This document shows positions 1-45,687 of a stretch of 45,687 nt of DNA, piece after piece. The notes below the pieces were generated by a model, which saw only the letters and a list, made by a program, of their open reading frames with translations, searched no databases and was not told the DNA's origin. How positions within the stretch are numbered: the first letter of the stretch is position 1; every line of letters begins with the position of its first letter. The translations under genes were made by a program, and so were the position numbers. The DNA is from Paracoccus sp. IB05 (GTDB lineage: Bacteria; Pseudomonadota; Alphaproteobacteria; Rhodobacterales; Rhodobacteraceae), in contig NZ_JAEFCF010000042.1 of NCBI RefSeq assembly GCF_016405985.1, positions 1 to 45,687 of the forward strand. Direction: 5' to 3'.

Positions 1-453
1 GCCTCCTTGCCTCAAAGTTAGCGAAGAAGGCGTCCACGAAACATGGGGCTATTCACCTTGGCGGTGTAGCCATAGCGCGTCGAGGTCCAGCCGATGCTGT
101 CGGGCGGCTCCGGCACGGCCGCTTCCGGCCCGATCCGGATGCGGTGCTGGCGCATAGGCGGTGGTCGGTGATGCTGCCCTGCGCCTTTGCGATGTGGACT
201 GCGCGGCGGTGGCAATCGGAAACCGGAGCGCAGGATAAGCGCGCATGAGGCGCGGCATTCCAATGGCAGTGCAAAGCCAGAGGACAGGCACAAACTCTCT
301 GCGCCATTCCGGTTGGACCGATCAAAGCTGGCATCTGTTTGCGCAGTCACTGATTGGCAAACATCCGGATTCCCGACACAGCCTACAGGTCCTCAGCACA
401 AATGTAATGCGAACACCTGGACGCTCTGAACTGATCCGCGCGGCCGGGTTACG
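1..453. other. No convincing gene; possible remnant
   Basis: I find no gene that I can support here. On the minus strand a short stretch at about 18-130 reads like a protein C-terminus (it includes the residues GWTSTRYGYTAKVNSPMF), but the frame loses protein character upstream. It is therefore either a decayed gene or chance. The adjacent lipoprotein operon ends at 454, so this is the downstream flank of that operon. Confidence 0.35.
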
Positions 454-744
454 TCAGGTCTTTGAGAGGCAGCGATAGGTCACATCAAAGCCAAAGGTCG
501 ATTTCTGTTCCATTCTGCTCAGAACAGCATGCCTGTCTGAACGCGCACATTCACTTTGCGCCAGCAAGTCATAGCGCTCGGGCGGGCTCTTTCGCGTGGC
601 GTCGATCAGCCCGTGCAGCACAACCCCATCGGCGGTGCTTCGCAGAATTCTCACCGGCTCTTCGGGCCTGGGGCTGCTGACACAGGCCGCCTGTGTTGCG
701 GCAAGCATGGCAAGCAGCGGCAGTCGGATCAGGGTCCTGGTCAT
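454..744 (-). CDS. Small putative lipoprotein, function unknown
   Basis: A 96-residue protein with a basic start, a hydrophobic segment and a cysteine at about residue 21 (LAATQAAC). This suggests lipid attachment after signal peptidase II cleavage, although Gln at the -3 position is not a classic lipobox residue. The mature part is small and charged and I recognise no domain. The ATG at 744 has a GAGG ribosome-binding site 8 bases upstream. It is the last gene of a four-gene operon and begins 13 bases after the stop of the exported amide hydrolase gene, so it is probably co-translated with that gene. A role in the envelope beside the hydrolase and beta-barrel is inference from position only. 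Confidence 0.7.
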   Translation of the reverse strand: MTRTLIRLPLLAMLAATQAACVSSPRPEEPVRILRSTADGVVLHGLIDATRKSPPERYDLLAQSECARSDRHAVLSRMEQKSTFGFDVTYRCLSKT

Positions 745-757
745 GCTGATACCTCAC

Positions 758-1804
758 TCATTCGGCAGGTTCGAAACGGAAAGGCTCTGCAGCGACAAAC
801 TCTGCCGAGACCTCGCCCGAGCGGATGCTGCCCATATCCACGCCCAGATCCAGCTGACGTACACCGCTGTCCCTGGTAAAATCCAGCTGCTTCAGATCAA
901 CCCAGAACACATTGGGCGAGATCGCGGATTCGACATAGAACAGCCGGTCCTTCTGATCCGCCACCACCCGCCAGCGTGTGGTCGAAAGGTTCGGCGCATC
1001 CGGGGTCGAGATCCCATAAGGCACCGAGGCATTGCGGATCACGCTGAAGGCCGCTGCCGCAGCCTCGCGCGGGTCATCCGATTGCACGACCATGTCGATA
1101 TAGGTGCCGGCGCGCACGAAACGGTCAGCGGCGCGGGTGGTGCCGGGCAGCACCTCGCGCGGGTTGACACCCTTCCAGTAGGAGGCCAGCGCGAGTTGCG
1201 CATCATAAGGCGGGTCATTGGTCATGACGTTGAATTCGGGCCCGTGATGGATCACCAGTTCGCCATTGAGCCATTCCAGAATGGCACTGTCACCGCTCGC
1301 ATCCGACAAAGACAGATGCACGGTCGTCAGCCGCCCCGGCTGCATCGGCACGTCCCTGGTCAGGACATGGAAGGGCTGCGCCTCCAGATCCTTCACCGCC
1401 TCGGCAACGGTTGCGTAATTGTCCATGAAATACTGCGCCCAGAGGGACAGCGACATCTGCGGCGTCTGGCCGTCATCCTCAGGGTATTCCGAGCTGACCA
1501 GCCAGAGCATATTGGCAACCAGCCCCGCCTCGTTCATGCCGTCGACGGTGGAGATGTCATAGCCCGAGACGATCAGGCTGCCATATTTCGAGGTCCATTC
1601 CAGCGAGCGCGGACCTGCCTCGCCAGTGCGGGTCATGCCGCGCGGAAAGACCCATAGATTCGAGACCATCGGCAGGCTCCAGTCCATGGACCGTGCGGTC
1701 AGGACGCGCCCCTCCGGCCCGTGATAGACCACGCGGGTGCAGGCATCGGCAATCGGCGCGGCCGCCACGGCGAGAGAAAGCGCCAGGACAAGGGTTCTGA
1801 ACAT
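758..1804 (-). CDS. Exported choloylglycine hydrolase / penicillin V acylase family amidase
   Basis: This is an Ntn-hydrolase that cleaves linear C-N amide bonds; family members act on bile salts, penicillin V or N-acyl homoserine lactones. A Sec signal peptide ends at ADA, so processing would expose the nucleophilic Cys (CTRVVYHG) as the new N-terminus. The expected Arg and Asp follow in TARSMDW, the Asn in MTNDPPYD, and the late Arg in STTRWRV. All catalytic residues of the family therefore seem present. The start at 1804 is chosen because it gives the signal peptide and has GGAG upstream. The 348-residue length fits the family. It lies 10 bases after the beta-barrel gene and 13 before the lipoprotein gene. 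The substrate is not clear; periplasmic N-acyl amide hydrolysis is the safest reading. Confidence 0.85.
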   Translation of the reverse strand: MFRTLVLALSLAVAAAPIADACTRVVYHGPEGRVLTARSMDWSLPMVSNLWVFPRGMTRTGEAGPRSLEWTSKYGSLIVSGYDISTVDGMNEAGLVANMLWLVSSEYPEDDGQTPQMSLSLWAQYFMDNYATVAEAVKDLEAQPFHVLTRDVPMQPGRLTTVHLSLSDASGDSAILEWLNGELVIHHGPEFNVMTNDPPYDAQLALASYWKGVNPREVLPGTTRAADRFVRAGTYIDMVVQSDDPREAAAAAFSVIRNASVPYGISTPDAPNLSTTRWRVVADQKDRLFYVESAISPNVFWVDLKQLDFTRDSGVRQLDLGVDMGSIRSGEVSAEFVAAEPFRFEPAE

Positions 1805-1814
1805 CTCGATCTCC

Positions 1815-2540
1815 TCAGAATCGCCAGGTCGCGCCGAAAAGCGGCCCGCCCATGCGCATATCAAATTCGGTGCCGCCGCTTCGGTAATCGACATTCAGCT
1901 GGCGATAGCCAACCGAAAGCCAGAGAGTGTCATTCACCTCGTAATTCACCGTCACGAGAACCTGGCTGGTGCTTTCCGAGCCGACGCCAAAGCCGCCGAA
2001 ATCGGCATAGACCAGCGCAGACCATTGCGGGGCCAGCGCGATATTGGCGCGGGCCGCGAGGACCGGGTCGACGAAATCCTTGCCCGGCGAGGCCTGCATC
2101 ATTCCGCCAGCGACCGTGATGCTGCTTTTGATGCTCCAGGCACGTGCACCGGCCAGCAGATCAAGGGTAAAGGCCTCATTCTGCACCGCACGCCAGCCCG
2201 CGAGCAGGGTCAGCGAGCGCTGTGTCAGCTTTCCCTCTGCAGGCAGGCCCGGAGGCACATGGCCGGATTTCGAGCTGGATGACCAGCTCAGATCCCCCAT
2301 GAAGATCAGACGGTCGCGGCGCGCATAGCCCGAAAGGAAGAAGGCCCCGTCAAGATCATCGACGAGATCAGAAAAGCCCTTGTCGAAGGACAGGGTCGGA
2401 GCACCCGTAAAGGGGGTGATGTCGCCGCCAAAGCCTGCGGCCCAGACATAGGGGGTGACCTGGCGTGACCAGCCCTCGGCCAGAGCCGCGGTTGATCCAA
2501 GGGCGAGAATGGCCATAGCCCCCAGCAGGTTGCGGATCAT
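1815..2540 (-). CDS. Outer-membrane beta-barrel protein
   Basis: A 241-residue protein with a clear Sec signal (MIRNLLGAMAILALG, cleaved near ALA|EGW). Alternating polar/hydrophobic strands follow, and the protein ends in Trp-Arg-Phe; a C-terminal Phe is the recognition signal of the BAM complex. Aromatic residues flank many of the predicted strands. The start at 2540 has GGAG about 7 bases upstream and leaves an 8-codon alternative extension unused. The gene sits between the amidohydrolase (stop at 2551) and the amide hydrolase (start at 1804), so all are probably made from one transcript. It may form a pore for the substrate or product of those enzymes, but that is inference; the fold itself is well supported. 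Confidence 0.8.
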   Translation of the reverse strand: MIRNLLGAMAILALGSTAALAEGWSRQVTPYVWAAGFGGDITPFTGAPTLSFDKGFSDLVDDLDGAFFLSGYARRDRLIFMGDLSWSSSSKSGHVPPGLPAEGKLTQRSLTLLAGWRAVQNEAFTLDLLAGARAWSIKSSITVAGGMMQASPGKDFVDPVLAARANIALAPQWSALVYADFGGFGVGSESTSQVLVTVNYEVNDTLWLSVGYRQLNVDYRSGGTEFDMRMGGPLFGATWRF

Positions 2541-2550
2541 GTCATGCTCC

Positions 2551-3999
2551 TCACAAGGTATTTTTAAACAGGCGGCCATCCTTGAGGATCACCCTCAGAT
2601 TGCTGCTGTCAGAAAGCCAGTCGAGACCGGCCTCGGCATCGCCATCGACCACCAGAAGATCGGCCAGCGCCCCCTCGGCGATCACGCCCAGCCGTCCGTC
2701 ATAGGGCGCGCGTGCCCCCGACAGTGCCAGAAGATCCCCCGCCGCCCCGGTTGCCCGGTGCAGCGCCTCCAGCGGCGACATGAAACGGGCCAGCTTGGTC
2801 AGCTGTTTGGCCTGGGTTTCCCCGCCACCATAGAGAATATCCGTGCCGAACGCCCAGTTGACCTTGTGCTTGTCGGCCCATTCAAAGGCCCGCATTGTTC
2901 CTTCGGCCACCATCTTCTGTGCGGCGATGGCCTTGGGGTCAGTGTATTTATTCGCATCCTCGTCCGCCAGGAACGGCTGGATCGACCACCAGGTGCCATT
3001 ATCCGCCATCATGCGGACCGTATCCTCATCCGCCAGCTGGCCATGTTCGATCGATTTCACACCCGCTTTGATACAGCGCTGGATGCCAGCCGAGGTATAG
3101 ACATGGGCGCAGACATAGGTGCCCCAGTCGCTCGCGGCATCGACTGCGGCCCGCATCTCTTCCAGCGTGAACTGCAGCGATTCGAGCGGGTCATATTGCG
3201 AGGCCACACCGCCACCCGCAGTGATCTTGATCTGGCTTGCGCCTTTCATCAGCTGCTCGCGGGTGCGGCGCAGCACCTCGGGGACCCCGTCAGCCAGTGC
3301 CGACATGCCGGCTTTGGTCGCATAATCGGGCTGATCGACCGGCATCATCGGCAGCGTGTTCTGAAAACGGAAATCGCCATGGCCCGAGGTCTGGCTGATG
3401 ATCGCCCCGGCGGGGAAAATGCGCGGGCCGGTCACCACACCGCGATCCACCGCGGCCTGGAGGCCAAAGGCCGGTCCGCCGACATCGCGCACGGTGGTAA
3501 AGCCGCGCATCAGGGTCGCGCCTGCCTCTCTCCCCGCCATCAGATGCAGGAAGCCGATATCCTGGGTCATCGCAGCCAGCTGGCTGACCGAGGCAAGCGT
3601 CGTATGCCAATGGCTGTCGATCAGACCAGGAATGACAGTGCGCCCGCCACAATCGATCCGCTCGGCCTCTGCCGGACCCTGGCCCGCTGCCGGCAGCGCG
3701 GCAATCCGGCCGCCCTCAACCAGAATGTCGACGCCACTGTGCAGGCTCAGCGTTGTGCCGTCGAAATATTTCAGATTGGTCAGCAAAAGGGGCGCGCCCG
3801 CCGTCTGCGCCCGCAGCTCCTTTGGGGCAAGTCCAAAACCTGCAAACATCCCCACGACCGCCGCCATGCCTCCCAGCATCTGACGCCGGGAAATATCCGC
3901 CTCTATTCGGCGCATCGCTGTCAGAGTGTCCGGGCTCCCGCAATGGCAGAAATGCATCAGACCGTTATATGTGACGGCTTCAAAACAGGCGGTGCACAT
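2551..3999 (-). CDS. Tat-exported metal-dependent amidohydrolase
   Basis: A 482-residue amidohydrolase-superfamily protein resembling imidazolonepropionase-like and Xaa-Pro dipeptidase-like hydrolases. Metal-binding HxH appears as DSHWHT, further histidines occur in CAHVYT and KSIEHGQ, and the late catalytic Asp is in FGTDILYG. A twin-arginine motif (ISRRQMLGG) followed by a hydrophobic stretch indicates folded export by Tat. Unusually, about 35 residues precede the Tat motif and carry MCTACF and HFCHCG cysteine pairs. The ATG at 3999 has GGAG 7 bases upstream, which supports the long start; an internal Met at about residue 29 is the alternative. It is the first gene of the operon with a beta-barrel and an amide hydrolase, which suggests stepwise breakdown of an amide or peptide in the periplasm. 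Confidence 0.85.
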   Translation of the reverse strand: MCTACFEAVTYNGLMHFCHCGSPDTLTAMRRIEADISRRQMLGGMAAVVGMFAGFGLAPKELRAQTAGAPLLLTNLKYFDGTTLSLHSGVDILVEGGRIAALPAAGQGPAEAERIDCGGRTVIPGLIDSHWHTTLASVSQLAAMTQDIGFLHLMAGREAGATLMRGFTTVRDVGGPAFGLQAAVDRGVVTGPRIFPAGAIISQTSGHGDFRFQNTLPMMPVDQPDYATKAGMSALADGVPEVLRRTREQLMKGASQIKITAGGGVASQYDPLESLQFTLEEMRAAVDAASDWGTYVCAHVYTSAGIQRCIKAGVKSIEHGQLADEDTVRMMADNGTWWSIQPFLADEDANKYTDPKAIAAQKMVAEGTMRAFEWADKHKVNWAFGTDILYGGGETQAKQLTKLARFMSPLEALHRATGAAGDLLALSGARAPYDGRLGVIAEGALADLLVVDGDAEAGLDWLSDSSNLRVILKDGRLFKNTL

Positions 4000-5015
4000 A
4001 CGGTCACTCCGAGAGGCTAAAAGAATAGGTAAATCCGAAAGTTGAGCGATAAACTACCCGCACACCCCAGAAATGCAAACCAATTCTTGGGTCCGGATAA
4101 CCCGCGAGTACTGCCATCGGGACCCACCGGAACGCAGCTCGGATTTGCAGGCTGGCCAGGCCAATGTCGAACGACAGCAATATGGCAATGCAGCCTCTGC
4201 TGCGGCCCTCGACCCGCCGCACCCGGGCAGCCGGGCAGCCGGGCCAAAGGACAGTTTGTGAAGGCCGATGAGTATCGTTGCCCGGCGGTCCAGACGTCGC
4301 CGCATCGTACCACGACCGAGCACCAGGGTTTGCTTATGCGCCGCCAAGGCTACAGGAACGAGAGCGGGCTATCTACTTTTGCTGCACATTATGCCGCACG
4401 CGGATAATTTAAGCCATTGTTATTGAACTATTTTAGTAAAATTCTTCATGCTCTCACTGTCGTTCCCACAGTGGTACGCGGAATAGGATCGCCCTGGCCG
4501 GAATTGCTCGGAACAATCGCGCGCCCCGTGTTCGGGCTGGAGTCAGGCCGAACGTGCGATTTGTCGGGGCAACAGATTTTATCCGCTCATGCCTCAAAAA
4601 TGAAGCTTTCCCAAGCCCTTATGCCTGACCTGTTCGTCAGCCTGGCCGGCAGTCCCTACCGCTCGCTTAAGGTGACCGAAAACAGTGTCTGTTTTTCCGG
4701 CCAGGTGTCCGGCTGACCCGCCGACTGGTCGCAGTTCTGACCGGAGCCGGGGCGGAGGGTCTGATCTGTTGCGGCGGCAATAATTCCTTTGCGAGGCGCA
4801 GTTTTATGGCGCAGCCTCTCTGATCATGCTCTGCTGCCGGGACGGTCACGACCATGCGCGCCACGCGGCCAATATTGGCCGTAAGGTGACGATGCATCGC
4901 TCTGACCGGGAGCCGGCTGTGCTGGCCGAAGTGACAGAGGGCGGCCATAAAATCCGCCAATGTGGGTCGCTGCGGGCGGCAGAGGCGGTCATGGCCGCGA
5001 TCAGGAGGGAACAGA
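4000..5015. other. About 1 kb without a convincing gene
   Basis: This stretch is visibly less GC-rich than its neighbours, especially 4400-4460, and no frame shows the codon bias of the flanking genes. It must contain the promoter of the amidohydrolase operon (reading left from 3999) and of the epimerase (reading right from 5016). On the minus strand 4004-4190 could encode an aromatic beta-strand-like tail (GLHFWGVRVVY ... FTYSF), possibly a decayed outer-membrane protein. A tandem cagccggg repeat is at about 4232-4248. None of these is strong enough to call. Confidence 0.5.
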
Positions 5016-5882
5016 ATGGCGGAGAGGATCCGGCTTGAAAATGGCTCTGTCACAGCGGAAATCGCTATCATGGGGGCCGAGCTGCGGTCGTTGAAACAAG
5101 GCCCGCGCGAGGTTTTGTGGCAGGCCGACCCGGCGTTCTGGGGCCAGTCGAGCCCGCTTCTCTTCCCGATCTGTGGCCGGGCCATAGACAATCGCGTCAG
5201 CGTTGACGGGGTCGATTACCCGATGACCATCCATGGCTTCGCGATGGAAAGCCGGTTCACGCTGGTTGAAACCACTTCCGACAGCTGCACTTTCGCGCTC
5301 GAGGCCGATGAAACCAGCCGCCGTCTCTATCCTTTCGCGTTCCGGCTGGAGCAGAGCTACCGGCTGGCAGCCGACCGGCTTGACTGCCGGACACGGGTTG
5401 AAAATACCGGCGCGCGGCCGATGCCCTTCAGCTTTGGCTATCACCCCGGCTTTGCCCTGCCCTTGCCGGGTGTGACTGGCGCGCATGAGGTGCGGCTCCT
5501 GAACGGCGCCGCGCCCGCGCCTGCGGAACAGCGCGAGAATTTCCTGACCGGCGGGGAGATTGCCACACCATTTGACGCCGGGCGGCTCGCGATCCGGGAC
5601 GAGACCTTCTTCCCGTCCTCCTCGATCATCCTCGCCCGGGGCGCAGGCGAGGGGCTGTTTTACGGCGCGGGCAACCGGGGGCTGGTGATCCGCTGGCAGG
5701 GTCTGGAAAATCTGGTCCTCTGGCGCCCGCAGCAGGCCGGGTTTCTCTGTGTTGAGCCCTGGCAGGGCCTGCCCGGCCAGATTGGCGCCGGGCCAGAGCT
5801 GGCAGCGCGGCCCTTCAGCCTGACCCTCGCCCCGGGCGAGGCGCGGGAATTCGGGCTTACGGTCGATATGGCGGCGCTTTAA
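5016..5882 (+). CDS. Aldose 1-epimerase family protein
   Basis: A 288-residue cytoplasmic protein of the galactose mutarotase-like fold, which interconverts alpha and beta anomers of sugars or sugar phosphates. Visible family features are an early GAELRSL strand, the PICGR motif, His at about 73 in TIHGFA, and the GYHPGF motif at about 141-146 carrying a second active-site His. A Glu near the C-terminal third (CVEPWQG) is in the position of the catalytic base. The start at 5016 is preceded by AGGAGGGA with a 5-base spacing. The gene stands alone and converges on the ABC permease gene with only 8 bases between the stops. The short, divergent form suggests the YeaD/LacX-like branch; the actual sugar cannot be read. 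Confidence 0.85.
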   Translation: MAERIRLENGSVTAEIAIMGAELRSLKQGPREVLWQADPAFWGQSSPLLFPICGRAIDNRVSVDGVDYPMTIHGFAMESRFTLVETTSDSCTFALEADETSRRLYPFAFRLEQSYRLAADRLDCRTRVENTGARPMPFSFGYHPGFALPLPGVTGAHEVRLLNGAAPAPAEQRENFLTGGEIATPFDAGRLAIRDETFFPSSSIILARGAGEGLFYGAGNRGLVIRWQGLENLVLWRPQQAGFLCVEPWQGLPGQIGAGPELAARPFSLTLAPGEAREFGLTVDMAAL

Positions 5883-5890
5883 CCCCTGCC

Positions 5891-6817
5891 CTATCTGGCG
5901 CCGCGCTCAAAGCTTTCGCCAAGGGCTGCGGGCAGGCTTGCCTTGCGGCCGGCAACCAGCAGGACCAGCATGACCATGGCGAAGGGCAGCATCTGGATCA
6001 CATCGACCGGCACATTGACGCCTGCGACCTGCAGCGCGGTTGTCATCGAAAGGCTTGCGCCAAACAGGAGCGCGCCGCCCAGCACCCAGAGCGGCCGCCC
6101 CCGCGCCAGCATCGCAAGCACGATGGCGATGAATCCATTGCCATGGCTCATGAAAGGGATGAAGACACCCGCAACCGCGACCGACATGAAGGCCCCGCCA
6201 AGACCCGCCAATGCACCCGTGGTCAGCACCGCCAGCGCGCGGGTGCGGATCACATCGACGCCAGCCGCATCCAGCGCGGCCGGCTTGTCGCCCGCCGCCT
6301 GCAAAGCCGATCCGAGATGGGTCATGCGGTAGATCCAGGCGAAAACCGCCACCAGGATCACCGCAAGATAGACCACCGGATTATGGCTGAAAAACATCGG
6401 CCCGAGGATCGGGATCTCGGCGAGGCCGGGGATGCGCCAGCTCTGCATCCCGTCAAGCCTGGGATAGGATCGCGAGAATTGCACGAAATGCAGTAAAGCG
6501 GTGAGGCCCTGGACCAGCAGCGTCAGCGCGATGCCAATCACGATCTGGTTCAGCCCCAGGATGACGCAAAACACCACCATCAGGCTTGCCACCAGCGCCC
6601 CCGCCCCCGCACCGCCGGCAAAACCGACGGCGGAGCTGCCGCTGGCCCAGGCGGTGAGGAACCCGGCATAGGCCCCGGCGAGGATCATGCCCTCAAGGCC
6701 GATATTCAGCACGCCCGCCTTTTCCGAAAGCTGCTCACCGAGGCCCGCAAGCAATAGCGGGATCCCCGCCATGACGGCGCCAAGGAAAAGCGTGATGAGG
6801 AAGGTTTCCGTGAACAT
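5891..6817 (-). CDS. BMP-type ABC transporter permease (second subunit)
   Basis: An inner-membrane permease of 308 residues with about eight to nine hydrophobic helices, in the family that partners BmpA/PnrA-type binding proteins (YufQ-like). The N-terminal LSEKAGVLNIGLEGMILAGAY segment is the hallmark of this branch of BPD-transport-2 permeases. The start at 6817 is 7 bases after the stop of the other permease, so translation is probably coupled. It is the last of four transporter genes on the minus strand (binding protein, ATPase, permease, permease). Known substrates of the family are nucleosides and, in some bacteria, vitamins such as riboflavin. Here the neighbouring vitamin B6 genes make a B6 vitamer a candidate, which is inference. 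Confidence 0.9.
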   Translation of the reverse strand: MFTETFLITLFLGAVMAGIPLLLAGLGEQLSEKAGVLNIGLEGMILAGAYAGFLTAWASGSSAVGFAGGAGAGALVASLMVVFCVILGLNQIVIGIALTLLVQGLTALLHFVQFSRSYPRLDGMQSWRIPGLAEIPILGPMFFSHNPVVYLAVILVAVFAWIYRMTHLGSALQAAGDKPAALDAAGVDVIRTRALAVLTTGALAGLGGAFMSVAVAGVFIPFMSHGNGFIAIVLAMLARGRPLWVLGGALLFGASLSMTTALQVAGVNVPVDVIQMLPFAMVMLVLLVAGRKASLPAALGESFERGAR

Positions 6818-6824
6818 CAGGACC

Positions 6825-7889
6825 TCAGTCTCTCGCACGCGCGCGGCGGCGCTTGTCGGCATATTCGGCAAGGCCGAGGGTGATCAGCAACAGCGCCACG
6901 ATGACAAGCGAGAAGAAGCTCGGGACACCGAGGCGGCGCGCAGCACTTTCGCCGCCGATGGTCAGGGCGGAAAAGAGGAAGACATAGGCGATGGATCCGA
7001 ACCCGTTCAGCCGCGCCAGGAAGACCAGCGGCACCACGGTCAGGCTATAGGCCGGGTTCCAGTCGGCGCGCAGATTGCCTTGCGTTCCAAGGATATCGAC
7101 CGCGCCCGACAGGCCCGCAAGCGCGGCGGAAATCGCAAAGACCGCGATGGTCAGTTTCGGAACCGACAGCCCGGCATGGATCGCCGCGCGCGGGTTCGCC
7201 CCCACGACCCGCAAGCGCATCCCGAAGGCCGTCCGCGTCATCACCAGATGCACGAGGATCACCACGACCAGCCCGATGATCAGCCCCGAAGAAACCGTCG
7301 TGTCGAAAAGACGCGGCAGCCGTGCCTCGACCGGCAGCGTCCTTGTCTGCGGCGTGGTGGTGGCGGGGTCGAGGAACGCGAGCTTCACCAGCACATTGGC
7401 GAAAGAGACGCCCAGAAAGCTCATCATCAGCGTGGTGATGATCTCATTGATGCCCTGACAGGCCTTGAGGATCGCCGGCAGCACCGACCAGGCCGCGCCG
7501 ATCACCGCCCCGATGACAAGGCCCGTGGCCAGAACCAGCCAGACCGGCATACCGGCGGCAAACATCAGCGGCGTCAGCGCGGCGACCAGCACGGCGGCCA
7601 ACAGAAACTGCCCGTCACCGCCGAGGTTCCAGATCCCGGCCCGGAAGGCGACGATCAGGCTTGCCGCGATCAGAAGCAGCGGCCCCATTCGGGTCAGTGT
7701 CGCTTCCAGCCCCGAGGGTCTGAAAATCGAGCGTTCGACCACAAAAGCGTAATAATCCAGCGGGTTGACCCCCATCGCCATCAGGATCAGCGCGCCAAGC
7801 GCCAGCGCCGCCAGCAAAGGCCCGATCAAAAGGCCCAGCATCCAGAGCCAGTCGCGGCCCGGGGCAGCGGTCAGGGTTGTGTCGCTCAT
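6825..7889 (-). CDS. BMP-type ABC transporter permease (first subunit)
   Basis: A 354-residue polytopic membrane protein, YufP-like, with an N-terminal helix after a short polar leader and a run of helices typical of BPD-transport-2. Recognisable motifs are FRAGIWNLGGDGQFLLAA and LPAILKACQGINEIITTLMM, both conserved in nucleoside/BMP-type permeases. The start codon at 7889 overlaps the stop of the upstream ATPase gene by four bases (ATGA), so the two are translationally coupled. Together with the following permease it should form the heterodimeric channel. The specificity lies in the binding protein and channel and cannot be read from sequence alone. Confidence 0.92.
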   Translation of the reverse strand: MSDTTLTAAPGRDWLWMLGLLIGPLLAALALGALILMAMGVNPLDYYAFVVERSIFRPSGLEATLTRMGPLLLIAASLIVAFRAGIWNLGGDGQFLLAAVLVAALTPLMFAAGMPVWLVLATGLVIGAVIGAAWSVLPAILKACQGINEIITTLMMSFLGVSFANVLVKLAFLDPATTTPQTRTLPVEARLPRLFDTTVSSGLIIGLVVVILVHLVMTRTAFGMRLRVVGANPRAAIHAGLSVPKLTIAVFAISAALAGLSGAVDILGTQGNLRADWNPAYSLTVVPLVFLARLNGFGSIAYVFLFSALTIGGESAARRLGVPSFFSLVIVALLLITLGLAEYADKRRRARARD

Positions 7890-9454
7890 GCGCTGTCTCC
7901 CGCGCTCATCAGCCGGCCAATGGCGTCGCGCGCGCCGGGGCCGTTTTCGACAATGCCACGGATGCGGCCCCGGTCGATCACCGCGATCCGGTCGGCCAGC
8001 TCCAGCAGTTCATCGAGATCGGTCGAGATCAGCAGCACGGCCTTTCCCGCCGCCGCGGCCTCGCGGATACGGGCGCGGGTCGCGCGGATATTCTGCACGT
8101 CAAGGCCATAGGTTGGCTTGGCGAAAATCACCGCCTCGGCAGCACCCGTCAGCTCGCGCGCCAGAAGCACCTTCTGGATATTGCCGCCCGAAAGCTTGCC
8201 CACCGGCGTCTGCACGCCCGGGGTGCGGATGTCGAAGGCCTTCACATGGTCTTCGGCCTGGGCGCGGATCGCCTGCGGGTTCTCGACCCCTTTCTTCCAG
8301 AAGGGCGAAGACCCTATCTCTTTCAAAAGGAAATTCACCGCGACCGGGAAAGTGGCGACGGTGCCCTCGCCCAGCCGGTCATCGGTCACATAGCGCAGCC
8401 CTGCCGCGCGGCGCCCGCCGACGGTCAGCGCGCCGATCTCGCGCCCGTTCAGCCGCACCGACCCGCGCGAGGGCACCTGGCCTGACAATGCCTCCGCCAG
8501 TTCTTTTTGCCCATTGCCATCAATCCCCGCGATGCCGAAAATCTCGCCCTGATGCACCGCGAATGTCATATTTTCCAATGGGATACGGCCAGATCCGGCG
8601 GTCAGGCCTGCGACCTCCAGCACGACCGGCCCAGGCGCGCGCGGCTCACGCATCGCCGCCTCGCCCTGCCCCGCGGCGCTGCCGAACATCAGTGCGATGA
8701 TCCGGGCCGTGTTTTCCGCATCCGTATGCGCGCGCAATTCCTCCGGCCCGATCTCGCCCGCATTTTTCCCCAGCCGCAGCACCGAAATCCGGTCACCATA
8801 AGCCAGCGCTTCATTGAGCTTATGGGTGATGAAGATGATCGCCAGCCCCTCCGTCACCAGGCGGCGCATGAGTTCCCCCAGCGACACCGCCTCCTGCGGC
8901 GTCAGCATTGCCGTCGCCTCGTCAAGGATCAGACAGCGCGAGCCCCGCATCAGCGCGCGCAGGATCTCGACCTGCTGGCGTTCGCCCAGCGACAAAGTCG
9001 CGACCAGAGCGAAAGGATCGACCCGCAGGCCAAGCCGCGCGGCGGTCTCAAGGATGCGCGCCGCCTGGCCCTCGCGGTCGGGGCGCTTCCACCAGGCACC
9101 GCCAAGGGTGAAATTATCGACAACCGACAGCGACGGCACCAGCATCGAATGCTGAAACACTGTGCCGATGCCCAATGACAACGCATGGCGCGGCGAGGTC
9201 ACGGTAACGCGCTTCGCCCCGATCTCGATATGCCCCTCATCGGGCTGTTGCAGCCCGGAAAGCATCCCGACCAGGGTCGATTTCCCCGCCCCGTTTTCGC
9301 CAAGAAGAACATGGACCTCGCCCGCATAGATCCCGGCGCTGACATTGTTATTGGCGATCACGCCCGGAAATCTCTTGGTCACGCCTTTCAGCGCAACAAC
9401 CGGGCCGGGGGTTGCAGATGGCGCATCCGCCATCGCCCCGACAGGTGCCTGCAT
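7886..9454 (-). CDS. BMP-type ABC transporter ATP-binding protein (two ABC domains)
   Basis: A 522-residue double ATPase of the sugar/nucleoside importer type. The first half has a complete Walker A (GENGAGKST), a signature LSLGERQQVEI and Walker B CLILDEATAML. The second half has the degenerate P-loop GIDGNGQKEL usual in this family, and the signature LSGGNIQKV. The 16 residues before the first conserved beta-strand are poorly conserved and an internal Met at 8 is a possible start. It follows the binding-protein gene after 97 bases containing a strong stem-loop and overlaps the next permease by 4 bases. It powers uptake through the two permeases. Confidence 0.92.
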   Translation of the reverse strand: MQAPVGAMADAPSATPGPVVALKGVTKRFPGVIANNNVSAGIYAGEVHVLLGENGAGKSTLVGMLSGLQQPDEGHIEIGAKRVTVTSPRHALSLGIGTVFQHSMLVPSLSVVDNFTLGGAWWKRPDREGQAARILETAARLGLRVDPFALVATLSLGERQQVEILRALMRGSRCLILDEATAMLTPQEAVSLGELMRRLVTEGLAIIFITHKLNEALAYGDRISVLRLGKNAGEIGPEELRAHTDAENTARIIALMFGSAAGQGEAAMREPRAPGPVVLEVAGLTAGSGRIPLENMTFAVHQGEIFGIAGIDGNGQKELAEALSGQVPSRGSVRLNGREIGALTVGGRRAAGLRYVTDDRLGEGTVATFPVAVNFLLKEIGSSPFWKKGVENPQAIRAQAEDHVKAFDIRTPGVQTPVGKLSGGNIQKVLLARELTGAAEAVIFAKPTYGLDVQNIRATRARIREAAAAGKAVLLISTDLDELLELADRIAVIDRGRIRGIVENGPGARDAIGRLMSAGDSA

Positions 9455-9513
9455 GGAGTGGTCCTCATGGAAAACCCGCGGCCCGTTGCCGCCTCGCGGG
9501 ACATGTCACTGAC

Positions 9514-9538
9514 GGGCAGGGCCTGACCGGCCCCGCCC
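9514..9538 (-). terminator. Stem-loop between binding-protein and ATPase genes
   Basis: On the transcribed strand a 10-bp stem with a single G-U pair and a 5-base loop forms right after the binding-protein stop codon. There is no U-tract. Such hairpins usually protect the upstream message from 3' decay or partly attenuate transcription, so that binding protein is made in excess over the ATPase and permeases. The structure is seen; the role is inferred. Confidence 0.55.
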
Positions 9539-9551
9539 CTGCAGTTGCAGC

Positions 9552-10586
9552 TTACTCGACGGTTTTCACCAGAGCATGCACGCTTTCGGCATCATATTTG
9601 GCCTCGACCTTGATCGCGCCGGAAATGACCTCGCCTTTCAGCGCCTCGATCTCGGCCCAGACATCGTCGGGGATATTCGCAGTCTTCAGCAGGCGCAGAC
9701 TGTTATCCGAGAGTTTGATGTCGTAATTCTTTTCGCCGTAAGTGCCGGCCTTCAGATCGGTGATCATCGCGGAATAAACCGGGGTCAGATCCCAGACCAC
9801 CGAGGACAGAAGATGCCCCTTGTCGATCGAGGTCTTGTCGCCGATCACGTCGATGAAATAGGCCTTGCCACCATCGGTCGCAGGGGTGGTTTCCACCGCC
9901 TGAAGCATCCCGAAGGAAGACCCGTTGCCCTGGCCAAAGATGATATCGGCGCCCGAGGCGATCACGGTTTCCGTCACGCGCTTGCCGCCTGCCGCATCGG
10001 CATATGCAGCCGGCCCGATCACCGCATAGCGGACTTCGACCGCAGGCTTCTCGGCCTTGACGCCTTCGGCGAAGGCGATGGACATATTGTTCCAGGATGG
10101 CGGCTCGCCTGACACCACGATACCGACCACGCCGGTGCGGGTCATCTTGGCAGCCAGACGGCCCGCAAGATAGGCGCCATCCGAGCCGGTCGCGGTGTAA
10201 TCGGCGACTTTGCCCTTCGAAAGCTTGTCGGGCATATCGACGATGGCCACCGGCACGCCCAGCTCTTCGCCGATCTCGGGCGCAGAAGTGTTATAGCCCG
10301 AAGCATGGCCGATCAGAAGATCGGCGCCGTCTTCGGCCAGCTCACGCAAAGTGGGGCGCACATCGCCATAGCCGAGGTTTTCGGCCACGATGACCTCGAT
10401 CCCTGCCGCCGCGCCTGCGGCTTTGGCCGCATCGACGCCTTGCTGGTTCCAGCCCATATCGGTGCCCATTTCGGGCGCCAGAATTGCAATGGAATCAATC
10501 TCATCCGCCGAAGCAACAGCCCCCCAGCCCACAAGGGCGAGCGTCAGGACAGCGCGGCTGACAGTGCCGGTAATCGTCTTTTTCAT
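9552..10586 (-). CDS. BMP family ABC transporter substrate-binding protein
   Basis: A periplasmic binding protein of 344 residues, PnrA/BmpA-like. A Sec signal peptide ends near VASA|DEID, with no lipobox Cys, so the mature protein is soluble in the periplasm. The mature start (SIAILAPEMGTDMGWNQQG) and the GHASGYN and FGQGNGSS segments match the Bmp fold, in which early aromatic and Asp/Asn residues bind the ligand ring and ribose. The start at 10586 is chosen for the signal peptide, giving up 19 upstream codons. It is the first gene of the transporter operon and diverges from a small secreted protein gene. A purine nucleoside ligand is the family default; the adjacent B6 catabolic genes suggest a pyridoxine-type ligand instead. 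Confidence 0.9.
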   Translation of the reverse strand: MKKTITGTVSRAVLTLALVGWGAVASADEIDSIAILAPEMGTDMGWNQQGVDAAKAAGAAAGIEVIVAENLGYGDVRPTLRELAEDGADLLIGHASGYNTSAPEIGEELGVPVAIVDMPDKLSKGKVADYTATGSDGAYLAGRLAAKMTRTGVVGIVVSGEPPSWNNMSIAFAEGVKAEKPAVEVRYAVIGPAAYADAAGGKRVTETVIASGADIIFGQGNGSSFGMLQAVETTPATDGGKAYFIDVIGDKTSIDKGHLLSSVVWDLTPVYSAMITDLKAGTYGEKNYDIKLSDNSLRLLKTANIPDDVWAEIEALKGEVISGAIKVEAKYDAESVHALVKTVE

Positions 10587-10632
10587 CTCATCTTTCCCTG
10601 TTGTCGTTTTACAGTTGACAGTCAGCCGCCGC

Positions 10633-10647
10633 CCGGATGCCATCCGG
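10633..10647. promoter_or_regulatory. 15-bp palindrome in divergent promoter region
   Basis: A perfect inverted repeat (CCGGATG, one central base, CATCCGG) lies in the 87 bases between the divergent binding-protein gene (start 10586) and the secreted-protein gene (start 10674). Its position fits an operator serving either gene. No regulator can be assigned from sequence. Confidence 0.35.
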
Positions 10648-10673
10648 TCAGGTGAAATTCAGACGCACGGCTT

Positions 10674-11114
10674 ATGATGCAGTTGTCCCGCATACGTTCT
10701 GTTACGACCCCTGCCCTGGCGTTTGTCGCCAGTCTTGCCGGGCCTCTGACTGCACCGGCATTTGCCGCGCAGCATAGTGTGGAAATCGCAATAACCAATA
10801 CCGGAGATGCGGGCCTCGCCTGCGGTGCCGCGATTGCGCATTGGTTTTCCGAAGACCTGGGCCGTGCGGCGCCGGGCGAGACGCTGGAATTCAGCTTTGG
10901 ATATGACCTTGCAACCGGCACCGTGTTTCGCCTGAACGATGTTGGCGATGAAATGGCGGTGCAACGGGTCTGGTGCGGGCTTGCGGGCAATGCCTGGCCC
11001 ACCCGCGCCGAGATCCCGCTGGAGCGGCGGGCGGGCGAGGCCCCTGCCCCGGTCGCGCTGGACTGCGCGGCGGTGGAAGGCACGACCCGCTGCACGGCCA
11101 AAGCGGCCGAATGA
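10674..11114 (+). CDS. Secreted hypothetical protein
   Basis: A 146-residue protein with a good Sec signal peptide (TPALAFVASLAG ... APAFA|AQ). The mature part is about 115 residues and carries four cysteines (LACG, VWCG, LDCA, TRCT), consistent with two disulfides in the periplasm. I recognise no family. The gene starts with two ATG codons in a row and has only a weak ribosome-binding site. It is transcribed away from the BMP transporter operon, sharing an 87-base promoter region. A link to transport is possible but nothing in the sequence proves it. Confidence 0.65.
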   Translation: MMQLSRIRSVTTPALAFVASLAGPLTAPAFAAQHSVEIAITNTGDAGLACGAAIAHWFSEDLGRAAPGETLEFSFGYDLATGTVFRLNDVGDEMAVQRVWCGLAGNAWPTRAEIPLERRAGEAPAPVALDCAAVEGTTRCTAKAAE

Positions 11115-11267
11115 CCGCGCGCACCCGCATCTCTTGCCGCAAAGCTGTACATCAGACCCCTTTCGTTTGAGGGATATCGTGGCAGGTATCGTTCAGGGGA
11201 ACCCATCTGCCGGCTGCCTGAATCGAGAGAATTTTCCCTGCGGCAGCACAAGAAACCAGGTCCCCGA

Positions 11268-11296
11268 TTGACAGCACAAGAATACGATAACATTAT
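11268..11296 (+). promoter_or_regulatory. Sigma70-type promoter upstream of the SDR gene
   Basis: A perfect TTGACA box at 11268-11273 is followed, after exactly 17 bases, by CATTAT at 11291-11296, a five-of-six match to TATAAT. The SDR gene begins 140 bases further on at 11436. The -10 box and the likely transcription start overlap AT-rich repeats (GATAA-N2-TTATC and GTAATAC), which resemble sites near the GntR gene, so the promoter is probably repressed by a local regulator. Confidence 0.55.
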
Positions 11297-11309
11297 CATA
11301 CCGTAATAC
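11294..11309. promoter_or_regulatory. Possible GntR operator half-sites
   Basis: ATCATAC (from 11295) and GTAATAC (11303-11309) lie across the -10 region and expected start of the SDR promoter. Each differs by one base from the GTCATAC element found between the two divergent catabolic operons. The GT-N3-AC core is the usual recognition core of FadR-type GntR regulators. The assignment is inference. Confidence 0.35.
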
Positions 11310-11435
11310 AATGTGAAAAAATCCTACATCTGCAGCCCTGGCTGAAATTTCCGTCACATGACTGAAATTTCATCATATTCCCGGGGCGGGTGCCGGAATT
11401 TTATCCGGTCACGCCGGAGGAAACGGGAGAATGCC

Positions 11436-12203
11436 ATGCGCAGCGCCATCGTCACCGGAGCAAGCCGGGGCCTCGGAAAAGCCTTTGCCATCGGCCTTGC
11501 CCGGGACGGATTCGCGCTGTCCCTTGCCGCGCGCGACGCGGCTGCGCTTGAGGAAACCGCGCGCGAGGCACGGGCCGCCGGAGCGCCTCAGGTGATCATC
11601 ACCGCGACCGACCTCTCTGAGCCCGGGGCGGCAGGCGAGGTCGTAACGGCGACGCTTGCCCAGCTGGGCCGGATCGACGCATTGATCAACAATGCGGGCG
11701 CCACCAAACGCGGCGATTTCCTCGCGCTGACGGATGAGGATTTCCTCGAAGGCTTCGCGCTGAAATATCACGCAACCGTCCGGTTCTGCCGCGCCGCATG
11801 GGAGGCGCTGGCGGCGTCAAAAGGTGTGATCGTCAATATCTCGGGCGTCGGCGCTCATACGCCCGAACCCGATTTCACCATCGGCGGCTCGGTCAATTCG
11901 GCGCTGATCAATTTCACCAAGGCGATCTCGAAACGGGCACAGGGTGCAGGCATCCGCATCAACACGCTCTGCCCCGGCCATATCGTCACCGACCGCCTCT
12001 CCCGCCGGATCGGGACCCGGGCGGCGGAACGCGGCATCAGTTTCACTGAAGCCCAGGAGGAAATGCGGGTCGAACATGGCATTGCCGCTTACGGCCAGCC
12101 GGAGGAGGTCACCGATGTGCTGCGCTTCCTGTGCAGCCCGGCCGCAAGTTATGTCCACGGCACGGTGATCAATGTCGATGGCGGGGCGACGCCCGGAATC
12201 TGA
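11436..12203 (+). CDS. SDR-family oxidoreductase with atypical active site
   Basis: A 255-residue Rossmann-fold protein with the cofactor motif TGASRGLG (7-14), the NNAG motif (85-88), and the ISG segment (135-137) that holds the usual catalytic Ser. The canonical YxxxK is missing: the expected region (about 146-162) reads FTIGGSVNSALINFTKA, with no Tyr, and Asn or Val where Lys belongs. The fold and NAD(P) binding look intact, so the protein may use another acid/base or act on an unusual substrate. The start at 11436 has GGGAG 6 bases upstream. It converges with the GntR gene (stops 20 bases apart) and has its own strong promoter. A role in B6 or pyridine catabolism is suggested by position only. 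Confidence 0.85.
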   Translation: MRSAIVTGASRGLGKAFAIGLARDGFALSLAARDAAALEETAREARAAGAPQVIITATDLSEPGAAGEVVTATLAQLGRIDALINNAGATKRGDFLALTDEDFLEGFALKYHATVRFCRAAWEALAASKGVIVNISGVGAHTPEPDFTIGGSVNSALINFTKAISKRAQGAGIRINTLCPGHIVTDRLSRRIGTRAAERGISFTEAQEEMRVEHGIAAYGQPEEVTDVLRFLCSPAASYVHGTVINVDGGATPGI

Positions 12204-12223
12204 CCGGGCGGGGTGACGCGCAG

Positions 12224-12931
12224 TCAGCCTTCAGCCGCTTCCTCGGCAAGGCGCTTCTTCAGGATCCCGATCGCCACCTTGCCGGCATTCATCACATGGC
12301 GCGCCGCGAGCTTGCGCGCCTCTTTCCCGCGCCGCGCCGCGAGATGGTCGACCAGCTCTGCCAGTTCCAGCAGGCTTTCGGCGGTGCGGCCAGGCGCCGC
12401 CAGCGAGGTCGCGCGCAACACCATGACCCGCGCATTCAGCGAAGACAGGGTATGGCCAAGCGCCTCATTATGGGCGCCAAAAATCAGGCTCTCGTAAAAG
12501 GCGTTTTTCGCGGTCAGCCGCTCCAGCGGGTCGGTCATATTGCCGATGCCCTTGAGCACCTCGAACGAGGCTTTCAGCGCGGCGATATCTGCATCGGTCG
12601 CATTGCGGGTGAACAACTCGCAGGCGAGGCCCTCCAGCTCGATCCGGACCTGGTAAATACCCTCGGCCTGTTCCGGCGTCAGCACCGCCACGATCGGCCC
12701 GCGATGCGGCACGACCTGAACAAGACCCTCGCTTTCCAGCTGGCGCAGAGCTTCGCGCACGGCGGTCCTGGACACGCCGGTCATTTCGCAAAGGTCACGT
12801 TCGGTGATGCGCTGCCCGGCGGTGAAATAGCCAAGCGCGATCGAATTGCGGATGCTCTCGGTCACCGAATGGCGCACCGGGGCGGCGGCCTTGGTCACAC
12901 GAAACTCCAGCGGAAGGGCTTTGCCGTTCAT
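12224..12931 (-). CDS. GntR family transcriptional regulator (FCD domain)
   Basis: A 235-residue regulator. The N-terminal winged helix-turn-helix includes GQRITERDLCEMTGVSRTAVREAL (about residues 39-62). An all-helical FCD effector domain follows, whose metal-binding residues are probably the Asp/His set around ELEGLA, NAFYESLIFGAHN and ARRHVMNA-like helices. FCD regulators bind small carboxylic acids and usually repress neighbouring catabolic genes. The gene lies between the SDR and the transaminase operon. TATGACAAT-like direct repeats 49-75 bases upstream of its start suggest autoregulation, and similar elements lie between the two big divergent operons. Control of the B6 island by this protein is therefore a reasonable inference. 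Confidence 0.9.
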   Translation of the reverse strand: MNGKALPLEFRVTKAAAPVRHSVTESIRNSIALGYFTAGQRITERDLCEMTGVSRTAVREALRQLESEGLVQVVPHRGPIVAVLTPEQAEGIYQVRIELEGLACELFTRNATDADIAALKASFEVLKGIGNMTDPLERLTAKNAFYESLIFGAHNEALGHTLSSLNARVMVLRATSLAAPGRTAESLLELAELVDHLAARRGKEARKLAARHVMNAGKVAIGILKKRLAEEAAEG

Positions 12932-12979
12932 TCCATACCATCATGATCGGGGCTGCAGCACGGTGTCGCGCCGCCGGCC

Positions 12980-13005
12980 ATATGACAATGTTACTATACG
13001 ACAAT
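12980..13005. promoter_or_regulatory. Direct repeats upstream of the GntR gene
   Basis: ATATGACAAT (12980-12989) and ATACGACAAT (12996-13005) form a direct repeat with a 16-base offset. They overlap the start-proximal promoter region of the GntR gene and the 3' end of the transaminase gene. The TATGAC core recurs at 18163-18169 and, inverted, at 18179-18185 with the same 16-base phasing. This suggests sites for one regulator. Confidence 0.4.
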
Positions 13006-14208
13006 CGGCCCTGGTGAAAGGACCGTCTCTCCGGCGGCGTCGATCACCGAAAGTGCCGCCGCAACTCCGGCGCCGGGGTCGATGCCCTTGACCCCCATCG
13101 CGCGCATCCCCCCCGCCATGGCCGCCACTGCGACCAGCGCATAGGTCGGTTTCGCCGTCGGCCCCATATGGCCGATCCGGGTCAGCCGGCCCAGCGTCTC
13201 GCCGCGCCCCGAAGACAGCATCACCCCGTAACGCGCCCGGATCAGGGCGCGCAGCGCCGCTTCATCGACGCCATCCGGCGTGGCCACAGCGGTGCAGGTC
13301 GGCGAGGCGATCTCTTCGCGCGCCGGCCAAAGCCGCATTCCGGCGGCGATAATCCCGGCGCGGCAGGCTTTCGCGGTCAGCGCATGACGCGCCCAGACGG
13401 CCTCTTCGCCCTCGGTCAGATAGACATCCAGCGCGGCATCCAGCGCGTTGATCTCGGAGACGGACGGCGTGAAGGGAAAGCCCTGCCCCGCCAGATGCGC
13501 CTGCCGCCAGTCGGCAATCGAGAGGATCGAGTCTTTCGGCGCATCCTTATTGGCGGCGATCTTCGCCCAGCCGCGATCCGACACATGCAACAGCGACAGG
13601 CCCGGCGGGCAGCCGAGGCATTTATTCGGCCCGGTGATGAAAATATCCGCCCCGCAGTCTTCGGGCAGCACCTTAACGCCACCGAAAGCCGAGACCGAAT
13701 CGACAATGAAGATCTTCCCCGCCGCCCGGACCACTGCGCCGATCTCATCAACCGGGTTCAGCGTGCCCGAAGGCGTGTCGTGATGGCACAGCGACACCAC
13801 CGCCACATCCGGCCGGGCCGCCAAGGCATCCGCCACGGCCCCCGCCGTCAGCACCTCGTTATAAGGCACCTCCAGCTCAATCAGCTCGCCGGCATAGCGC
13901 GCTGCCCAATAGCCAAAGCCCTTGCCATAGACCCCCGAGACGAGGTTCAGCACGACATCACCTTTGGCGATGACCGAGGCGGCGGCGGCCTCCAGCCCCA
14001 GCACCGGCTCGCCCTGCAGGATCACCGGCGGGGTGTCGGTATGGAAGGCGCGCTGGACCTTCGCATTGACGCTTTCATAGAAGTCCAGAAACGCCGGGTC
14101 GTAATCATAAAGCACCGGGCGCGAGAGGGCGCGCAGCACTTCGGGATAGGCATCGACCGGACCGGTGGTCAGGGTCATAACCGGCGGGGCAATCGGTTTT
14201 CTGGTCAT
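12994..14208 (-). CDS. ppaT: Pyridoxamine-pyruvate transaminase
   Basis: A PLP-fold class V aminotransferase of 404 residues that converts pyridoxamine plus pyruvate to pyridoxal plus L-alanine, a vitamin B6 degradation step in the cytoplasm. It closely resembles the Mesorhizobium loti enzyme as I remember it: LTTGPVDAYPEVLR, GEPVLGLEAAAAS, SGVYGKGFGYW, VCHHDTPSGT-like, TGPNKCLG and SSGRGETLGRLTRIGHMG. With a one-residue offset the key residues coincide: Glu67, Tyr94, Thr145, Asp170, the Schiff-base Lys196, and Arg335 and Arg344. The start at 14208 has AGGAG 6 bases upstream and follows the PrpD stop by one base, so the two are coupled. It is the last gene of a five-gene minus-strand operon. 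Serine-glyoxylate aminotransferase is the broader alternative, but the fit to the pyridoxamine enzyme is much better. Confidence 0.93.
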   Translation of the reverse strand: MTRKPIAPPVMTLTTGPVDAYPEVLRALSRPVLYDYDPAFLDFYESVNAKVQRAFHTDTPPVILQGEPVLGLEAAAASVIAKGDVVLNLVSGVYGKGFGYWAARYAGELIELEVPYNEVLTAGAVADALAARPDVAVVSLCHHDTPSGTLNPVDEIGAVVRAAGKIFIVDSVSAFGGVKVLPEDCGADIFITGPNKCLGCPPGLSLLHVSDRGWAKIAANKDAPKDSILSIADWRQAHLAGQGFPFTPSVSEINALDAALDVYLTEGEEAVWARHALTAKACRAGIIAAGMRLWPAREEIASPTCTAVATPDGVDEAALRALIRARYGVMLSSGRGETLGRLTRIGHMGPTAKPTYALVAVAAMAGGMRAMGVKGIDPGAGVAAALSVIDAAGETVLSPGPIVV

Positions 14209-14209
14209 T

Positions 14210-15556
14210 TCAGGCTCCTTTTGGCGGGCGGGCCATGGCGAGGAAGGCGGCGGCATTGTCAGTCTCTTCGATCCCGGTCAGCGCAGCGACCAGCGTGCCA
14301 GCATCCAGCGCGGCGCCGTTATGGCGGATCTGACCGGCGAGTTTCGCGGCAAGGTCTTCGTCGGACAACGGATATGCAAGCCCGCCCTTCGCGGCCTCGA
14401 CGTGGCGGGTCAGGCGGCGGCCATCGGCCAGCTCCAGCCTGACCTCCGCCGCCTCCAGCGAAAAGCCCGGATCATCGCAAAAGACCAGCCTGGACCCAAA
14501 ATCGCGCAAGACCGGGTCAGCCACCGCCGCATCGGAAAACGCCGCAAGCCCGGCCTCGCCCCGGATCAGGCTCACGGCTACCGCATGCTGCGCCGAGACC
14601 TGGGCGAGCCGCCCCGAGGTCACGCCGGGCCGGTCTGTGCGCGCTCTGAGCAGCGGATGTCCGGTCAGGGTGACACGGGTGATCTGCCCAGCGTTCAGGT
14701 CGGAATGCAGCGCCAGACAGGCCTCGATCACCGGGTTCAGCACCACGCCACAGGGATAGGGTTTGAACGTATTGTGCAAAACCTCCCACCGCTGGCCCAG
14801 ATCTTCAAAAGCGGTCAGATCGGGGGCATCCGAATGCAGCGCCAAAAACCCTTGCCTGCCCTCCAGCGGTGCCTCCGGGCCGGTAAACCCCCGCTGCGCC
14901 AGCAGCGCCCCCATCAGCCCCGCCCGCGCCGCCTGCCCGACCGACAGGCTTTTTGACATGGTCCCGAGCGTCTCGACCGAACCGGCATTCTGCGCCAGCG
15001 CATGGCCCATGGCATCAACCATCTGCGCCCCGGTCAGCCCGAGGATCTGCCCCGCAGCCAGCGCCGCCCCGAACGTGCCGCAGGTCGAGGTGATATGCCA
15101 GCCGCGCGCGTAATGCACAGGATGCAGCGCGAGGCCAAGGCGACAGGTCACCTCCATCCCCGTCACAAAGGCCCGGATCAGCGCCTGACCCGAAACCGGG
15201 CGCCCCTGCCCCGCCAGGGTTTCCGCCAGCGCCAGCACCGCCGGGCCGACCGGCGCGGCAGGATGGATCACGGTCGGGATATGGGTGTCGTCATAATCGA
15301 AAATATTCGCCGCCGCCGCGTTGATATACGCGGACCAGAGCATATCGGCGCACTCTTCCCGCCCGATCAGACTGGCGGTGGCGGGGCCGGAAAATGCCGG
15401 CAGCAGTGCGGCCAGGCGGTCAATCGCGCCCTCGCGCGCGCCGCCGATCGCACAGCCGGTCATATTCAGGAACGCCCGCCGCCCCGCCGCCCGCACTGCC
15501 TCTGGCAGCGGGCCGGGATCAGTGGCAAAGGCGGCGATCCGGCGGCTGAGGGACAT
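14210..15556 (-). CDS. MmgE/PrpD family protein
   Basis: A 448-residue protein of the 2-methylcitrate dehydratase / cis-aconitate decarboxylase / IDS-epimerase family. Visible features are the N-terminal helical domain (RRAFLNMTGCAIGGA), FDYDDTH followed by HPAAPVGPAVLALAE, the GWHITSTCGTFGAALAAG segment, and KPYPCGVVLNPVIEA in the lid domain. The family dehydrates, decarboxylates or epimerises small tri- and dicarboxylates. Its start shares a base with the stop of the preceding dehydrogenase gene (TGATG), and the transaminase gene starts right after it. In this operon it could process the carboxylate skeleton left after pyridine-ring opening, which is inference. Confidence 0.9.
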   Translation of the reverse strand: MSLSRRIAAFATDPGPLPEAVRAAGRRAFLNMTGCAIGGAREGAIDRLAALLPAFSGPATASLIGREECADMLWSAYINAAAANIFDYDDTHIPTVIHPAAPVGPAVLALAETLAGQGRPVSGQALIRAFVTGMEVTCRLGLALHPVHYARGWHITSTCGTFGAALAAGQILGLTGAQMVDAMGHALAQNAGSVETLGTMSKSLSVGQAARAGLMGALLAQRGFTGPEAPLEGRQGFLALHSDAPDLTAFEDLGQRWEVLHNTFKPYPCGVVLNPVIEACLALHSDLNAGQITRVTLTGHPLLRARTDRPGVTSGRLAQVSAQHAVAVSLIRGEAGLAAFSDAAVADPVLRDFGSRLVFCDDPGFSLEAAEVRLELADGRRLTRHVEAAKGGLAYPLSDEDLAAKLAGQIRHNGAALDAGTLVAALTGIEETDNAAAFLAMARPPKGA

Positions 15557-16464
15557 CAGCCAGCGGCCTTGCCGCGCAGCTCGGTGCCGGCCCAGGCCTC
15601 CAGCGGGCGGATGATCTCGGTCATATCGGCATCGGGGCCAAGCTGGGCTTTGGTGATGGAAAACAGCGTCCTGACCGCATTTCCCACCAGCATCTGACAG
15701 CCAAGACGCTCGGCCTCCTCCAGTGCGAGCCGGATGTCTTTCAGCGAGAGTGCAATCGCAAAACCGAAATCGAACCCGCGCGGCAGCACGAAACGCGGGA
15801 TCTTGTCGGTGCTGGCCGAGGTCCGCCCGGATCCCGCATTCAGCACCTCGATCATCACATCAGCATCGAGCCCCGCCTTCGCGCCCATCACCATCGCCTC
15901 GGATGTGATCGCGAGCGAGGCGGCCGAGCAGATATTGTTGATCAGCTTCATCACCTGGGCCTTGCCCGGCTCATTGGCCACGCGAATGACCTTGCCCAAA
16001 GCCAGCAAAAGGGGTTCGACCCGTTCGAAATGCGGCGACGGCCCGGCGGCCATCAGCGCGAGCGTTCCTTTCTTCGCCCCCGCCACGCCGCCCGAAACCG
16101 GGCTGTCGATCAGCGCGATGCCGGCAGCCGCCAGCACCTCGGCCAGATCCATCTCGGCCTTAGGGCCAGTGGTGGAAAGATCAACCACCCGCTTCACGCT
16201 ACCGGGATGCGCGGCGATCTCACGCCCGACCGCCAGCACCACTTCCGGCGTTGGCAGCGAGAGGAAAACCGTCTCTGCGCGGGCGCAAAGTGCCTTGAGG
16301 GAACCGGCATCCTCTGCCCCCTGCGCAACCAGCGCAGCCACCGCGCCTGCATCGCGGTCATTCACCAGCAGCGATGCACCGGCGGCGATGATATTCGCCG
16401 CCATCGGCCGCCCCATATTGCCCAGGCCTACAAATCCGATGCCCGCAAAACCCGTCTCAGCCAT
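15556..16464 (-). CDS. 3-hydroxyisobutyrate dehydrogenase-family oxidoreductase
   Basis: A 302-residue beta-hydroxyacid dehydrogenase. The N-terminal Rossmann domain has the GFVGLGNMGRPMA dinucleotide motif, followed by SLPTPEVV, the substrate-binding DSPVSGGVAGAKKGTLALMAAG motif and the catalytic Lys in KLINN. The C-terminal helical domain is complete. The family oxidises a CH2OH (or CHOH) group beta to a carboxylate; members include 2-(hydroxymethyl)glutarate dehydrogenase of nicotinate fermentation and tartronate semialdehyde reductase. AGGAG lies 7 bases before the start. The preceding SDR gene ends 27 bases upstream and the PrpD gene overlaps it by one base. The hydroxymethyl group of the B6 ring would yield a fitting substrate after ring cleavage. 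Confidence 0.9.
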   Translation of the reverse strand: MAETGFAGIGFVGLGNMGRPMAANIIAAGASLLVNDRDAGAVAALVAQGAEDAGSLKALCARAETVFLSLPTPEVVLAVGREIAAHPGSVKRVVDLSTTGPKAEMDLAEVLAAAGIALIDSPVSGGVAGAKKGTLALMAAGPSPHFERVEPLLLALGKVIRVANEPGKAQVMKLINNICSAASLAITSEAMVMGAKAGLDADVMIEVLNAGSGRTSASTDKIPRFVLPRGFDFGFAIALSLKDIRLALEEAERLGCQMLVGNAVRTLFSITKAQLGPDADMTEIIRPLEAWAGTELRGKAAG

Positions 16465-16491
16465 CTCGCTCTCCTGTTGTGGCCCCGCCCC

Positions 16492-17244
16492 TCAGGCAAA
16501 GGACCAGCCATTATCCACCGGGATCGCTGCCCCGTTGATCCCCGCGCTCGCGCCCCCGCAAAGGAAGACCGCCAGCGCCGTCACCGTCTCCATCGGGATG
16601 AATTTGCCGCCCGGCTGGCGGGTCGAGAGAAACGCGCGCTCGGCCTCGGCCTGACTGATCCCGCGCGCCTCAGCCAGCGCGCTGATCCGTGCCAGCGCCG
16701 ACTCCGTCGCCATCAGCCCGGGGCAGATCGCGTTGCAGGTGATCGCGGTATCGGCGAGTTCCAGCGCCACCGTCCGCGTCAGCCCGGTGATCGCATGTTT
16801 CGTGGTGACGTAATCGGCGCGGCCCGGAGCGGCGATCAGACTATAGACCGAGCCCATATTGACGATCCGCCCCCAGCCCTTAGCCTTCATCCCCGGCAGG
16901 CAGGCTTTGATCAGCCGGAAGGGCGCCGAAAGATTGACCTCCAGCGCGAGGTCCCAGTCTGCATCGGGCAGATCCCCGACGCCGGCCATCCGCCGGACCA
17001 CCGCATTGTTGATCAGGATATCGACGCCGCCAAGGTGATCCGCCGCCCGCGCGGCAAGGTCCACCGCTGCCCCGGGCTGCGCCAGATCCGTGATGAAACT
17101 GGCCGAACCGAGGCCCGCTGCCGCATCCGTGACGGCAGGGGAAATATCGGACAGAAACACCCGGTCGCCCGCAGCGGCAAAGGCCTTCGCCAGCCCCAGC
17201 CCAAGGCCAAGCGCCGCACCGGTGATCAGCACGCCCCGGCTCAT
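16492..17244 (-). CDS. SDR-family NAD(P)-dependent dehydrogenase
   Basis: A complete classical short-chain dehydrogenase of 250 residues: TGAALGLGLGL cofactor motif at the N-terminus, NNAVV in place of NNAG, catalytic Ser in NMGSVYS, and YVTTK supplying the Tyr and Lys. The C-terminal half, with NAICPGLMATES, resembles D-3-hydroxybutyrate dehydrogenases. The ATG overlaps the stop of the MBL-hydrolase gene by 4 bases, so the two are coupled. In the known B6 pathway an SDR (pyridoxal 4-dehydrogenase) makes 4-pyridoxolactone, which an MBL-fold enzyme then opens. This adjacent pair could do the same steps, but the sequence is not an obvious orthologue of the Mesorhizobium dehydrogenase. Confidence 0.9.
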   Translation of the reverse strand: MSRGVLITGAALGLGLGLAKAFAAAGDRVFLSDISPAVTDAAAGLGSASFITDLAQPGAAVDLAARAADHLGGVDILINNAVVRRMAGVGDLPDADWDLALEVNLSAPFRLIKACLPGMKAKGWGRIVNMGSVYSLIAAPGRADYVTTKHAITGLTRTVALELADTAITCNAICPGLMATESALARISALAEARGISQAEAERAFLSTRQPGGKFIPMETVTALAVFLCGGASAGINGAAIPVDNGWSFA

Positions 17245-18101
17245 GCGCTGAGCCCGGCAAAGGCGATCAGCGGCGCCACATCAAGGCGCACGGCGATACC
17301 GTCGAGCGTCTCCGACACGGGTGGATAGGCCCGCATCACCAGCGGATCATGACCGGGGATAATGTGATCCAGCGAGGGCGCGAGTGTCGCCAGCCGCTCA
17401 AACCCACGGCGCAGCTGCGCCTCATCCCAGAGGATCGGGAAGGGATTGCGCCGCGCGAGATTGGCATAGAGATGCGTCGCATCCGAGGCGATCAGCACCC
17501 GCCCCCGCGCGGTCGGGACTGACACCGCCTGAAGCCCGGCGCTGTGGCCGGGTATTTCATGCAGGATGAGGCCATTGCCCAGATCGTGATCCCCGCGATG
17601 AAACCGGATGCGCCCGGCGTAAAGGCTGCGGATGTAATCGACGATGTTTTCCACATCAAACACACCCCGCGCGGCCGGGTCACAGATGCAGGGGCCGGTG
17701 GCATAGGCCGCTTCGGCCTCTTGCAGATGGAAGGTCGCTGCCGGGAAATCGCCAAAGCCGCCCGCGTGATCGTAATGCAGATGCGTCAGGATCACCGTCT
17801 TCACCTGATGCGAATCGATGCCCATCAGCGCCAGCGCCTCGCGCGCGGTCCGGTGCAGGCGCCGCCCCCGCCGAACAGCGGCATCCGGCCCGAATCCGGT
17901 ATCAATCACGACGACCTCATGCCCGCGCCGCGCCAGCCAGATGAAGTAATCCAGGTTCGATCCCGCCTCATGCGGATCAGCGGGAAGAGCGGTGGCATCA
18001 AGGAAATTCTCACCCGCCTGGCGGCCCGAATGTTCGGCATATCGCAGGGCAAAAAGCTCGAAAACCGCCGCCTCTGCCGGAGGTAAGTGCTGATCCTGCA
18101 T
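17241..18101 (-). CDS. MBL-fold metallohydrolase, lactonase-like
   Basis: A 286-residue metallo-beta-lactamase-fold enzyme with the full dinuclear zinc set: HLHYDHAGG (HxHxDH), His in PGHSAGL, Asp in IASDATHL, and His in IIPGHDP. The family includes N-acyl homoserine lactonases and 4-pyridoxolactonase, which hydrolyse gamma-lactones. It is the first gene of the minus operon, coupled to an SDR and lying upstream of pyridoxamine-pyruvate transaminase. 4-Pyridoxolactone opening to 4-pyridoxate is therefore the most attractive role; general quorum-quenching or another lactone is the alternative. The start at 18101 has a GA-rich leader (GGAGGCGAGG) upstream. Confidence 0.88.
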   Translation of the reverse strand: MQDQHLPPAEAAVFELFALRYAEHSGRQAGENFLDATALPADPHEAGSNLDYFIWLARRGHEVVVIDTGFGPDAAVRRGRRLHRTAREALALMGIDSHQVKTVILTHLHYDHAGGFGDFPAATFHLQEAEAAYATGPCICDPAARGVFDVENIVDYIRSLYAGRIRFHRGDHDLGNGLILHEIPGHSAGLQAVSVPTARGRVLIASDATHLYANLARRNPFPILWDEAQLRRGFERLATLAPSLDHIIPGHDPLVMRAYPPVSETLDGIAVRLDVAPLIAFAGLSA

Positions 18102-18162
18102 CGCGGCCTCGCCTCCCCTTTTGCGTCTGCCTCATTTGCGGGCAGCGGTGTTTTGTCTATCA

Positions 18163-18185
18163 GTATGACCGTAATCCTGTCATAC
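18163..18185. promoter_or_regulatory. Inverted repeat between divergent catabolic operons
   Basis: GTATGAC (18163-18169) and GTCATAC (18179-18185) form a perfect 7-bp inverted repeat with a 9-base spacer. It lies between the starts of the minus operon (18101) and the plus operon (18293). The GT-N3-AC core fits FadR-type GntR proteins, and related elements stand upstream of the GntR gene. It probably coordinates both operons. Confidence 0.5.
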
Positions 18186-18191
18186 AATCTG

Positions 18192-18221
18192 TTGACAGGT
18201 CAAGCGCGCCATGCCTAACCT
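18192..18221 (+). promoter_or_regulatory. Candidate promoter of the plus catabolic operon
   Basis: A perfect TTGACA at 18192-18197 is followed, after 18 bases, by TAACCT (18216-18221), a weak -10. It is 72 bases upstream of the first gene of the plus operon and lies just downstream of the inverted repeat at 18163-18185. The -35 match is strong but the -10 match is poor, which would suit a regulated promoter. Confidence 0.35.
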
Positions 18222-18292
18222 GAATGCAGTTCAGCAGGCCCGTCCAACCCGACCGTTCCCGGCCCGCGCCCCTATCCCCAGCGGAGAATGAC

Positions 18293-18709
18293 ATGACCCG
18301 TCCCGAATTCGAGGGTGAGCAGTTTCAAAAAGGGCTGCAGGTCCGCCGTGAGGTGCTGGGCGACGCCTATGTCGCGCCCTCCCTTGCCAATGCCGATGAG
18401 CTGACCGCGCCCTTGCAGAAACTCGTGACCGAATGGTGCTGGGGCGAAATCTGGACCCGGCCGGGGCTGGAACGCAAGACCCGATCCTTTCTGAACCTTG
18501 GAATGCTGATCGCGCTGAATCGCCCGCATGAGGTAAAGCTGCATGTCCGCGGCGCGCTGAACAATGGCGTGACGGAAGCCGAGATCATCGAAGTAATTTT
18601 GCAGGCCGCGATCTATTGCGGTGTTCCGGCGGCGCTGGATGCGATGCGGTCGGCGACCGAGGTGATCCGCCAGATGCGCGATGAGAAATCCGCCGCCGAA
18701 AAGGCCTGA
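18293..18709 (+). CDS. Carboxymuconolactone decarboxylase family protein (PcaC-like)
   Basis: A 138-residue helical protein very close to bona fide 4-carboxymuconolactone decarboxylases: GLQVRREVLGDAYV, the WGEIWTRPGL segment, RKTRSFLNLGML, HVRGALNNGVT and AAIYCGVPAALDA are all family signatures. It lacks the CxxC of the AhpD peroxidase branch. PcaC removes CO2 from a gamma-carboxy lactone in the protocatechuate pathway, but no other protocatechuate gene is present here. It therefore may act on a lactone or tricarboxylate derived from ring cleavage by the downstream enzymes. The start at 18293 follows GGAG and avoids a 23-codon unconserved extension. It is the first gene of the plus-strand operon. 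Confidence 0.88.
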   Translation: MTRPEFEGEQFQKGLQVRREVLGDAYVAPSLANADELTAPLQKLVTEWCWGEIWTRPGLERKTRSFLNLGMLIALNRPHEVKLHVRGALNNGVTEAEIIEVILQAAIYCGVPAALDAMRSATEVIRQMRDEKSAAEKA

Positions 18710-18774
18710 CCTGCTTTCGCCGCAGCCCCCGGCACGAGGGGCGCGGCATGTCATCCCAACAGGAGAACACCCCC

Positions 18775-20262
18775 GTGACACAGGGAAAACCAGACACGAT
18801 CAACGGCAGGCCACATCGGCTGAAGACCGGCGCGGAATACAAGGACTCGCTGAAGGATAACCGGCAGATCTGGGTGGGGGGCCGCAAGCTTACTTCGGTC
18901 TATGACGAGCCTGCGCTTGCGAAAGGCATCGACACGCTGGCCTCGATGTTCGACGATCAGTTCGACCCGGAACACCAGGACGCGACCACCTATTACGATG
19001 ACAAGGTCGGCGCCGTGATCTCGCGCGCCTGGCAGGTGCCGCGCTCGAAAGAAGACCTCGCCGCGCGGCGCCGGATGATCGAATACACCTCGCTGAAAAC
19101 CGCCGGCACCTTTGGCCGCCCGCCGGATCTTTCGCCCGCGATTGTGGCCGGGCTTTACGCCTATCTGCCCACCTTCCGGCAGAAGAAGTCGATGATTGAC
19201 GGGGTCGACCCCGATTTCGGCGCCAATATCGAAGCCTATATGGAATTCGGTCAGAACAACAACCTGACCGCCTCGGAAAGCCTTGCCGGACCACAGGCCG
19301 ACCGCTCCTCGCCGAAAGCCTCCGAAGCCTCGATGCTCAAGGTGAAAAAGGTCACGAAGGACGGCGTCTATATTTACGGCGCCAAGACCGTCGGCTCGAT
19401 CGCCGCCCAGGCCAATGACATCTTCTTCACCAATCTCGGCGGGCTGATGGAGACGCCGCCCGAGGCCTGTATCTGGGGCTCGGTGCCGATTGACACCGAC
19501 GGTATCAAGATGATCTCGCGCGAGATGGTCTCGCAGCCGGAGGCGTCGAAATTCGACCATCCGGTGTCATCCCTGGGCGAGGAAGCCGACCAGTTCATCG
19601 TCTTCGACAATGTGTTCGTCCCGAAAGAGCGGCTCTTCAACCTGGGCGATCCGACCGGCATGTCCTGGTATGGCCCGGTCTGCGTCTATGCCCATTGGCA
19701 TGTGCTGACCCGCCTTGCGGTCAAGGCTGAACTGTTTGTCGGCGCGGGGCAGATGGTGCTTGACTATCTCGGCACCGGCAAGATCCCGGCAGTGCAGATG
19801 ATGCTGGGCCAGCTGGTGGAATATGCGCAGACGCTGCGCGCCTTTGTCACCGCAGCCGAGGCGCTGGCGGTGGAGCTGGAAGGCGGCGTGGTGCGCCCCG
19901 ATGTCGGCATGCTGACGGCAGGGCGGCTCTATTCCATCGAAAACTACCCGAAGATCATCCATATCCTGCAAGAGATGTGCGGCCAGGGTCTGGTGATGCG
20001 CTTCGGCAAGAGCGCTTTCGACAACCCCGAAGTTGGCCATTTCCTGCATGAGCTGCTGCCCGGCCATGGCGTTTCTGCCATGGTCAAGGAACAGCTGATG
20101 AACTTCATCTGGGATATGACCTCGGGCTCGCTCGCCGGTCGGGTGGCTTTGTTCGAAAACGTCAACGCGACGCCTGCGCCGGCCCTCCGCGCCCGCCTCT
20201 ATAATGAGGTGAAGCGCGACACTTACGTCGCCCAGGTGAAGAAGATCGCCGGGATCGAGTGA
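18775..20262 (+). CDS. HpaB-type FADH2-dependent monooxygenase (oxygenase component)
   Basis: A 495-residue protein of the 4-hydroxyphenylacetate 3-hydroxylase family, group D flavin monooxygenases with an acyl-CoA-dehydrogenase fold. Features are the N-terminal TGAEYKDSLKDNRQIWVGG, an AGPQADRSSP segment typical of the flavin/substrate loop, VYIYGAKTVGS in the middle domain, and a C-terminal helical domain. It has no [4Fe-4S] cysteine cluster, so it is not a 4-hydroxybutyryl-CoA dehydratase. Members hydroxylate phenols ortho or para using FADH2 from a separate reductase, and such a reductase is encoded at 23442. I chose the GTG at 18775, which has AGGAG 9 bases upstream; an in-frame ATG at 18748 is the alternative. 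A 3-hydroxypyridine, the phenol-like ring of vitamin B6, is the inferred substrate. Confidence 0.9.
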   Translation: MTQGKPDTINGRPHRLKTGAEYKDSLKDNRQIWVGGRKLTSVYDEPALAKGIDTLASMFDDQFDPEHQDATTYYDDKVGAVISRAWQVPRSKEDLAARRRMIEYTSLKTAGTFGRPPDLSPAIVAGLYAYLPTFRQKKSMIDGVDPDFGANIEAYMEFGQNNNLTASESLAGPQADRSSPKASEASMLKVKKVTKDGVYIYGAKTVGSIAAQANDIFFTNLGGLMETPPEACIWGSVPIDTDGIKMISREMVSQPEASKFDHPVSSLGEEADQFIVFDNVFVPKERLFNLGDPTGMSWYGPVCVYAHWHVLTRLAVKAELFVGAGQMVLDYLGTGKIPAVQMMLGQLVEYAQTLRAFVTAAEALAVELEGGVVRPDVGMLTAGRLYSIENYPKIIHILQEMCGQGLVMRFGKSAFDNPEVGHFLHELLPGHGVSAMVKEQLMNFIWDMTSGSLAGRVALFENVNATPAPALRARLYNEVKRDTYVAQVKKIAGIE

Positions 20263-20272
20263 TCCCTGATTT

Positions 20273-20299
20273 CCCCGCCCGTTTCAGCCACGGGCGGGG
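20273..20299 (+). terminator. Stem-loop after the monooxygenase gene
   Basis: A perfect 10-bp GC-rich stem with a 7-base loop begins 10 bases after the oxygenase stop codon. No U-run follows, so it is more likely a transcript-stabilising or partial attenuation element than a full stop. It would let the oxygenase be made in excess over the downstream genes. Confidence 0.5.
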
Positions 20300-20328
20300 C
20301 CATTCCGGATTCTGGCCCGGGTGCTGCC

Positions 20329-20712
20329 ATGCAATACGTAGACCTGATCAACCGCTTTTACGCCGCCTATGCCGCGCGCGACGCGCAGGGGGCTGCCGCG
20401 CTCTATGCGGCTGATGGCCGCCATGACGAAGTCGCCATGGGCAAATCACGGCAGGGGCGCGAGGCGCTGGCCGAGGGGCTGGAAGGCTTCTGGCGCATGT
20501 TGCCGGATGTCGCCTGGTCCCGCCAGGGCTATATCCGCGCAGGGGATCACGTCGCGGTGCCCTATCATATGACCGGCACCTTCACCGGCAAGGATGGCCG
20601 TCCCCGCCCCATTGCGCTGGACGGGCTGCATCTGTTTGAAATCCGGGATGGGGTCTTGCGGGTCACCAAAGACCTTTGGGACCTCGACCTCTTCAAAGCA
20701 CAGATGGGCTGA
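20329..20712 (+). CDS. NTF2-like / SnoaL-like domain protein
   Basis: A 127-residue protein of the cone-shaped NTF2 fold (LINRFYAAYAARDAQGAAALYAADGRHD at the start, then LDGLHLFEIRDGVLRVTKDLWD). This superfamily includes isomerases, cyclases, hydroxylases and non-catalytic partners of oxygenases, so the exact role cannot be read. It lies between the flavin monooxygenase and two amidases in one operon; its stop is 4 bases before the next start. It might act on, or carry, an unstable intermediate of ring cleavage; that is inference. Confidence 0.8.
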   Translation: MQYVDLINRFYAAYAARDAQGAAALYAADGRHDEVAMGKSRQGREALAEGLEGFWRMLPDVAWSRQGYIRAGDHVAVPYHMTGTFTGKDGRPRPIALDGLHLFEIRDGVLRVTKDLWDLDLFKAQMG

Positions 20713-20716
20713 GGCA

Positions 20717-22150
20717 ATGCAGGAACTCTCCACTCTCGACGGCATCGCCACCGCAAAGCTGATCGACGATTTCGAGGTCACCCCCTCCGAGGTTCTGGAG
20801 GCTGCGATTGAACGGATCGAGCGGCTGAACCCAAAGCTGAATGCGGTCGTGCATGAGCATTTCGACCTCGCCCGCAGGCAGGTCGCGGCATATGCTTCCG
20901 CCAAAGGCTTCCTGCCCTTCAGCCCGCTGGCCGGGGTACCGATGCTGTTGAAAAACACCGGGTTCGAGGCGGAAGGGATGCTTCTCTCCTCTGGCTCGGA
21001 GCTGTTGCGGGGCGTGGTCAGCCAGCGCGATTCGACCATTACTGCGCGTTACAAGGCTGCCGGAATGGTGATCCTCGGCAAATCCAACACACCGGAATTT
21101 GCGCTTTCCTTCACCTCGGAACCCGAGGCCTTCGGCCCGACCCGCAACCCCTGGGATCTGTCCCGCACGGCGGGCGGATCATCAGGCGGGTCCGCCGCTG
21201 CCGTCGCCTCCGGCATGGTGCCGCTCGCGAACGCGTCAGACGGCGCCGGATCAACCCGCCTGCCCGCTAGCCATTGCGGGCTTTTCGGGTTCAAACCCTC
21301 GCGCCTTGTGAACCCGGTCGGCCCCATGGCCGCCGAGGCCATTGGCGGCATGTCGACGCCGCATGCCGTGACCTGGTCGGTCCGCGACAGCGCGGCGATG
21401 CTCGACATCAGCGGCGGCCCGGATATCGGTGACCCCTGGGCCTCGCCTGCGCGCCCGGGCTATCTTGCCGCGCTTACAAAACCGACCGGGCATCTGAAGA
21501 TCGCCCTGGTGACCAAAGCGCCCCTTGGCGAGACCATCGACCCCGAGATGATCCGCGTCACCAATGAGGCCGCCCGCTTCCTGAAAGACTGCAACCATAC
21601 CATTATCCCGGTCCCCGATATGGGCTATGATGCGCTCGCGCTGAAGACCGCCTGGCGCCAGGTCGTCGGCACGAACGTGGCGCTTGGCGTGACCGGCGGC
21701 GACCCGAAATCGCCCCGCCTCGCGCAGCTGGAAGAGGTCAACCGCGAATGGGTGCACGAGGCGCTGTTGCTGCCCGCGACCACCTATCTTGCGGCGGTGC
21801 AGACCCTGCACAGCGCAGCCCGCGCGCTTGGCCGCTTCTTCGCACAATATGACGCTGTTCTGACCCCCGCCGCCGCTGAACCGGCACCGCCCATCGGAAA
21901 GCTTGCCGGCAGCGGTCAGAGCCTCGACGCCTTTTATGACCAGTTCTGGTCGCATTCCCCCTTTACCGCCGTCTTCAATGCCTCCGGCTGCCCCGCCATG
22001 TCGGTGCCCTTCGGCACAAGCGCCGGCGGGTTGCCCATCGGCATTCATATCGGCGCCGGATTTGGCGAGGACGCCATGCTGCTGCAACTCGCCCATGACA
22101 TCGAATCCGCCATGCCCTGGGCCAGGCGCCGCCCGACGATCTTCGGGTGA
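20717..22150 (+). CDS. Amidase signature enzyme 1
   Basis: A 477-residue amidase-signature hydrolase with the Ser-cisSer-Lys triad: Lys in VPMLLKNTG, the Gly/Ser-rich loop GGSSGGSAAAVASG, and the nucleophile Ser in DGAGSTRLPAS. The central Gly-rich region and the PVGPMAAEA stretch fit bacterial amide hydrolases of the 6-aminohexanoate/aryl-amide type. The start at 20717 has GAGG just upstream, 4 bases after the preceding stop. The gene is one of two consecutive but clearly different amidases. In a pathway with a NicX-like dioxygenase it could hydrolyse the N-acyl amide formed by ring opening, replacing the unrelated NicD deformylase. Confidence 0.9.
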   Translation: MQELSTLDGIATAKLIDDFEVTPSEVLEAAIERIERLNPKLNAVVHEHFDLARRQVAAYASAKGFLPFSPLAGVPMLLKNTGFEAEGMLLSSGSELLRGVVSQRDSTITARYKAAGMVILGKSNTPEFALSFTSEPEAFGPTRNPWDLSRTAGGSSGGSAAAVASGMVPLANASDGAGSTRLPASHCGLFGFKPSRLVNPVGPMAAEAIGGMSTPHAVTWSVRDSAAMLDISGGPDIGDPWASPARPGYLAALTKPTGHLKIALVTKAPLGETIDPEMIRVTNEAARFLKDCNHTIIPVPDMGYDALALKTAWRQVVGTNVALGVTGGDPKSPRLAQLEEVNREWVHEALLLPATTYLAAVQTLHSAARALGRFFAQYDAVLTPAAAEPAPPIGKLAGSGQSLDAFYDQFWSHSPFTAVFNASGCPAMSVPFGTSAGGLPIGIHIGAGFGEDAMLLQLAHDIESAMPWARRRPTIFG

Positions 22151-22155
22151 GCGCG

Positions 22156-23445
22156 ATGAAACCAGAGACGATCCTTGCCCTTTCCGCCCGCGAGATCGCA
22201 TCCCGCGTCGCCTCGGGTGATCTCACCGCCCGCCAGGTGACCGAGGCGCATCTCGACCACATCGCCGCCACTGACGGCCCGGTCATGGCCTGGCAATATC
22301 TCGACCCGGATCAGGCCCGCGCAAGCGCCGATGCGCTGGACCGGCGCGGCGCACATGGTCCGCTTGCGGGTGTGCCGGTCGGCGTCAAGGATGTGATCGA
22401 CACCGCAGATATGCCCACGGGTTACGGCACGAATATCTATGATGGTTTCCGCCCCCCCTGGGACGCGGCAGCGGTCGCGCTGACCCGATCCGCCGACGGG
22501 CTGATCCTTGGCAAGACCGTCTCGACCGAACTCGCCATGGCGAGCCCGAATAAGACCCGAAACCCGCATAATCCGGCCCATACGCCGGGCGGCTCCTCTT
22601 CGGGATCCTGTGCCGCTGTCGCCGCCGGCCATGTGCCGCTGGCTTTTGGCACCCAGACCTCCGGCTCGGTGATCCGGCCGGCGAGCTATTGCGGCGTCAC
22701 TGCGCTGAAACCCTCATTCGGGCTGATCAATACGGTGGGGATCAAAGTGCTCTGCCACAGCCTCGACACGCTGGGGATCCTCGCGCGCGGCATTGAAGAC
22801 GCCGCGCATGCGGCCTCGGTGCTTTCGGGGTATAGGGCCCTCGCGACCCTTACACCCCCTGCCCGCCCGCGCCTCGCGGTTCTGCCCGGCACGCGGCTTG
22901 AAAAGGCCGATCCGGCAAGCACAGAGGCGGTTTTACGCCTTAAGGCCCGGGCAGAACAGGCCGGGGCCGAGGTCACCTTTCTCGACCCGCCCGCCTGGTA
23001 TGACGGTATTTTCGACCTGCATGAAGCCGTGATGGGCTGGGAAGTAACGCATTCCCTCGCCCCCGAGATCCGCGACCACTGGCAGGGCCTGACCCCCGTC
23101 ACCCGCGCCATGCTGGAAGATCAGGCCCGGGTGACGGAGCCGCGCTATCGCGCCGCACGGGAACAGCTCCCCGCCCTTCGCACCCGGATGGACGATCTGC
23201 TGGCGCGGTTCGACGCCGTGCTCACCCTCGCAGCCCCAGGCGAGGCGCCGGAAGGCATCGCGACGGGTGATCCGATCTTCAACCGGCTCTGGAGCGTCTT
23301 GCAGGTGCCTCTGATCAACCTTCCCGGCGCGACCGGGCCCAGGGGCCTGCCGATCGGCGTGCAGCTTGTGGGCGCGCGCGGCGCGGATCACCGGCTGGCC
23401 TCTGCGGCGCTCTGGCTGGAACAGATGCAAAAGGCGCTTCCATGA
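22156..23445 (+). CDS. Amidase signature enzyme 2
   Basis: A 429-residue amidase-signature protein with catalytic Lys in GVPVGVKDVIDT, the loop PGGSSSGSCAAVAAG, and nucleophile Ser in TQTSGSVIRPAS. It differs clearly from the preceding amidase (shorter, different C-terminal half) and looks like the GatA/allophanate-hydrolase-like branch. I give the ATG at 22156. A GTG at 22147 that overlaps the upstream stop (GTGA) is an equally possible start and would mean translational coupling. Its stop overlaps the flavin reductase start by 4 bases. It could remove ammonia from a maleamate-like amide, the job of the unrelated NicF in nicotinate degradation; this is inference. Confidence 0.9.
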   Translation: MKPETILALSAREIASRVASGDLTARQVTEAHLDHIAATDGPVMAWQYLDPDQARASADALDRRGAHGPLAGVPVGVKDVIDTADMPTGYGTNIYDGFRPPWDAAAVALTRSADGLILGKTVSTELAMASPNKTRNPHNPAHTPGGSSSGSCAAVAAGHVPLAFGTQTSGSVIRPASYCGVTALKPSFGLINTVGIKVLCHSLDTLGILARGIEDAAHAASVLSGYRALATLTPPARPRLAVLPGTRLEKADPASTEAVLRLKARAEQAGAEVTFLDPPAWYDGIFDLHEAVMGWEVTHSLAPEIRDHWQGLTPVTRAMLEDQARVTEPRYRAAREQLPALRTRMDDLLARFDAVLTLAAPGEAPEGIATGDPIFNRLWSVLQVPLINLPGATGPRGLPIGVQLVGARGADHRLASAALWLEQMQKALP

Positions 23446-23972
23446 CCCAAGGCCCAGACCCGACCCATGGAACAGACCCGCTGCCAGATGATTTCCGCGC
23501 CGCGATGCGGCTGCTGGCGGCCACGGTCACCATCATCACCGCAGGAGAAGGCCCTGCCCGGCGCGGCCTCACCGCCACTGCCGTCTGTTCGATGTCGGTC
23601 ACGCCGCCTTCGATGCTGGTCTGCGTCAACAGGGGCGGCGCGGCACATCGCGCCATTTCAGACGCGGGCAGTTTCTGCGTCAATATCCTCGCCGATGACC
23701 AGCGCGAGGTGGCACAGCGCTTTGCCGGCCAGACCGGTGACCAGGGCGAGGACAAGTTCGCCCCGCATGGCTGGACGCATCTCGCCACCGGCGCACCTGC
23801 CCTCGACGGCGCGCTGGTCAATCTCGACTGCCAGATCGCAGGCGCGACCGAAACAGGCAGCCATTCGATCTTTATCGGCGAGGTCCGGGCCATCCGCTTT
23901 GGCACCGCGCCGTCGCCTTTGCTGCATTTCAACCGCAGCTTCTTCACCCTCGCCCATACGACCGCGCTCTGA
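23442..23972 (+). CDS. Flavin reductase (HpaC-like), partner of the monooxygenase
   Basis: A 176-residue flavin reductase-like protein that would use NAD(P)H to reduce FAD or FMN and pass it to the HpaB-type oxygenase encoded at 18775. Typical motifs are RAAMRLLAATVTIIT, RRGLTATAVCSMSVTPPSMLVCVNR, GSFCVNILADDQ, and the late SIFIGEVRAI. The first 15 residues are a polar leader. The start overlaps the preceding amidase stop by 4 bases (ATGA). Finding both components in one operon strongly supports a two-component hydroxylase, even though five genes lie from one to the other. Confidence 0.92.
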   Translation: MTQGPDPTHGTDPLPDDFRAAMRLLAATVTIITAGEGPARRGLTATAVCSMSVTPPSMLVCVNRGGAAHRAISDAGSFCVNILADDQREVAQRFAGQTGDQGEDKFAPHGWTHLATGAPALDGALVNLDCQIAGATETGSHSIFIGEVRAIRFGTAPSPLLHFNRSFFTLAHTTAL

Positions 23973-23999
23973 CAGCGCCCCATCAGGAAGGATCCCCCC

Positions 24000-25043
24000 A
24001 TGGCCATCAGCGACGCGCATTTCCTCAGGGGCTGGAAAGAGGTGCTGACCGCGTGCAAGCTGAAACCCGGCGAACAGGTGACGGTGCTGACGGGCGACGA
24101 CAGCAACCGCCAGATTGCCTATATTGCCAAGCTGGCAGCCTCGGATCTTGGCGCGGTGGTGACCGAGCTGAACCTGCCGGTGATGAATGGCGAGAAGGCG
24201 CTGTCGCCGGATAAATCCGGCTATGTCGGCAAAACCGCGCTGGAGCTGAACTCGGCGGCGCTCGCCTGCCTGAAGGCGTCCGACCTGGTGATCGACACGT
24301 TGCAACTCTTGTTTTCCAAAGAACAGGAAGAGGTGCTGAAAGGCGGCACCCGCATGTTGCTCGCGGTCGAGCCACCCGAGATCATGATGCGCCAGATCCC
24401 GCGCCCGGAAGATAAGCTCCGCGTGCTGGCGGCGGCAAAGAAGATCGGGCAGGCGAAAGAAATGCACGTGACCTCAGCTGCCGGGACGGATTTCCGCTGC
24501 AGGCTGGGGCAATATCCGGTGCTGACGCAATATGGGCTGGCCGATGAGCCGGGCCGCTGGGATCACTGGCCCTCCTGCTTTTCGGCGCGCTGGCCCGATG
24601 AGGGCAGCGCCGAGGGCACCATCGTGATCGATGAGGGTGACATCATCCTGCCCTTCAAACATTACGCCCGCGAACAGGTCTTCGTGACCATCGAGAAAGG
24701 CATGATCGTCGATATCAAAGGCCGCACCGAGGCCGAATTCATGCGCAAATTCATGGAAAGCTTCAATGATCCGCGTGCCTATGCCATGGCGCATGTCGGC
24801 TGGGGGCTGGAAAACCGCGCACATTGGACGGTGCTGGGCCTTTACAACCCGCAATCGCAGCTCGGCATGGATGCGCGGTCTTTTGCAGGCAATTTCCTCT
24901 GGTCTTCCGGCCCGAATACCGAGGCCGGCGGCGACCGCGACACGCCCTGCCACCTCGATATTCCGCTCCGGAACTGCTCGGTCTCGCTGGATGGTGAGGC
25001 GATGACGATTGACGGCGTGGTGCAACCACCGGACCAGAAGTAA
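24000..25043 (+). CDS. nicX: 2,5-dihydroxypyridine 5,6-dioxygenase family (NicX-like)
   Basis: A 347-residue non-haem Fe(II) extradiol-type dioxygenase that opens dihydroxypyridine rings between C5 and C6; with 2,5-dihydroxypyridine the product is N-formylmaleamate. The similarity to Pseudomonas NicX is high throughout (EPPEIMMRQIPRPEDK, LGQYPVLTQYGLADEPGRW, DTPCHLDIPLRNC). The residues I recall as iron ligands of NicX occur at the same numbers: His265, His318 and Asp320; His189 and Asp312 are also kept. Position 105, a His in NicX as I remember it, is Phe here, so the substrate may differ. The fold is distantly shared with M29 aminopeptidases, which is why automated names may mislead. It lies 27 bases after the flavin reductase gene and 3 bases before pyridoxine 4-oxidase. 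Confidence 0.93.
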   Translation: MAISDAHFLRGWKEVLTACKLKPGEQVTVLTGDDSNRQIAYIAKLAASDLGAVVTELNLPVMNGEKALSPDKSGYVGKTALELNSAALACLKASDLVIDTLQLLFSKEQEEVLKGGTRMLLAVEPPEIMMRQIPRPEDKLRVLAAAKKIGQAKEMHVTSAAGTDFRCRLGQYPVLTQYGLADEPGRWDHWPSCFSARWPDEGSAEGTIVIDEGDIILPFKHYAREQVFVTIEKGMIVDIKGRTEAEFMRKFMESFNDPRAYAMAHVGWGLENRAHWTVLGLYNPQSQLGMDARSFAGNFLWSSGPNTEAGGDRDTPCHLDIPLRNCSVSLDGEAMTIDGVVQPPDQK

Positions 25044-25046
25044 CCC

Positions 25047-26564
25047 ATGCGCTTTGACCTCGCGATTGTCGGTGGCGGCTCTGCCGGCGCCCTGCTGGCG
25101 GCACGGTTGTCGGAAGACCCCACGCGGCAGGTGGTGCTGATCGAGGCCGGGGGCGAACCCACCGACCCCGACATCCTCAATCCGCAGATGTGGCCCGCGA
25201 TCCAGCATCGCGACTATGACTGGGATTACCGCACCACGCCACAGCCAGGGCTTGCCGGGCGCGCTCTCTCCTGGGCACGCGGGCGGGGGCTTGGCGGCTC
25301 GTCGATGCTGCATGCGCTTGGCCATTTCCGGGGCTGCCGCGAGGATTTTGCCACCTGGGAGCAGGCGACCGGCGATCCCCGCTGGTCCTGGGAGGGTCTT
25401 ATGCCTGCGTTTCTCGCCATCGAGGATCATAGCTATGGCGGGGATGGTATCCATGGCAAAGGCGGCCCGATGCCGGTCTGGCTGCCGGGCGAAGAGGTCT
25501 CTCCCCTCGCCCGCGCCTTTATCGAGGCGGGCGCGGGGCTGGGGCTGAAACGCCTGAACGGACATAACACCGGCGCGATGATCGGGGTCACGCCCAATTC
25601 GCTGATGATCCGCAACGGGAAACGCGTGACCACCGCCGAGGCCTGGCTGACGCCCGCCGTTCGGGCGCGCACGAACCTGACACTCCTCACCGGGACACTG
25701 GTGACCCGCCTTATCCTGGCGGGATCGCGCATCACCGCGCTGGAGACCTCTGCGGGCCGGATCGAGGCCGATCAGATCCTCCTCTCCGCAGGCGCGCTCG
25801 AAAGCCCGGCCCTGCTGATGCGCTCCGGCATCGGTCCGGAAGCGGTGCTGGCAGCTGCCGGGATCCCCTGCCAGCTGGCGGTGCCGGAGCTGGGGCGGAA
25901 CCTGATGGACCACCTGCTCGGCGCCGGCAATCTCTATACGGCAAAGCGCCCTGTGGCGCCCTCAAGGCTCCAGCACTCCGAAAGCATGGCCTATATGCGG
26001 GCAGAGGGTTTCACCGCCAACGGCCAGCCGGAAATCGTGGTTGGCTGCGGCGTGGCGCCGATCACCTCCGAAATGTTCGACGCCCCTGCCCAGGGCACCG
26101 CCTACAGCTTGCTGTTCGGGGTCACCCATCCGACCAGCCGGGGCGAGATCCGCGTCACCGGCCCCTCGCCCGGCGATCCGCTGGTGATCGAGCCGCGCTA
26201 TCTTTCAACCGGCAATGACCGTCGCCTCTTCCGCGCGGCGCTGAAAGCCGCCCGCGAGATCGGTGCCAGGCCCGAACTCGACCCCTGGCGCGACCATGAA
26301 ATCCTGCCGGGCCCGGTCTATACGGATGCGGATCTGGATGCCTTTATCGCCCAGGCCGCGATCACCCACCACCATCCGTCCGGCACCTGCCGCATGGGGC
26401 GCGATGCGGGCGCGGTGACCACGCCCGATCTGAGGCTGAACGGCACCGATAATCTTGCGGTGGTCGATGCCTCGGTGCTGCCTGCCCTGACCGCCGGCCC
26501 GATCCATGCCGCCGTCCTGGCCATTGCCGAGACTTTTGCGCGGGGCATCGCCGGAGCAGGCTGA
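25047..26564 (+). CDS. Pyridoxine 4-oxidase (GMC flavoprotein)
   Basis: A 505-residue FAD-dependent GMC oxidoreductase that oxidises the 4-hydroxymethyl of pyridoxine to pyridoxal with O2. The FAD motif is IVGGGSAGALLAARL (7-21). The ARGRGLGGSSMLHALGHFRG region, HNTGAMIGVTPNSL, QHSESMAYMRAE and EIVVGCGVAPI match the Mesorhizobium loti pyridoxine 4-oxidase as I remember it. The active-site His lies in THHHPSGTC. The second position, usually His or Asn in GMC enzymes, is Pro485 here (TAGPIHAA), a peculiarity reported for pyridoxine 4-oxidase. The start at 25047 is 3 bases after the dioxygenase stop. It is the last gene of the plus operon and supplies pyridoxal to the pathway. Confidence 0.92.
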   Translation: MRFDLAIVGGGSAGALLAARLSEDPTRQVVLIEAGGEPTDPDILNPQMWPAIQHRDYDWDYRTTPQPGLAGRALSWARGRGLGGSSMLHALGHFRGCREDFATWEQATGDPRWSWEGLMPAFLAIEDHSYGGDGIHGKGGPMPVWLPGEEVSPLARAFIEAGAGLGLKRLNGHNTGAMIGVTPNSLMIRNGKRVTTAEAWLTPAVRARTNLTLLTGTLVTRLILAGSRITALETSAGRIEADQILLSAGALESPALLMRSGIGPEAVLAAAGIPCQLAVPELGRNLMDHLLGAGNLYTAKRPVAPSRLQHSESMAYMRAEGFTANGQPEIVVGCGVAPITSEMFDAPAQGTAYSLLFGVTHPTSRGEIRVTGPSPGDPLVIEPRYLSTGNDRRLFRAALKAAREIGARPELDPWRDHEILPGPVYTDADLDAFIAQAAITHHHPSGTCRMGRDAGAVTTPDLRLNGTDNLAVVDASVLPALTAGPIHAAVLAIAETFARGIAGAG

Positions 26565-27039
26565 ACACGCCGCCGACCTCGATCCTTATCGCGACAAAGG
26601 CGGACGCGCCCCACGCGCTCCGGTCCCATGGCCGCCACAGGGAAGACCAGGCGCAGCCCCCAGCCTGAAGAACCACCGGCCCCACCAGATCAGCGCAAGC
26701 GGCGCATCCGGCGTCTTTTGACAGACCTTCTCGCCATCCGGGTCACCCGGCAAGGCGAACCTGGACCTGCGCCTTACAAAGAAGGTGCCTTACAAGCTGT
26801 TAAGCCCCGGCATTTGGCGGATCGGGTTCGGGATGAATCGATCCCGATCTGAGGCCCAGACCTTGCCGGTAGAGTTACAGGACGCGAGGCGGCTGAGCTT
26901 CTCAAGCTTTCATGCGTCGATCTCCAAGGCCCCGGCCCCTGCCACCATTGAGGTCTCTTCACCGCAAGAGTCTTTCGGCGCCGGACCGCGATGGTTGCCC
27001 GAACCAGGAGCGCGCCCTGGCCCGGTCTGCCTGAATGCC
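26565..27039. other. 475 bases between convergent operons, no gene seen
   Basis: The two flanking operons converge here. No frame looks coding with confidence; a minus-strand frame near 26815-26880 ends in RDRFIPNPIRQMPGLNSL, which might be a decayed gene tail. A 7-bp inverted repeat with a 6-base loop (26828-26847) may help end transcription. I see no insertion-sequence ends. Confidence 0.45.
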
Positions 27040-28647
27040 TTACCGCCCTGTGATCATCGCAGCGGCCTTTTCGGCCACCATCATCACCGGCGCATTGATA
27101 TTGCCGGAGGTGATATTGGGGAAGACAGAGGCATCGACGACGCGCAGCCCGCGAATGCCATGCACCCGAAGCTCGGCATCGACCACCGACGTTGCCGGAT
27201 CCGGCCCCATCGCGCAACTGCCGCAAAGATGGTAGATGGATCCTCCCTCCTGGCGCAGATGGGCTAGCATCGCCTCATCACTGTCGCATCCGGGGCCGGG
27301 CGTCACCTCTTCTGCCGTGATCGCCCGCAGCGCCGGGGCCTGCATGAACCGACGGATCAGCCGGCTGGCCTCGATCACCTCCTGGCAATCGCGCCCGGTT
27401 GACAGGTAATTCGGCCGGATCAGCGGCGCGGCCAGCGGATCGGCCGAGGCAAGCGAGATGCGCCCCCGGCTGTCGGGGCGACAGGAGTTGAAGGCGAGCA
27501 GAAAACCCGGATAGGGCTCCGGCTCCAGCTTTGCTTTCGTGCTGGCCGGAATGCGGTAGGACATCGGGTTGAAATAAAGCTGGATATTCGGCGCATCGCC
27601 CGCAGACGCGGTGCGAAAGAACCCGCCCGCCTGATTGACGCTGAGCGCGAGCGGGCCTTTGCGGTTCAGCACATAGCGCATCCCCGCCCAGAGCTTGCCC
27701 CACCAGGGCCGCAGCTCGTCATTCAGGGTCGGCACATTCGCGCGGTAATAATAACTTGCGCAGAGATGGTCCTGGAGACCGCCGCCCACCGCAGGCAGCG
27801 CCGCTTTGACCTGGATTCCGTGCTGCGCCAGCTCTGCCGGATCGCCGATCCCCGACAGCATCAGGAGTTTCGGAGACCCGACCGCACCGGCCGAGAGGAT
27901 CACTTCGCGGGCGGCGCTCAGGGTTTCGGTCACGCCATTCGCGCGGATCTCGACCCCGGTCGCGCGCCCGCTGTCATCGATCACGATGCGGGTGACATCC
28001 ACCTTCAGCCGCATCGTCAGATTGGGCCGTTTCAGAGCCGGTTTCAGATAGGTTTTCGAACTGGATTGCCGCCTGCCCCTGCCGATATTCGTCTCATAGA
28101 TCCCGGCGCCTTCAAACTCTGCGCCATTGAAATCGTCGCTGACCGGCAGCTGCAGTTCCCGCGCAGCTTCGATGAACCGGTCGCAGATCGGATGGGTCTG
28201 CCCCTTCATCGGCGTGATACCGACCTTCCCCCGGGAGGAATGCCATTCGGTATCGCCCAGCGGATGGTTTTCCAGCTTTCTGAACCAGGGCAGCACATCA
28301 TCATAGCCCCAGCCGGGGTTGCCCGCATCGCGCCAGTCGTCGAAATCACGCCTTTGTCCGCGCACCCAGATCATCGCATTGATCGAGCCGGATCCGCCCA
28401 GGACCTTTCCGCGCGGCGTATAGATCTTACGCCCCGCCATGCCCGGTTCGGGCTCGGTCGAATACATCCAGTTGGTTTCGGGGTTGAAATAATTGCGCGC
28501 ATATCCCGCCGGCATGTCGAACCAGAAGGACCGGTCCGAGCCGCCCGCTTCCAGCAGCAAGACGCGGGTGGCCGGGTCTTCGCTCAGCCGCGCGGCGAGG
28601 ATGGATCCCGCCGAACCGGCGCCGATGATGATGTAATCGTAAGACAT
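27040..28647 (-). CDS. GMC family oxidoreductase (choline dehydrogenase-like)
   Basis: A 535-residue FAD flavoprotein with the N-terminal IIIGAGSAGSILAARLSED, the GMC signature around KVLGGSGSINAMIWVRG, and the active-site His in YHLCGSCAMG. It keeps the usual Asn in the second catalytic position (TSGNINAP), unlike the pyridoxine oxidase to the left. The family oxidises primary alcohols, including choline, polyethylene glycol and long-chain alcohols. It follows the enolase-superfamily gene by 2 bases and is the last gene of a three-gene minus-strand operon headed by an AldA-like aldehyde dehydrogenase. An alcohol-to-aldehyde-to-acid sequence is likely, but the substrate is not identifiable. 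Confidence 0.9.
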   Translation of the reverse strand: MSYDYIIIGAGSAGSILAARLSEDPATRVLLLEAGGSDRSFWFDMPAGYARNYFNPETNWMYSTEPEPGMAGRKIYTPRGKVLGGSGSINAMIWVRGQRRDFDDWRDAGNPGWGYDDVLPWFRKLENHPLGDTEWHSSRGKVGITPMKGQTHPICDRFIEAARELQLPVSDDFNGAEFEGAGIYETNIGRGRRQSSSKTYLKPALKRPNLTMRLKVDVTRIVIDDSGRATGVEIRANGVTETLSAAREVILSAGAVGSPKLLMLSGIGDPAELAQHGIQVKAALPAVGGGLQDHLCASYYYRANVPTLNDELRPWWGKLWAGMRYVLNRKGPLALSVNQAGGFFRTASAGDAPNIQLYFNPMSYRIPASTKAKLEPEPYPGFLLAFNSCRPDSRGRISLASADPLAAPLIRPNYLSTGRDCQEVIEASRLIRRFMQAPALRAITAEEVTPGPGCDSDEAMLAHLRQEGGSIYHLCGSCAMGPDPATSVVDAELRVHGIRGLRVVDASVFPNITSGNINAPVMMVAEKAAAMITGR

Positions 28648-28649
28648 GA

Positions 28650-29888
28650 TCAGGCCTTTGCGGGCGGTTCTTTCCAGGACGTGTCGGATTGCGCTTTGAA
28701 ATCATGCGGGGTTTCCCACATGGAAAGGTGCAGGCGCTTGTCACTATAGGGGGAATGCGCCTCGATCACCTCACGGTTCAGGGTGATGCCAAGGCCGGGC
28801 TTCTCCGACGGGATGATCCAGCCGTCAGACCAGGTCAGCCCTTCCTCCAGCACCTCGGCATGGAAGCCATCCCAGCGGCGGATGCTTTCCTGCACAAGGA
28901 AATTCGGCGTGGCGGTCGCCAGCTGCACAGAGGCCGCAGCCCCCACCGGCCCGTTATAGAGATGCGGTGCGATCTGGGCGTAATGCACCTCGGCCAAAGC
29001 CGCGACCTTCTTGCCTTCCAGAATGCCGCCGACGCGGCCAAGGTTCATCTGCAGGATCGAGGCGCCATTGTTGCGCAAGAGATCGTGGAATTCGTATTTC
29101 GTGGTCAGCCGCTCACCGGCGGCAATCGGGATCGTGGTCTGCCCGGCGACGCGGCCCATGGCCTCGCTCTGCCCGGGCGGCACGGGTTCTTCGAACCACA
29201 AAGGATCATATTGCTCCAGCCGCCGCGCCAGACGGATCGCACCGGAAACCGTCATCTGGCCATGGGTACCGAACAGAAGATCGCAGCGGTTCCCCACCGC
29301 CTCGCGGATACGCCGGCAGAAGGTTTCCGAACGGTCCATGTCTTCCAAAGACAGCTGATGCCCGCCCATCACGGTATAAGGCCCGGCGGGGTCGAATTTC
29401 AGCGCCGTGAAACCCTGTTCCATATATTCCAGCGCGCAATCGACGCTGAGTTCGATATTGCTGTAATCGTGTTCGCCACGCGCGTTCTTCGGATAAAGAT
29501 AGCTGTAAGAGCGCAGCTTTTCATGCACCCGACCGCCGATCAGCTCATAGACCGGCTTGCCCGCCGCCTTGCCGATAATATCCCAACAGGCCATTTCCAG
29601 GCCCGAGACGATGCCCATCATCGTCAGATCAGGGCGCTGCGTGAATCCGCTGGAATAGGCGCGGCGGAAGAATTTCTCGACATGATGCGGGTCCTCGCCG
29701 TCCAGCAGCCGGTCAAACACATCCTGGATCGCCGGGACCATGACCTTGGGGTGGAAGGTCGCGGCATAGACCTCGCCCACGCCCTCGATCCCGTCATCGG
29801 TGCGCAGGGTGACAAAAATCCAGTACATACCGCCGATATGGGGCGGCGGCACGGCGACTATATCGGTTTTAACGGATACGAGTTTCAT
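28650..29888 (-). CDS. Mandelate racemase/muconate lactonizing (enolase superfamily) protein
   Basis: A 412-residue enolase-superfamily protein with the capping domain and TIM barrel, closest in style to acid-sugar dehydratases. Lys in FTALKFDPAG, Glu in WFEEPVPP, Glu in AAGERLTTKYEF and His in APHLYNGPVG are in place. The first metal ligand, Asp in the usual VDxHG/VDANG position, is Gly in LLFGTHGQM. This may be a subfamily feature with another ligand or a changed chemistry. AGGAG lies 7 bases before the start. It lies 10 bases after the aldehyde dehydrogenase gene and 2 bases before the GMC gene. Dehydration of an aldonate or aldarate is the default role. Confidence 0.88.
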   Translation of the reverse strand: MKLVSVKTDIVAVPPPHIGGMYWIFVTLRTDDGIEGVGEVYAATFHPKVMVPAIQDVFDRLLDGEDPHHVEKFFRRAYSSGFTQRPDLTMMGIVSGLEMACWDIIGKAAGKPVYELIGGRVHEKLRSYSYLYPKNARGEHDYSNIELSVDCALEYMEQGFTALKFDPAGPYTVMGGHQLSLEDMDRSETFCRRIREAVGNRCDLLFGTHGQMTVSGAIRLARRLEQYDPLWFEEPVPPGQSEAMGRVAGQTTIPIAAGERLTTKYEFHDLLRNNGASILQMNLGRVGGILEGKKVAALAEVHYAQIAPHLYNGPVGAAASVQLATATPNFLVQESIRRWDGFHAEVLEEGLTWSDGWIIPSEKPGLGITLNREVIEAHSPYSDKRLHLSMWETPHDFKAQSDTSWKEPPAKA

Positions 29889-29898
29889 AAGCCGCTCC

Positions 29899-31323
29899 TC
29901 ACCAGCTCTGGATCACAAGGCGGGTCTGGGTGAAATCCAGCATCCCGTGTTTGCCGTCATCCCCGCCAAGGCCCGAGCGTTTCCAGCCCGAATGGTAGCC
30001 CTGATAGGGGTCTGCGGGGGTGCGGTTGATATAGACCTCGCCCGCTTCGATATTGTTCGCGACCATCATCGCCTTGCGGTAATTCTCGGTATAAATGACC
30101 GAGGACAGACCGAACTGATGGTCATTGGCCATCTCAAGCGCATCTTCGGTCGTCTGATAGCGCAGCACCGGCAGGACAGGGCCGAAGACCTCTTCCTGCA
30201 CGATCTCCATCTCCTGGCGGCAATTCGTCAAGAGCGTGGCCGGGTAGAACCAGCCCGGCCCTTCGGGAATGACCCCGCCGCATTCCAGCTTTGCCCCGTC
30301 ATCAATGGCGCGGCTGACCATCTGATGGATGTTCACCCGGGAATTCTGGTTGATCAGCGGCCCCATCACCGAGGGCTCGCGCATCCGGTCGCCGAATTTA
30401 CGCGCTGCCATATGGCTGCGCAGCAGATCGACAAACCGATCATGCACGCTGTCCTGCACATAGACCCGTTCGATCGCAGTGCAGAGCTGGCCGCAATGGG
30501 TGGTGCGCGACGCGACCACCGCCGCGGCTGCTTTTTCCAGATCGGCATCCGCCTCGATGATCGCGGGCGTCTTACCGCCCAGCTCCAGCGAGGATTTCGC
30601 GATATTGACCTGGCTGTATTCCAGCACCTTGCGGCCCGCACCGACGCTGCCGGTCAGGGTGATCATGCCAACCCTCGGATGGGTGCAGACCGTCTGCGCC
30701 ACCTGATGCGTCATCGCGATGATGTTGATTGCGCCCGCCGGAAAGCCGCAATCTTTCACCGCCCGCGCCACTTCCAGCGCCGAAGACGGCGTGTTGTTCG
30801 AAGGCCGCGCCACCACGGTATTGCCCGCAATCAGCGCCGGGGCGATTTTGCGCATCAGCGTATAGATCGGGTAATTGAACGGGATCAGCGCCGCGACGAC
30901 GCCAATCGGCTCGCGCTGCAAAAGCAGGTTCTCATCAGGGCTGTCCGAGGGGATGATTTCCCCCTCGATCCGCCGCGCCCATTCGGCATGGTAGCGCGTC
31001 AGCTCGGCGGCGTAAAAGACCTCACCGGTCGCATCCTCAAGGCTTTTTCCGGATTCCAGCGCCAGCACCGCGCCGATCCGGTCCTTACGCGCGACCAGCA
31101 TATCGGCCAGGGCCCGCAGATGCCCGGCCCGCTCGACCGAGGTCAGACGCCGCCAGCCGCGCTGTGCATGGGCCGCCGCCTCTACGCCTGCCCGCGCCTC
31201 GGCGGCGGTGGCGGCGGTGACATGCGCGATCTGCTGACCAGTGGCCGGGTTCAGCACTGCGATCAGCTCTTCGCCATCCGATGTCAGGAAGTCATTATTG
31301 ACGAAGTTGCGGTCGATCCGCAT
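29899..31323 (-). CDS. Aldehyde dehydrogenase, AldA (lactaldehyde/glycolaldehyde) type
   Basis: A 474-residue NAD-dependent aldehyde dehydrogenase. The catalytic Cys is in THCGQLCTAIERVY, the general base Glu is in LELGGKTPAI, and the cofactor loop is TLTGSVGAGRKV. Segments such as AEWARRIEGEIIPSDSPDEN and YHSGWKRSGLGGDDGKHG closely follow E. coli AldA, which oxidises lactaldehyde and glycolaldehyde. GGAG stands upstream of the start. It is the first gene of the minus operon and diverges from an IclR regulator, with two palindromes between them. With a sugar-acid dehydratase-like enzyme it suggests breakdown of a sugar, sugar acid or short glycol. Confidence 0.92.
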   Translation of the reverse strand: MRIDRNFVNNDFLTSDGEELIAVLNPATGQQIAHVTAATAAEARAGVEAAAHAQRGWRRLTSVERAGHLRALADMLVARKDRIGAVLALESGKSLEDATGEVFYAAELTRYHAEWARRIEGEIIPSDSPDENLLLQREPIGVVAALIPFNYPIYTLMRKIAPALIAGNTVVARPSNNTPSSALEVARAVKDCGFPAGAINIIAMTHQVAQTVCTHPRVGMITLTGSVGAGRKVLEYSQVNIAKSSLELGGKTPAIIEADADLEKAAAAVVASRTTHCGQLCTAIERVYVQDSVHDRFVDLLRSHMAARKFGDRMREPSVMGPLINQNSRVNIHQMVSRAIDDGAKLECGGVIPEGPGWFYPATLLTNCRQEMEIVQEEVFGPVLPVLRYQTTEDALEMANDHQFGLSSVIYTENYRKAMMVANNIEAGEVYINRTPADPYQGYHSGWKRSGLGGDDGKHGMLDFTQTRLVIQSW

Positions 31324-31385
31324 GGCGTTCTCCGGTCCGATTTCGGCCAGGACCAGAGGCCAGACGCATCAGCCTGTCAATAAAT

Positions 31386-31419
31386 TTCCATATCAGGAAT
31401 AAATATTCCATATATGGAA
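31386..31419. promoter_or_regulatory. Tandem 14-bp palindromes, likely IclR operator
   Basis: TTCCATATATGGAA (31406-31419) is a perfect palindrome. TTCCATATCAGGAA (31386-31399) matches it at 12 of 14 positions. The two begin exactly 20 bases apart, about two helical turns, inside an AT-rich stretch between the divergent aldehyde dehydrogenase and IclR genes. IclR-family dimers of dimers bind such paired sites, so this is probably the operator of the adjacent regulator and controls both directions. Confidence 0.65.
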
Positions 31420-31441
31420 AAAATATCCGCCCCCCTTGCCG

Positions 31442-32248
31442 ATGAGCGCGTTGAACATGACAGATCCCGGAAAGCCTGATGCCGCGAAACGCGATTTCGT
31501 GAAAACCGCCGCCCCTGCCATTGACGGCACAGTGGCTGTGCTTGACGTGCTCTCGGCCTCGCCCTGGCCGCTGCAACTCTCGGAAATCTGCGAGAAGACC
31601 GGCATCGCCCAGGCCACGGCGCACAGGATCATCCATGCGATGCTCAGCCACCGGCTGATCGCGCCCGCCCCCGGCCGGCGCAAGACCTATATGCCCGGCT
31701 CGCGGCTGTTCCAGCTTGCCTCGGCGGTGTTCGCCCGCCAGCCCTTTGTGCCGCATTTCTACCCCATCGCCGAGATCCTGAAGAACGAGATCCACCGCTC
31801 GATCTTCCTCAGCCTGCCGATCGGCAATCAGGTGGTGATCCTTGCGCGGCTGGATGCGCCGGCCAGCACGGCCTTCAATGCCTATGTCGGGCGCACCATG
31901 CCGATGCATCTTTCGGCCTCCGGCAAGGCGATCCTTGCCGCCCGCCCGCTGGAAGATCAGCTCACCTATCTGCGCGATGAGGGCCTTGCCGCGCCCGGCA
32001 TGGCGGCCGATCTGCCGGCGCTGGCCCAGGACCTGCAACGTTCGGCGCGGCTTGGCTATGCGGTCAGCCTTAACGAGATCCAGCTTGATGTCGGCTGCGT
32101 CGCCGCACCCGTGGTGAACGGGCGCGGTGAGCCAGTCGCAGCCATCAGCGCCTGTTTCACCGGCGAGGCGCTGAGCCTGCAAAGCGCGCGGGTCTATTCG
32201 AAAAACGTCGTCCAGGCAGCGCGCCAGCTTTCCTCGCATATCCTCTGA
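31442..32248 (+). CDS. IclR family transcriptional regulator
   Basis: A 268-residue regulator. The N-terminal winged helix (AVLDVLSASPWPLQLSEICEKTG, then QATAHRIIHAML) binds DNA. The C-terminal GAF-like effector domain contains GRTMPMHLSASGKAILAA and the LNEIQLDVGCVAAPV segment typical of IclR sensors. I chose the ATG at 31442; TTG 31436 and ATG 31457 are alternatives because no clear ribosome-binding site decides. It diverges from the aldehyde dehydrogenase operon across a region with two palindromes and precedes the lyase operon in the same direction, so it could control both. Confidence 0.9.
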   Translation: MSALNMTDPGKPDAAKRDFVKTAAPAIDGTVAVLDVLSASPWPLQLSEICEKTGIAQATAHRIIHAMLSHRLIAPAPGRRKTYMPGSRLFQLASAVFARQPFVPHFYPIAEILKNEIHRSIFLSLPIGNQVVILARLDAPASTAFNAYVGRTMPMHLSASGKAILAARPLEDQLTYLRDEGLAAPGMAADLPALAQDLQRSARLGYAVSLNEIQLDVGCVAAPVVNGRGEPVAAISACFTGEALSLQSARVYSKNVVQAARQLSSHIL

Positions 32249-32368
32249 GCTGAAATACCGCTTTCTCCCCAAGTCATGACTTTTTGGAATGACCCTGGCG
32301 GAATAGTCGTTTGTTCACTGCCAAGAAATCGACTTTCCTGATCGCCATCGTGGGGGAGAACCCGATTC

Positions 32369-33739
32369 ATGGTCAGCGGACGGAAGACACGCGTCGAGCG
32401 TGACAGTATTGGTATGCTTGATGTCAGCCTGGACGCCGTTTTCGGCATCCAGACCGAACGCGCTGTGCGGCTTTACCCGCTGGCCGGGCAAAAGCGCTTT
32501 TCCGATTACCCCGGCCTGCTGAACGCGATGCTGATCGTCAAAAAGGCCGCAGCACAGGTCAATATCGACACCGGCGCGATTGCGCCTGCCATGGGTGAAG
32601 CGCTGATCGAGGCGGCCTCGGACCTCCTGGCCACCCCACGCCCCGAGGCGTTTCCGGTCCATGCCTTCCATGGCGGCGGCGGGATTTCCTTTAATATGAA
32701 CCTCAACGAGGTTCTGGCCAATCTGGCGAATAAAGCCGGATTTGGCGCGGATTACGGGTCTTACACCCCGGTCCACCCGAACGATCATGCGAACCTGAAC
32801 CACTCCACCGCTGACTGCCTGTCCACTGGCTGCCATATCGCGGCACGGGCGGCTTTCGCCGGGCTGGCGGCGCAGATCGAGGGCCTCGCGACGGATCTTG
32901 ACCGGCTGGGCGCCGGCTGGGCGCCGTTGCGCAAACTGGCGCGGACCTGCCTGCAGGATGCAGTTGATATCGGTTTTGCCGATTACCTTGGCGGCGTCTC
33001 CGCCTCGCTGCGCTTTAACCTGGAGCGCGCCACACGTGACGCCGATGCGCTGCGCGAGGTCTCCATCGGCGGCAATATCATCGGGCGGTCCGAGGATTGC
33101 GAACCGGCCTTTTTTGCCGCGATCCTGCCCGCCCTGAATGCCGCGCTTGCGGCGGCGGGCCTGCCCGCGGGCCTCACCCGGACCGACAATCTTTTTGCCG
33201 CAAGCCAGGCACATGACCGGCTGCTGGCGCTTGGCGCCTCGCTTGATCAGCTGGCGCGGACCCTGATCCGGTTCGCGAAAGACCTGCGGCTGATGGCCTC
33301 GGGCCCGCATGGCGGCCTTGGCGAAATCCGGCTGCCGGCGATGCAGCCGGGATCCTCCGCAATCCCCGGCAAGGTCAATCCGACGATCCCGGAATTCATG
33401 GTGCAATGCGGCATGATCGCGACCGGCCATGCGGCGGCGATGGCGATGACCCAGGATCATGGCGAAATGGATTACAACCCCTGGGAAGCGGTGGTGATCG
33501 TAAGCCTTCTCGAGATGATCGCGGTGCTGGAAAGCGGCGTCGCGACCCTGCGGCGCAACTGCGTTCAGGGCCTGCAGCCAGATACGGACCGCAACCGGGA
33601 TCTCTCGACCAGCCTGCTGCCCTCGCTGATCCGGCTGAAACAGCTGAAAGGCTACAGCTATTCGGCGCAGGTCGCCAAAGACGCCGCGGGTGACCTTGAT
33701 TTCGTGCGCCGCAAGGTGGCCGAAGCCGAACCCCGCTGA
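32369..33739 (+). CDS. Aspartase/fumarase superfamily lyase
   Basis: A 456-residue homotetrameric-type lyase that would add or remove ammonia, an amine or water across a dicarboxylate double bond. Family landmarks are DAVFGIQTERAV near the N-terminus, VHPNDHANLNHSTAD (aspartase-like HPND), and the signature loop PGSSAIPGKVNPTIPE with the catalytic Ser. The middle is divergent: the usual GTAVGTG stretch reads SIGGNIIGRSED, and Met is replaced by Ile in GSSxMPGK. It is therefore probably not a housekeeping aspartase or fumarase. GGGGGAG lies about 10 bases before the start. It heads an operon with an aldehyde dehydrogenase, an aldo/keto reductase and a peptide/opine-type ABC importer, which suggests use of an imported N-substituted amino acid or similar compound. 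Confidence 0.85.
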   Translation: MVSGRKTRVERDSIGMLDVSLDAVFGIQTERAVRLYPLAGQKRFSDYPGLLNAMLIVKKAAAQVNIDTGAIAPAMGEALIEAASDLLATPRPEAFPVHAFHGGGGISFNMNLNEVLANLANKAGFGADYGSYTPVHPNDHANLNHSTADCLSTGCHIAARAAFAGLAAQIEGLATDLDRLGAGWAPLRKLARTCLQDAVDIGFADYLGGVSASLRFNLERATRDADALREVSIGGNIIGRSEDCEPAFFAAILPALNAALAAAGLPAGLTRTDNLFAASQAHDRLLALGASLDQLARTLIRFAKDLRLMASGPHGGLGEIRLPAMQPGSSAIPGKVNPTIPEFMVQCGMIATGHAAAMAMTQDHGEMDYNPWEAVVIVSLLEMIAVLESGVATLRRNCVQGLQPDTDRNRDLSTSLLPSLIRLKQLKGYSYSAQVAKDAAGDLDFVRRKVAEAEPR

Positions 33740-33796
33740 GTACCCCGCACCCACCCGACAGTTTCCCCGAACAGACCTCCTCTGTGGAAGACGACA

Positions 33797-35302
33797 ATGA
33801 CAGATAAATTGCTCGATACCGATCTTGACTGGGCCAGATCCTGGCTGAAAGAGAGCAAGAAACAGTATATAAATGGTGAATGGGTTGCCGGAAACGGTGC
33901 CGCCTGGGGGGTGAAGAACCCGGCCACCGGGGAAACCCTCTGCCAGATCGCGCTGGCCGATGCCGGTCAGATCGAGACCGCCGCCGAGGCCGCGAACCGC
34001 TGCCATCAGTCGGAAGCCTGGAGCCGCAAGACCTCGCGCAAGGCGCGCGCCGATCAGCTTATCGCGATTGCGCGGCTGATCCGCGAAAACGTCAGACAGC
34101 TGGCGCTGCTGGAAAGCCTTGCCAATGGCAAGACCTACCTTGAGGCCGTCAATGACGACATCTACACCTGCGCCGAGATCTTTGAATATTACGCCGGCTG
34201 GACCGATAAATTCTATGGCGAGGTCTCGCCGGTCGAAGACGGGTTCCTGAATTTCACCACCAAAGAGCCGGTCGGTGTCTGCGCCCTGATCGCGCCCTGG
34301 AATTACCCGCTCTACCAGGCCAGCCTGAAGATCGCGCCGGCACTGGCGATGGGCAATGCCGTGGTGATGAAGCCATCGGAATATACGCCCCTTGCGACAC
34401 TGCATCTGTTTGAGCTGATCGACCGCGAACTGGATCTTCCCAAAGGCCTCCTGAACCTGGTCCTTTGCGATGGCGCAGCCGCGAACCAGCTGACGCTGAG
34501 CCGCAATGTCCATAAAGTGTCCTTTACCGGGTCGACCGGCGTCGGGCGCCGCATCGTGGCGAATTCGGGGGCCTCGAACCTGAAAGGCGTCACGCTGGAA
34601 CTGGGCGGAAAATCGCCCTGCATCTTCTTTGAGGATACGCTCAATCTGGATGCCGCGATTGACCGCGCCTTCTATGTCATGTTCTCGCAAAAAGGCGAGA
34701 AATGTTCCGAGCCGACGCGTTTCCTGATCCAGAAGGGCATCTATGACTATGTTCTGGAGAAGCTGATCGCGAAGGCGGAGGCAGTGACCTGCGGCGACCC
34801 GCTGCTGGCTTTGACCGAGCAGGGCGCGCAATGCAATGAGGCGCAGTTCAAACGCATTATGGAGTATATCGAGATCGGCAAGACAGAGGCCGAACTCGTC
34901 GCAGGAGGTACCGCAGACACCTCTGGCAGCAACGCAAAAGGCCTGTTCGTCCGCCCGACGATCTTTTCCAACGTCCCTGACACCGCCCGCATCGCGCAGG
35001 AAGAGATCTTCGGCCCTGTCCTGTCCTGCACCCCGTTCGAGACCGCTGAGGACGCTGTTCGCATCGCCAATGGCACCAGCTATGGCCTCGCCGCCGGCGT
35101 CTATACCGGCAATGTAAACCTCGCGCACCGCATGGCCGAGCGCCTTGATGCCGGCATGGTCTTTGTGAACCGCTACGGCTGCTATGGGCTGTCAGCACCC
35201 TTCGGCGGCTTCAAGGAAAGCGGCTGGGGCAAGGAAATGGCGATCCATTCGCTGTCTTCCTACACGAAAACCAAAGGCACCTGGATCCATTTCGGCGGCT
35301 GA
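33797..35302 (+). CDS. Aldehyde dehydrogenase family protein (betaine-aldehyde dehydrogenase-like)
   Basis: A 501-residue NAD(P)-dependent aldehyde dehydrogenase with all core features: substrate tunnel motif APWNYPLYQASLKIAPALAMGNAVVMKPSE, cofactor loop FTGSTGVGRRI, Glu in TLELGGKSPCI, and catalytic Cys in QKGEKCSEPTRF. The C-terminal oligomerisation segment (FGGFKESGWGKE) is present. The N-terminal 15 residues precede the first conserved strand. It follows the lyase gene by 57 bases and precedes an aldo/keto reductase by 45 bases. The pair of aldehyde-oxidising and carbonyl-reducing enzymes points to an aldehyde intermediate. The exact substrate is not readable. Confidence 0.92.
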   Translation: MTDKLLDTDLDWARSWLKESKKQYINGEWVAGNGAAWGVKNPATGETLCQIALADAGQIETAAEAANRCHQSEAWSRKTSRKARADQLIAIARLIRENVRQLALLESLANGKTYLEAVNDDIYTCAEIFEYYAGWTDKFYGEVSPVEDGFLNFTTKEPVGVCALIAPWNYPLYQASLKIAPALAMGNAVVMKPSEYTPLATLHLFELIDRELDLPKGLLNLVLCDGAAANQLTLSRNVHKVSFTGSTGVGRRIVANSGASNLKGVTLELGGKSPCIFFEDTLNLDAAIDRAFYVMFSQKGEKCSEPTRFLIQKGIYDYVLEKLIAKAEAVTCGDPLLALTEQGAQCNEAQFKRIMEYIEIGKTEAELVAGGTADTSGSNAKGLFVRPTIFSNVPDTARIAQEEIFGPVLSCTPFETAEDAVRIANGTSYGLAAGVYTGNVNLAHRMAERLDAGMVFVNRYGCYGLSAPFGGFKESGWGKEMAIHSLSSYTKTKGTWIHFGG

Positions 35303-35347
35303 CTACCCGACCGAGACCGCAACATCACCCTGAAAAGACAGACCAAA

Positions 35348-36379
35348 ATGCAATATACCCGTCTTGGCCAATCCGGCCTGAAAGTCTCGCGCCTCTGCCT
35401 TGGCACGATGAATATGGGCTCGAAATCCTGGAAGCCGTGGATTTTCGACGAAACCGAGTCCGAGCCGATCATCGGCCATGCGCTGGACAATGGCGTGAAC
35501 TTCATCGACCTCGCCGATTTCTACTCGGCGGGCGCGGGCGAAGAAGTCGTCTGCAACGTGCTGCGCAAGCTGGCGAAACGTGATGAGCTGGTGATCGCGA
35601 CCAAGCTTGGCTATCCGATCGGGGGCGGCGCGAACAATGGTGGCCATTCCCGCAAACATGTGTTCGATGCGCTGCATGGCTCGCTGGCCCGGATGAAGAC
35701 CGATTATGTCGACATCTATATGTTGCATTACTTCGATACCGAGACCCCGATCGAAGAAACCATGGAAGCGATGAACGACATCGTGCGTGCCGGCAAAGCC
35801 CGCTATATCGGCGTCTCGACGATGTTCACCTGGCAATTCGCCAAAATCCTCGCGATCTGCGAAAAGCATGGCTGGGCGAAACCGATCAATATGCAGCTGC
35901 AGCTGAACGCCGCCTACCGCGAGGAGGAACGCGAGATGCTGCCCTTCTGCATGGATCAGGGCGTGGGCGTCTCGGTCTTCAGCCCGCTGGCGCGGGGGAT
36001 CCTTTCCAGCGATATGAATTCGGTCCGCAACAAGACCGACTTCTTCACCGCCGAGATGTATAACGATGCCGCCTCGCGCGATGTCGCGATGTCGGTCGCG
36101 CGTGTGGCCGAGGCGCGCGGCCTCAGCCCGGCGCAGATCGCCCAGGCCTGGGTGCTGAGAAAGCCCGAGGTCTCCTCGATGCTGGTTGGTGCCGATACGC
36201 GGGCGCAATTCGATTCAGCGCTGGCTGCGCTGACCACCGAGCTTGACGCCGATGAGGTTTATGAGATCGAGCGCAATTACACCCCTTGTGACGTGATCAA
36301 CGATTACACCGCCGGCAAGCGCATCCCCCGCGCGCCGCGCCCGGCTGCGGGCCGTTTCGCGCTGGAGGCCGTGGCCTGA
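35348..36379 (+). CDS. Aldo/keto reductase
   Basis: A 343-residue TIM-barrel oxidoreductase using NADPH. The catalytic tetrad is visible: Asp and Tyr in FIDLADFYSAG, Lys in VIATKLGYP and His in IYMLHYFD. The C-terminal cofactor loop (VSSMLVGADTRAQF) is complete. The family reduces aldehydes and ketones or, in reverse, oxidises sugars; one branch acts as pyridoxal 4-dehydrogenase in some actinobacteria, but nothing here shows that specificity. A strong stem-loop follows the stop before the transporter genes. It lies 45 bases after the aldehyde dehydrogenase gene in the same operon. Confidence 0.9.
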   Translation: MQYTRLGQSGLKVSRLCLGTMNMGSKSWKPWIFDETESEPIIGHALDNGVNFIDLADFYSAGAGEEVVCNVLRKLAKRDELVIATKLGYPIGGGANNGGHSRKHVFDALHGSLARMKTDYVDIYMLHYFDTETPIEETMEAMNDIVRAGKARYIGVSTMFTWQFAKILAICEKHGWAKPINMQLQLNAAYREEEREMLPFCMDQGVGVSVFSPLARGILSSDMNSVRNKTDFFTAEMYNDAASRDVAMSVARVAEARGLSPAQIAQAWVLRKPEVSSMLVGADTRAQFDSALAALTTELDADEVYEIERNYTPCDVINDYTAGKRIPRAPRPAAGRFALEAVA

Positions 36380-36386
36380 GGCCTTT

Positions 36387-36414
36387 ACCGGAGCGGCGGC
36401 AACGCCGCTCCGGT
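36387..36414 (+). terminator. Stem-loop with GCAA tetraloop after the reductase gene
   Basis: A perfect 12-bp stem closed by a GCAA (GNRA) tetraloop starts 8 bases after the reductase stop codon. The downstream sequence is A/T-mixed with no long U-run. It may end part of the transcription or mark a processing point between the enzyme genes and the transporter genes. Confidence 0.6.
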
Positions 36415-36450
36415 CACATTTCAATAAAGTATCCGACAGGGAGAATAAGG

Positions 36451-38052
36451 ATGGATGAGTTCAAAACGCTGAGCGGCAAGCCGCTGCACCCGGAAGCGCG
36501 CGCGATGCAAAGCCGTTTTGCGGCAGGGCAGATTGACCGTCGCGGTTTCCTGCGTGGCATGGCATGGCTTGGCGTCGCCGTGGGGGCCGCAGGTGCTGCC
36601 CCTGGTATGTTGCGCGCCGAAGAGACGCCGAAAGCCGGCGGCACGCTGCGTTTCGCCTGCCAGATCCAGGAAATCACCGATCCGATGATGGCGACCTGGA
36701 TCGAATCCTCGAACCTGTTGCGCAACTGCCTTGAATTCCTGACCTTTGTCGATGCCGACAATATCACCCATCCCTATCTGGCGAAAAGCTGGTCGGCCTC
36801 GGATGATCTGACCGTCTGGGATTTCGAGCTGGATGAGCGCGCCAAATGGTCGAATGGCGACCAGTTCGGCCCGGAAGACGTGATCTTCAACATCGAGCGC
36901 TGGATTGCACCGGATTCGCAATCCTCGAACAAGAGCGCGTTTGAGGCGATCACGAAAATCGAAAAGACCGGCGATCATTCGGTGCGCATCACCCTGTCGC
37001 GCCCGATCGCATCGCTGCCCGAGCAGCTTTACTCCCATACCTGCGCCATCGCGCATCGTGGTTTTGCGGGCAACTGGCCGGCCGATCCGGTCGGGACCGG
37101 CCCCTTCTCGCTGGTCAGCCATGAGGTCGGTCGTCAGGCCATCTTCAAAAAGCGGACCGATTACTGGGGCACCCCGGCTTATCTGGACGAAGTGCATTAC
37201 ATCGACCTCGGCGCGGATATCACCACCCATCTGGCAGCGCTGTCGAGCGGCCAGGTCGACGTGCTCTACCGCGCGACGATTGCCGAATATGACCTTATGC
37301 AATCGCTGCCGAATATCCAGATCCTGAGCGGCAAAGCGGCCCATACCCTGGCGATCCGGATGCAGGTGGATCAGAAGCCCTTCGACGATATCCGCGTGCG
37401 CAAAGCGGTGCAGCTGGCGGCTGACAATGGCCAGATGCTGGCGATTGCCTATCGGGGCGAAGGTGATCTGGGCGCAAACTACCATGTCTCGCCGGTTCAG
37501 GCCGATTACGCGCCGGTCGATCCGATTGCCCGCGATGTGGCGGCCGCAAAGGCGCTGCTGGCCGAGGCCGGCTACCCGGATGGCATCGATATCGAGCTGA
37601 CCCTTGGCAATACCCAGGGCAAATGGGAGCAGGACACCGCTCAGGTCCTGCAACAGAACCTCGCCGAGGCCGGCATAAGGCTGAAGCTGAACGTGCTGCC
37701 CGCCTCGCAATACTGGCCGATCTGGGACAAGGTGCCCTTCGGCGTCACCTATTGGGCGCATCGCCCGCTGGGCACCATGACGCTGGATCTGGCCTATCGC
37801 ACGGGCGGCGCCTGGAACGAAAGCCATTACGCCAACCCGGACTTTGACGAGGCGCTGAACAAGGCGATGTCGCTGGTGGACCCGGACGCCCGCCGCGAGG
37901 CAATGGCGGTGGTCGAGACCATTCTGCGCGATGACGCGGTGATGGTGCAGCCCTATTGGCCGAACCGTTTCTCGGCCGCGGCGCAGAATGTGCGTGGCTT
38001 TGTGCTGCATCCGTCGGACTTCTTCCGTATGGATGGCGTCTGGCTGGCCTGA
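36451..38052 (+). CDS. Peptide/opine-type ABC transporter substrate-binding protein
   Basis: A 533-residue cluster C (DppA/OppA-like) binding protein, SBP_bac_5 family. The N-terminus has a twin-arginine motif (DRRGFLRGMAW) about 30 residues in, then a hydrophobic segment ending at LRAEE, so export is probably by Tat. GGTLRFACQ, the GPEDVIFNIERW motif, ADPVGTGPF and VRKAVQLAADN are typical of the family. The start at 36451 has GGGAG about 8 bases upstream. It is the first transporter gene and is followed by a stem-loop, two permeases and a fused ATPase. The ligand could be a peptide, opine, amine or sugar oligomer; the neighbouring lyase favours an amino-acid derivative. Confidence 0.9.
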   Translation: MDEFKTLSGKPLHPEARAMQSRFAAGQIDRRGFLRGMAWLGVAVGAAGAAPGMLRAEETPKAGGTLRFACQIQEITDPMMATWIESSNLLRNCLEFLTFVDADNITHPYLAKSWSASDDLTVWDFELDERAKWSNGDQFGPEDVIFNIERWIAPDSQSSNKSAFEAITKIEKTGDHSVRITLSRPIASLPEQLYSHTCAIAHRGFAGNWPADPVGTGPFSLVSHEVGRQAIFKKRTDYWGTPAYLDEVHYIDLGADITTHLAALSSGQVDVLYRATIAEYDLMQSLPNIQILSGKAAHTLAIRMQVDQKPFDDIRVRKAVQLAADNGQMLAIAYRGEGDLGANYHVSPVQADYAPVDPIARDVAAAKALLAEAGYPDGIDIELTLGNTQGKWEQDTAQVLQQNLAEAGIRLKLNVLPASQYWPIWDKVPFGVTYWAHRPLGTMTLDLAYRTGGAWNESHYANPDFDEALNKAMSLVDPDARREAMAVVETILRDDAVMVQPYWPNRFSAAAQNVRGFVLHPSDFFRMDGVWLA

Positions 38053-38067
38053 TCGCCACCCGAAACA

Positions 38068-38093
38068 GGGGTCGGGCCTTTGCGCCCGGCCCC
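38068..38093 (+). terminator. Stem-loop after the binding-protein gene
   Basis: A 10-bp GC-rich stem (one U-G pair) with a 6-base loop begins 15 bases after the binding-protein stop codon and 45 bases before the permease start. As in the BMP operon, this likely stabilises the binding-protein message or attenuates the permease genes. Confidence 0.55.
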
Positions 38094-38137
38094 CTTTCGC
38101 GCCTCGGCGCGGTTCAACTGAAAAAGGAGGGTGTCTG

Positions 38138-39085
38138 GTGTCCCTGGGCAAATTTCTGATCCGAAAGACCGCGATCGCGATCGCCACCATGGTGGCGGTC
38201 TCGTTCCTGATCTTTCTCGCACTCGAGGTGAATATCGAGGAAGTCGCCGTCAAGGTGCTGGGGCAGTATTCCACCGCCGATCAGCGCGCGGCCTGGCTGT
38301 TGCAAAACGGCTATAACGACCCGTTTCTGATCCGCTATCTCCGCTGGCTCGCGAATTTTGTGACCGGCGACTGGGGGCAGTCGACCTATTACCGCGCACC
38401 GGTGATGGATATGGTGCTGCCGCGCCTTGGCGCCTCGGCAATCCTTGCGGGCGGCGCGCTCCTTGTGATCATCATCTTCGGGCTTGGCCTTGGGATCCTT
38501 GCCGGGATGCGGCCTGGCACCGTGCTGGACCGGGTGATTTCAGTGTTTTCTGTCATCACTACCTCGATCCCGGATTTCGCCTCGGCGGTGTTTCTCTCGG
38601 GGATCTTCGTCTTCTGGCTCGGGCTGCTGCCAGGGGCCAGTACGATGATTTCCGGGTTTTCTTTCCGCGAGCTGATCCTGCCGGTCTCGGTGCTGGGGCT
38701 TTATTCGATGGGCTATCTGGCGCGCGTCACCCGTGCCTCGATGGTCGATGTGATGTCCACCCATTACATCCGCACCGCGCGGCTCAAGGGCGCAAGCCTG
38801 TCGCGGATCGTGTTGCGCCATGCGCTGAGAAACGCGCTGATCACGCCTGTGACCGTCATCATGCTGCAACTGCCCTGGCTCCTCTCCGGCGTGATCGTGG
38901 TCGAGGTGTTCTATGCCTATAAGGGCTTTGGCACCCTCCTTTATGACGCCGCGCTGAACCAGGACATCTATCTGATCGAAGCCTGCGCGATGATTTCGGT
39001 CCTCGTCGTCGTTCTGAGCCAGATCCTCTCGGATGTGCTCTATGGCTGGCTGAACCCCCGTATCGAGCTGGGAGCAAAAGCATGA
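38138..39085 (+). CDS. ABC transporter permease (DppB-like)
   Basis: A 315-residue inner-membrane permease of the DppB type: an N-terminal helix (KTAIAIATMVAVSFLIFLAL), the periplasmic NPF/RY-like domain, then five helices with the cytoplasmic EAA loop (STHYIRTARLKGASLSRIVLRHALRNALI). The GTG at 38138 is chosen because AAAGGAGG lies 7 bases upstream; longer frames have no such site. Its stop overlaps the next permease start by 4 bases. It pairs with the following DppC-like protein to form the channel. Confidence 0.92.
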   Translation: MSLGKFLIRKTAIAIATMVAVSFLIFLALEVNIEEVAVKVLGQYSTADQRAAWLLQNGYNDPFLIRYLRWLANFVTGDWGQSTYYRAPVMDMVLPRLGASAILAGGALLVIIIFGLGLGILAGMRPGTVLDRVISVFSVITTSIPDFASAVFLSGIFVFWLGLLPGASTMISGFSFRELILPVSVLGLYSMGYLARVTRASMVDVMSTHYIRTARLKGASLSRIVLRHALRNALITPVTVIMLQLPWLLSGVIVVEVFYAYKGFGTLLYDAALNQDIYLIEACAMISVLVVVLSQILSDVLYGWLNPRIELGAKA

Positions 39086-39924
39086 AGGCGCTGACCCCCT
39101 ACCTGCAAAAGCCGCTGGTTCTGATCGGTGGATTCCTCGCCTTCGGCTGGCTGCTGGTCGCGATCCTCGCGCCGGTCCTTGCGCCCTATAACCCGCTGCA
39201 AACCCTGCAGCCTCTGGTCAAACCCCTGACCACCGGATCGAATGGCGAATATTTCCTGCTGGGCACCGATATGCTGGGCCGTGATATCCTTTCGCGGCTG
39301 ATCTGGGGCGCGCAGACCGTGGTGATCTATGCCACGCTTGCCACCCTGACTGCCTATATTCTGGGTCTGAGCTTTGGCCTGATCGCGGGCTATGCCGGCG
39401 GGCGCACCGATGCGGTGCTGTGTTTCCTCGCCAATGTGATCCTCAGCTTCCCGGTGCTGGTGCTTTACATCGTGATCATCGTGGTGATCGGTGCCTCTCC
39501 AGTGAATATCGTGATCGCGGTGACCTTCAGCTCGGCCCCGGCGATCTTCCGCATCGTGCGCGCCATCACCATTGATGTCGCCAGCCGCGATTTCGTCAAG
39601 GCCGCGATCACGCAGGGCGAAAGCACCTGGCGTATCCTGTTCATCGACATCCTGCCGAACACCACCGGGCCGCTCGCCGTCGATTTCTGCCTGCGGCTTG
39701 GCTATACCGCCATCACCATCGGGACGCTCGGCTTCCTCGGTCTCGGCCTGCCGCCGCCCACCCCCGACTGGGGCGGCATGGTGAATGAGGGCCGTGCCAT
39801 GGCCATCGCCTTCCCGCATCTGGTGGTCTTTCCCTGTATCGCGATCTCGACCCTGACACTGGGCCTCAGCCTGCTGGCCGACGGGCTGCGTGAAGTGAAT
39901 GATGCGAAGGAGCGCCAGGCATGA
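39082..39924 (+). CDS. ABC transporter permease (DppC-like)
   Basis: A 280-residue permease of the DppC type with the family's marker FLLGTDMLGRDILSRLIWGAQT near the N-terminus, six predicted helices, the EAA loop (SRDFVKAAITQGESTWRILFIDILPN) and the conserved end FLGLGLPPPTPDWGGMVNEGR. Start and stop each overlap the neighbouring genes by 4 bases (ATGA), so the permeases and ATPase are strictly coupled. It forms a heterodimer with the preceding permease. Confidence 0.93.
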   Translation: MKALTPYLQKPLVLIGGFLAFGWLLVAILAPVLAPYNPLQTLQPLVKPLTTGSNGEYFLLGTDMLGRDILSRLIWGAQTVVIYATLATLTAYILGLSFGLIAGYAGGRTDAVLCFLANVILSFPVLVLYIVIIVVIGASPVNIVIAVTFSSAPAIFRIVRAITIDVASRDFVKAAITQGESTWRILFIDILPNTTGPLAVDFCLRLGYTAITIGTLGFLGLGLPPPTPDWGGMVNEGRAMAIAFPHLVVFPCIAISTLTLGLSLLADGLREVNDAKERQA

Positions 39925-41495
39925 GCGACGCATTGCTTGATATCCGCAATCTCTCGGTCGCGCTGCCGAAAGGTGCCGACCGGCCTTTCGCGGTCCAGGG
40001 CGTTACGCTGGATGTGAAACCGCGGGAAATCCTTTGCATCGTTGGCGAATCCGGTTCGGGCAAATCAGTGTTGACCGCAACCCTGATGGGGGCCGCGCCC
40101 AAGGGTCTTTCGGTCGCCGGTGGCGAGGCCCTTATGGCGGGCCAGGACCTGCTGACACTTTCGGAACGGCAGTGGCAGAAGATCCGCGGCAAAGAGATCG
40201 GCATGATCTTTCAGGAGCCGATGGCCTCGCTGAACCCGGCCCTCACGGTGGCGAGCCAGATCGAAGAGGTCTTCATCCTCCATTCCGATATGTCAAAGGC
40301 GGATCGCGCCCGCGAGGCACGGCGCCTGGTCGAGGCAATGCATCTGCCCGAACCCGACCGCATCCTGAAAAGCTACCCGCATCAGCTTTCCGGCGGGCAA
40401 TGCCAGCGCGTGGTGATCGCGATGGCCCTGGCGATGAGCCCGAAACTGCTGATCGCCGATGAACCGACCACGGCGCTGGATGTGACCACCCAGGCCCAGG
40501 TGCTGAAACTGATCCGGGAACTGCGCGATGTGCATGGCCATGGGATCATCTTCATCACCCATGATCTGGGCGTGGTGGCCGATATCGCCGACCGTATTGC
40601 GGTGATGCGGCGGGGCGAGGTGGTGGAGCTTGGCACCGCCGAACAGGTGCTGAAAGATCCGCAGCATGACTATACCAAGACCCTGATCGCGGCAGTTCCA
40701 AGCCTTGTGCCCCATGACCGCCCTGCCCCCGAGGCCGCCAAACCGGCGCTGGAGGTCACGCAGCTGAACCATGCTTACGGCGCGAAACAGGTGCTGCATG
40801 ATATCAGCATCGCCGTCGCACCGGGCCGCGTGCTCTCGATCGTCGGCGAAAGCGGGTCGGGGAAATCCACGATCGCAAAGAACCTGATCCGGCTGATCGA
40901 TCCGACTTCCGGCAGGATCGTGGTGGCGGGCGAGGATATTCTGGGCGCAGGCGGCGAGGGTCTGCGCGGGATGCGCAAGCGGATCCAGATGATTTTCCAG
41001 GACCCGTTCGGATCTTTGAACCCGCGCCGCCGGGTCGGGCCGATGATCGCCCGCGCCGCCGTGCTCTCGGGCGCCAGCCGCGCCGAGGCCGTCACCCGCG
41101 CAAAGGAACTGCTGGAGCTGGTGGGCCTTGAGCGCAGCGCCTATACCCGCAGACCGGCCGCCTTTTCCGGCGGACAGCGGCAGCGGATCGGCATTGCCCG
41201 CGCACTGGCGATGCAGCCCGATGTTCTGATCGCCGATGAAAGCGTCTCGGCGCTGGATGTCTCGGTCCAGGCCCAGGTGCTGGATCTGCTGGCCGATCTG
41301 CAAAAACGGCTGCAGCTTGCGGTCGTGTTCATCACCCATGACCTGCGTGTCGCCGCCCAGATCAGCGACGAGATCGTGGTGCTGAGCCAAGGCCATGTGG
41401 TCGAGCGCGGCCCGGCAAGCGAGGTCCTGACCCGGCCACAGCACCCCTATACCCGCGAGCTGATCGCCGCCGCCCCCGGGCGCGACGCGTTCTGA
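39921..41495 (+). CDS. Fused DppD-DppF-type ABC transporter ATPase
   Basis: A 524-residue protein with two complete ATPase domains in one chain. Domain 1: Walker [10 protein letters not shown], signature LSGGQCQRV, Walker B LLIADEPT, and the H-loop in ITHDLG. Domain 2: Walker [10 protein letters not shown], signature FSGGQRQRI, Walker [13 protein letters not shown], and ITHDLR. Each ends with the oligopeptide-transporter tail ([13 protein letters not shown] and [13 protein letters not shown]). The second Walker B has Glu-Ser in place of the common Glu-Pro, which does not affect the catalytic Glu. One protein therefore energises the importer. It is the last gene of the operon and is followed by a stem-loop at 41573. 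Confidence 0.94.
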
Positions 41496-41572
41496 GGGAA
41501 AGCGGGCCAATGCGCCCCGGGCCAAAGCATCAGACGGGGCCTTGACGCGCGGCAGACAGCAGCAGAAGGTTC

Positions 41573-41597
41573 GGGGCGCGCCCGGTCGGCGCGCCCC
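41573..41597 (+). terminator. Putative terminator after the importer operon
   Basis: A perfect 10-bp GC-only stem with a 5-base loop lies 77 bases after the ATPase stop and 31 bases before the LysR gene. It is followed by a short GTTTCC, so termination is plausible but not certain. It may also sit in the leader of the LysR message. Confidence 0.5.
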
Positions 41598-41628
41598 CGT
41601 TTCCTGTGCCGGGAGCCCTGCCCTTCCG

Positions 41629-42519
41629 ATGTCGTCCGCCCCCTCTCTGACTTCGCTGCGCGCTTTCGCGACCGTTGGCCAATGCCTCAGCTTCACCGAA
41701 GGCGCGCATCGCCTTGGCGTCACGCAAAGCGCGGTCAGCCGGCAGATCCGTCAGCTGGAAAGCACGCTCGACATCGCGCTCTTTCGCCGCATCGGCAATG
41801 CGGTCGAGCTGACCGAGGCCGGGGCGATCCTGCATGATCGCCTTGCCGGGGCCTTTGATCTGATCGACGACGCCGTGCAGGAGGCGCGCAAATCTGTGCC
41901 GCGTCAGAAGCTGACCCTGCTGGCGCCGCCAACCTTTGCCGCGCGCTGGCTCTCGCGCCGGCTGGTCTCGTTCCGGCAGCGTTTCCCCGATCTCGATCTC
42001 TCGCTGCATCTGAGCCCGGATGACAATGTGCGGTTCGACTGTGTGATCCGGTTCGGCACCGATCCGCGCGACCGCCAGTCATCGACCCGCCTGATGGTCG
42101 AGCAGCATATCGCGGTCTGCGCCCCCGATCTCTGGGCCGATCCCGAACGGCTGCGCGCAAGCTGCCTGCTTTACGTGCTGGACCGCGCGCTCCGGCTGCC
42201 CACCTGGGATAACTGGTTCGCCTCGGCTCAGCATGATCGTCGCGATCTGCCGGAAAATGCGATGGAATTCGCGACGCTGGACATGGTGACACAGGCCGCA
42301 GTCTCGGGGGCGGGTCTTGCGGTGATCGACCGCAATATGATTGAATCCGAGCTGGTTTCCGGCGCGCTGATCCAGATCGATCCGGTGGTGGTGACCGGCC
42401 CTTATGGCTATTGGCTGGACATCCCGACCGAGCGGCTGGCCCGCAGCCGGGTGGTGCATTTCGCCCGCTGGATGCAGCAGCTGGCGCTGCAGGGAACGCG
42501 CGCTCCCGCCGGCGACTGA
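41629..42519 (+). CDS. LysR family transcriptional regulator (GcvA-like)
   Basis: A 296-residue regulator with an N-terminal winged helix-turn-helix (SLRAFATVGQCLSFTEGAHRLGVTQSAVSRQIRQLES) and a periplasmic-binding-protein-like effector domain. LTLLAPPTFAARWLSRRL at the start of the effector domain is typical of the GcvA/amino-acid-responsive branch. The start at 41629 removes 29 unconserved upstream residues. It lies downstream of the importer operon in the same direction and converges with isocitrate lyase. It could control the importer or enzyme genes; no operator is obvious. Confidence 0.9.
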   Translation: MSSAPSLTSLRAFATVGQCLSFTEGAHRLGVTQSAVSRQIRQLESTLDIALFRRIGNAVELTEAGAILHDRLAGAFDLIDDAVQEARKSVPRQKLTLLAPPTFAARWLSRRLVSFRQRFPDLDLSLHLSPDDNVRFDCVIRFGTDPRDRQSSTRLMVEQHIAVCAPDLWADPERLRASCLLYVLDRALRLPTWDNWFASAQHDRRDLPENAMEFATLDMVTQAAVSGAGLAVIDRNMIESELVSGALIQIDPVVVTGPYGYWLDIPTERLARSRVVHFARWMQQLALQGTRAPAGD

Positions 42520-42581
42520 CCAGGCTGGCAGGCAAATGCGTACTGACCTCTGAGATTAGAGTGAACGCTTCTGCAAACCGC

Positions 42582-42848
42582 TCAGGCCGCATCCGAACCG
42601 GGCGGCTCTGGCGGGAGGGGCGACCTCGCGATGTGCCAGGCGCAGACCAGCCGCTCTGGCGCAGGCGAAGGGAGGCCGAACCCGGTGCAGAGCACCAGGC
42701 CCCCCGCATCGAAGCCCAGCCGCGCGTCGTTCACCACCTGCCGGATCTCACGCCACGGAAGCCGCGCCGGGATACGCGCGGCTCCACCGCCGCTTTTGCG
42801 CTGCGGAAGGTAAATAATGATCCGAAACCGGGGCCGGGCCAGAACAGC
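42582..42848 (-). pseudogene. Coding-like open frame without a start codon
   Basis: Downstream of isocitrate lyase on the same strand is an open frame of 88 codons with protein-like composition (it contains IIIYLPQRKSGGG and PWREIRQVVNDARLGFD, ending in GSDAA). No ATG, GTG or TTG lies near its beginning; the first GTG is about 33 codons in. It might be a truncated gene tail, a small protein with a rare start, or chance in GC-rich DNA. I recognise no family. The remainder of 42520-42927 shows only the hairpin at 42866. Confidence 0.3.
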
Positions 42849-42865
42849 TCAGTGGCCTGGCAGGC

Positions 42866-42893
42866 GGCGCCGCCCCTTTGACAGGGCGGCGCC
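42866..42893 (-). terminator. Putative terminator of the isocitrate lyase gene
   Basis: A perfect 10-bp stem (GGCGCCGCCC / GGGCGGCGCC) with an 8-base loop lies 35 bases after the isocitrate lyase stop. There is no U-run, but strong GC hairpins of this sort commonly close operons in this group. Confidence 0.6.
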
Positions 42894-42927
42894 AATTGCC
42901 GGGAGAGCACCGGCAATGGTCGCGGGA

Positions 42928-44535
42928 TCACTCCGCCGCGAACTGGTTCATGGTATTGGCGTGACCACCGGCTTTCAGCGCACGTTCGCCCGAGACCATT
43001 TCCTTGAAAGTGTCGCCAAGGTCTGACCCGACCTCATGCTGGTGCCTGACCGCCGAGACACCGCGACGGATTTCCTCGCGCTGCACGGTTTTGACATAGG
43101 CGAGCATCTTTTCCTCGCCGAAATAGCCGCGCGACAGCTCGTCGACGGATTTCGCGGTGAGGTGGAAGGTCGGCAGCGTGATCAGGTTGTGGAACACACC
43201 CGCCCGCGCCGAAATATCGGTCTGGAAGCGCTGAAGTCGCTGATCCGCCTCACGGCCCAGATCGGTCGCGTCGAAATCGGCTTTCATCAGTTCATTGCCT
43301 TCCGGGTAGTCGGTGGCTTTGATCCGGCCTGCTGCCAGCCATTCCTCGCGCACCTGTTTGCGCAGATTCAGCGTCCAGTTGAAGCTGGGTGAGTTGTTAT
43401 AGGTCAGTTTCGCATTCGGCACCGCCTTGCGGATCTCGGCGACCATGCCGGCGATCTCATCGACATTCGGCGTGTCGGTCTCGATCCAGAGGAGATCGGC
43501 GCCGCCCTCGGTGAGGTTCGCGATGCAATCCTCGATCACCCGGGCGCGACCCGTGCCCTCCCTGAAGGGGAAGAGGCCGTTCGGCAGGCGCAGCGGCCGC
43601 ACGAATTCGCCCCCCTGGTAAAGCGCCAGCTCGCCTTCCCGGATCGGGTTTGCGTCAGAGACCGGCTCTACCTTCAGCCATTTGTTATAGTGGCTGGCAA
43701 GGTCGCCCGGGCGGGCGGAGACCGGCACTTTTTGCGTGAGACCCGCACCGAGACTGTCGGTGCGCGCGACGATCACCCCCTGATCAACGCCGAGTTCCTC
43801 GAATGCGAGGCGGCAGGCGCGGAGCTTTTCAATGAAATCCTCGCGCGGTACGGTGACCTTGCCGTCCTGGTGGCCGCATTGCTTGGCGTCTGACACCTGG
43901 TTTTCGATCTGGAGGCAGCAGGCCCCCGCTCTGATCAGCTCTTTCGCCAGCAGATAGGTGGCATGTTCATTGCCGAAACCGGCATCAATATCGGCGATGA
44001 TCGGCACGACATGGGTCTCGAACCCATCAATGGCGGCAATGGCGGCGTCGCGCGCCTCTTCGGTCTGCGCGGATTTCAGCGCGCGGAACAGATCGTTCAG
44101 CGCCACCTCATCGGCCTGGCGCAACGAGGTGTAAATCTCCTGGATCAGATCGGCGACGGCGGTTTTTTCGTGCATCGACTGGTCGGGCAGATGACCCCAG
44201 CGATTGCGCAGCCCCGCAACCATCCAGCCAGATAGATAGACGTAAGTGCCTTTCGCGGTGCCGCGCATCCGCTTGACCGCTTTGATCATTTGCTGGGCAT
44301 GAAAGCCTGACCAGCAGCCCAGGGATTGCGTGAATTTCGACGGGTCCTGGTCATAGGCCGCCATATCGGCCCGCATCACCACCGACATTTCGCGGGCAAT
44401 CTCGAGATGGCTCTCCCAGGAGTTTTGCAGCCGCAGCTGCACGATATCCTCGACCGAAACCCCACCCGCCGTCTGGCCGGTCGGGTAACGCTGCGCAACC
44501 TCGCGGCGCAGTTCTGCATAGGTCTTGCGGGGCAT
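42928..44535 (-). CDS. aceA: Isocitrate lyase (long form)
   Basis: A 535-residue isocitrate lyase, which splits isocitrate into glyoxylate and succinate in the glyoxylate shunt for growth on acetate and fatty acids. The length matches the long bacterial form seen in Pseudomonas rather than the 430-residue E. coli form. The active-site loop reads KQCGHQDGKV; the second residue of the usual K-K/R-C-G-H motif is Gln. LGCWSGFHAQQ, IADIDAGFGNEHATY and YNNSPSFNW are family landmarks. The start at 44535 has AAAGGA upstream and gives the standard N-terminus MPRKTYAEL; the upstream Met at 44550 is an alternative. It follows malate synthase by 77 bases and is closed by a hairpin. Confidence 0.96.
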   Translation of the reverse strand: MPRKTYAELRREVAQRYPTGQTAGGVSVEDIVQLRLQNSWESHLEIAREMSVVMRADMAAYDQDPSKFTQSLGCWSGFHAQQMIKAVKRMRGTAKGTYVYLSGWMVAGLRNRWGHLPDQSMHEKTAVADLIQEIYTSLRQADEVALNDLFRALKSAQTEEARDAAIAAIDGFETHVVPIIADIDAGFGNEHATYLLAKELIRAGACCLQIENQVSDAKQCGHQDGKVTVPREDFIEKLRACRLAFEELGVDQGVIVARTDSLGAGLTQKVPVSARPGDLASHYNKWLKVEPVSDANPIREGELALYQGGEFVRPLRLPNGLFPFREGTGRARVIEDCIANLTEGGADLLWIETDTPNVDEIAGMVAEIRKAVPNAKLTYNNSPSFNWTLNLRKQVREEWLAAGRIKATDYPEGNELMKADFDATDLGREADQRLQRFQTDISARAGVFHNLITLPTFHLTAKSVDELSRGYFGEEKMLAYVKTVQREEIRRGVSAVRHQHEVGSDLGDTFKEMVSGERALKAGGHANTMNQFAAE

Positions 44536-44612
44536 AGGAGATCCTTTCATGGAGAAGAGAAGGCTGGCAGGCACAGGCCCGCCAAAGGGGGAAAGCGTGG
44601 TCAGCCGGTCCA

Positions 44613-45687
44613 TCAGTCGAGCGCGTTCAGCACGTCATAGGCCGGCAGGGTGATGAAATCGGGCGGCGTGGCGGCGGTGACCGCCTCATGCACGATCCGC
44701 GAGGCCGAGGCGTAGTGGCCGCAATGGAAGCCGGTCGGACCGAGGTGGCCGAGGATCGCGACGATCTCCTCCTGGATCAGCGAGGCGAGCCATTCCGCGG
44801 TCAGCTTCGTGTGGTCGCCATCGGTAAGCTGCACCTCTGCGCCATGGCGCAGCCATTGCCAGATCTGCATCCGGGCGATTTCGGCCGTAGCGGCATCTTC
44901 CATCAGCCCATGGATGGCGACCGCACCGCGTCCTTGCAGCCATTGCGCCAGATATTCGATCGCGACCGCGATATTGTCGCGCAGGCCGGCCTCGCTCACC
45001 CGTCCGTCATGCGGTTTCAACAGCATCGCGGGGTCGATCCGGTAATCCTGACGCGGGCGGCGGATCTGGTTCGGGCCAGGCATCGCGGCGTCGAACACCT
45101 CCAGCGCGACCGGCACGAGATCCGGATGCGCAACCCAGCTGCCGTCATGCCCAAGGCCCACCTCGCGCTCTTTGTCGGCGCGGACGCGGGCGAAGGCGGC
45201 CTCTGTCGCCTCCCGGTTATCGCGCCCTGGCACCACGGCAGACATGCCGCCCATCGCATGGATGCCGCGCCGATGGCAGATCTTGACCAGTCGCGCCGCA
45301 TAGGTCGCAAGGAAGGCGCGGTCCATCGTCACTTCGGCCCGATCGGGCAGAACATAACCGCGATGTGCGCGCAATGTCTTGATATAGCTGAAGATGTAAT
45401 CCCAGCGGCCACAGTTCAGACCGGCGATATGGTCGCGCAGCTCCCAGATGATTTCATCCATCTCGAAGGCGGCGCGCAGCGTCTCGATCAGCACCGTGGC
45501 TTTGATCGTGCCAGGCGCAAGACCGATTTCTTCCTGGGCATAGAGGAAGATCGAATTCCACAGCCGCGCCTCGCGGTGGTTTTCCAGCTTTGGCAGGTAA
45601 TAGAACGGACCACGCCCGTCAGCGGCGAGCGTCTTGCCGGAATGGAAGACATGCAGCCCGAAATCAAACAGCGCCGCCGGGACCGGA
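44613..45687 (-). CDS. aceB: Malate synthase A (5' end outside the window)
   Basis: The C-terminal 357 residues of malate synthase A, which condenses glyoxylate with acetyl-CoA to malate. The family signature RDHIAGLNCGRWDYIF is complete, preceded by ETLRAAFEMDEIIWEL and followed by GGMSAVVPGRDN and AHPDLVPVALEVF. The upstream reading (FDFGLHVFHSGKTL, YYLPKLENHREARLWN) runs off the right edge, so roughly the first third is missing. The protein ends in DVLNALD at 44613. With isocitrate lyase 77 bases downstream this is the aceBA arrangement of the glyoxylate shunt. Confidence 0.95.
   Translation of the reverse strand, partial: PVPAALFDFGLHVFHSGKTLAADGRGPFYYLPKLENHREARLWNSIFLYAQEEIGLAPGTIKATVLIETLRAAFEMDEIIWELRDHIAGLNCGRWDYIFSYIKTLRAHRGYVLPDRAEVTMDRAFLATYAARLVKICHRRGIHAMGGMSAVVPGRDNREATEAAFARVRADKEREVGLGHDGSWVAHPDLVPVALEVFDAAMPGPNQIRRPRQDYRIDPAMLLKPHDGRVSEAGLRDNIAVAIEYLAQWLQGRGAVAIHGLMEDAATAEIARMQIWQWLRHGAEVQLTDGDHTKLTAEWLASLIQEEIVAILGHLGPTGFHCGHYASASRIVHEAVTAATPPDFITLPAYDVLNALD

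Follow-up and report, generated by a model that had tools for sequence, protein, structure and literature searches.

A vitamin B6 gene island of Paracoccus sp. IB05 that probably encodes an undescribed route of breakdown

Introduction

To our knowledge, bacterial breakdown of vitamin B6 has been described at gene-level detail mainly in Mesorhizobium loti and Pseudomonas MA-1; a 5-pyridoxate route exists in other bacteria. A contig of Paracoccus sp. IB05 (NZ_JAEFCF010000042.1, 45,687 nucleotides, referred to in its entirety as the window) carries entry genes of the Mesorhizobium-type pathway next to a ring-opening gene set of another kind. There is good support for a B6 route that departs from the described pathway after pyridoxal, and the island probably encodes an undescribed route of B6 breakdown. 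No description of this route was found in the open-access literature searched, PMC6253932, PMC3538738, PMC6525221, and PMC7356986 included; subscription papers or preprints could hold one.

Extent and gene content of the island

The original prediction placed the unit at 11436-26564. All the genes that it named were found at their positions, but its extent was too short: the island is a 21-kilobase block spanning 5891-26564, and the transporter (5891-10643), the PrpD-like and HIBADH-like enzymes, two SDRs, and the MBL, PcaC-like, SnoaL, and GntR proteins had been omitted. The features are listed below; PPAT loci of the island type are called hybrid.

5891..6871, minus strand: ABC permease 2 of the B6-type transporter (ORF in an overlapping operon; permeases at the equivalent place in two annotated plasmid islands)
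6825..7889, minus strand: ABC permease 1 of the B6-type transporter (same operon and same evidence)
7886..9454, minus strand: B6 ABC transporter ATPase (NF047930, 733 bits, cut-off 670)
9552..10643, minus strand: B6 ABC transporter substrate-binding protein, BMP type (NF047927, 472.3 bits, cut-off 400)
10674..11114, plus strand: small putative secreted protein (homologue in 22/25 hybrid and 51/68 other PPAT loci)
11436..12203, plus strand: SDR1, SDR-family protein (PF13561; GGSVN in place of the expected YxxxK)
12224..12931, minus strand: GntR/FCD regulator (PF00392 and PF07729)
12994..14256, likely start 14208, minus strand: PPAT, pyridoxamine-pyruvate aminotransferase (NF046070, 637 bits, cut-off 600)
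14210..15556, minus strand: MmgE/PrpD family enzyme (PF03972/PF19305; best PDB matches IDS-epimerase and cis-aconitate decarboxylase)
15556..16464, minus strand: 3-hydroxyisobutyrate-dehydrogenase-like (HIBADH-like) enzyme (PF14833/PF03446; TIGR01692, 183 bits, cut-off 292)
16492..17244, minus strand: SDR2, SDR dehydrogenase (YxxxK kept; pyridoxal 4-dehydrogenase model, 119 bits, cut-off 325)
17241..18101, minus strand: MBL-fold hydrolase, lactonase-like (PF00753; HLHYDH motif; 4-pyridoxolactonase model, 41 bits, cut-off 325)
18102..18289, no strand: divergent promoter region (perfect inverted repeat GTATGAC-N9-GTCATAC, 18163-18185)
18290..18709, plus strand: PcaC-like carboxymuconolactone decarboxylase family protein (PF02627; TIGR02425, 149.2 bits, cut-off 155.7)
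18748..20262, plus strand: oxygenase of an HpaB-type two-component flavin monooxygenase (PF11794/PF03241)
20329..20712, plus strand: SnoaL/NTF2-like protein (PF12680)
20714..22150, plus strand: amidase-signature hydrolase 1 (PF01425)
22147..23445, plus strand: amidase-signature hydrolase 2 (PF01425)
23442..23972, plus strand: flavin reductase (PF01613; RutF/HpaC-like, under cut-offs)
24000..25043, plus strand: NicX-type Fe(II) dioxygenase with E177Q and R197 (PDB 7cn3, 390 bits)
25047..26564, plus strand: PNOX, pyridoxine 4-oxidase, GMC (PDB 4ha6, 751 bits)

The transporter's substrate-binding protein and ATPase, as well as PPAT, exceed curated NCBIfam cut-offs, and by these equivalog cut-offs the ABC transporter is a putative B6 importer. 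It would import B6, and PNOX and PPAT, both strong matches to their families, would convert pyridoxine and pyridoxamine to pyridoxal. HpaB, SDR2, the MBL hydrolase, and the HIBADH-like and PrpD enzymes reached cut-off in none of the NCBIfam families listed for them (the best 25 in the case of SDR2). The best PDB match of the MBL hydrolase was a glyoxylase (56 bits), and the HIBADH-like enzyme had no PDB match at 1e-45.

Search for the known lower pathway

The original prediction held that the lower half of the pathway is not of the Mesorhizobium type, and proposed a genome search for MHPCO, HMPDC decarboxylase, and AAMS hydrolase. No orthologue of any of the three was found in the 23 hybrid genomes, that of IB05 included, so that this search did not refute the prediction. 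As controls, all three were detected in two of five Mesorhizobium genomes, M. erdmanii (the source of two queries) and M. loti CJ3sym, with reference sequences checked against PDB. The other three of the five, which carry PPAT, were also without all three genes, and the missing genes alone are therefore no proof of an HpaB/NicX route.

Canonical pyridoxal dehydrogenase and 4-pyridoxolactonase scored over cut-off in 0/21 hybrid genomes versus 3/3 Mesorhizobium controls, in a set that excluded G776 and G780 and with candidates scored incompletely for seven of the 21 in one search. In the case of FHMPC dehydrogenase, IB05 and 20 further hybrid genomes (G736 and G495 left out) gave only matches of at most 38% identity, versus 100% in G790, the query source, and 97% in G791. 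The same pattern was seen at the level of 93 PPAT loci, of which 25 are hybrid: the canonical dehydrogenase occurred in 0/25 hybrid versus 58/68 other loci, the lactonase in 0/25 versus 56/68, and FHMPC dehydrogenase in 0/25 versus 53/68, while HpaB and each amidase, at the identity thresholds applied, occurred in 22/25 hybrid loci versus 0/68 others. At these thresholds, none of the 93 loci combined the HpaB/amidase set with canonical genes. The GMC 4-pyridoxate dehydrogenase was found in none of the stretches around the 25 hybrid loci, and also in just one of the 68 others. These searches covered Mesorhizobium-type genes. The island resembles the M. loti/MA-1 pathway in its B6-type ABC transporter, PNOX, and PPAT, but the hybrid genomes searched are without orthologues of all six downstream enzymes (pyridoxal 4-dehydrogenase, 4-pyridoxolactonase, FHMPC dehydrogenase, HMPDC decarboxylase, MHPCO, and AAMS hydrolase).

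A relative of MHPCO is encoded elsewhere in the IB05 genome (G000:C16:30569-31552). Its best PDB match is MHPCO itself (215 bits) and it is adjoined by an alpha/beta hydrolase, as would suit a lower pathway in which this protein opens the ring and the island module does something else. However, its identity to the MHPCO query is only 40%, against 97% for the MHPCO of two Mesorhizobium genomes, and at E<=1e-25 it occurs in just two of 23 hybrid genomes (IB05 and G788), being absent from the near relative G770. Both copies lie beside the same hydrolase, which NCBIfam assigned to no named family and which, by a motif only, may resemble Hod/Qdo quinolone dioxygenases. PPAT, PNOX, AAMS hydrolase, and HMPDC decarboxylase were looked for without a match in the 19 kb read around the relative. 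Given its low identity, its presence in two genomes, and the lack of B6 genes nearby, the relative was set aside as the missing ring opener, a role that we consider very improbable.

The putative ring-opening module

The NicX-like protein aligns with PDB 7cn3 from end to end (1-346 to 1-346), and the iron ligands His265, Ser302, His318, and Asp320 are kept in all seven B6-linked sequences and in that of Ochrobactrum quorumnocens (ligands as listed in PMC7910607); His189 and Arg293 are kept in 7/7 B6-linked enzymes. The enzyme differs from NicX at substrate-binding residue 177, which is Gln in the 7/7 B6-linked sequences and O. quorumnocens and Glu in 19 of 21 others. The B6-linked enzymes also carry Arg197. 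Since the E177A mutant of NicX retains only 2.7% of the activity toward its native substrate, the Gln177 enzyme may do something else; the same paper states that no activity has been reported on substrates besides 2,5-dihydroxypyridine (PMC7910607). The island thus shares with the nicotinate maleamate pathway a NicX-type dioxygenase with all iron ligands, and differs from it in E177Q and R197 and in having two amidase-signature enzymes; neither NicD-type alpha/beta hydrolase nor NicF-type isochorismatase domains were found by Pfam among the 15 proteins scanned in 11436-26564. Both amidases keep what we take to be the Lys/Ser/Ser motifs of their family.

Like the HpaB/TftD/TcpA two-component flavin monooxygenases, the island oxygenase has both HpaB domains (N and C) and a separate flavin reductase. 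Unlike them, it is paired with a pyridine dioxygenase and falls under both HpaB equivalog cut-offs for 4-hydroxyphenylacetate 3-monooxygenase (206 of 480.2 and 138.2 of 885.2 bits). Its best PDB matches are 7dbw, named 4-hydroxyphenylacetate 3-hydroxylase (224.3 bits), and 9j9j, a 4-nitrophenol 4-monooxygenase (224.2 bits), followed by the chlorophenol 4-monooxygenases 3hwc and 4g5e. The latter group oxidises para to the hydroxyl (PMC3431827). Because some of the nearest solved relatives act in this way on phenols, hydroxylation at C6, para to the 3-OH, is proposed; because the top match is named a 3-hydroxylase (ortho) and is level with a 4-monooxygenase, the sequence matches do not single out the para position and the original claim of para-hydroxylation is weakened.

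MHPCO is a flavin enzyme that performs hydroxylation and ring opening in one reaction. By this precedent HpaB alone could open the ring, with the NicX-like protein serving as a hydrolase or another accessory. We regard this as improbable: the conservation of the four iron ligands, His189, and Arg293 argues against it, as do the near HpaB structures, which by name are plain hydroxylases or monooxygenases.

The proposed route

It is likely that the island is a B6 catabolic unit in which only uptake and entry follow the known pathway, ring opening being carried out by the HpaB/NicX/amidase module. In the proposed route, HpaB and its reductase would hydroxylate the 3-hydroxypyridine ring at C6; the NicX-type dioxygenase would then cut the C3-C2 bond to give an N-acetyl rather than an N-formyl amide, since C2 bears the methyl group; and the two amidases would release acetate and ammonia. 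The hydroxymethyl-bearing tri- or dicarboxylate that remains would, in the long version of the island, be taken further by the SDR2, MBL, PcaC-like, PrpD, and HIBADH-like proteins through lactone opening, decarboxylation, and CH2OH oxidation, plausibly to succinate semialdehyde or succinate. SDR2 and MBL may act before ring opening, from pyridoxal to 4-pyridoxate, or after it. These reactions, in particular C6 hydroxylation, C2-C3 cleavage, and the N-acetyl amide, we infer from sequence. The full version, in which everything after pyridoxal is non-orthologous, HpaB forms a 3,6-dihydroxypyridine, the E177Q/R197 enzyme yields the N-acetyl amide, the amidases free acetate and ammonia, and the C5 hydroxymethyl is removed later, would have about an even chance of being correct.

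The original prediction went further in stating that the gene set fits the chemistry step for step. This overstates the fit. Searches for the canonical pyridoxal dehydrogenase and lactonase found neither, so that 4-pyridoxate is only assumed to be the ring substrate, and the PrpD, HIBADH-like, SDR1, MBL, PcaC-like, and SnoaL proteins had been given no place in the scheme. A nested variant, to which we give somewhat less than even chances, has the ring opened at the level of pyridoxal (hemiacetal), with SDR2, MBL, and the PcaC-like protein acting later on a butenolide that arises from the C4 aldehyde together with the C5 hydroxymethyl. The missing dehydrogenase and lactonase point to it, as does the PcaC-like protein, which nearly reaches the cut-off for a lactone decarboxylase. 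So does a short version of the island, found in three genomes (G736, G495, and Labrenzia sp. 011), which keeps the B6 transporter, PPAT, PNOX, HpaB, reductase, NicX, SnoaL, and both amidases, with HpaB and the transporter operon as divergent neighbours. No orthologue of SDR2 or MBL was present in the stretch read (an SDR of G495 is 28% identical to SDR2), and the proposal therefore does not account for the steps after ring opening in the short version. Against the variant, Arg197 and the neutral Gln177 would suit an extra carboxylate, such as that of 4-pyridoxate.

Distribution and specificity for B6

The whole or shorter island is present in about twenty bacteria. All 18 genes compared agree in order and strand on three plasmids, from Rhizobium daejeonense, Rhizobium sp. 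ACO-34A, and O. quorumnocens. Sixteen genome loci (L062-L066, L069-L071, L073-L079, L095) agree in this way for 16 of the 18, NicX and PNOX lying outside the fetched 10-kb flank; L067, L068, and L072 have nine, seven, and nine genes in island order. This conservation across plasmids and genome loci shows that the grouping is not due to chance.

Modules of HpaB, reductase, NicX, and two amidases also occur in Neorhizobium, Terrirubrum, and Thioclava. They resemble the island in HpaB (59-63% identity), the amidases (42-48%), and Gln177, but their NicX is just 38-40% identical and lacks Arg197. The 25-31 kb read of each contained no match to PPAT or PNOX; beyond these stretches the search covered one further Thioclava stretch and, for PPAT, all plasmids. 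A B6-type transporter was not found in the Neorhizobium and Terrirubrum stretches, while the Thioclava module alone of the three carries one over cut-off. It follows that modules of this type are not specific to B6. E177Q seems to have two separate origins, each alongside the HpaB/two-amidase set.

These modules, and the Gln177 that they share with the island enzyme, raise the alternative that the island module acts on a different substituted pyridine and only happens to share a locus with B6 entry genes. Several results make this unlikely. At E<=1e-130, this HpaB was found in three of 390 genomes of the order, IB05 included, with PPAT and PNOX adjacent in all three. On the PPAT tree, the hybrid label requires three changes, at least two of them forced, which indicates that the pairing was gained or lost repeatedly; L095, with long-version gene content, lies apart from the main type-A clade. 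The B6-linked NicX enzymes form a single clade (100/100) and the B6-linked HpaB enzymes a single group with support of just 83/80, both trees carrying long-branch warnings. The lack of the known lower genes searched for in hybrid genomes and the B6-type transporter of the Thioclava module also argue against another substrate.

If the preferred reading of a B6 catabolic unit is true, the island would be a second solution, carried on plasmids, in which other enzymes take the place of those acting after pyridoxal, and B6 catabolism would have been assembled more than once from spare parts. A NicX-type dioxygenase would gain a methyl-bearing, multiply substituted substrate, and plasmid genes annotated as "4-hydroxyphenylacetate 3-hydroxylase", "amidase", and "MmgE/PrpD family protein" would gain a function.

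Promoter region

CCGTAAT and ATACAAT recur in conserved blocks of both the ring-operon promoter and the transporter/SDR1 region. An exact palindrome common to both was looked for and not found, and this likeness is too little to claim a single operator. The 23-bp inverted repeat has its exact copy at 18163; at up to three mismatches there were two matches in the window versus 0.50 expected, a count reached in 10 of 100 shuffles. Absent from L055, L056, L064, and L095, the two-half-site form of the repeat was present in nine of the 13 long-version loci scanned.

Gene content of the island

The original prediction placed a hybrid vitamin B6 catabolic island at 11436-26564. This span was too small: the island comprises 20 genes and reaches from 5891 to 26564, its first part containing the following features.

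From 5891, minus strand: B6-type ABC transporter operon, which starts the island
7886-9454, minus strand: B6 ABC transporter ATPase (NCBIfam "putative B6 ABC transporter", 733 bits, cut-off 670)
9552-10643, minus strand: B6 ABC transporter substrate-binding protein (SBP; NCBIfam "putative B6 ABC transporter", 472 bits, cut-off 400)
10674-11114: small, probably secreted protein, between the transporter operon and SDR1
11436-12203: SDR1, with GGSVN in place of the catalytic YxxxK

Because of this replacement SDR1 may not be a redox enzyme, and it is retained in long-version islands (those organized as in the window) despite the missing motif. Next to it, a minus-strand operon contains, in the direction of transcription, genes for a metallo-beta-lactamase-fold hydrolase (MBL), SDR2, a HIBADH-like protein, PrpD (which resembles IDS-epimerase and cis-aconitate decarboxylase), pyridoxamine-pyruvate aminotransferase (PPAT; 637 bits, cut-off 600) and GntR. 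The divergent plus-strand operon, with intergenic gaps of -4 to 66 bases, runs PcaC-like, HpaB, SnoaL, amidase, amidase, reductase, NicX (390 bits to PDB 7cn3) and pyridoxine 4-oxidase (PNOX; 751 bits to PDB 4ha6). HpaB occupies 18748-20262, the reductase 23442-23972 and NicX 24000-25043. A minus-strand operon adjoining the island (27040-31323) codes for another GMC oxidoreductase, an enzyme of the mandelate-racemase family and an aldehyde dehydrogenase; it is not beside the island in the two annotated plasmid copies.

The divergent region, 188 bases long, contains a perfect repeat, GTATGAC-N9-GTCATAC, at 18163. The block with this repeat was conserved with few changes in 15 of 16 long-version loci and was more diverged in locus L095. 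Another conserved block lies upstream of SDR1, and CCGTAAT and ATACAAT are common to both; judging from these motifs, a shared operator is possible.

Recurrence of the island

Gene order and strands were identical for all 18 genes compared on plasmids of Rhizobium daejeonense KACC 13094, Rhizobium sp. ACO-34A and Ochrobactrum quorumnocens, and in the two of these plasmid islands that are annotated the flanking genes differed on both sides. Genome contigs were scanned with eight PPATs and the best 80 of 252 loci were retained, so more hybrids (PPAT loci with an HpaB/amidase-type lower half) may exist than the 20 observed among them (L062-L079, L095 and L098). In 16 of these 20, 16 of 18 genes had the order and strands of the window, whereas the flanking 10 kb compared do not reach as far as NicX and PNOX. 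Nine, seven and nine island genes were present in L067, L068 and L072, respectively, the last two being short contigs, and L098 had a different layout. L067 (Brucella grignonensis, Ochrobactrum lineage) is a shortened island whose nine genes keep the arrangement seen elsewhere: the ATPase and SBP of the transporter are followed by GntR, PPAT, a piece of PrpD, a piece of the second amidase, reductase, NicX and PNOX. The genes that normally lie between PrpD and the second amidase were not found in it.

Among the best 80 of 252 loci, the nearest named relative was Pseudogemmobacter bohemicus (PPAT 95%, HpaB 97%). A short version was observed in genomes G736 and G495 and in Labrenzia sp. 011, with no match to PrpD, HIBADH-like, MBL, PcaC-like or SDR1 proteins in these three. 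Both versions have in common the transporter, PNOX, PPAT, HpaB, reductase, NicX, SnoaL and two amidases. Within the class, 8 of 385 genomes, own included, passed the PPAT cut-off; up to 40 kb around the PPAT of the other seven contained no NicX match and a sole HpaB-family match (27% identical, in G071). HpaB at E<=1e-130 was present in 3 of 390 genomes of the order, own included.

Mutual exclusion with canonical pathway genes

Gene content was compared in 93 PPAT loci, with identity thresholds of 55% for HpaB, 45% for amidases and 50-55% for genes of the canonical, Mesorhizobium-type pathway. At these thresholds the HpaB/amidase and canonical sets showed zero overlap. HpaB and each amidase were present in 22/25 hybrid loci versus 0/68 others, while the canonical dehydrogenase, lactonase and FHMPC dehydrogenase were each present in 0/25 hybrid loci versus 58/68, 56/68 and 53/68 others, respectively; since the hybrid label was set beforehand by gene content, these counts show mutual exclusion rather than blind prediction. 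Homologues of the small, probably secreted protein occurred in 22/25 hybrid and 51/68 other loci. MHPCO, AAMS hydrolase and HMPDC decarboxylase were found in 0/68 of even the other loci, which are short stretches, so that for these three only whole-genome searches are informative.

Such searches covered 23 hybrid genomes (own, G770-G789, G736 and G495) and five Mesorhizobium genomes, plus two plasmids for MHPCO. Reference proteins were taken from Mesorhizobium loci, their identity resting on PDB matches (FHMPC dehydrogenase, 4om8; HMPDC decarboxylase, 2z7b, Mlr6791; AAMS hydrolase, 3kxp), and the MHPCO reference was drawn from the 3alm alignment. AAMS hydrolase and HMPDC decarboxylase were found in 0/23 hybrid genomes and only in M. 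erdmanii, the query source, and M. loti CJ3sym (94 and 86%). MHPCO was present at 97% in the same two, and among hybrids only 40% relatives were seen, in the own genome and G788. The search of the own genome, named with the original prediction as a possible refutation, thus did not refute it. The other three of the five Mesorhizobium genomes also contained no match to the three enzymes, so the absence of these enzymes alone does not point to HpaB/NicX. FHMPC dehydrogenase matches were <=38% in 21 hybrid genomes; two Mesorhizobium genomes had it at 100% (the one that supplied the query) and 97%. Pyridoxal dehydrogenase and 4-pyridoxolactonase of the canonical type were above cut-off in 0/21 hybrid genomes (G776 and G780 left out; for 7 of the 21, one of two runs scored only 73 candidates) and in 3/3 Mesorhizobium genomes.

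The conserved order across loci and the exclusion of canonical genes support the prediction of a B6 island with a non-Mesorhizobium lower half. We consider this evidence of recurrence and exclusion to be strong, and read the island as a B6 catabolic system whose lower half is foreign and its chemistry putative.

The 40%-identical MHPCO relative of the own genome (G000:C16:30569-31552; L184 9441-11536) adjoins an alpha/beta hydrolase gene. The pair also occurs in Metarhizobium album (68% and 72%). Judged by a motif, it may belong to a quinolone-type pathway.

In M. ciceri (G790), no MHPCO, AAMS hydrolase or HMPDC decarboxylase match was found at the limits used. Near its FHMPC dehydrogenase and PPAT (L147 14284-17721) are genes for a cupin protein, a protein with LVIVD repeats and a GST-like protein, as they also are in the L086, G165, G071 and G340 loci. 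The cupin protein looks by eye like a gentisate-type dioxygenase, Pfam giving Cupin_2 only. This set is a possible candidate for a third lower B6 route.

Proposed ring chemistry

Entry to pyridoxal would be provided by PNOX and PPAT, as is clear from their protein families. The best PDB match of the HpaB-type protein is 7dbw, named 4-hydroxyphenylacetate 3-hydroxylase (224.3 bits), followed by 9j9j, 4-nitrophenol 4-monooxygenase (224.2 bits), and chlorophenol 4-monooxygenases. According to a paper on two chlorophenol 4-monooxygenases, the first step in the breakdown of polychlorophenols is an oxidation at the position para to the phenol group (PMC3431827). Hydroxylation para to the 3-OH would fall on C6 of the B6 ring and create a 2,5-dihydroxypyridine pattern; ortho hydroxylation may be compatible with the homology too. 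Following para hydroxylation, NicX-type cleavage, described between C5 and C6 of 2,5-dihydroxypyridine (PMC7910607), would map onto B6 C3 and C2. Because C2 carries the methyl group, the ring-opened product would be an N-acetyl amide, from which the two amidases, whose motifs are intact, could remove acetate and ammonia.

The original prediction took 4-pyridoxate as the ring substrate. The canonical dehydrogenase and lactonase that produce 4-pyridoxate were not found (0/21 hybrid genomes searched), and the short version shows neither MBL nor a close SDR2. Pyridoxal itself may therefore undergo hydroxylation and ring opening, after which a butenolide would be processed by SDR2, MBL and the PcaC-like protein (149.2 bits versus a cut-off of 155.7 for lactone decarboxylase). 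The HIBADH-like enzyme might act on a hydroxymethyl group beside a carboxylate. C4 oxidation may thus precede or follow ring opening.

Residues and phylogeny of the dioxygenase

The iron ligands His265, Ser302, His318 and Asp320, together with His189, Arg293, Glu308 and Leu104, are kept in 7/7 B6-linked NicX-type sequences. At position 105, where NicX has His, most homologues carry Phe, and the site has no diagnostic value. Glu177, which is reported to bind substrate N1 and O1 in NicX (PMC7910607), is Gln in 7/7 B6-linked sequences; among 21 others, 19 have Glu and two Gln (Thioclava and Terrirubrum). Position 197 is Arg in B6-linked enzymes; among the 12 of the 21 others that were compared at that site, it is Thr or Ser in nine NicX-type rows, and Ser, Ser and Ala in Thioclava, Terrirubrum and Peribacillus. 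The O. quorumnocens dioxygenase agrees with the B6-linked pattern at both positions; in two Neorhizobium enzymes, Gln177 is accompanied by Ser197. One might guess that losing one negative charge and gaining one positive would suit a carboxylate-bearing ring, such as 4-pyridoxate.

In the dioxygenase tree, eight B6-linked enzymes form one group (100/100), which joins six further homologues (88/83) inside a branch also holding P. putida NicX (100/99). The Thioclava/Terrirubrum/Neorhizobium group is far away, so Gln177 seems to have been gained twice, each time in a partner of HpaB and two amidases.

A Peribacillus frigoritolerans plasmid (L059 11971-22386) carries two HpaB-type genes, NicX with Glu177, an isochorismatase, an Asp/Glu-racemase family protein and an alpha/beta hydrolase, a set fitting the 2,5-dihydroxypyridine maleamate pathway.

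Origin of the island

In a PPAT tree of 93 rows, hybrids fell into a clade of 21 (100/100) and a clade of three (99/95), with L095 apart; the hybrid label changes three times, at least two changes being forced, as gains or losses. HpaB of 23 hybrid sequences comes out as a single, modestly supported group (83/80) next to the Thioclava, Terrirubrum and Neorhizobium modules. Together the three trees suggest that the island was put together from an entry half for B6, a dioxygenase of the P. putida NicX branch and an HpaB/two-amidase module.

In Thioclava, the module is accompanied by a B6-type transporter above cut-off (417 versus 400, 717 versus 670). No PPAT or PNOX match was found in ~53 kb of the plasmid carrying this module, nor was a Thioclava plasmid among the matches listed for PPAT at 1e-100. 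The Neorhizobium module stretches contain distant ABC ATPases only (26-29%). We therefore conclude that the HpaB/two-amidase module is, as a kind, broader than B6. On the Neorhizobium sp. EC2-8 plasmid (L222 15001-16444), the HpaB-type gene matches as two separate pieces, reflecting either a broken gene or a sequencing error.
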